From IMG/VR virus record IMGVR_UViG_3300037150_000095, positions 1 through 27,827 of that record: a DNA stretch of 27,827 bases; one strand, 5' to 3'. Positions 1-27,827 of this stretch are shown here, piece after piece; within the stretch, counting starts at the first letter, position 1, and each line of letters opens with the position of its first letter. A program made the position numbers and the translations under genes. The notes beneath the pieces are model-generated. The model was not told the origin of the DNA and did no database searches. It was given only the letters and a program-made list of their open reading frames with translations. Source of the DNA: a virus.

Positions 1-1047
1 TGAGGCTTCTGGCGCTCCACCGCGGGGAATACTGACGCCGACCGACCCTACTCCTTTGACGCCGGCGCGCACCTCAGTAGCCTCTGGCGACTGCTTCACC
101 CCGACACCGAACTTGCCCCCTGGAGTCGTCGCAGAGTAGCCTTCGTTTCCTGCGGCGTCGGTGGCCATCCCTTCCTTGATCCCGAGGAACCCTCCGAGGA
201 CACTAGGAATAAAGAATCCGGCTGTCCGCACGAAGTTTTCGGCCTCAGGACTCACGTTGTAGTGGTGAGCCACGCCGCCACCGACTGACGACGCTGCCGC
301 TCCGGTTGCCACGGAGCCCACGATCTTTGCCATCGCCACCTTCGAGGCAAGGTCGCCAGCTATAGCCCTCTGGAAGATCGCGCCCACCTCGGGTGCGCCA
401 AGCACCATAGCAACCTGCCCGCCGCCAGCAATAGTCTGCGTGAGTCCTACGAGAGCCTGTTTCTTCGCCTGGGCGAGTTTGGCTTGGTCGACAGGACGGT
501 TATCCATCGAGGCCTGCGGTGCGCCAGAAGCTTCGTATGAGGCAGCGGCACCTACAAGGTTGCCCACGCCGGAAGCGGCCGTCTTCGCGCCTGTGACGCC
601 TCCAACGTCCTGCGCGGCCTGGAGTTCATCTGTCGTGCTCAGTCCTGTCGGTCCAACGCTTGCAGCCCACTGCTTCATAGGAGCGCTGTTCCAAGCGGCG
701 TCTTGACCTTCAGGATCATCCGAGTCCTTCTGGACAAGTGGGTCTTCGCTGGTCACCATGAGGGGGTTATTGCTCTCAGGCACCATCCTCACAGGGGGAT
801 GGACTGTTGTCTGAGGGAGCGGAGCTACTGATCCTGCGGGGGTTCCTTGGGGAAGCGGAGCGCCGGACTGTCGCATACCTACCGGAGGTCCAGATGCTCC
901 AACCGACACCGCATACGGGTTGACCGGGCCCTGCTGATTGCCGCCCGAGACCTCGCTGGGGTCAAGAGAGACGGGCGCAGGACTAGCGCCTCCTGCCGGA
1001 GCCTGTGAAGTCTCATCCGGCTGTAGGACGACTGCGCTATCTGGCAT
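1..1047 (-). CDS. Partial internal virion / structural protein, C-terminus beyond the window
   Basis: The frame is open from ATG at 1047 to the left edge (349 codons, no stop), so only the N-terminal part is seen. The start is supported by GAGG about eight bases upstream. Residues 1 to about 130 are rich in Pro, Gly, Gln and Ser and probably disordered. From about residue 150 the sequence is Ala/Gly-rich with amphipathic stretches such as VAMVLGAPEVGAIFQRAI and a hydrophobic segment GFFIPSVLGGFLGIKEGM. This composition and the position after the tail genes suggest a protein packaged in the virion or ejected with DNA. I do not recognise a family. It begins 14 bases after the preceding gene ends, consistent with one operon. 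Two copies of the dispersed CAGGAC-type motif lie inside it. Confidence 0.7.
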   Translation of the reverse strand, partial: MPDSAVVLQPDETSQAPAGGASPAPVSLDPSEVSGGNQQGPVNPYAVSVGASGPPVGMRQSGAPLPQGTPAGSVAPLPQTTVHPPVRMVPESNNPLMVTSEDPLVQKDSDDPEGQDAAWNSAPMKQWAASVGPTGLSTTDELQAAQDVGGVTGAKTAASGVGNLVGAAASYEASGAPQASMDNRPVDQAKLAQAKKQALVGLTQTIAGGGQVAMVLGAPEVGAIFQRAIAGDLASKVAMAKIVGSVATGAAASSVGGGVAHHYNVSPEAENFVRTAGFFIPSVLGGFLGIKEGMATDAAGNEGYSATTPGGKFGVGVKQSPEATEVRAGVKGVGSVGVSIPRGGAPEAS

Positions 1048-1060
1048 TGTTGATCCTCAT

Positions 1061-1644
1061 CTATTGCGCCCTTCCAGTCTTCAGGTAATTCTGCATTTTG
1101 CTCAAAATCTGGATCTGCCGCGGGGAATACATAGTGTTTCCTGATTCAGCCTGTCCCTTCTTCCCCTCTCCTTCGTTGGCGATCCATCCCCTGATATAAG
1201 CATCATACGTCGGACCATTCCGATCTTTAGAGCCGTTCACGTCCTCCCACCACGTCTTACCCTGCTGTTGCCGCTGTAGTTCTTGGGGCGTAAAGCTCTG
1301 CATGAACTGGCTGCGAAGATCGTTCCAGTAAGGATCGCGGACCATACCGTGCATCAAGTCTCCATAAACGGCCTGCTTCAAAGCGATCGGATTATTCTTT
1401 AGATTGTTGCTGTAAATTTCTAGAGATGTCTTGCCTGGGGTTGGCGATGGGAAGTCGGCAGTTCCCGTATCATTCGGCGACCAGAATTCTAACTCCCCGC
1501 GCTCCTTAGCTCCGCGCTGTGCGCGCTGGCCGTTGGCGAACACGACAGAGGTATCGCTAGGATTGAAGTTCTTGGCTAGTCCGGGGTTCTCGGCTAGAAC
1601 CTGATGAAGAACGGAGGCGGGAGCAGCTTTAGGTTGGCCGCTCC
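1061..1644 (-). CDS. Downstream frame of a probable -1 frameshift product (C-terminal extension)
   Basis: A canonical initiation codon appears only at GTG 1543, which has no visible ribosome binding site. The same frame is open with protein-like sequence (KAAPASVLHQVLAENPGLAK, then NFNPSDTSVVFANGQ) right up to the stop codon of the preceding gene. Together with the slippery site and hairpin at 1619-1657, I read this as the C-terminal extension of the 1645-3123 protein: about 196 residues added by -1 frameshifting, total about 687. The segment contains polar helices (YWNDLRSQFMQSF, TPQELQRQQQGKTWWEDV) and no membrane segment, and is probably a virion component. The alternative is independent translation from GTG 1543 (160 residues) or a one-base error in the sequence. 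Confidence 0.6.
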
Positions 1645-1657
1645 CTACCGAGGGTTT
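1619..1657 (-). promoter_or_regulatory. Candidate -1 programmed ribosomal frameshift signal
   Basis: On the coding strand the zero frame reads CCA AAC CCT CGG TAG, so A-AAC-CCT (1657-1651) has the X-XXY-YYZ form. After a five-base spacer comes a 9-bp hairpin, GGGAGCGGC (1645-1637) with GCTGCTCCC (1627-1619), one G-T pair and a 9-base loop. A -1 slip reads AAA CCC TCG GTA GGG and enters the open downstream frame, bypassing the TAG at 1647-1645. The spacer length and stem position are typical of known bacterial frameshift sites. The heptamer itself, with C in the YYY position, is not one of the classical efficient ones. Confidence 0.6.
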
Positions 1658-3123
1658 GGCGGTCCCGAGCCGCCTCCGTAGTTTACTTGTGGCTTGCCAT
1701 TCGCGTCGAATCCTGTCACGACCCCTGGACGGCCATTGACAACGACGTGAGTGTTTACCGTTACGGTAGCACCACTCTTGGCCTTATAGACAGGCTGCTG
1801 GGGTTGGGCTGCGGCTGGGGGAGCGCTCTGCGGGTTGCGCGAGAAGCGGTTCGTCACCGTGTTGCCTTGCGGGTCCACCATCGTTCCAGACTTCCGCATC
1901 ACCGGGTTGGCGTTCAAGTCGGTCCTGAACTTCTCCAGCCTGTCATTGAATTGCTGCTGCGTTACGGCGCTTCCGTTCTTGTCATACAGTCCGGCTTTGA
2001 CGGGAACTCCGTCCACAGTGGTGTCTGCTTCCTGTCGAGTCAGGGAGTCGATGTAAGCCTGCTTGTTCTGCATATTCTGAGCGATGATCTCGCTCGGGCC
2101 AGCCTGACCAGCCGCCCCGGCTGGGAGTCTTGCCGACCCATCTGGGTTCTCGAGGATGCTGATGTTCGTGTGGACCGCTGGAGTCACCTTCCCGCCGCTG
2201 GCTACGATCGCGCGCTGCTCAGGAGTCAGCTTCACCCCGGAAGCCTCCAGCGCCTTGAGCGTCTTCACGCCGGCATTCGCTTTCGCGGTTGCTACATTGT
2301 CCGGGTTCTTCTCCCAGTTCGCCAGCCACTTATCAGGGGGTGGAACACCCTTCACAGTCCTGCCATCGGCTGTCGTCCCAGTCCCGCCAGCGTAGGGGTT
2401 CGCAGGATCATCAGGAGTAAACGACGTAATCGCATTATTACGTGCATCGGCCTGAGCCTTGTAATTTTCCGCTCTGGCCGCGTCCTGCTGCCCTCGAATC
2501 TGATTCGAGTAGTTCGTCTCGGCCAGCCGGTTCGCCTGCTCTGTGTTGACGTTGGCGTTACGAGTTGCCGCGTCTGTCGCTGCGTCAGCGGATAGTCGGG
2601 CTTGGATCGGCGCTTCCTGTGTTGCCCACTGTCTCTGGGCATTGACGCGGGGTTGATTCATCACGTCTTCCGCTGTCTGTATTCCCCTGCGGACATTGAG
2701 AGTTCCAATGCCAGCAAGGATTGCGCCTGCCTTCCGCCATCCACTCGGCTTTACATCCTGCTGGGATTCAGCCGTCTTCTGTGCGGTCATTGCTGCCGTG
2801 TCCGCAGAGTGATCGGCATACGCTTTGGGTGCGGCAAGCGTGGGAGCCGCGACGGGCGTCATGTACGCCTTGGTGTCGGCGGATACAGGCGTGTCGTTTC
2901 CATCCGGCGCGGATGCTCCTGAAAATTCCCCCGTGCCTTCGTCTGCTTCGGCAGGAGTCAGATAGGACTGAGCGGAACTGTCTACTGTGCCCTGTGGCTG
3001 CGCGGGAGCAGGATTCTCGTCGGGCGCGCCTTCGTCGTCGTCTCCAGTCAAGGAGCCGGCCAGCCGCATGCCGGGACTCTCATCATCGTCTTCATCCGGC
3101 GCGTTGCTGAACACTCCCGCCAT
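1645..3123 (-). CDS. Internal virion-type protein, frameshifted C-terminus
   Basis: A 492-residue protein with no recognised family. Its N-terminus is acidic and disordered (residues 1-90, with DEDDDESP and GDDDEGAPDEN). A short hydrophobic turn follows (GWRKAGAILAGIGTLNVRRG, about 127-146). Next comes a long Ala/Asn/Gln-rich helical region (about 150-235), then a Lys/Ala-rich part and a final small beta-like segment (SGATVTVNTHVVVNGRPGVV). Long Ala/Gln helices are usual in podovirus internal core or ejection proteins. The start ATG has GGGAG eight bases upstream. It ends in a Gly/Pro linker at a frameshift signal that would append the frame 1061-1644. It sits 12 bases after the 3136-3693 gene. 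Confidence 0.7.
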   Translation of the reverse strand: MAGVFSNAPDEDDDESPGMRLAGSLTGDDDEGAPDENPAPAQPQGTVDSSAQSYLTPAEADEGTGEFSGASAPDGNDTPVSADTKAYMTPVAAPTLAAPKAYADHSADTAAMTAQKTAESQQDVKPSGWRKAGAILAGIGTLNVRRGIQTAEDVMNQPRVNAQRQWATQEAPIQARLSADAATDAATRNANVNTEQANRLAETNYSNQIRGQQDAARAENYKAQADARNNAITSFTPDDPANPYAGGTGTTADGRTVKGVPPPDKWLANWEKNPDNVATAKANAGVKTLKALEASGVKLTPEQRAIVASGGKVTPAVHTNISILENPDGSARLPAGAAGQAGPSEIIAQNMQNKQAYIDSLTRQEADTTVDGVPVKAGLYDKNGSAVTQQQFNDRLEKFRTDLNANPVMRKSGTMVDPQGNTVTNRFSRNPQSAPPAAAQPQQPVYKAKSGATVTVNTHVVVNGRPGVVTGFDANGKPQVNYGGGSGPPNPR

Positions 3124-3135
3124 GCCGACAGCTCC

Positions 3136-3693
3136 CTAACTATTAGACCCAGCTACTTTGATCCCCGTGTCGATCATTTCATCGTTCTGATCGGTCTCAG
3201 TGTTCGCTCCGCTCTGCGCGGTACCGAGGGTGCTGTCTTGCCCACTCAGAGACGTGCCGTAAAGTCCTGCCTCTTGGCTTGATCCTGTCGCCTCATCGCC
3301 AAGCAGTTTGTCCTGCTGCTGAAGCCACGTATTCTCGTTGGAAGTGTCGCGTCCTGCGTTGTACGAGGTCAGATCACGCTGACCTTGACGCGCGCTCGAT
3401 GCAACCGTATTGGCCAGAGCTGCGGTGTTGGTCCCCGTCTTGGCGACCGTGCTCCCCAACTGCTGCCTCTCCGCAGTGTTGGCAGAATTCATCGCGCCGG
3501 AGGTTTCGAGGTTTTGCTGAGTGAGGTAGTCCTTCGACTCAAACGGATTTCCCGCTGCCAGAGTCGAATTGACGTTCGAGAGGTAGGTGCCAATGTCACC
3601 CGACGCTGCACCGAAAGAACTGGCGGCATTGCTGGCGTCTGTAGACGCGGCTGCATTGGCTACCTGCGCTTGGTTCCCGGCTGCGTTACTCAT
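3136..3693 (-). CDS. Small Ala/Ser/Asn-rich virion-associated protein
   Basis: This 185-residue protein is very rich in Ala, Ser, Asn, Thr and Gln and almost free of aromatic residues. It is predicted mostly helical and soluble, with repeated stretches such as SSFGAASGDIGTYLSNVNST. There is no signal peptide or membrane segment. The composition matches ejection or internal virion proteins of podoviruses, and it heads the group of such genes running to the left edge. The start ATG at 3693 has a GGGAG site. The promoter-like box TGATACTCT lies 22 bases upstream at 3715-3723, so it may begin a transcript that includes the internal virion proteins. The family is not recognised. Confidence 0.65.
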   Translation of the reverse strand: MSNAAGNQAQVANAAASTDASNAASSFGAASGDIGTYLSNVNSTLAAGNPFESKDYLTQQNLETSGAMNSANTAERQQLGSTVAKTGTNTAALANTVASSARQGQRDLTSYNAGRDTSNENTWLQQQDKLLGDEATGSSQEAGLYGTSLSGQDSTLGTAQSGANTETDQNDEMIDTGIKVAGSNS

Positions 3694-3706
3694 AGGACTC
3701 CCATCA

Positions 3707-3727
3707 CGAGAGGCAGAGTATCACGCA
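3707..3727 (-). promoter_or_regulatory. Promoter-like box TGATACTCTGCC, copy 1
   Basis: Reading the minus strand, TGATACTCTGCCTCTCGTGA begins at 3723, just ahead of the gene starting at 3693. It is nearly identical to the copies at 22332 and 10905. GATACT could serve as a -10 hexamer, giving a leader of about 17 bases. No good -35 sequence is seen. Confidence 0.5.
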
Positions 3728-3737
3728 ACCCCTAGAT

Positions 3738-4178
3738 TTATAAGTCGCGGGTCCAGCGGGAGAACGTGTCGTCTTCACACTCGAATCCGAGGTATTCGAG
3801 AACGTATGCCATCTTCTCTTTCAGGCTCTTTCGAGTCCTGATGGTCGCCGTCTTGAACCCCATCCCGCGCAGCCATGTGTAGAGGTCGGATTCAAGTCCC
3901 GCCGTCTCCACCAAGGCTGTCGACGAGCAGCCGATCTTCACCACCTCGACCTGAGCTTCGAGGTATAACGCATCTACTACCTGCCCGGTATCGTCCTCAG
4001 CCACCAAAGCGAGCAATACGGGGCGCTCGAACAGGGCAGGACTCTTCTGCTTCTCGTCCAGTAACCGCTCAGATGCTTCTTTGATCCTGTCGATGGCTGG
4101 CTGGTCTTCTGGAAGGGCGAGCCGCCACGTCAAGTCCCCAGTGGTACGTCGGTAATCTTTCCAAAAATTTGCATCCAT
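3738..4178 (-). CDS. GNAT-fold protein, T7 gp13-like candidate
   Basis: The product is 146 residues from ATG 4178 (GGGG about nine bases upstream). A TTG at 4199 is a less likely start. The sequence follows a GNAT acetyltransferase outline: an N-terminal helix after the first strand (LALPEDQPAIDRIKEASE), a central beta pair (VLLALVAEDDTGQVVDALYL) and a C-terminal strand-helix-strand (FKTATIRTRKSLKEKMAYVL). The acetyl-CoA loop motif R/Q-x-x-G-x-G/A is not clear, so activity is doubtful. T7 gp13 and relatives are GNAT-fold proteins of about 140 residues encoded next to the internal virion proteins, which matches length and place. The role is likely virion assembly rather than metabolism. Confidence 0.5.
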   Translation of the reverse strand: MDANFWKDYRRTTGDLTWRLALPEDQPAIDRIKEASERLLDEKQKSPALFERPVLLALVAEDDTGQVVDALYLEAQVEVVKIGCSSTALVETAGLESDLYTWLRGMGFKTATIRTRKSLKEKMAYVLEYLGFECEDDTFSRWTRDL

Positions 4179-4195
4179 TAGTTTTACCCCACGAA

Positions 4196-4762
4196 TCAAT
4201 GTACTATCGCAAGAACGTCGGGATCAGATCCGCTGCGATAGATTGCGCCGGCAAGCAGTCCACCAGCAATCGCCGCGGCATTGTTCACGTAGATGGGCGG
4301 TAACGTTGAAAGGAAGACTGCCCCTAATGTAGCCATTCCAGCGCTGTAGTTGCCGCTTGCGTCTCGCGCGATGATGGTGGAGGCTGTGTCGGCGCTGGTC
4401 GCATCTGTGGCGATCGTAACCGGGGCGGTCCCGTTGAAGGAGGTTCCAGTAAGGTGCGTCCCAAAGGTGAGCGTGTTGATGATTGCAGGAGAATAAGCCT
4501 GGACATTCACTGAGGCGCTGGCGAACACCGTGGTAGGTCCAGATGTAACCGTGGCAGTCGCAACATGCAGACCCGTCTGGGCTGGAGCGGTGTAGACTCC
4601 CGCGACGATGGTTCCCACTGTGGAGTTGCCTCCGACTACCCCATCGACAGACCAAACGACAGAGCCAGATATGCCGGATAGGGTAGCCGTGAAGGTCTGC
4701 GACCCGAGGCCGACCATGACCACTTGTGTAGGGTTGATCGCGATTGTGGCGGGGATGCTCAT
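4196..4762 (-). CDS. Tail-fibre-like protein with Ig-like domain
   Basis: A 188-residue protein. Residues about 5-90 form a bacterial Ig-like domain (TFTATLSGISGSVVWSVDGV, then GNSTVGTIVAGVYTAPAQTG, then HVATATVTSGPT). This style is common in acidobacterial surface proteins. Residues about 100-145 carry the phage fibre signature LTGTSFNGTAPVTIATDATS followed by ADTASTIIARDASGNYSAG, as in many tail-fibre repeats. No signal peptide is present, as expected for a virion protein. It starts three bases after the stop of the larger fibre-like gene upstream and overlaps the next frame, so the two are probably co-translated. Likely part of the host-recognition apparatus. Confidence 0.65.
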   Translation of the reverse strand: MSIPATIAINPTQVVMVGLGSQTFTATLSGISGSVVWSVDGVVGGNSTVGTIVAGVYTAPAQTGLHVATATVTSGPTTVFASASVNVQAYSPAIINTLTFGTHLTGTSFNGTAPVTIATDATSADTASTIIARDASGNYSAGMATLGAVFLSTLPPIYVNNAAAIAGGLLAGAIYRSGSDPDVLAIVH

Positions 4763-4765
4763 ACT

Positions 4766-6292
4766 CTATCCATTGACCCAGCAGAACGCAAACCAGTTGA
4801 CGGCGCCACTCCAGCTATTTCCTGAGCCGTCAATGTAGATCAGCGTGCAGGTAGTTCCCGATATGTTGCAGTTGGCTACGCAGTGCATCACATTGCTTCC
4901 GCTGCCCACCTGACTGTTCGGACTCGCAATGGCGCACATCTGATTTGAGTTGAATCCTGCGGGCAATCCGAAACTGGAGCCGGATGCCGCTACCGCCCCA
5001 GCTCCGAACGCGATCTTGTTTCCGTCCGCAAGATTGATAATCAGGAACTCGCCATTCGTCACCGTCTCCGTGATGAGTCCAGGCGTCCACGCAACAGCCA
5101 GCCAGTTCCCCACACCAGCCCAGGTATCGCTCCCCGCGCTGAAATCGTCGTACTCGGCAGACATTGTGAGTCCTGTCAGGTAGCAATACTTGACCCCATG
5201 CGCGCCATTACCACTGCCTCCACCGCCTTGAATCGTGGGGATGATGAGCAGGTTCGACGCTGTGATCCAAGGAGTTTGCGTGGGAACGTAGATGTCATCC
5301 CCATCCGGAGTTTGCCCCGAGCCGAAAGCGATTTTCGCTCCTCCCGGCAGGGTGATGACCACCCATGACGATATGCCGTCCGAACTGTCGTATACGGTGG
5401 TGTTGTCTCCAGTGGGGTCGAAGGCGATCCCAAAGAAGTTCGCGTTTCCGCTGTATAAACTCTGGGGAAAGTTTCGGTCGCCATACTTCATGCTGATGAG
5501 CGCTGGGTAATCCAGCACCCCAGTCGCCACCAATGGTCCTGTCGGCTCCTGCAAGACGATCTCGCTGGTCGCAATGTTCGTCACCTGAGGAGGCTCGGTA
5601 TTGAATCCATTGGGCGTCACCAGAGAGAACATCGCAGAGGTGTAGAGGTTGTTCTGTGGAAGGCCAATTACATCGCCGTCTGCGCCGAATCCCTGCCCCA
5701 CCCCGATAGTCTCGTCTCCCGGCAGCGTGAAGACGGCCCACACCGCGTTTGCTTCAGCTTCGACGGTAATCTCTGAAATCGAGGTCCCTTGATTGATGTT
5801 CTTCCAAGTGTTGAAGTTCACACCATCGTAGGTTGAGCGGAATTGGAAGTACCAGCGTCCCGTCCCGAGTCCTGTCAGCGTCCAGTAAGTTTGCGACGAT
5901 CCAGTGTCGCCGCCGAAGGTCTGCGTGTTGGAGTTGACGTTGAACGCAGGACTCGTCGAAGCCCTGATCTGGTGATAGATCGATTTGACGGCTTGGAGGT
6001 TGGTTGTCGCTGTGGCTGCTTGTCCTGCTGCTGCCGCTTGGATGGAACTGATGGGCGACGTGGCTCCTGGGTTGACGATCTGGAGGATGTAGCTCTTTTC
6101 GAGCAGGCTTACCGTTCCTGTGGCTTGTGGAGGGACGGGGGCGCTGGAGTTCGGCGTCGTCGAAGACGCCAGAGTGCCTGTCACCGTCTGTGTCTCTACG
6201 GTCGCTTGAGAGATTTGATTCAGGACTTCCCGCAGGCTGGCGGAGTTCCCTTGAACGGCCGAGTCGATCTTCTGCTGTGAGATGTTTGCCAC
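4766..6292 (-). CDS. Fibre-like structural protein with three internal repeats
   Basis: A 508-residue protein from GTG 6292; an in-frame stop lies just upstream, and only a weak AGAG site is seen. Residues 1-115 are helical (QGNSASLREVLNQISQATVE; SIQAAAAGQAATATTNLQAV), probably a trimerising or attachment part. The rest is beta-rich. A motif with G-x-x-IA-x-G-x-G, often followed by DGD and a hydrophobic-Pro end, recurs at about 190-230 (ETIGVGQGFGADGDVIGLP), 315-355 (AKIAFGSGQTPDGDDIYVP) and 420-460 (NKIAFGAGAVAASGSSFGLP). This indicates triplication of a roughly 110-residue beta module. The module may bind host surface sugars, which is inference. It is the first protein gene after the tmRNA gene. 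Confidence 0.6.
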   Translation of the reverse strand: MANISQQKIDSAVQGNSASLREVLNQISQATVETQTVTGTLASSTTPNSSAPVPPQATGTVSLLEKSYILQIVNPGATSPISSIQAAAAGQAATATTNLQAVKSIYHQIRASTSPAFNVNSNTQTFGGDTGSSQTYWTLTGLGTGRWYFQFRSTYDGVNFNTWKNINQGTSISEITVEAEANAVWAVFTLPGDETIGVGQGFGADGDVIGLPQNNLYTSAMFSLVTPNGFNTEPPQVTNIATSEIVLQEPTGPLVATGVLDYPALISMKYGDRNFPQSLYSGNANFFGIAFDPTGDNTTVYDSSDGISSWVVITLPGGAKIAFGSGQTPDGDDIYVPTQTPWITASNLLIIPTIQGGGGSGNGAHGVKYCYLTGLTMSAEYDDFSAGSDTWAGVGNWLAVAWTPGLITETVTNGEFLIINLADGNKIAFGAGAVAASGSSFGLPAGFNSNQMCAIASPNSQVGSGSNVMHCVANCNISGTTCTLIYIDGSGNSWSGAVNWFAFCWVNG

Positions 6293-6310
6293 GACTCTAT
6301 TGAATCACAT

Positions 6311-6493
6311 GGCATTTTATGCCGCTTATTCTTTGACAAGGAAAGCGGCCTAACCTCGCTGTTTTGGTTTTTAGGCCGCAACAGGCAGTGCGAAGTTGTC
6401 TTCGGCACCTATGGTTTAGCTCTCGTTACGGTGAGCACCAGTCCCGGCACAGTCCATGAACCTTCAAACCCCCGTCGAAACCATGACAGGCCC
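6311..6493 (-). ncRNA. ssrA: tmRNA, coding piece of a permuted gene
   Basis: Starting at 6493 the minus strand reads GGGCCTG, then TCATGGTTTCGACGGG, the typical 5' end of tmRNA. GGGCCTG pairs over all seven positions (one G-U) with CAGGTCC at 6618-6612. A tag frame follows at 6406-6371: GCC GAA GAC AAC TTC GCA CTG CCT GTT GCG GCC TAA, encoding AEDNFALPVAA. The resume codon is preceded by TAGGT, comparable to TAGTC in E. coli. The stop lies in a 9-bp stem GCGGCCTAA/TTAGGCCGC (6379-6371 with 6353-6345), as expected for P5. The 3' boundary is approximate. The hydrophobic AA ending is the usual ClpXP degradation signal. Function: rescue of stalled ribosomes and tagging. Confidence 0.85.
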
Positions 6494-6607
6494 ACCGCAA
6501 CACTAGCAACCACCGTTTCTCTCACCGGATGCGTCAACCCAACCGAAAGCTACCTACTATCCTGAGAGGGATTCGGGTTCTCATCTCGGTCACGTAGTCT
6601 AGTGCTG
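6494..6607 (-). ncRNA. tmRNA intervening segment
   Basis: About 114 bases lie between the encoded 3' end of the acceptor piece (ACC at 6611-6609) and the first base of the coding piece (6493). In two-piece tmRNA genes this part is removed by processing. I see no reading frame of note. The base following ACC is G, so the terminal A of CCA is not encoded. Confidence 0.6.
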
Positions 6608-6660
6608 CGGTGGACCTGAGCAGAGTCGAACTGCTGTCCGAAGCGTTCTCTGATCCACTT
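6608..6660 (-). ncRNA. ssrA: tmRNA, acceptor piece of a permuted gene
   Basis: The minus strand holds a tmRNA-type 3' end lying upstream of the coding piece, which is the permuted order. The T-arm is AGCAG-TTCGACT-CTGCT (6635-6619), preceded by GGAC as in E. coli tmRNA and followed by acceptor strand CAGGTCC (6618-6612) and ACC. GAAC-G-CTTC (6648-6640) can pair with GAAGGTTC in the coding piece (6465-6458), forming the P2 stem. The 5' boundary is uncertain and could reach about 6700, where GGC-GAA-GCC and other small stems occur. Confidence 0.8.
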
Positions 6661-6749
6661 CATACCGTGCGTACTTTCGGGGCTAACCTCGCGGCTTCGC
6701 CTCCACCACCCGCTCTACATTGGAACGGGACACAACAGGACTCTAACAC

Positions 6750-6767
6750 AAAAACACTGATAGTGCT
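6750..6767 (-). terminator. Weak terminator-like hairpin after the nozzle candidate
   Basis: The minus strand reads AGCACT-ATC-AGTGTT followed by T-rich sequence, a 6-bp stem with one G-U pair and a tight three-base loop, overlapping the stop codon. It is weak and may be only partly effective. It could also mark the start of the RNA processed to tmRNA. Confidence 0.25.
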
Positions 6768-9450
6768 ACCCCGGCCATCCCGGCCATGTCGGGATTACCA
6801 TCAGATCGCTCTTGAAGACTTCCCACCACGCTCCGGCCACCCCTCCATTATCCATGCCCACAGCCCAGCGCGTAGAGAAGACTCCCTGAATCGACATAGG
6901 GATGCTCATTCGCGTCCTGCGCCCCGGAGTCAGAATGTATGGCGACAGCGCCAGCGTCAGAACGTAAGCCGTGTCTTGATCGTCGTAGGCTGTCACACCG
7001 CAGAGCCCGTTGCCGGTACACCACATCCGCGCGCCAACCAACTTGTCGTGGGTCATCGCAGGACTCTCACTGAGCACGCCAATCCAGTTCGAGAAGTACC
7101 CCACTTGGTTCCCGTAGTAGTCCTCGTCGTAGTATTGCCCGTCGACCACGTTCTTGATCGAGCCATCCGCCGCGAAGAAAAGCATTTGGTTCTCGACGTT
7201 CACACCAGTCAGTTGAACTGCGTTCTTCGACTTCTGTGGGACGTAGACGGCATCGTTGAAGTTCAGAGGGTCTTGTGACCACTTCCGTCCTTCGACGTTC
7301 GGAACCAGTATCCCGCGCCGCACCACGAAGACAACAGGATCGCCAGTCCCAAAGTAGTAATTTAGGACCAAGCGGCAGTTGTTTGTCGTCGAGCCGTTGA
7401 TCGGACACAGGATGTGAACCAACCGGCGAACGTGATCGATCCGCAGTTTGATGAGGTGGCCGTAGTCCCAGTTGATCGTCTCCCATGTATCCTGCTGCTC
7501 CCGGCTGATGAGCGTGGGAGCGTTGCCGGTGAACATATAGACCCCGCTGCGATGCGCCCACATTGCGAACTCTGAATCGTCCTGTCCCGCAATGTCGATA
7601 GCTGATGCTCCTACTGGACCGTTGCCGCCCCACACTTGCCGCGGCGCCCACGTAGACGGATCACCTCCATTCTGCTCAACTACGAATCCTGAGTTCTCCT
7701 TGAACGAGTACCCGATGCCGCGAATCTCTCGATAGCATATGGTCCTGTCGCCGTCATTCTCTGAGACTTGGAAGTTTCCACCGGGGATGCGCACCGTCTC
7801 GGGGTCTTGAATGTCGGAGAACAAATGGCCGCTCTGATAGCCCACCGCGCCGGTGTAGACCACTCGCTGAAGACTTTTCGCAAAGTAGATGTCGACCACG
7901 GGAGGAAGTTGAATCTTGTCGAAGTAGTTGGTTACGTCGGTCGCGCCAGGGAGGTAGGTGTCGGTGAAGTTGAACAAGGCCGTCGTGCTGGTGTTGTCTT
8001 CGACCAGCGTTGCGGTGATGGCGACGTTGGCCTGATTGAAGCCGGGGCTTTCTGTGTCAGCCTGCGAGATGTAGGTAAACGGTCCTGCCGCACTCGCCCC
8101 GCTCACCGTAGCTGCTACGACGCGCGCTTGGCAGTTGTACGGGCCGATTGGAAGACGGAGGCACTGGATCGGCCAGCCTGACTGGGTGACGTTGACGCTC
8201 TGCGCGGCCGAGTTTGAGAATCCTGTCTGGTACTGCGTGTTCATCTGGAAGAAGGTCGTGAGGTAGCGCACGCCAGTATCGACGTTGCCAATCGTGGCCG
8301 TGGTCGCTGCGGTCGATACGGCTGATAGTTCCGCCCCAGTCGGAAAGGCCGAGATGGTGACAGAGGCGCTGGGCAGGACTGGAGAGCCATTCACGAGAGC
8401 GTAGTAACTTGGATCGATGATCTGAGATGGGTCTGCGGTCGAGGTTTGATCGATGAAGGCGTAGAGGTTCAGATGAGTCGCGCCGTAGGTTGCGCCCAGC
8501 GATCCCGAGGTCTGGAGATACGCTGGAATCGCAGGCATGACCACGCTGAGGTCGACCGCCCCTCCAGTAGTGTTTACCCACTTCAAAGTCGTGAGCGGAT
8601 TGAGCGTCCCCTGCACGTTGACGAGATCGTTGATGCCCTCTCCAACTGTATTGAGCAACGTCGCAGCCAGATAGACCGTCGCTCCCGCGATGATCGGAGA
8701 TCCCGAATCGGGCGCCGTCGTCGGAGTAATCACCGCCGGCGCGTCGGGCAGTCCTGAGATGAAGATGGGCGTGCATTCCTTCCAATGCACCGTGTTGTCG
8801 ACCACGGTCCCGTTGTAGCTTGTCGGCCATGAGGGTTGGCTGGAGGCATTGCCGCTCGTGCCCGCCGTGGTGCATTGGTAGAGATACCCAGTCTGAATCT
8901 CCACCCACGCGCCCTGTCCGTCCGTCTGCCCAAAGGTCTGGAACTGCGAAGGCGAGACGACTTGGCCAACACGGTAGTAGGTTCCAGGATTCCACGGTGC
9001 GCCAAAAGGAAGGTCTGAGGCAGGATACAGAATCCCGTCTGAAGAGTTGTAAACCAGAGGTGGCTGGGTCGGGAGCAATAGGTCGGTCAGCGCCACAAAC
9101 ATCTGATTGAACGCTTGTCTAAAGGTAGGATTGAGTCCTGTAAAGGCCGTGAATCCTGTGTTCAGGAAGAACGCTGCGTCGGTGAGGGTGAGATTGCTTG
9201 CCTGAAGAAACGGCGGGCAACAGTAGATATTCCCGTCCACGAAGCCATAAACGAACAGTAGGATCGTTTCGACCGCTTGCAGATTCAGCGTTCCCGGCTG
9301 GGCCGCAAGGTAGCGCAGTAGCCCACCTCCGGTCAGAGAGTTATTCAGGCCGAAGATCAATTGCGTGGAGTGGCCATAGCGCGTTGCAGTAGATTGCGCC
9401 GTGTACCGCTGATTTTGCGAGACGGTCGCCAGACCGAGGGGAAGATTCAC
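6766..9450 (-). CDS. Large tail protein, nozzle candidate (T7 gp12 / P22 gp10-like)
   Basis: An 894-residue beta-rich protein from GTG 9450 with GGGA nearby. The frame continues upstream through KPIIIPRYGSSCQWDDS, with AAGGGG ahead of an ATC, so a non-standard earlier start is possible. Residues about 245-480 resemble repeated fibronectin/Ig-like beta modules (TPTTAPDSGSPIIAGATVYL, then FSNSAAQSVNVTQSGWPIQC). The C-terminal half has propeller-like blades (EFAMWAHRSGVYMFTGNAP, LILCP-like strands, RWAVGMDNGGVAGAWWEVF). Size, fold outline and position directly after the candidate adaptor match tail nozzle proteins of podoviruses. The family assignment is from context and needs structure comparison. 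Confidence 0.5.
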   Translation of the reverse strand: MNLPLGLATVSQNQRYTAQSTATRYGHSTQLIFGLNNSLTGGGLLRYLAAQPGTLNLQAVETILLFVYGFVDGNIYCCPPFLQASNLTLTDAAFFLNTGFTAFTGLNPTFRQAFNQMFVALTDLLLPTQPPLVYNSSDGILYPASDLPFGAPWNPGTYYRVGQVVSPSQFQTFGQTDGQGAWVEIQTGYLYQCTTAGTSGNASSQPSWPTSYNGTVVDNTVHWKECTPIFISGLPDAPAVITPTTAPDSGSPIIAGATVYLAATLLNTVGEGINDLVNVQGTLNPLTTLKWVNTTGGAVDLSVVMPAIPAYLQTSGSLGATYGATHLNLYAFIDQTSTADPSQIIDPSYYALVNGSPVLPSASVTISAFPTGAELSAVSTAATTATIGNVDTGVRYLTTFFQMNTQYQTGFSNSAAQSVNVTQSGWPIQCLRLPIGPYNCQARVVAATVSGASAAGPFTYISQADTESPGFNQANVAITATLVEDNTSTTALFNFTDTYLPGATDVTNYFDKIQLPPVVDIYFAKSLQRVVYTGAVGYQSGHLFSDIQDPETVRIPGGNFQVSENDGDRTICYREIRGIGYSFKENSGFVVEQNGGDPSTWAPRQVWGGNGPVGASAIDIAGQDDSEFAMWAHRSGVYMFTGNAPTLISREQQDTWETINWDYGHLIKLRIDHVRRLVHILCPINGSTTNNCRLVLNYYFGTGDPVVFVVRRGILVPNVEGRKWSQDPLNFNDAVYVPQKSKNAVQLTGVNVENQMLFFAADGSIKNVVDGQYYDEDYYGNQVGYFSNWIGVLSESPAMTHDKLVGARMWCTGNGLCGVTAYDDQDTAYVLTLALSPYILTPGRRTRMSIPMSIQGVFSTRWAVGMDNGGVAGAWWEVFKSDLMVIPTWPGWPG

Positions 9451-9525
9451 ACTATCGTCCCATTGGCAGGACGATCCGTACCGGGGAATGATGATCGGTT
9501 TGGCCCCTTCAAAATTTATCGCACA

Positions 9526-9544
9526 CCCCCAGTCCTGCCGGGGG
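9526..9544 (-). promoter_or_regulatory. 5' leader hairpin carrying the dispersed motif in its loop
   Basis: The minus strand reads CCCCC-GGCAGGACT-GGGGG: a 5-bp G/C stem (9544-9540 with 9530-9526) whose loop shows the GGCAGGACT motif. It begins three bases downstream of the TGATACTCT box and precedes the large tail gene, so it would sit at the very 5' end of the transcript, where it could protect the RNA or bind a protein. Confidence 0.4.
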
Positions 9545-9559
9545 CTAGAGTATCAGGCC
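9539..9559 (-). promoter_or_regulatory. Promoter-like box TGATACTCT, copy 2
   Basis: The minus strand reads TGATACTCTAGCCCCCGG from 9555. The nine-base core is identical to the other copies but the downstream part differs. It lies in the gap between the 9585-10853 gene and the large tail gene, 97 bases ahead of GTG 9450. Confidence 0.4.
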
Positions 9560-9584
9560 AACATCATCACTCCCCGCCGCAGGA

Positions 9585-10853
9585 TTACATTTGCAGCTTT
9601 GGACCTTCGACGAGGATAACGAACGGAGCAGCCAGAGCAGCCGCAGGATAGGCAGACGCAGTGAGTTCGCCCGTGGTCGCATCGACCGACAGTCCAGTGG
9701 ACAGCAGCCCCAAAGCGCCGAGGTCGCCCGTCCCGGTTGTGACGCCGGTGATGATGTAGCCGTTCATCTCAACGTTGGTCGCGGTGAGTCCTGTCGAGAG
9801 CACGGCTGTGAGCAACCCGTTCAGCGCCGAGCCATGAGTCAAGCCCTGGATCACGCCGATGCTTCCGGGGGTGAGGGTTTGGTTCACCGGCAGGACCGTG
9901 ATCGCGCCAGCCGCCGTCGCAGAGGCAGCGGTAGCCGCCACCGTCGAGCCGTTGATCGAGAATGAGTCCTGTGTAGCCTGGATAGGAGCGTTGCCGTTTG
10001 TGACGAGGACGGTGGCCGTCGCGGTTTCACCCGAGGTTGCCGAAAGATTCGGCGCAATCAGGTTGGCTGTGATCGAGGTGGTACTGGCCGTCAACACCTG
10101 AACGACCGCACCTTGCGGGACTTCGCCGGCTGCTAGACCTTGCAGGACGATGAAGTTGCCTGGGACGATGCTCGTTCCGGTGTTGGTGCATGTGATTGTC
10201 AGAACGTTCGAGGCGACGGCGACGGCAGACACGGCGATGGATTGTCCTGACGCCGTGCCGAGTGTGACAGGATTGTTCGCGTTGCCGCCGAAGAGTTGCT
10301 GCCACTTCAGAGTGTCGGTTCCAACCGCGTAATGCAGCGTCTTGGATGCGCCCATGTTGAAGCTGAAGGATGTTCCAGCCACAACCGCCGTGACCTGAAC
10401 GATGACGCCGTTGAGGAAGATGCCAAAGTTCGTCGCGCCATTGGTCAACAGGACGAAACTATTCAGCGGAGGAGGGGTTGTCGTGCTGACCGTCGCCACG
10501 CCGTTGACCGTAAAGACGGACTGGGTTGCGGCACCGGAGAGCGTTCCTAGCGTGATCGGTGTCCCGAGAGGCGCTTCGTTGGCGTTCTGAAAAATCTGCA
10601 ATCCCCACGTCGACAGCGTGCTTCCCTTCACCAGACTGGCAGAGAACCCTGGAGGTCCGGAAACCACGTAGTAATCCGTGATATTGCCCGGATAGCCAAT
10701 GGCCGCGTCCGCTTGGTTTATGGCCTGAGTGATGGCGCCGAGATTCAACAGGTCGCCGCCGGGGATGTAGCTTCCCGAAGCCTGCGCCGCGATGTAGAGC
10801 TGCTTCGTGCGAAGCCGATGATGAACTGCCTGAGTGGTAAGAGCGAGCGACAT
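9585..10853 (-). CDS. Virion structural protein with repeated beta modules
   Basis: The product is 422 residues from ATG 10853, chosen because AAAGGAGATTC stands just ahead; the longer frame to 11018 lacks a site. The N-terminus is helical and conserved-looking (ALTTQAVHHRLRTKQLYIAA). The rest is beta-rich with a recurring module: a strand like VASNVLTITCTNTG, then SIVPGNFIVLQGLA, then TSITANLIAPNLSA. The module appears in a related form in the exported 758-residue protein. Such modules are common in phage capsid-decorating or fibre proteins. The exact role is unknown. Its ribosome site is the same as that of the major capsid protein, suggesting strong translation. Confidence 0.6.
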   Translation of the reverse strand: MSLALTTQAVHHRLRTKQLYIAAQASGSYIPGGDLLNLGAITQAINQADAAIGYPGNITDYYVVSGPPGFSASLVKGSTLSTWGLQIFQNANEAPLGTPITLGTLSGAATQSVFTVNGVATVSTTTPPPLNSFVLLTNGATNFGIFLNGVIVQVTAVVAGTSFSFNMGASKTLHYAVGTDTLKWQQLFGGNANNPVTLGTASGQSIAVSAVAVASNVLTITCTNTGTSIVPGNFIVLQGLAAGEVPQGAVVQVLTASTTSITANLIAPNLSATSGETATATVLVTNGNAPIQATQDSFSINGSTVAATAASATAAGAITVLPVNQTLTPGSIGVIQGLTHGSALNGLLTAVLSTGLTATNVEMNGYIITGVTTGTGDLGALGLLSTGLSVDATTGELTASAYPAAALAAPFVILVEGPKLQM

Positions 10854-10888
10854 GATGAATCTCCTTTGCGGGCTGTACACTTCCCCGA

Positions 10889-10909
10889 CGAAAGGCAGAG
10901 TATCATCCC
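10889..10909 (-). promoter_or_regulatory. Promoter-like box TGATACTCTGCC, copy 3
   Basis: The minus strand reads TGATACTCTGCCTTTCGTCG from 10905, 44 bases ahead of ATG 10853. The box differs from the 22332 copy at a single position over 20 bases. It lies in the only gap between two adjacent tail genes. Confidence 0.5.
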
Positions 10910-10912
10910 GCC

Positions 10913-11641
10913 TCAGATGTACGGGGTCCCTCCGGCCGAGATACTTACGCCTTGTCCTCGCTTCGTGCCTCGCGGGAAGATGTTCTGAGCCTGCGCCTGC
11001 ATCACTAGAAGGTTGCACAAATTCTGCTTGTCCCGCGCAAGACTCTTTTCGATCTTAGCCTGCGCCTTGCCCATATTGTTGTTGCTGGCTGCGATGACGG
11101 CTGCCACCTGAAGCGCAAGGATAAACCCGATCCCACGCATGACCGACTGAGCATTGTCGTAGATGTCGGTGGAGAGAGCGTAGAAGTAAAGACGTATCGT
11201 GACCGGCGTGTAGCTAGGCGTCAGTTGGATCGAACCTTGAGCCCAGCGATACTCCTGCACCCCAAGGTTCCCTATCTGCACGTCGGCAAGCTCGTTCACT
11301 GCGTTCGCCTGGGAGTAGCTGGTGTCCGGCTGTCCTGTCACCTTCCAATCGAGGCGCTTCGGCCGCAGGAACCATTCAAGCGGCTGACCGGCAGCAAAGT
11401 ACGGAGCCAGATCGACGGGCGGGTTGGAACCATCGGTGAGCGGCGGGGGTGCAGCAGGGAGGGCAATGAGCGCGATCTGTTCCTGCTGTTGGACTCCGAG
11501 CCGCTCGAGAGTGATCTCAAGCGACTCGTTTTCCTGGTCAATCCCCGGCATGATGTAGTCGCTTGAGAAGCGTCGGTTCCCCGGATCGTCGAGCAACCAA
11601 CCGACTCGCGCGACTATTTGCCCCACAGTGAGGATTGCCAT
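10913..11641 (-). CDS. Head-tail adaptor candidate (T7 gp11 / gp6-like)
   Basis: A 242-residue protein starting at ATG 11641. The start is preceded by AGGCAGGACA, so the dispersed motif core here serves as the ribosome binding site. The N-terminus begins with a helix and DNA-end type motif (VGQIVARVGWLLDDPGNRRF, then SSDYIMPGIDQENESLEITL), a pattern seen in phage adaptor proteins with an N-terminal helical bundle. A beta domain follows (TPVTIRLYFYALSTDIYD), then a long C-terminal helix region (KAQAKIEKSLARDKQNL). Position between capsid and nozzle genes and the length fit the ring that joins portal and tail nozzle. It ends 4 bases before the promoter-like box of the next gene. Confidence 0.5.
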   Translation of the reverse strand: MAILTVGQIVARVGWLLDDPGNRRFSSDYIMPGIDQENESLEITLERLGVQQQEQIALIALPAAPPPLTDGSNPPVDLAPYFAAGQPLEWFLRPKRLDWKVTGQPDTSYSQANAVNELADVQIGNLGVQEYRWAQGSIQLTPSYTPVTIRLYFYALSTDIYDNAQSVMRGIGFILALQVAAVIAASNNNMGKAQAKIEKSLARDKQNLCNLLVMQAQAQNIFPRGTKRGQGVSISAGGTPYI

Positions 11642-11656
11642 TGTCCTGCCTCTTTT

Positions 11657-12808
11657 CTACGCCGCTGCCGGCTTTGGTGCTTTGACAGACTTCGCCACAG
11701 CCTCGCCCACATCCGCAGCGTGCTGCGCTTGCCGGCTGTCCTGATAGGCGTCCTCAGACTCTTTCAGGCGCATCGCAGCAACGCTGAGAGGATGAGGCAT
11801 CCCTAATGACTGCCGCGCTGCCTTCTCGTCGATCGTCTCAGCGACGTAATCTGAGATGCCCATCTCTTTCACGGTGGCGCGGGTCAAACGCTCCAAGCAG
11901 AGATCATCTTCGCCGATTGCGTTGATCTCATAAGCCTTACGTGGGTCGATGACGTAGGTGCATCCCATATTCGTGCAGGACGCGGCCCCCGGTTCGCACG
12001 GCTTCTGACACTTCGGGCAGACGGGGATCTTCACGCCGGTGTCGCGCTGCTGCTCGACCCACTTCGGCATCTCTTTGATGAAGCCCAGATGAAGCAGACG
12101 TCGCGCGCTGGCCTTCTGAGGAAGCGTTGGCTCCTGTTTCTGCCGATCACGCTCGTTACCGTAGCGCAAGTGCTCGTGCATCCATGCGACAGCGGCTTTG
12201 CGACAGGAATCAAAGACTTGCCCATAGGTCTGCCCAAAATGCTGTTCCTCCGTACTCATCGTGTTCAGCCACTTCGCATCGCTAAGATCGGCTGGGATGC
12301 CGCGGAAGGAGAACACGCCCTGCGGATAGAGCTTTGGAAACTCGTTCGCCATCTGGATTGGGTGCCAGTCGGTTGCCAGCAGCGGAGAGTCGGCGCCACG
12401 TCTGCCCGGTTCAATGAAGGCGTCCTTGAAGATGTAGACGGAGTAGTCCTCGGCGTCCTTGGGAGGGCCAATCTTGCCGTTTGATGCACGCGACGGGATC
12501 AACAAGGAATCGGTGTGAAGGACGATGGGCAGGAAGCTCACCACAGTCGCCCACGCCACTCCGACCTGGTTGAGCCGAGACTGCACCGATGCCCGGTTAC
12601 GCTCGAACTGAGGGTCCGTAGGACGCCCCAGAGCCTTGTGGTTGATCGCGCCAATCTCGATCTCGCGTGTCCCAAAGGTAACGCGCTCCGAGACGCCTCC
12701 AGTCGCTCTGCCTTCGGGCAGGCTGCTGATCGCTGCGGCTCGCTCCGCCGTAACCTCTGCCGGTGTGTCTGCAAGCGCCGGTCCGTATGTCAATTTCTCA
12801 ATTGCCAT
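11657..12808 (-). CDS. Virion-region protein with a zinc-binding Cys cluster
   Basis: A 383-residue protein of unknown family starting at ATG 12808. The first 250 residues look globular (WATVVSFLPIVLHTDSLLIP, YSVYIFKDAF, FPKLYPQGVFSFRG). A cluster of five cysteines at 264, 267, 271, 278 and 283 (CPKCQKPC, then CTNMGC) is typical of a zinc ribbon. The C-terminus is helical and Ala/Lys-rich (AQHAADVGEAVAKSVKAPKP). There is no signal peptide or membrane segment. Together with the next gene it lies between the capsid and adaptor genes, a place normally taken by head-completion or decoration proteins. An alternative is a non-structural accessory protein. Confidence 0.55.
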   Translation of the reverse strand: MAIEKLTYGPALADTPAEVTAERAAAISSLPEGRATGGVSERVTFGTREIEIGAINHKALGRPTDPQFERNRASVQSRLNQVGVAWATVVSFLPIVLHTDSLLIPSRASNGKIGPPKDAEDYSVYIFKDAFIEPGRRGADSPLLATDWHPIQMANEFPKLYPQGVFSFRGIPADLSDAKWLNTMSTEEQHFGQTYGQVFDSCRKAAVAWMHEHLRYGNERDRQKQEPTLPQKASARRLLHLGFIKEMPKWVEQQRDTGVKIPVCPKCQKPCEPGAASCTNMGCTYVIDPRKAYEINAIGEDDLCLERLTRATVKEMGISDYVAETIDEKAARQSLGMPHPLSVAAMRLKESEDAYQDSRQAQHAADVGEAVAKSVKAPKPAAA

Positions 12809-12841
12809 GTTCGTATTCCTCCTGGTTGTTGCGTCCTGTTG

Positions 12842-13579
12842 TTAGTTGCCGTAGTTGCTGGAGATTCCCGCATGTTCGGCGGCAAGCTGGCGAGCCTGAC
12901 CACCCTCCAGATAGGTTGAAAAGAAAGGACGCAAGGCAGTCATATTGGCGTCCCGTGTCTCCCGGTTCCACTTCTCGCTGCGCAATTTGTCGCGGTTCTC
13001 CGCCTCGTACTGCCGCTTGCGCACATACGCTCCGGTCGAGTACGCCAGCATCTCGTCGCGCATCAGTTCCCACTGCTCGATGATCCTGTCGAGGTAAGGG
13101 CCCGTCGGCGCTTCTGGATAGGGTGTGATCCCTGGAGGCAGGCAGGACACATAAGCCCCGCGGTAGGGATATGGCCCAAGCATCGGGAGGGTCGTGCCTT
13201 CAACCACTTTCGAGTTCCACTCGGCAGGACTCCCGAAGAACGCTGGCCCTACCCACTTTTCAAGGATGAAACCCGGCGTCTCGATGAATTCACAGTATTT
13301 CGGGATCCTGCGCATCTCGATCACATGCCGCTCGGCGCAGGACTCGCCCACCAGTTCGTGTCCTGTCTCTCCAGCCACGATGCGACCGCGTATCTCTACT
13401 GGAAGGTTCTCATCCCAGTCTGCCCAGTCTCCTGCGGAAAGCTCGGTGACGAAATCAGAGAACACCACGCGGTAGTTCTGGAAGCCCATGTAGCTGTCGC
13501 CATGCCGCTGACGGAGGTAGGAGTTCGCTTCCTTCAGTGCGGGACCGCTGTAACCGTCAAGCTCGTTGTGCTCGGGCAT
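12842..13579 (-). CDS. Unrecognised head/tail-region protein
   Basis: The product is 245 residues from ATG 13579. An upstream TTG at 13603 lies inside the terminator T-run and is rejected. The N-terminal part is globular (YMGFQNYRVVFSDFVTELSA, DWADWDENLP). The middle has GETGHELVGESCAERHVIEM. The C-terminal half is proline/tyrosine-rich, then strongly helical and charged (YVRKRQYEAENRDKLRSEKW). The family is not recognised. It follows a clear terminator, so unless read-through occurs it would need its own promoter; none of the TGATACTCT boxes is nearby. Two CAGGACTC motif copies (13225, 13338) encode Ser-Pro-Ala and Glu-Ser-Cys. Confidence 0.6.
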   Translation of the reverse strand: MPEHNELDGYSGPALKEANSYLRQRHGDSYMGFQNYRVVFSDFVTELSAGDWADWDENLPVEIRGRIVAGETGHELVGESCAERHVIEMRRIPKYCEFIETPGFILEKWVGPAFFGSPAEWNSKVVEGTTLPMLGPYPYRGAYVSCLPPGITPYPEAPTGPYLDRIIEQWELMRDEMLAYSTGAYVRKRQYEAENRDKLRSEKWNRETRDANMTALRPFFSTYLEGGQARQLAAEHAGISSNYGN

Positions 13580-13599
13580 ACGTATAAGCCTACCAGACA

Positions 13600-13645
13600 G
13601 CAAAAAGACGGCAGGACTCCCGTTGCCTTGAAGGAATCCTGCCGT
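13600..13645 (-). terminator. Intrinsic terminator built from two copies of the dispersed motif
   Basis: The stem pairs 13608-13620 (ACGGCAGGACTCC on plus) with 13633-13645 (GGAATCCTGCCGT), 12 of 13 positions, with a 12-base loop. On the minus strand it is followed by CTTTTTG. It lies 18 bases past the stop of the exported-protein gene. Each arm is a copy of the dispersed CAGGACTC-type motif in opposite orientation. Confidence 0.8.
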
Positions 13646-13663
13646 GTGGAAAAGGCAAAGGCT

Positions 13664-14533
13664 TTAGTAACCCGCGATACACCGGCTCCCCGGCATCAGG
13701 TAGATGGTGTAGCTGGCGCTGCTCGACAGAGCGTTGATGCTGACTGTCGTGGGTAATGTGGTCGAAGTGACGAGGAAGTCCACATCAGCCCTATAGCTGG
13801 TATTGGCCGTGGTTGCGGTCGTCGCAGCAGTGATGTCCGTTGGGGTTGCAAAAGACGATCCAGCGCCGATCAGCGTATACACGTCCGCCAAGGTTGCGCC
13901 GCCAGAGCCGTAGTGCATGGTGCTGGTGACGATGGCGCTCGACGTGGCATTGCTGGTGTTCAGCCCGATCTTGATCGTTCCTGACGTGTTACTGGTTTGC
14001 CAGGTCAGCGAACAATGAACGGGAACTGTGGTGTAGGGCGGCAGCGGTGCTGTGGTGATGGCGGCAACGTAGGAGGTGGTGCCGTTCGAGAAGCCCGAGG
14101 AGGCCGTCTGGATGCCACTCTGCGTGCCTGTAAAGTTGCTGGCAGAGCCGCCGGCCGATGTGGACACCTCAAACACTCCAGCCGTCAGCCCGGTAGCGAT
14201 CACATAGTACGTGGTTCCTGCGGTGAGTCCTGTCGGCAGCGCCCCAGTGGTGTTGAAGAACACCTCTTGACCGGCGATGCAGGTATTTGGGACATTGACT
14301 ATGCCAGGAGACGCAAGCGTGAGCGTGACCGTTGAGCCCGGAGCAAAGCACCCCGGAAAGCTCCACGCGTTCACGTTCATAAACTCCGCCGTAGTCCCTG
14401 GAAGGTAGAGGTTCTGCTGTGCGTCGTAACCCCCCAGCCTTCCGCCAGGGACTTGCGCTTGAGCGATGGGAGCAATGGCCATCGTTGCCAGCCCGAAGAT
14501 GAGAACACCGATTACCGACTTCATATTCCGCAT
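13664..14533 (-). CDS. Sec-exported protein encoded directly after the capsid gene
   Basis: The product is 289 residues from ATG 14533, fixed by GAGGAG seven bases upstream. The first 26 residues form a clear signal peptide: charged start MRNMK, hydrophobic core SVIGVLIFGLATMAIA and an AQA cleavage site. The mature part is Gly/Thr/Ser-rich and beta-like (TAGTTYYVIATGLTAGVFEV, SGTIKIGLNTSNATSSAIV), similar in style to decoration or fibre beta modules, with three cysteines. Exported proteins are not expected in a capsid operon. It could be released from infected cells, coat the virion after lysis or modify the envelope. It sits between two motif-based hairpins and may therefore have its own RNA level. 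Confidence 0.65.
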   Translation of the reverse strand: MRNMKSVIGVLIFGLATMAIAPIAQAQVPGGRLGGYDAQQNLYLPGTTAEFMNVNAWSFPGCFAPGSTVTLTLASPGIVNVPNTCIAGQEVFFNTTGALPTGLTAGTTYYVIATGLTAGVFEVSTSAGGSASNFTGTQSGIQTASSGFSNGTTSYVAAITTAPLPPYTTVPVHCSLTWQTSNTSGTIKIGLNTSNATSSAIVTSTMHYGSGGATLADVYTLIGAGSSFATPTDITAATTATTANTSYRADVDFLVTSTTLPTTVSINALSSSASYTIYLMPGSRCIAGY

Positions 14534-14585
14534 TGGATTTCTCCTCAAATCGTGATCCGCGACCAGCGCGGGAAACTTTGGTAAG

Positions 14586-14613
14586 GCGACAGGACTATTT
14601 CGAGTCCTGCCGC
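14586..14613 (-). terminator. Stem-loop from paired motif copies after the capsid gene
   Basis: GCGACAGGACT (14586-14596) pairs with AGTCCTGCCGC (14603-14613) at 10 of 11 positions with a 6-base loop. It lies 13 bases beyond the capsid gene stop. There is no strong T-run on the minus strand, so it may be an RNA end protector or a partial terminator rather than a full one. Confidence 0.5.
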
Positions 14614-14626
14614 TCAAGTCGTTGAT

Positions 14627-15904
14627 CTAGTAGCCGGTTGGTTCAGGAAGGCCTGAGATGTACGACTGGGTCTTAGGGTTTGCACAAAAGTACTGGACCG
14701 TATCAACCATAAACGAACTGGCCACTGCTGTGATCTGCCCGTTGGTTCCGACCTGTTGGAAGATGGTCCGTCCCTGGTCGCTGAACCAGAAGGGAGCATC
14801 GCCCCATTTGATCTTGTTCCAGGTGTCGAGGTAGAGGAAGTCGACGCGGGAGATGTTGGCGTGGATGTTCTCGATGAAGGGGTTGCCGGACACTTTCATG
14901 TCGCCGGTGGTCAACAGGTCGAAGCCTGCGCCCACGTCGCCATTGTTGCGCCAGAAGTTCGTCATCGACAGTCCGGACTGTTCGTACTGGGCCTGCTGGC
15001 CGGGGGCCATGTGCATCTTGAACTTGCCCGACTTCACAGCCATCGTGCCGATGGCGTGCTTGATCTGGTCGAGTCCAAGACGGAACAGTGGGGGAGTCAG
15101 CGAGGAACCTCCGGCCGCTACGCCGTTCGACAGGATGAAGTTGTTCGCAGCCTGGGAGCGGTCAATACCGATGGTGAGTCCTGTCTGACTGTTGTTGTTC
15201 CAGTACGGCATCCCGTAGACGAACTGCGGAGCGCCTGAGACAAGACCGCCGAAGCGGATCGTGTTGTTGGCTGCGCCGAAGGCTGTGTCCACGGTAACGA
15301 TCTGCGCTCCGCCAATCTGATCCTGAACAGCGGTCACGTTGGAAGTGTTGACGTAGGTCAGGCCGTTGTAGATGTCGATGTTCTGACCCTTGGCAATCAG
15401 CCGTGCTCCGAAGTCAGCCGCGGAGAGTGTGTAGGTTCCTGCCGCGCCCAGCGTCACTGCGCTGATGGTCGCCATGTAGCCGGTGCCGTCGCCTGAGCAC
15501 AGAGTCTCGTCGCGGACCATCTTGAGGCGCTCAACAGTGTTGCGCATCGAGGTTTCGACAACCTGCGCGACCGCCAGGGTGGAACTCGAAGTGGTCAGCT
15601 TCGCCAGTTCGGTCCAGCCAACCGGAACGCACCATGCCAAGGGCTGCATGAAGCCTTCCTGCCAGTCCGGAGAGCCGGGGGTTGGGAAGTTGGTTGAGGC
15701 GTCCAGAGCGATTGCCGACACGACGCCGGGAAGTGCATCCTGGAACGTCACACGGTAAGTGTGCTCAGAAACCTTGGTTGCTTTACCGGACGAAGAGATC
15801 AGGCCGTCCAGGACGGAATCCTTCTCGACCGTCAACTGGGGCTGGTTCCAAACGCCCTCAATCATTACTGCTGCGGCTCCTGCGCTCGCTTGGAGAGCTG
15901 CCAT
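14627..15904 (-). CDS. Major capsid protein (HK97 fold)
   Basis: The product is 425 residues and forms the icosahedral shell. Supporting features: position just after the scaffold gene, length, an N-arm-like start, a spine-helix region with WTELAKLTTSSSTLAVAQVV and SMRNTVERLKMVRDETLC, an A-domain-like central part with GLTYVNTSNVTAVQD, and a C-terminal KIKWGDAPFWFSDQGRTIFQ block. The start ATG at 15904 is preceded by GAGGAGATTCATC, a strong ribosome site also used by the 9585-10853 gene. No promoter box precedes it, so it is probably expressed from the scaffold promoter region. I cannot name a subfamily. Confidence 0.75.
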   Translation of the reverse strand: MAALQASAGAAAVMIEGVWNQPQLTVEKDSVLDGLISSSGKATKVSEHTYRVTFQDALPGVVSAIALDASTNFPTPGSPDWQEGFMQPLAWCVPVGWTELAKLTTSSSTLAVAQVVETSMRNTVERLKMVRDETLCSGDGTGYMATISAVTLGAAGTYTLSAADFGARLIAKGQNIDIYNGLTYVNTSNVTAVQDQIGGAQIVTVDTAFGAANNTIRFGGLVSGAPQFVYGMPYWNNNSQTGLTIGIDRSQAANNFILSNGVAAGGSSLTPPLFRLGLDQIKHAIGTMAVKSGKFKMHMAPGQQAQYEQSGLSMTNFWRNNGDVGAGFDLLTTGDMKVSGNPFIENIHANISRVDFLYLDTWNKIKWGDAPFWFSDQGRTIFQQVGTNGQITAVASSFMVDTVQYFCANPKTQSYISGLPEPTGY

Positions 15905-15968
15905 GATGAATCTCCTCTATGTCCTGCGCCACCCGTTAGTTCTTCGCTCTAAACACGCATTGCGGGAT

Positions 15969-17484
15969 CTATGCGGCGTACCCTTTAGACCGAGCGGCAG
16001 CCATCATTATCGCAATACTGATGTCGGACTCGTCTGGGTCTTTCCCTGTCTGTGCCTTCAGTTGGGCCGCAATCGCTTCACGCTGCTGCGTGGCGTTGGC
16101 TCCTCCTGCTGGCGCAATAGGGGTGGGTGCTCCACCGTTGATCTCGCTGCGGACACTCTCTGTCCGTGCGGCCTGTGCTGCTGCGCGCTCCCCGGCCTTC
16201 TTACTCACGACGATTCCAGCCTTCTCCATGATCGGTCTGCTGATCCTGCCAAGGTTGTCACGTAGGAATCGTTTCGCCAGAGCAATTTCTTTCTGGCGCC
16301 GTTCAGCGGTTGGTCCCATCGCTTCGATCTTCTTGCGGTCCATCCAGTACGCCGTATTCGTTGTGATAGCCGCTTTGAGAGCCGATTCGAGTTCCTTTTC
16401 CACTGCACCGCGAGTGAACGCATCCAACGCCGTCGCAGCGGTGAGCACACTCTCTATGCCCTTCGTTGCGACATCGGCCAAGTCTCCTTTTACGGCCTCG
16501 TCGTATGTGTCCCATGTTGCCTTTGTTGCTTCAGCGCGATCAGCCCGGATTCTGGCCTCCTGCGCGTCGAGTTCGGTTTTCCGAGCCTGTAAAACAGGGT
16601 CCGTAATCTGGTCTTTATCCGCGGTGGAGGGCCGCAATCCTACGCTCTCCATGACCAAATCCAGAGCTGCTTGCACATTCTCGTCGCCGAGCGCTTTCAC
16701 CTTTTGCAGTATCGCTACCGCAAACTTCCGTTCAAAAATCGTGTCGAAGAACTTGCCGGCTGTCCCGTCAGTCAGGTACTCACCCTTGTCATTCTTCATC
16801 GGAGTCCCGTCGGGGTTACGCAAAGCCGACATTTCAAGGATCTTCTGCACCAGGCCAGTCGTGCCCTTCTGCACGTCCGCGTTGACGCCCTGAAAGGCTT
16901 CGATGACTCCGGCGTACTCCTGCGCGCTCTCGGAGATGATCTTGGCCTCTTCGGGCGAGGCAAAGTGCTCACGCATCGCCGCGCCAAACTCGGCCAGCCG
17001 GGAGTTCGCCATGATCTCGTTGCGGATGTCCTCGGGGAGAGCGGCCTTCAGAGCGGCATTTGCCTCAATCTTCGCAGCAAGGTCTTTGGCACCAACAAAG
17101 CCGTCTTCGTCGAGAGTGTAACTTTCCTCTTCGTCCTGCGGAGTCTTTGCAGCAGCGGCAGCTTCGGCTGCCTTCTCCTCCGGTGTCTTCTCGTCGACGC
17201 TGGTCGGCTGGGTGACGGCAGGAATCTCGGGATCGGTTTTCTTCTCTTCCACTCCAAATCCCTTACCGGCGGCGGCGGCGACCATTGCCGCAACAGTGTC
17301 CTCAGAAGAGAGCGGCGTGGAAGCGTCCGGGGTAGCGGCAGGCGTTGTGGCTGCTGGAGTCGTAGCGGCGGCAGGACTCGTGGATGCAGGCGCGGTCACT
17401 GCTGGTGTGGACGTGGCGGCGGGTGTAGCTGCGGGAGCGGCTACGGCGGGGGCGGCGGCGGGAGTAGCGGTAACAGGGTCCATG
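15969..17484 (-). CDS. Scaffolding protein candidate
   Basis: The product is 505 residues from ATG 17484. Residues 1-60 are almost only Ala, Pro, Thr and Ser. An acidic Glu/Ala-rich part follows (KTPEEKAAEAAAAAKTPQDE), then long charged helices (RKTELDAQEARIRADRAEAT) and a basic C-terminal helix region ending in a small domain (PDESDISIAIMMAAARSKGY). Such a helical, charged protein directly ahead of the capsid gene is typical for a scaffold that guides shell assembly and then leaves. The start lacks a ribosome site, and the TGATACTCT box ends ten bases ahead, so the RNA would be nearly leaderless. The longer frame from 17759 runs through hairpins and is rejected. Confidence 0.65.
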
Positions 17485-17485
17485 T

Positions 17486-17506
17486 CGAACGCGAGAGTAT
17501 CATGCA
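17486..17506 (-). promoter_or_regulatory. Promoter-like box TGATACTCT, copy 4
   Basis: The minus strand reads TGATACTCTCGCGTTCGACA from 17502, ahead of scaffold ATG 17484. Only the nine-base core plus TTCG is shared with the other copies. If GATACT is a -10 hexamer, the leader would be about five bases. It directly follows a terminator-like hairpin. Confidence 0.45.
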
Positions 17507-17520
17507 GCCCTAAAACAGCA

Positions 17521-17544
17521 AGCCCTCCGATGTCTTGGAGGGTT
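17521..17544 (-). terminator. Terminator-like hairpin ahead of the scaffold promoter box
   Basis: CCCTCC (17523-17528) pairs with GGAGGG (17537-17542), extended by G-U and A-U to eight pairs, with loop GATGTCTT. On the minus strand CTTGCTGTTTTAG follows. It would end the transcript that covers the phosphatase gene and the structured stretch. Confidence 0.55.
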
Positions 17545-17851
17545 GTTCTTGCTGACACTGCGCTCTGTTTTATGGTTGTCTCAAGGTCACAGGGGCTTTT
17601 TATCGACTGCACCCTGTAAGTTCCTGTCGTCTCCAGATTCACTACGCTCGGACGTTTAGGGTACTGGAGAACCGAGCAAACTTTTGGGCAGCAACCTCTC
17701 CCTTTCGGGGTGACACCTTCTCCTTGCGGAGCCGAGATTCTTGGTCCAATGCTACCCAAACTTTTGGTGGACTCCGCCTAACAAGCGATCCGGCTCGGCC
17801 ACACTATCCCCGGTTTAGATCGGTAGCCCGAGGAATACTACGACAACTCTA
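17545..17851 (-). ncRNA. Candidate structured RNA between phosphatase and scaffold genes
   Basis: A 307-base gap with no convincing reading frame but dense potential pairing on the minus strand. TTTGGGTAGCA (17760-17750) pairs with TGCTGCCCAAA (17693-17683), enclosing two hairpins with GNRA loops: CTCC-GCAA-GGAG (17731-17720) and CCC-GAAA-GGG (17709-17700). Further stems are TCTCCAG/CTGGAGA (17670-17664 with 17636-17630), competing GCTCGG/CCGAGC, and ACAGGG/CCCTGT (17617-17612 with 17594-17589). CCAAAAGTTTG occurs twice, letting the first arm pair locally instead, so two alternative folds are possible. This could be a phage non-coding RNA or a switch ahead of the terminator. I recognise no known family. 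Confidence 0.45.
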
Positions 17852-18475
17852 TCACGATCCCCCGAAAACCGCGTCTTCCTCGCCTCCGAAGATCGGCTCT
17901 ACGCTGTGCTTGGCTCCGTCCCAGTAAATTGCCTCAATGCCACCCGGCTGCACCGAGTCGCCCAGCTCGGGCTCAATGTTCTCATTACCCTCAGTGAAGT
18001 TCACCAGGGCCACGCAATTGCTCGTATGAGCTACGAACAGGGTGAGTCCTGTCGCCTGCGCGTTCGTCAGAGCCTCTTTCCAGAAGGCAAATTGCCGCTG
18101 CTCGAAGTCTTCCAGCGACTCTCCGCCGGGAATGACGACGTAGGGGCTGTGAACGAACAGGCGCAGGGCTGGGTTGTTCTGGTCCCTGTCAATGCCTGAA
18201 AACATCCCAACGTGCCAAGGAAGTAAGCCTCCGTCCTGCGTCACATACAGTCCATGCTTTGAGGCTGCAATCTCAGCGGTAGTCCTCGCGCGCGGCAACG
18301 GAGACGAAATAATCTGCTTCAGCGGGGCTTTCTCTAAGAACTTGGCGGCAGTGTGGGCCTGCTGGATTCCCTTGTCGTCGAGTGGAACCGCGCTCCAGCC
18401 GCGGAAGCAGTTGGAAAAATTGAGTTCAGTTTCGCCGTGACGAAGAATGAAGCCGATCAGTTTGCCTTTGCTCAT
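17852..18475 (-). CDS. Histidine phosphatase family (phosphoglycerate-mutase-like)
   Basis: A 207-residue cytoplasmic phosphatase candidate. The signature RHGET is at residues 12-16, with His13 as the phospho-acceptor. SSPLPRARTTAEIA (58-71) supplies the second active-site arginine, GGESLEDFEQR follows near 117-126, and the second catalytic histidine is in FVAHTSN (His149). All key residues are present, so it is probably active; the substrate cannot be told. The ATG overlaps the stop of the 38-residue ORF (ATGA), and GAGGAAG stands ahead. It is unusual between portal and scaffold genes, where proteases or head proteins are normal. A role in capsid maturation or host metabolism is open. Confidence 0.8.
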   Translation of the reverse strand: MSKGKLIGFILRHGETELNFSNCFRGWSAVPLDDKGIQQAHTAAKFLEKAPLKQIISSPLPRARTTAEIAASKHGLYVTQDGGLLPWHVGMFSGIDRDQNNPALRLFVHSPYVVIPGGESLEDFEQRQFAFWKEALTNAQATGLTLFVAHTSNCVALVNFTEGNENIEPELGDSVQPGGIEAIYWDGAKHSVEPIFGGEEDAVFGGS

Positions 18476-18588
18476 CGCTTCCTCGCGTAGATAGAGATGT
18501 AATCACCGTCCACGCCGCCGCCGACCTGTCTATAGCCGCGAATCCACAGTGCGAGGTCACGCAGGACGCAGTACAGAAATACCCTCAT
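18472..18588 (-). CDS. 38-residue ORF coupled to portal and phosphatase genes
   Basis: This short frame encodes a 38-residue peptide beginning MRVFLYCVLRDLALWIRGY and ending DGDYISIYARKR. Its ATG overlaps the TGA of the portal gene, and its TGA overlaps the ATG of the phosphatase gene, both as ATGA, so the three would be translated by coupling. It exactly fills the gap. The N-terminal half is hydrophobic and aromatic with arginines, possibly a short amphipathic or membrane-associated helix. The family is not recognised. The perfect double overlap is the main evidence that it is real. Confidence 0.55.
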   Translation of the reverse strand: MRVFLYCVLRDLALWIRGYRQVGGGVDGDYISIYARKR

Positions 18589-20996
18589 AACTGCCTCTGT
18601 CCGCGCGGCGGCGCCTGAGCCTTAGCCGTCTGCTGCTGCATCGTGATCGCGTTCTGCGCCTGCTGCTCCTTCATCATCTGCGACGAGACGGTCAGGAAGG
18701 CCAGTACGTTCCCGTAGCCCTTTGGATTCGTCTCTTTCTGCTGCCAGTTCTTGAACAGGCATTTCTTCGCAAGAATGACGCAGAGACTTGGATCATCGAC
18801 ATTCGGCTCCGGCATGATCGACGGAAGCGTGATCGGTGGCCCTTGGGGATTCTGCGGGTTGGGCACCACGCGAGGACCATTCGGGTCTTCGAGGAGCGCG
18901 TGGAGGATTGTCTTCAGCTTCGCGCGCTGGGCCTCGTCTGGCAGTTCCAGTTGCTCAGGCAGCAAGTAGTGCGCCACGACCGCGCCCACATCGGGGTCGG
19001 CAAGCAGCGCCGATACAAACGGTAGCTTCTGGTTCTCGGCCAACAGCGTCATCATGCGTTGCTGGATCTCAATGAAGGTTGCAGGGAAACCTTCGTCTGT
19101 TTCGGGGGAGGTGAAGAAGTCGCCCGTCAGTTCCGCCTTCAGCATCCTGATCGTGTTCCACGAGTCTCCAGTCTCGTTCTCTTCGACGATCTTGATTTCC
19201 TCGTCCATATTCTCAATCGAGCAGTTGACGGAGATTCGGGCACGGCTGGCCTTCTCAGAGCGCATCTGGTTGATGTACTGCTTCAGCCGTCCAAGGGCCG
19301 TGTTCAGGGCTTGCTCTTGTCCCGCGGCCGTCTCTACATGCGCGTCAGAACCTCCGAAGACTTGGGGCATTACCCCGGCGAGAAACTGGGCGCGAGTTGT
19401 GAGTGAGTCGGGATATTTGTAAATCTCTGGGTCGATCTGGAAGGTCATCTGCTTGAAGAGATCTTCGAGGGGTGTGCGAATTCCGCTCTCTTCGTCGGTC
19501 CTGCTGACGCCAGTCATATTGCCTGGGGTCAAAACCTTGTTTACCATCGCGTTGCCGTCGATGTAGTCGGCGTCGTACAGCATTGTTCCGAAGGCGACAC
19601 GATCCATGTAGGCATCGATCTTGTTCACCGCCCCAGTCACGCGCTCTTGAATGTCCATCACGACTTTGCCCGCGGCGAAGGGGTAGAGTCCGCACCCTTT
19701 GATCGTTCCGCACCACGTCCAGTGATCCATCAAAGACTCCGGCTTCGCATCGAGGAATGTCGCCTCACCGCACATCACCAGCTTGCAGCCATCAGGAAAC
19801 CGCTTCGTCAGTTCCTTGGCGATTTCCTGATCTTCGAGTTCGTTGAAGGATTCCGCAGTAAGCCAGCAGCGGGAGTATGTGACCAACCCCATCGTCGTGA
19901 TGGGCTTATTGTTCGATCCCGGCGTCGTCATTCCCGAGCGCGCTACCTGCGCCATGTCACCGTCGGAGGATGCGTCCGCTCCCATCGCAGAAGTGATCTG
20001 CGAGTACATCGCCGGATAGGCTGCCCTGACCTTCGACACCGCGACATCGACCGTGTAATCGAGAATCTCCGTGTCTTCGAGCTTCATTGCATCAGGATTC
20101 GCGTCGATCATCAGACCGCAGACCACATCGAAGGCCGTCATTCCGTTGGCCACGTCAACTTGCCCCACTACCGTGGGCATGGGAATCGTCGGGCCTTCAA
20201 ACCAGTCCTCCTGCGAAAGCGTTGCACCACATTTGGGGCATTTATCGACGTTCGAGAAGAGTTGAGTCTTGCTGTCGGGAGTCTCCGTCCCGCATTTTGG
20301 GCAGATAAACGCATCCGGCATGATCTTCTTTGGAACCATCTGCACCTGGTCCTGCGTCGATGTTCCCGCACGGCGCTTGTCGACCACGTAGCGAACATAG
20401 GTGAAGTAACTGCCAGCCAGCCAGAGATAGAGCAATTCAAGCTGCTGGAGCGAAGTGATGTCATTCTTGCGCTCGTTGTACGCCTGAATCGTCGACGCTT
20501 TCTTCGCTATCTCAAGGTCGGCATCGTCCTGCGCGTCGGCGGGCTGGTAGCGAACTTTCCCTAGATCGACCATCAGGGCCGCGATGAAGATCATGCAGAA
20601 CGCTTGGTAGATGTTGTCGTTGTGCGCGTAGAGCTGCGGATCGTTGCCTTGCCCCAAGAAGCCCTGCATCAGTTGGTTGATCGTGTCGAGCGCCGCAGAC
20701 TGATCGTTGAGCAACGCATAAGTGTTTCCACGAAGCGCCTCGAACGCCCGCATGACCTCTGACACGTATCTCATGCGCTTAGGCTGATAGCGCATCTTGA
20801 ATGTCTTGCGGAGTTCAATCAGGGAGTCTTGCACGCTCTGGTCGAGTTTCGCCTTTTTAGCCGCTTCTTCGCCGGTGACGAGTTGTGGATCGTCAATCGT
20901 TGGATCTTGGCTCTGTCCAGGCTTGGCGCCAGTCTCGGTACTCAATTTCTCCTGCAACTCGGATTGAGGCTGTGGGACAGTCGCTGCGGTTGCCAT
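18585..20996 (-). CDS. Portal protein with an inserted zinc ribbon
   Basis: An 803-residue protein, the size of large podovirus portals. It forms the dodecameric vertex for DNA packaging and tail attachment. The N-terminus has helices (KMRYQPKRMRYVSEVMRAFE, RGNTYALLNDQS). The central region includes SRCWLTAESFNELEDQEIAK and MDHWTWCGTIKGCGLYPFAA, and a clip/stem-like helical part follows with ALNTALGRLKQYINQMRSEK. The C-terminal part is Gln-rich. CPKC at 232-235 and CPKC at 253-256 form a four-cysteine zinc ribbon, unusual in portals. The ATG has AGAGGATAG upstream. The assignment rests on size, helical layout and position before scaffold and capsid. Confidence 0.7.
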   Translation of the reverse strand: MATAATVPQPQSELQEKLSTETGAKPGQSQDPTIDDPQLVTGEEAAKKAKLDQSVQDSLIELRKTFKMRYQPKRMRYVSEVMRAFEALRGNTYALLNDQSAALDTINQLMQGFLGQGNDPQLYAHNDNIYQAFCMIFIAALMVDLGKVRYQPADAQDDADLEIAKKASTIQAYNERKNDITSLQQLELLYLWLAGSYFTYVRYVVDKRRAGTSTQDQVQMVPKKIMPDAFICPKCGTETPDSKTQLFSNVDKCPKCGATLSQEDWFEGPTIPMPTVVGQVDVANGMTAFDVVCGLMIDANPDAMKLEDTEILDYTVDVAVSKVRAAYPAMYSQITSAMGADASSDGDMAQVARSGMTTPGSNNKPITTMGLVTYSRCWLTAESFNELEDQEIAKELTKRFPDGCKLVMCGEATFLDAKPESLMDHWTWCGTIKGCGLYPFAAGKVVMDIQERVTGAVNKIDAYMDRVAFGTMLYDADYIDGNAMVNKVLTPGNMTGVSRTDEESGIRTPLEDLFKQMTFQIDPEIYKYPDSLTTRAQFLAGVMPQVFGGSDAHVETAAGQEQALNTALGRLKQYINQMRSEKASRARISVNCSIENMDEEIKIVEENETGDSWNTIRMLKAELTGDFFTSPETDEGFPATFIEIQQRMMTLLAENQKLPFVSALLADPDVGAVVAHYLLPEQLELPDEAQRAKLKTILHALLEDPNGPRVVPNPQNPQGPPITLPSIMPEPNVDDPSLCVILAKKCLFKNWQQKETNPKGYGNVLAFLTVSSQMMKEQQAQNAITMQQQTAKAQAPPRGQRQL

Positions 20997-20999
20997 GAT

Positions 21000-21512
21000 C
21001 TATCCTCTTTCCGCGCTATCGACGAGTTTCCGTATTTCGGCGGGTACGTACTCCGGACCCTGAGCGATGGCCTCTTCCTCGGTTAGCGGACGCGACTGAG
21101 TTCCGACCCTTCCCTCTTGTAGCGATCTGCGGAATTTGTCGGCTCGGGCGGTTCGAATGTTGAGCCTGATCTGTGCCACAGTTCGAGCGAGGACGTGGGG
21201 TGCGACAGGACCGCCCAACTCCTGAGCGGCGATGCGCGCCATCGCTTCATTGTCATTCTCGTTGACATTGGCCCAGTCGATCTCCTTCACTGAAGCAGAA
21301 CTGGGAGCATCTGAGTCCTGCCGCTTTGGGCGTCGGGCGACTACGGCAGGCATCTGGACAGCGAATCCTTCAGGAAGGCTCACGGAGACTGCAATGGGAG
21401 TGGACAGCCGCTCGGAGAGGGCAGTGTTCTCAGCCTTCAGGACCACGATAATCTCGTCCTTGGCGGCGAGGACAGCTTCGTACTGGCCACGACTGATCCA
21501 CGGCCATTTCAT
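21000..21512 (-). CDS. Small coiled-coil protein ahead of the portal gene
   Basis: A 170-residue protein. The N-terminus has MKWPWISRGQYEAVLAAKDE and continues as a coiled coil of about 20-35 (IIVVLKAENTALSERLS). The C-terminal half is charged and helical (EAMARIAAQELGGPVAPHVL, RTARADKFRRSLQEGR). There is no membrane segment. The start ATG 21512 has TTAGGA upstream and lies just past the stop of the preceding gene. It ends three bases before the portal start, so translation is probably coupled. The role is unknown; a head-assembly helper is plausible from position. Confidence 0.6.
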   Translation of the reverse strand: MKWPWISRGQYEAVLAAKDEIIVVLKAENTALSERLSTPIAVSVSLPEGFAVQMPAVVARRPKRQDSDAPSSASVKEIDWANVNENDNEAMARIAAQELGGPVAPHVLARTVAQIRLNIRTARADKFRRSLQEGRVGTQSRPLTEEEAIAQGPEYVPAEIRKLVDSAERG

Positions 21513-21513
21513 C

Positions 21514-21837
21514 CTAATTCCACTCCGATACGCGGACTACCGTGGTCGCCGCCACCGACTCGACCGTGCAATACTGCGTTGCCGACCCACCCATCCCGTT
21601 ATAGTTCGCTGGAACACCGACCAGCGGACCTGAGCCATCGATCGTACCAATCTTGATTGGTTGCATCCCTGGAGTGTAGGTCGAAGTGTTTCCGTTCGGC
21701 CACTTCACCACGAGTCCTGCCGCAGCCCCTGAGCCATCCTCCGCGATCTCGACGTATCGAGCAAACGTCTTGGCGGTTATGGCGACCGGAGTCCCACTCG
21801 TGACGCCCGTGATAGATGCCTGGACCTGAAGTCCCAT
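21514..21837 (-). CDS. Small beta-rich structural protein
   Basis: A 107-residue protein with alternating beta strands (LQVQASITGVTSGTPVAIT, AKTFARYVEIAEDG, AAAGLVVKWPNGNTSTYTPG, TVESVAATTVVRVSEW). The size and all-beta pattern suit a capsid cement or head-tail joining protein, but I do not recognise the family. No signal peptide or membrane segment is present. It is tightly packed with the genes on either side (2 and 1 bases apart), which suggests one operon from the promoter box at about 22320. Confidence 0.6.
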   Translation of the reverse strand: MGLQVQASITGVTSGTPVAITAKTFARYVEIAEDGSGAAAGLVVKWPNGNTSTYTPGMQPIKIGTIDGSGPLVGVPANYNGMGGSATQYCTVESVAATTVVRVSEWN

Positions 21838-21839
21838 TG

Positions 21840-22298
21840 TTACCTCCCTTGAAACATCGACGCTCGGTTGGGTGGAGGGCCGGCAGGGGCCGCAGGACCG
21901 GGGCCACTGGAGAACATTGAACTACGGTCGCTCGCCGCCGGAGCGGAGCCAGTGTCATCGGCGTCTCCATCCCCTTGCGGCGGCATCGCTGCCTGCGGCT
22001 CTGTGGCGCTCTGAGCGACTTGCTGGGCCTGTGGGCCGTATTTCCCTGCGTGGGCGTCCTGCACGAGCTTGTGGACGTGCTCGGGGTTCATCTTGGCCAC
22101 CGCAGCCTTGTGGTCTTCAGGCTTGCCCTTGTCGTCGTCCTTCGACTTTCCTGCGGAGTGGAGGGCGACGGCGACGGCCTGCTTGTTGGCGCGGTCCTTG
22201 CCGAACTTTTCGGAGGTGTGCTCAAAAGTCGGCCCTTTGTGAAATTCAGAGATATTTTTCGAGACGGTCGCAGGACTCTTACCAGGGATTAAGGGCAT
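21840..22298 (-). CDS. Small phage protein of the MPLIPGKS type
   Basis: The product is 152 residues from ATG 22298, with GGAGGAAGAG ahead; the longer frame to 22340 would include the promoter box. The N-terminal 50 residues (MPLIPGKSPATVSKNISEFH, then RANKQAVAVALHSAGKSK) match a short, basic, widespread phage protein type usually written MPL-x-x-GKS-x-x-x-x-SKNI ... KQAVAIAL, of unknown function. Here it is extended by a Lys/Asp-rich middle and a Pro/Gly/Ala-rich tail. It is the first gene after a terminator and promoter-like box, so it probably heads the head-gene transcript. Confidence 0.65.
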   Translation of the reverse strand: MPLIPGKSPATVSKNISEFHKGPTFEHTSEKFGKDRANKQAVAVALHSAGKSKDDDKGKPEDHKAAVAKMNPEHVHKLVQDAHAGKYGPQAQQVAQSATEPQAAMPPQGDGDADDTGSAPAASDRSSMFSSGPGPAAPAGPPPNRASMFQGR

Positions 22299-22315
22299 TT
22301 CTCTTCCTCCATCGA

Positions 22316-22336
22316 CGAGAGGCAGAGTATCACACT
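22316..22336 (-). promoter_or_regulatory. Promoter-like box TGATACTCTGCC, copy 5
   Basis: The minus strand reads TGATACTCTGCCTCTCGTCG from 22332, 25 bases ahead of ATG 22298 and directly after an intrinsic terminator. TG-T-GATACT resembles an extended -10. This terminator-promoter boundary is the best evidence that the repeated box is a promoter. Confidence 0.6.
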
Positions 22337-22340
22337 GCAA

Positions 22341-22370
22341 CAGAAAGCCCCCGCAACTGGCGAGGGCTTC
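22341..22370 (-). terminator. Intrinsic terminator after the cysteine hydrolase gene
   Basis: GCCCCCGC (22347-22354) pairs with GCGAGGGC (22360-22367), eight pairs including one G-U, with loop AACTG. On the minus strand TTTCTG follows. It lies 34 bases beyond the stop at 22404 and closes the right-hand block. Confidence 0.75.
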
Positions 22371-22403
22371 TGGGCTCTGGCGATTCTCCGCGACCTCCTT
22401 TTC

Positions 22404-22886
22404 TTAGTCGGGTTTTTCAGTAGGAACTTTAGTCCGCCCGATAAACAGTGGACTCAAATGCAGCGTCTCAGGCGTAATCATGGCGTCGTAGTCGGCCAAG
22501 ACATTCAAAGGCTGGAGTCCTGCCGCCTGCATGAACTCAAGCATCAGTTGTGAGCAGATGACACGCTGCGGCGACCAGATGCGCTTGTGGAAGAACAGGC
22601 CGAGGATGTCCCGATAGTTGTATTTCTGGCCGAGTTGCGATTCAAGGAAGTTGTGGGCTGCGGCAAATTGTTTGGCGCTGACAGGAAGAAAATAACGTCG
22701 TTCGCGAGATGGCTTGACCCAGTTCAATGCGCGCGTCTCGACACCTGTACCCGAGTGCGCCCCAGTCCAGCCGGTTCCGGCTCGGTTCTGAGCCTCCGTG
22801 TGGCACCAGAGTGAATCAGTCGTCCAGGTGATAGCACGACTGACCCAATCTGGCTCGTCTATGAAGCGGATGACTAGGTTTGGCAT
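22404..22886 (-). CDS. Papain-like (YiiX/NlpC-P60 type) cysteine hydrolase
   Basis: A 160-residue protein. The order His first, Cys later (WCHTEA with His29; VICSQLMLEFMQAAG with Cys111) is that of the circularly permuted papain-fold hydrolases such as YiiX. Between them are KQFAAAHNFLESQLGQKYNY and RDILGLFF, typical of that fold (the YNY-D-x-x-G/L region before the cysteine). Members cleave amide or thioester bonds in cell wall peptides, lipids or other substrates. There is no signal peptide. It lies downstream of the endolysin and could assist lysis or modify the host envelope, but a virion role cannot be excluded. Codon use looks like the neighbours. Confidence 0.6.
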   Translation of the reverse strand: MPNLVIRFIDEPDWVSRAITWTTDSLWCHTEAQNRAGTGWTGAHSGTGVETRALNWVKPSRERRYFLPVSAKQFAAAHNFLESQLGQKYNYRDILGLFFHKRIWSPQRVICSQLMLEFMQAAGLQPLNVLADYDAMITPETLHLSPLFIGRTKVPTEKPD

Positions 22887-22892
22887 GGGGGT

Positions 22893-23312
22893 CTAGCCTG
22901 CGGGAGCGGGCGCCGGTGCGGGAGTTGTGACCGCGACGGGGCCGGTTTGGAAGTTGTAGACATTTTGGGCGAACTGGGCGATGGCTGCCGTCACCGTTGC
23001 CGATTCTGTGATGCCCTTCGACGCTAGGACCGTGGTAACTCCCGGCGTGATGGCCTGCACAACGAGTGCCATCTTCTGTTCGGCGGTCAGAGTTGCGCCG
23101 GTCGACAGTGAGGCCGTGGCCGTCTTCTGGACGCCGACAATGGCGTTCACAACCAGGTCGTACTCAGGACCGACTGGCGACAGTGCCAGCAGCGGCTCCG
23201 CGGCAACCGCAGCCTCTTCCAGAACTGGAGCGGTTTTCTTGAAGAATCCGCCAATGGCGTCGATGAAGCGTTTGAATCCTGTCGGGGCTGGCGTTACTGC
23301 GGCGGTTGACAT
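22893..23312 (-). CDS. Small helical protein near the lysis genes
   Basis: The product is 139 residues from ATG 23312, with AAGGAGAAATC ahead; the longer frame to 23438 lacks a site. The N-terminus has an amphipathic helix (TGFKRFIDAIGGFFKKTAPV). The rest has Ala/Val-rich helices (VLEEAAVAAEPLLAL, LVVNAIVGVQKTATASL, TAAIAQFAQNVYNF) and a Pro/Ala tail. Hydrophobic stretches are short, so a true membrane segment is uncertain. The family is not recognised. Position next to endolysin and hydrolase hints at a lysis or envelope role; a small structural protein is the alternative. The GACAGGATTC near the start is a variant of the dispersed motif. Confidence 0.55.
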   Translation of the reverse strand: MSTAAVTPAPTGFKRFIDAIGGFFKKTAPVLEEAAVAAEPLLALSPVGPEYDLVVNAIVGVQKTATASLSTGATLTAEQKMALVVQAITPGVTTVLASKGITESATVTAAIAQFAQNVYNFQTGPVAVTTPAPAPAPAG

Positions 23313-23326
23313 GATTTCTCCTTGTG

Positions 23327-23650
23327 CTACTTGAGTGCTTTTGGGTCGGATGCCACTGCCTCTTTGTTTGCCGGAGGAGTGGGTACTGGGGTAGTGGTGA
23401 GCCGGGTGTTCGTGATGTTGAAAAGCTGATGCAGCCAATCATACATCCACAGTTTCATGGTGGTGGTGGGGATGGGAGCCGTTTTTACTCCTGAGGTGAC
23501 GACGAAGAGGAGAGCGCCTTCAATAGCCAACCGATTCCCGTAGAGATACGCGAAGAATTGCGGCCAGTTGACTTTCACTAAATGACCTCGTTCCAGCGTC
23601 GCCAGTATTTGAGGATCGCGCTGAAGAATCTCATACGGAGATAGTACCAC
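23327..23650 (-). CDS. Small possible membrane protein overlapping the endolysin gene
   Basis: The product is 107 residues from GTG 23650, overlapping the endolysin end by 20 bases; no clear ribosome site is seen, so coupling is likely. Residues about 40-58 (NRLAIEGALLFVVTSGVKTA) form a moderately hydrophobic segment that may cross the membrane, followed by an aromatic part (KLWMYDWLHQLFNITN) and a polar Thr/Pro tail. A holin or other membrane lysis factor is possible from position, but with one weak segment the evidence is thin. Confidence 0.45.
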   Translation of the reverse strand: MVLSPYEILQRDPQILATLERGHLVKVNWPQFFAYLYGNRLAIEGALLFVVTSGVKTAPIPTTTMKLWMYDWLHQLFNITNTRLTTTPVPTPPANKEAVASDPKALK

Positions 23651-24191
23651 TCGAAGGTTGCGCGGCCACCTGACTGACGCGGCTTGTCCAACCCTTGATG
23701 AATTTCTGCTGGCTTGGATTCGCTGCGACTATCGCCTCATAATGCGTCTGCTGGAGCCCGCAGTAGCCCTTCAGGAGCGCCACCGGATCGCATCCGTTGA
23801 CTGCGGCGATGGTTCCCGGCCCCATCACGCCGTCCGCACCCGCGCCGGCAGCCTCCTGAAGCAGCTTTACGGCCTCTCCTTGGCGTCCTGTGCCCTCTTC
23901 GTTCACAGCGAAACTCAGGAGCGCGTTGGCGAGCGCCTGGTTGCTGATCTGTGAGATTAGGAGCGGATTGGCGTAGGACTCGGCGTAGGATTGTTCCGCG
24001 ATCGAGAGGGCTGTCTGGGTGTTCATCGTCGAGTCGAAGAATCCGGCCGCAACGAGTTCAGGGTGATACTTGGCGGTCAGGCCGAATCGAGTCGTGCCGC
24101 CGAGGTCGCCGGGGATGTCAGTTATGACGCCGGAGAGAGTCGAATCCTCAAGCCGAAGGGTGAAATCTACGGCTATGGTGGGGTTAGCCAT
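23631..24191 (-). CDS. Endolysin, GH108-type N-acetylmuramidase with PG-binding domain
   Basis: A 186-residue enzyme that hydrolyses peptidoglycan glycan strands at the end of infection. Residues 10-40 carry the GH108 pattern: Glu15 as the likely catalytic acid in LRLEDS, then DIPGDLGGTTRFGLTAKYHP, equivalent to the D-P-x-D-x-GG-x-T-x-x-GI block. Residues about 75-180 match the partner peptidoglycan-binding domain, with FAVNEEGTGRQGEAVKLLQE and the ADGVMGPGTIAAVN motif. There is no signal peptide, so release would need a holin. The start ATG 24191 has GGTGGAGAT upstream and follows the small membrane protein gene directly. Confidence 0.85.
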   Translation of the reverse strand: MANPTIAVDFTLRLEDSTLSGVITDIPGDLGGTTRFGLTAKYHPELVAAGFFDSTMNTQTALSIAEQSYAESYANPLLISQISNQALANALLSFAVNEEGTGRQGEAVKLLQEAAGAGADGVMGPGTIAAVNGCDPVALLKGYCGLQQTHYEAIVAANPSQQKFIKGWTSRVSQVAAQPSSGTISV

Positions 24192-24527
24192 TTATCTCCA
24201 CCCCATCCCATGCTGAATTGCGGTCCAGGCGACTGTGATGGCTGCAACGATGACGGCAGTTCCTAGCGGTTGCTTCCACCATGCCTTAGCTTTCTCGTCG
24301 TCTTTCGTCTTCTGCACGAGAAGATAATCATCGATCTTGCCGCCAATCAGCCAGATAGTTTCAGTCATGGTCTGCATGGCTTTGTTTATATCGTGGATAC
24401 TGGTGCGATTTTGGTCGTGATTCGCTCGAGTTATTCTTTGATCTTCTACGCGGGCCTTGTGGAGCGACGCTATTTCCCCAACAAGCCTTTCTTGAACCAG
24501 CCGCAATTGGATCATGTCCTCGTCCAC
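24192..24527 (-). CDS. Small coiled-coil protein with C-terminal membrane segment
   Basis: The product is 111 residues from GTG 24527, chosen because AGGGGAG lies five bases ahead; TTG 24551 and ATG 24515 are alternatives. The first 80 residues form a charged helix (MIQLRLVQERLVGEIASLHK; DINKAMQTMTETIWLIGGKI) ending in KTKDDEKAKAWW. A hydrophobic segment (PLGTAVIVAAITVAWTAI) follows near the C-terminus. This layout and the position before the endolysin suit a holin-like or lysis-regulating membrane protein of the single-span type. It ends exactly where the endolysin gene begins. Confidence 0.55.
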   Translation of the reverse strand: MDEDMIQLRLVQERLVGEIASLHKARVEDQRITRANHDQNRTSIHDINKAMQTMTETIWLIGGKIDDYLLVQKTKDDEKAKAWWKQPLGTAVIVAAITVAWTAIQHGMGWR

Positions 24528-24537
24528 CTTTTCTCCC

Positions 24538-24702
24538 CTATCGCGGTCCAACTGCCTGTAATTTCCAGTAATCCCGATCCATCTCAGTACGTGCTATTTT
24601 CTCACGAAGATCCCGCAAATGCTGCTTCATGGACTCTGCCTCGTAATACTCCTTGCCGAGCAGGGTAATCATTTTAGGTGGTGGGCCGACGATCCCGCTC
24701 AT
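24538..24702 (-). CDS. 54-residue coiled-coil ORF
   Basis: A 54-residue product beginning MSGIVGPPPKMITLLGKEYY, then ESMKQHLRDLREKIARTEMD and RDYWKLQAVGPR. The ATG overlaps the stop of the exported beta-helix gene (ATGA), with GGGAGGA nine bases upstream, so both signal and coupling are good. It is highly charged and helical, probably a dimeric coiled coil. It ends just ahead of the next start. The longer frame in the same phase running to 25002 crosses the beta-helix gene and is a shadow. Function unknown. Confidence 0.6.
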   Translation of the reverse strand: MSGIVGPPPKMITLLGKEYYEAESMKQHLRDLREKIARTEMDRDYWKLQAVGPR

Positions 24703-26975
24703 TTCTGTGTTCCTCCCATCGTGACGTTGCCGCTCATTACGACCTGAGGACTGGTCGGCGCACCATAGTTGGACGCTCCTATGACTGGAGGGGTGGTGGT
24801 CGCCGTCCTGAAGTAGTCGTAGGGCAAGAGGCCCGTGTACGTCACGCCGCCCCCAACCGCAGGGCTTCCTGAGGCCGGCTCTAGGCTGTTTCCGCCCACA
24901 GCCGGGTTGAAGAGGTCCAGCGTCGATTGCGCGGTGGACGCCTGCGACGGCTCGTTCACCATTAGCGGATCGCTGGTGATGATCCCAGACGAAGAGTTGC
25001 AAGTCGTGTTGCGCACGCCATAGTAGATATTATTGGCGCAGTTGACCGTGATTGACGCATCCTCGATATAGAAGATCGCCGGAATCCCGCTGGGGGTGGG
25101 GATGTTCTGATACCCGAGGAAGATATTGTTGTTGACGACCACCGTCGAGGTGCAGGGCGAGTAGCCGGGGCACGCGATGTCGAAAGTTGTCGATGCGTTC
25201 GTGATCCAGGTGTTATTGCCGATGATCCAGGACGATCCGAGCGGAATCGTAGAAGCCACGACGTTACCCGAGGCTCGTCCGAAGTCGCTCAAATACTGGT
25301 TGTATCCAGAGGGCGTCCCGGCGATGGCCGCGCTCATGCGCCAGTTGCCGCTGACGGTCATGTTGTTCAGGAACGTCAAGCTTTGTGCCAGCGGACTGCC
25401 ACCCCACTTCCAGCTTTGCCCCATGCACCCGATGGATTCGGAATTGGTGATCACCAGCGTGGTGATGAACGTGTGCGGGCCGATGAAGCAGTCCTTGGTG
25501 TTGTAGTTGTCCACGCAGAAGTTGCAGATAAAGGAACTCAATGTAGATTGCTGGCCACTCCACGAGTCGCCAAAGCCGCCCGCGAGATCGTCATAGCATT
25601 TGCGGGCCGGGATCGCATCGACGTGCGGATACTGCTCGTAGCAGCCGTTCCAGTTCATCGTCACGTACTGAGCGTTGATCGATGCTCCTGTCGCATTGGG
25701 GGTCGAGTTGTTGGCCCAGGTTCCACTCTCGGTAGCCGAGGCGTTGGCGTGGGTGAAGTTGCCGACCATCTGTGTTGAAGTGGTGGAGGTCAGAGTAATC
25801 ACTTGCCCATTGAGGAAGGTGCTCGTTCCAAACCCGTTCAACACAATCAGCATCCCCGCATCCACCGTGCTTCCGGTATAGGTCAAGGTAATGACGTTCG
25901 AGGTAATCGAGTACGCGGAGATGGCTCCGTTATAAGTATTCGCATCGTCGAAGTTCCAGCCAGCGAATCCATTGAACCCCACGAAGGTCCGCGTCATGTT
26001 GATAATCGGGGCCCCGATAGGACCGAATATCCCCTGATCGGCAAAGCCATGCACATAAACATCAGTCAGGTTCACGTTGGCCGTTTGATTGTTGGTGAGG
26101 ATGCCCGAGCCAGCGTAATCGTCAGGCGGACTGGTCGAGCAGCCAATCTCGTTTGCAGGCGAACCGTGGCGTGTGCAATTCGGAGCCAGTTGCCACCATG
26201 TTGGTGAGGTAGACGGGGTGTTGGAGAGGTTAGAGTTTTGCAGGCTGACATAGACCGCACCGGCCGAACTGACTCCCTGCCCGATTGAGTACGTTGTCGC
26301 ATCGCTATACGCGGTATAGCTCGAAGCCTCAGTCTGATTGTGCGAGGTGATCTCCAAACCTTCAACATCGACGTACTGAGTATTCTGGAGATTCAACGTG
26401 TAGGCCAAGCCAAAGCCGCCGAATAGTTGAGTCTCGTTGGTTGTGCCGCCACCGTAGGGATACGTGCCGCTGATCGGCGTGCAGGTATAGGTGCCGTAAG
26501 CACAGCCGCCCAGTATCTTGGTGTGAGCGCCGGAGGTGCCTGCGGGGATGGGTGGAGCATAGCAGCCGGTATTGCCATAGGCGTAGCAGAAAAAGTTATC
26601 CCCAGGACTGCCGTTATTCTCGTCCCAACCTGTTCTACAGTTCGGATTTGAGGGATTGGTTTGGGTCGCAAGAGCGTGGCATCCCCGGATGACTACAGTG
26701 TCGCCGCCTGCAATCACCCACGCCAGCGGAACTGTCCCGTTCGCGAGGTCATAGAGGTAGCGCCAGTCATTGAAGCCGCACGCTTGGTTCGTGCCCGTGC
26801 CCGGATAGTCCGCGTCCACCTTGCCTGAGCACTGGCCCGACGTGTTGTTCACGGAATCGTATCTGGTCCCACCCCCGGCGCGAATATACCAAGTCGTAGA
26901 GCCGAACGCCGTCCCCACCATGAGGGCCAGCGTGAACAGCGTGAACAGTGTTGCGAGTTGAATCAGCCTACGCAT
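24699..26975 (-). CDS. Exported parallel beta-helix protein with sugar-binding-like insert
   Basis: The product is 758 residues from ATG 26975 (GGAGAAGG ahead). The signal peptide is residues 1-25 (basic start RR, core LIQLATLFTLFTLALMVGTA). The mature part resembles right-handed parallel beta-helix proteins such as pectate-lyase-like enzymes: GGDTVVIRGC, then TQYVDVEGLEITSHNQ, later QSLTFLNNMTVSGNW and SSWIIGNNTWITN. It has many cysteines, probably disulfides. At 221-263 lies a chitinase-type carbohydrate-binding module (YSDATTYSIGQG, YVSLQNSNLSNTPS, PTWWQL). At about 351-420 lies the same kind of beta module as in the 9585-10853 protein. It probably acts on surface or environmental polysaccharide. 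Lyase residues cannot be assigned. Confidence 0.7.
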   Translation of the reverse strand: MRRLIQLATLFTLFTLALMVGTAFGSTTWYIRAGGGTRYDSVNNTSGQCSGKVDADYPGTGTNQACGFNDWRYLYDLANGTVPLAWVIAGGDTVVIRGCHALATQTNPSNPNCRTGWDENNGSPGDNFFCYAYGNTGCYAPPIPAGTSGAHTKILGGCAYGTYTCTPISGTYPYGGGTTNETQLFGGFGLAYTLNLQNTQYVDVEGLEITSHNQTEASSYTAYSDATTYSIGQGVSSAGAVYVSLQNSNLSNTPSTSPTWWQLAPNCTRHGSPANEIGCSTSPPDDYAGSGILTNNQTANVNLTDVYVHGFADQGIFGPIGAPIINMTRTFVGFNGFAGWNFDDANTYNGAISAYSITSNVITLTYTGSTVDAGMLIVLNGFGTSTFLNGQVITLTSTTSTQMVGNFTHANASATESGTWANNSTPNATGASINAQYVTMNWNGCYEQYPHVDAIPARKCYDDLAGGFGDSWSGQQSTLSSFICNFCVDNYNTKDCFIGPHTFITTLVITNSESIGCMGQSWKWGGSPLAQSLTFLNNMTVSGNWRMSAAIAGTPSGYNQYLSDFGRASGNVVASTIPLGSSWIIGNNTWITNASTTFDIACPGYSPCTSTVVVNNNIFLGYQNIPTPSGIPAIFYIEDASITVNCANNIYYGVRNTTCNSSSGIITSDPLMVNEPSQASTAQSTLDLFNPAVGGNSLEPASGSPAVGGGVTYTGLLPYDYFRTATTTPPVIGASNYGAPTSPQVVMSGNVTMGGTQK

Positions 26976-27135
26976 GCGCCTTCTCCCGCCAGTCCATCTC
27001 CGCCAGCATTACCTCAGCCTGCATCACCGCATCGCCCTTGTCATACCACCAGCGCACCGTTACCGCAGCTATGCCGTACCGCGTGGCTACGCTCTCAACC
27101 GCAAGCTCGTGGATCGAAGTGCCGTTGATCTTCAT
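26968..27135 (-). CDS. 55-residue protein, possible helix-turn-helix
   Basis: The product is 55 residues from ATG 27135, which overlaps the stop of the exported 150-residue protein gene (ATGA); it overlaps the start of the beta-helix gene by eight bases. The sequence IHELAVESVATRYGIAAVTV followed by RWWYDKGDA resembles a helix-turn-helix (helix, RYGIA turn, TVRWW recognition helix), then VMQAEVMLAEMDWREKAHA as a final helix. If real, it may regulate the block, but such short proteins are hard to assign. The double overlap supports that it is translated. Confidence 0.5.
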   Translation of the reverse strand: MKINGTSIHELAVESVATRYGIAAVTVRWWYDKGDAVMQAEVMLAEMDWREKAHA

Positions 27136-27584
27136 GGCGCCACCACTGTGATCGTACACGTCGCTGTCGTCGTCGCGGGCAGCGGATCGGGCAGCGGCGC
27201 AGTCGTACAGGTGATGGTGTATGTGGTCGATACCACGGGCAGCGCAGGCACTTGGATCACCGCCCCGGTCGAGAGCGTCACGGTGTAAGCCGCAGACTGC
27301 TCAAGCGCGTATATCGACTTGGCCACACCGGGGTCAGGATCGCCGCCCAGCAACGCGCAGGGAGCCACAGACACGCAACTGACCACCAAAGGATACTTGG
27401 GGTTCGCCACCGTGTTCATCTTCAGTCCTGCGCCAAACTTGAACGCAACCGCAGTCCCAGTGGTCGATTGGATCGTAATGCCCTCTGCCCCAACTAGCAC
27501 AGCGTTTGCCGGAGCCTGCGCCCAGCCCGTGGCGACCCAGAGCGTGAGCAGGATAGATCCGAGAATGAGTTTGGCGATCTTCAT
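27132..27584 (-). CDS. Small Sec-exported protein
   Basis: A 150-residue protein with a clear signal peptide: MKIAKL, core ILGSILLTLWVATG, and cleavage at WAQA. The mature part is beta-rich with Thr and Val (GITIQSTTGTAVAFKFGAG; AAYTVTLSTGAVIQVP; TTYTITCTTAP) and four cysteines that could form disulfides. The family is not recognised. It starts next to a TAA stop and has no strong ribosome site, so coupled translation is likely. Together with the beta-helix protein it forms an exported pair, probably acting outside the host cytoplasm. Confidence 0.6.
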   Translation of the reverse strand: MKIAKLILGSILLTLWVATGWAQAPANAVLVGAEGITIQSTTGTAVAFKFGAGLKMNTVANPKYPLVVSCVSVAPCALLGGDPDPGVAKSIYALEQSAAYTVTLSTGAVIQVPALPVVSTTYTITCTTAPLPDPLPATTTATCTITVVAP

Positions 27585-27586
27585 GT

Positions 27587-27823
27587 TTATGGGTGTATCA
27601 CAAATGCTTGAAGCGGGTTGATTACGCCGGACGGTTGTGCCTGAATCCCGAATACCGATCCGGAATAGGCGCTGTTATTTGAATCTCCCGTCCAGGTGTA
27701 GTTCTGTGTGGTAGTTCCGCAGGCGTAGCAGAACGAATAGCCTCCGCCCTCCGTCGTGAAGCTCGCGTCGGTCATGCCACTGTAAACGGGATAAGCATAA
27801 GTCGCATTGCTCGGACTGCTCAT
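27587..27823 (-). CDS. 78-residue fibre-like protein or C-terminal part
   Basis: The ATG is only four bases from the window edge, so a longer upstream gene cannot be excluded; AGGG is all that is seen of a ribosome site. The sequence is Ser/Thr/Tyr/Gly-rich (MSSPSNATYAYPVYSGMTDA, FTTEGGGYSFCYACGTTTQN, YTWTGDSNNSAYSGSVFGIQ) and ends in INPLQAFVIHP, a style seen in tail-fibre and receptor-binding ends. No signal peptide is present. The role is unknown. It is three bases ahead of the exported 150-residue protein. Confidence 0.45.
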   Translation of the reverse strand: MSSPSNATYAYPVYSGMTDASFTTEGGGYSFCYACGTTTQNYTWTGDSNNSAYSGSVFGIQAQPSGVINPLQAFVIHP

Positions 27824-27827
27824 CCCT

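Follow-up and report, generated by a model that had tools for sequence, protein, structure and literature searches.

An asymmetric DNA word iterated across the genomes of one clade of uncultured phages

The word GAGTCCTG is approximately ten times more common than expected by chance in a group of uncultured soil phages, and comparisons of orthologous genes argue that it is kept by selection acting on the DNA itself. The likeliest explanation in our judgement, to which we assign a probability of roughly 45%, is that GAGTCCTG is a clade-specific self-recognition or DNA-processing signal of the phage system that works like Chi or like an uptake sequence.

Over-representation in the window and in related phages

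The window, which is the whole stretch of DNA analysed here, is a 27.8 kb virus record (IMGVR_UViG_3300037150_000095), and the IMG/VR record ends where the window does. An earlier note on this DNA had counted about 23 exact copies of GAGTCCTG, 13 in one orientation and 10 in the other, where about one was expected. Our recount by exact match gave exactly 23, 13 on the plus and 10 on the minus strand, with copies spanning positions 246 to 22522 (Table 1), and in 100 dinucleotide shuffles of the window the word occurred 1.47 times on average and at most 5 times. The note had also allowed that a Markov or codon-shuffled background might yield a similar count. Under a third-order Markov model, GAGTCCTG was the top over-represented 8-mer (23 copies versus 2.2 expected). 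Gene calls cover 93% of the window and 20 of the 23 copies are coding, in agreement with the description of the word as lying mainly inside genes; when synonymous codons were shuffled among the genes, only 2.3 ± 1.3 of these 20 copies were left. As the excess withstands the codon shuffle, it is a property of the DNA; neither codon usage nor protein sequence accounts for it. The wider forms reported for several genes are present as well, in GGTGAGTCCTGT- contexts at 9786, 14225, 15176 and 18044. The iteration of GAGTCCTG observed in the window is real.

Table 1. Copies of GAGTCCTG and associated features in the window
Feature	Position	Strand	Evidence or remark
GAGTCCTG copy	246..253	-	exact match; in gene 1-1047, giant protein N-terminal part
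GAGTCCTG copy	3833..3840	+	exact match
GAGTCCTG copy	4037..4044	-	exact match
GAGTCCTG copy	5168..5175	+	exact match
GAGTCCTG copy	5867..5874	+	exact match
GAGTCCTG copy	5947..5954	-	exact match
GAGTCCTG copy, intergenic	6736..6743	-	exact match
GAGTCCTG copy	7059..7066	-	exact match
GAGTCCTG copy	9133..9140	+	exact match
GAGTCCTG copy, extended form GGTGAGTCCTGTCG	9786..9793	+	exact match
GAGTCCTG copy	9964..9971	+	exact match
GAGTCCTG copy	13225..13232	-	exact match
GAGTCCTG copy	13338..13345	-	exact match
GAGTCCTG copy, 3' arm of hairpin 13608..13645	13612..13619	-	exact match, folding
Hairpin, inverted pair GAATCCTG / GAGTCCTG, intrinsic-terminator-like	13608..13645	-	-25.5 kcal/mol, z -3.65
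GAGTCCTG copy, extended form GGTGAGTCCTGTCG	14225..14232	+	exact match
GAGTCCTG copy, one arm of hairpin 14586..14613	14602..14609	+	exact match, folding
Hairpin, inverted pair AGTCCTG / GAGTCCTG	14586..14613	-	-19.9 kcal/mol, z -4.43
GAGTCCTG copy, extended form GGTGAGTCCTGTC	15176..15183	+	exact match
GAGTCCTG copy	17372..17379	-	exact match
GAGTCCTG copy, extended form GGTGAGTCCTGTCG	18044..18051	+	exact match
GAGTCCTG copy	21313..21320	+	exact match
GAGTCCTG copy	21712..21719	+	exact match
GAGTCCTG copy	22271..22278	-	exact match
GAGTCCTG copy	22515..22522	+	exact match
Motif-free stretch, accessory genes including endolysin gene	22893..27827		genes not common to motif-rich relatives

Relatives were collected as IMG/VR contigs of up to 70 kb, found through homologues of two conserved window genes. 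They form a clade of uncultured phages of roughly 65-70 kb, a small set of genomes that are partly dependent on one another. The note had raised the possibility that enrichment might be absent from the rest of the genome; related phages are enriched genome-wide, with whole-record counts of 35 in 69.8 kb, 49 in 68.4 kb, 49 in 68.9 kb, 33 in 64.4 kb, 21 in 51.3 kb and 57 in 67.8 kb, versus 0 to 3 for the reversed-word controls. GAGTCCTG ranks first or second among 8-mers in the window and in each of the six motif-rich relatives tested, codon shuffles confirm the excess in every one of these sequences, and enrichment over Markov, dinucleotide-shuffle and codon-shuffle controls was found in 8 phage genomes or fragments. 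Its density in the clade is 0.4-1.1 copies per kb, in both orientations. G420, a more distant relative, carries 2 copies in 69.3 kb, and enrichment was looked for and found absent in L232 and L233, which lie on the same side as G420. The motif is confined to one phage clade, with a related subclade that lacks it. Another fragment, G006, had been considered as a motif-free close relative and was dropped, since it consists mostly of accessory genes and is hence uninformative.

A GH108-type endolysin was recognised in the window. The terms 'portal' and 'capsid' are labels only, as neither protein was recognised by family or structure profiles, and the portal-region protein had no relative among 50,697 phage records. 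The relatives encode a DnaB helicase, GroEL/GroES, an SbcC-like ATPase, a PD-(D/E)XK exonuclease and phrog_3657, as well as a giant protein that combines an adenine methylase with a Strawberry-notch helicase. No tRNA was found, and no integrase or lysogeny genes were found among the genes scanned, which represent part of the gene set. GroEL and GroES lie at G002:66197-68384 and G419:26329-28896, the latter phage also carrying a Dps-like protein. A histidine phosphatase gene (window 17852-18475) occurs in only this phage of the set and is possibly host-derived.

Shape, placement and conservation of the word

The extended motif approximates GNGTCCTGYSG and is asymmetric; in the window, longer over-represented forms stretch GAGTCCTG to AGTCCTGYCG. 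When single-base variants were pooled over the phages, the TCCTG core was strict and the second base tolerant (variants enriched 2.5 to 3.8-fold), with partial tolerance for GAATCCTG and GAGTCCCG; Y, S and G were favoured downstream of the core. Five phages (G002, G004, G419, G008 and G001) are enriched in the variant GGGTCCTG, of which the window and G007 contain not a single copy; subclades differ in motif dialect. Avoidance of GGWCC was considered as the cause of the missing GGGTCCTG in these two sequences and does not explain it. Beside the enrichment of TCCTG words, CCTGG/CCAGG is under-represented (47 occurrences versus ~100 expected in the window), as it is in G419 and G002.

Over the phage set, 194 coding copies were found in 320 kb and 36 intergenic copies in 48.6 kb, the two densities being equally high. 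Approximately 84% of the copies lie inside genes, 83 in the sense and 111 in the antisense direction, and two frames dominate the coding copies, namely sense xSPA/V (72) and antisense [TA]GL (80). Among 90 sense copies in the window and seven relatives, 36 lie in the first fifth of a gene, plausibly within SPA-rich N-terminal tails.

In codon alignments of orthologues, with a mean nucleotide identity of 62%, exact GAGTCCTG was kept in 166 of 242 comparisons (69%) where the amino acids across the site were the same, whereas other 8-mers, taken in the two commonest phases, were kept in ~21%, roughly three times less often. At the same time, 89 of 124 aligned site positions were private to one phage. 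Conservation of the word extends to synonymous positions, even as individual sites are gained and lost. The dominance of frames encoding SPA and [TA]GL might be taken to suggest that codon or composition bias, a repeated protein motif or common ancestry produced the copies by itself, but the controls refute this and leave it almost no probability: codon shuffles retain about one tenth of the copies, sites are conserved beyond their amino acids, and intergenic density matches coding density.

Copies are also unevenly distributed between classes of genes, with 0.75 per kb in genes common to five or more phages and 0.31 per kb in phage-specific genes. The earlier note had pointed to the portal gene and the last 5.3 kb of the window as devoid of copies. 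Both are indeed empty; the last 5.3 kb, however, consist of genes that are not common to the motif-rich relatives, and such genes carry ~2.4 times fewer copies, so that this gap is not special. The orthologue of the portal-labelled gene in G002 contains 3 copies of GAGTCCTG.

Strand splits (plus/minus) were 13/10, 23/12, 14/35, 27/22, 12/21, 9/12 and 33/24, and a KOPS-like orientation skew was looked for in the strand totals of these 7 sequences, with no consistent polarity. Pairs closer than 40 bp comprise 25 inverted -+ pairs with pairable arms (~11 expected), 9 inverted the other way round and 5 with both copies on one strand, and 13 of the 25 inverted pairs are intergenic, mostly 6-29 bp past a stop codon. 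At distances of up to 160 bp in the window and seven relatives, same-orientation neighbours reach about half of their expected number (52 versus 99), and inverted -+ pairs are in excess (73 versus 50). Eight intergenic inverted pairs were folded and gave -12.7 to -31.3 kcal/mol, with z values of -2.7 to -5.1. The hairpins claimed at gene ends were confirmed at two places in the window (Table 1), one 22 bp past the stop of gene 13664-14533 and followed by TCTTTTT (a U-run), the other 17 bp past the stop of gene 14627-15904 and with no U-run.

The strong folding of the intergenic pairs and the U-run behind one of them would fit a word that acts in RNA or transcription, as terminators, mRNA-end hairpins or stoperator-like repressor sites, with the intragenic copies as by-products. 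We regard this as very improbable, as the great majority of copies are intragenic, in both orientations and mostly unpaired. Stoperators sit in the gaps between genes and point along the direction of transcription. Those of mycobacteriophages resemble GAGTCCTG in that tens of copies of an asymmetric word are spread through a single phage genome and its relatives, but the coding to intergenic and sense to antisense counts given above do not show the stoperator pattern.

Candidate readers and the search for a host

If the word is a signal of the phage system, a sequence-specific protein would read it on phage DNA, and DNA with many copies would gain an advantage from such reading. The reader may be a recombination, repair or DNA-protection enzyme, phage-encoded or recruited from the host, that would load at the site, or be modulated by it, wherever a DNA end or segment arises; loading of this kind would make many copies in both orientations useful. 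The hairpins would then be secondary, an abundant GC-rich word having been put to use in terminators or at mRNA ends. We count in favour of a reader in the phage system the confinement of the word to one clade, its dialects by subclade, the missing host signal described below and the recombination-type proteins encoded by clade members (the SbcC-like ATPase, the exonuclease and phrog_3657), and against it that recombination genes are also present in the motif-free G420. G420 does lack a family of 212-aa proteins. No protein whose presence tracks the motif was found among the compared phages, and the reader may instead be encoded by the host.

Among phage proteins, the giant methylase-helicase was considered as the reader. 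It is DarB-like, has 3.8-4.3 kaa, and is encoded at G419:31888-43170, with its N-terminal part encoded at window 1-1047. GAGTCCTG would in this case be the site that it recognises in order to load a cis-acting anti-restriction complex, in line with the proposal by Iyer et al. of a site-bound translocating methylase for this dyad, in which the mechanism is DNA-bound translocation (PMC5512222). Its central module is common to five long motif-rich genomes, about 40-98% and mostly above 60% identical, and the motif-free G420 has a different, SNF2-type module. Module and motif are nevertheless uncoupled: the giant protein of G008 lacks the module and the phage has kept the motif (19 coding copies versus 1.3 expected), and three other carriers of related modules, the phage BS-TP4, the Acinetobacter contig MD-2021a and a Persicobacter plasmid, have no comparable word. 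As module presence does not track the motif, this candidate is unsupported and we consider it quite improbable. The giant protein of G008, in which the central module is absent, carries a 2'-5' RNA ligase/Acb1-like domain that is possibly anti-CBASS.

The earlier note had likened the word to a DNA uptake sequence, and its anatomy bears this out. The DUS of Neisseria and the USS of Haemophilus share with GAGTCCTG a short asymmetric word with similar density, both orientations, inverted pairs behind genes and a higher density in core than in recent genes; the tolerant edges of the GAGTCCTG core and its preferred reading frames fit as well. Preferences in frame and orientation are known for DUS/USS (PMC2346458). 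Phages of competent hosts carry uptake sequences at up to ~750/Mb, and the density in our clade is comparable with the Hin-USS plateau of the same value (PMC6776037). GAGTCCTG could accordingly be the uptake sequence of a naturally competent, unsampled host lineage, from which the phages gained copies by repeated uptake and recombination, as in Pasteurellaceae phages, and the uptake-like hallmarks, especially the hairpins behind genes, are explained equally well by the DUS of such a host. However, the sequence of GAGTCCTG is unrelated to DUS/USS and has been seen in phages only, with no enriched bacterium found. Moreover, uptake sequences accumulate slowly in prophages, and the absence of lysogeny genes among those scanned fits poorly with such a build-up; among phages of USS hosts, the large and likely lytic ones contain few USS (PMC6776037), and the phages studied here are probably virulent. 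On balance, this origin appears unlikely, although it retains appreciable weight.

The search for an enriched host covered several phyla. Counts of the 8-mer cover 396 Acidobacteriota. Those of the extended 11-mer cover 398 Pseudomonadota, 289 Verrucomicrobiota and 149 Planctomycetota, together with 334 genomes from the same class as a Bryobacteraceae genome, ~285 of which were new. None of these ~1,500 genomes of four phyla nears the density of the motif in the phages, whose host may not be among them. The note had suggested that the same motif might top the list in candidate acidobacterial hosts; there was no enrichment in ~680 Acidobacteriota, and the acidobacterial assignment was not confirmed. 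A portal-region profile search of the 396 Acidobacteriota for a host found nothing.

Two Acidobacteriota were outliers. The excess in G400 is a CRISPR array (L234, G400:C41). Its repeat GTCGCAATCCTCTCTGAAGCGAGTCCTGAATTCCCAC occurs 79 times in 6 kb and includes GAGTCCTG, which looks like a coincidence; the 77 CRISPR spacers of this genome match the phages no better than controls. In G086 (L243-L248), dispersed TCAGTCC/GGACTGA heptamer microsatellites inflate the counts of AGTCCT-type words, and at least part of the excess comes from them.

Two pair-pattern scans for unrelated enriched viruses returned background contigs only, which weighs little against an uptake sequence as the scans had low power and missed the known clade members too. 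A scan of viral and bacterial collections for perfect hairpins gave only chance matches and unrelated palindromic repeats, for the bacterial collection among the matches listed. One Bacteroidaceae MAG, RGIG4715, has at least ~20 loci (L026, L032, L042, L061 and others) where GCAGGACTC...GAGTCCTGC forms a palindromic hairpin; this appears to be a REP-like repeat with no relation to GAGTCCTG.

Chi-like function and phage-borne recognition, which the note had listed as alternatives, are compatible with the data. The sampled Acidobacteriota showed no enrichment at the level of Chi. In the Chi case, GAGTCCTG would be that of a host RecBCD/AddAB-type enzyme, gathered by phages that use host recombination for concatemers or to survive end degradation. 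Like Chi, it is an asymmetric word of octamer size that is over-represented in phage genomes, and phages without recombinases over-represent Chi, including the virulent T5 (PMC3784561). The enrichment of GAGTCCTG, about 10-fold at 0.4-1.1/kb, is nonetheless far stronger than that of Chi in E. coli phages (O/E 2.5-3.1, ~0.2/kb; PMC3784561), there is no demonstrable strand or ori bias, and the clade has its own recombination-type genes. The only apparent excesses in Acidobacteriota are the CRISPR repeat and the microsatellites described above, although the host may be elsewhere. We thus consider a host Chi improbable.

Implications of a possible phage self-recognition word

We return to the preferred explanation, a signal read within the phage system. 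In its more specific form, which we put forward tentatively and consider somewhat less likely than not, a virus lineage marks its entire genome with a word by which it recognises itself. Such a word would be the viral equivalent of DUS or Chi, with a protein of the phage system as its reader, dialects by subclade and a sister clade without it. To our knowledge, uptake sequences have been described in two bacterial families, and Chi sites in a few species. If a selected word of comparable density is confined to a phage clade, it would either give the first sign of a third uptake system, the bearer of which would be an uncultured host, or be a viral self/non-self code. With either outcome, the reader would be identifiable by motif pull-down, and the word would be usable as a host or lineage marker in metagenomes.
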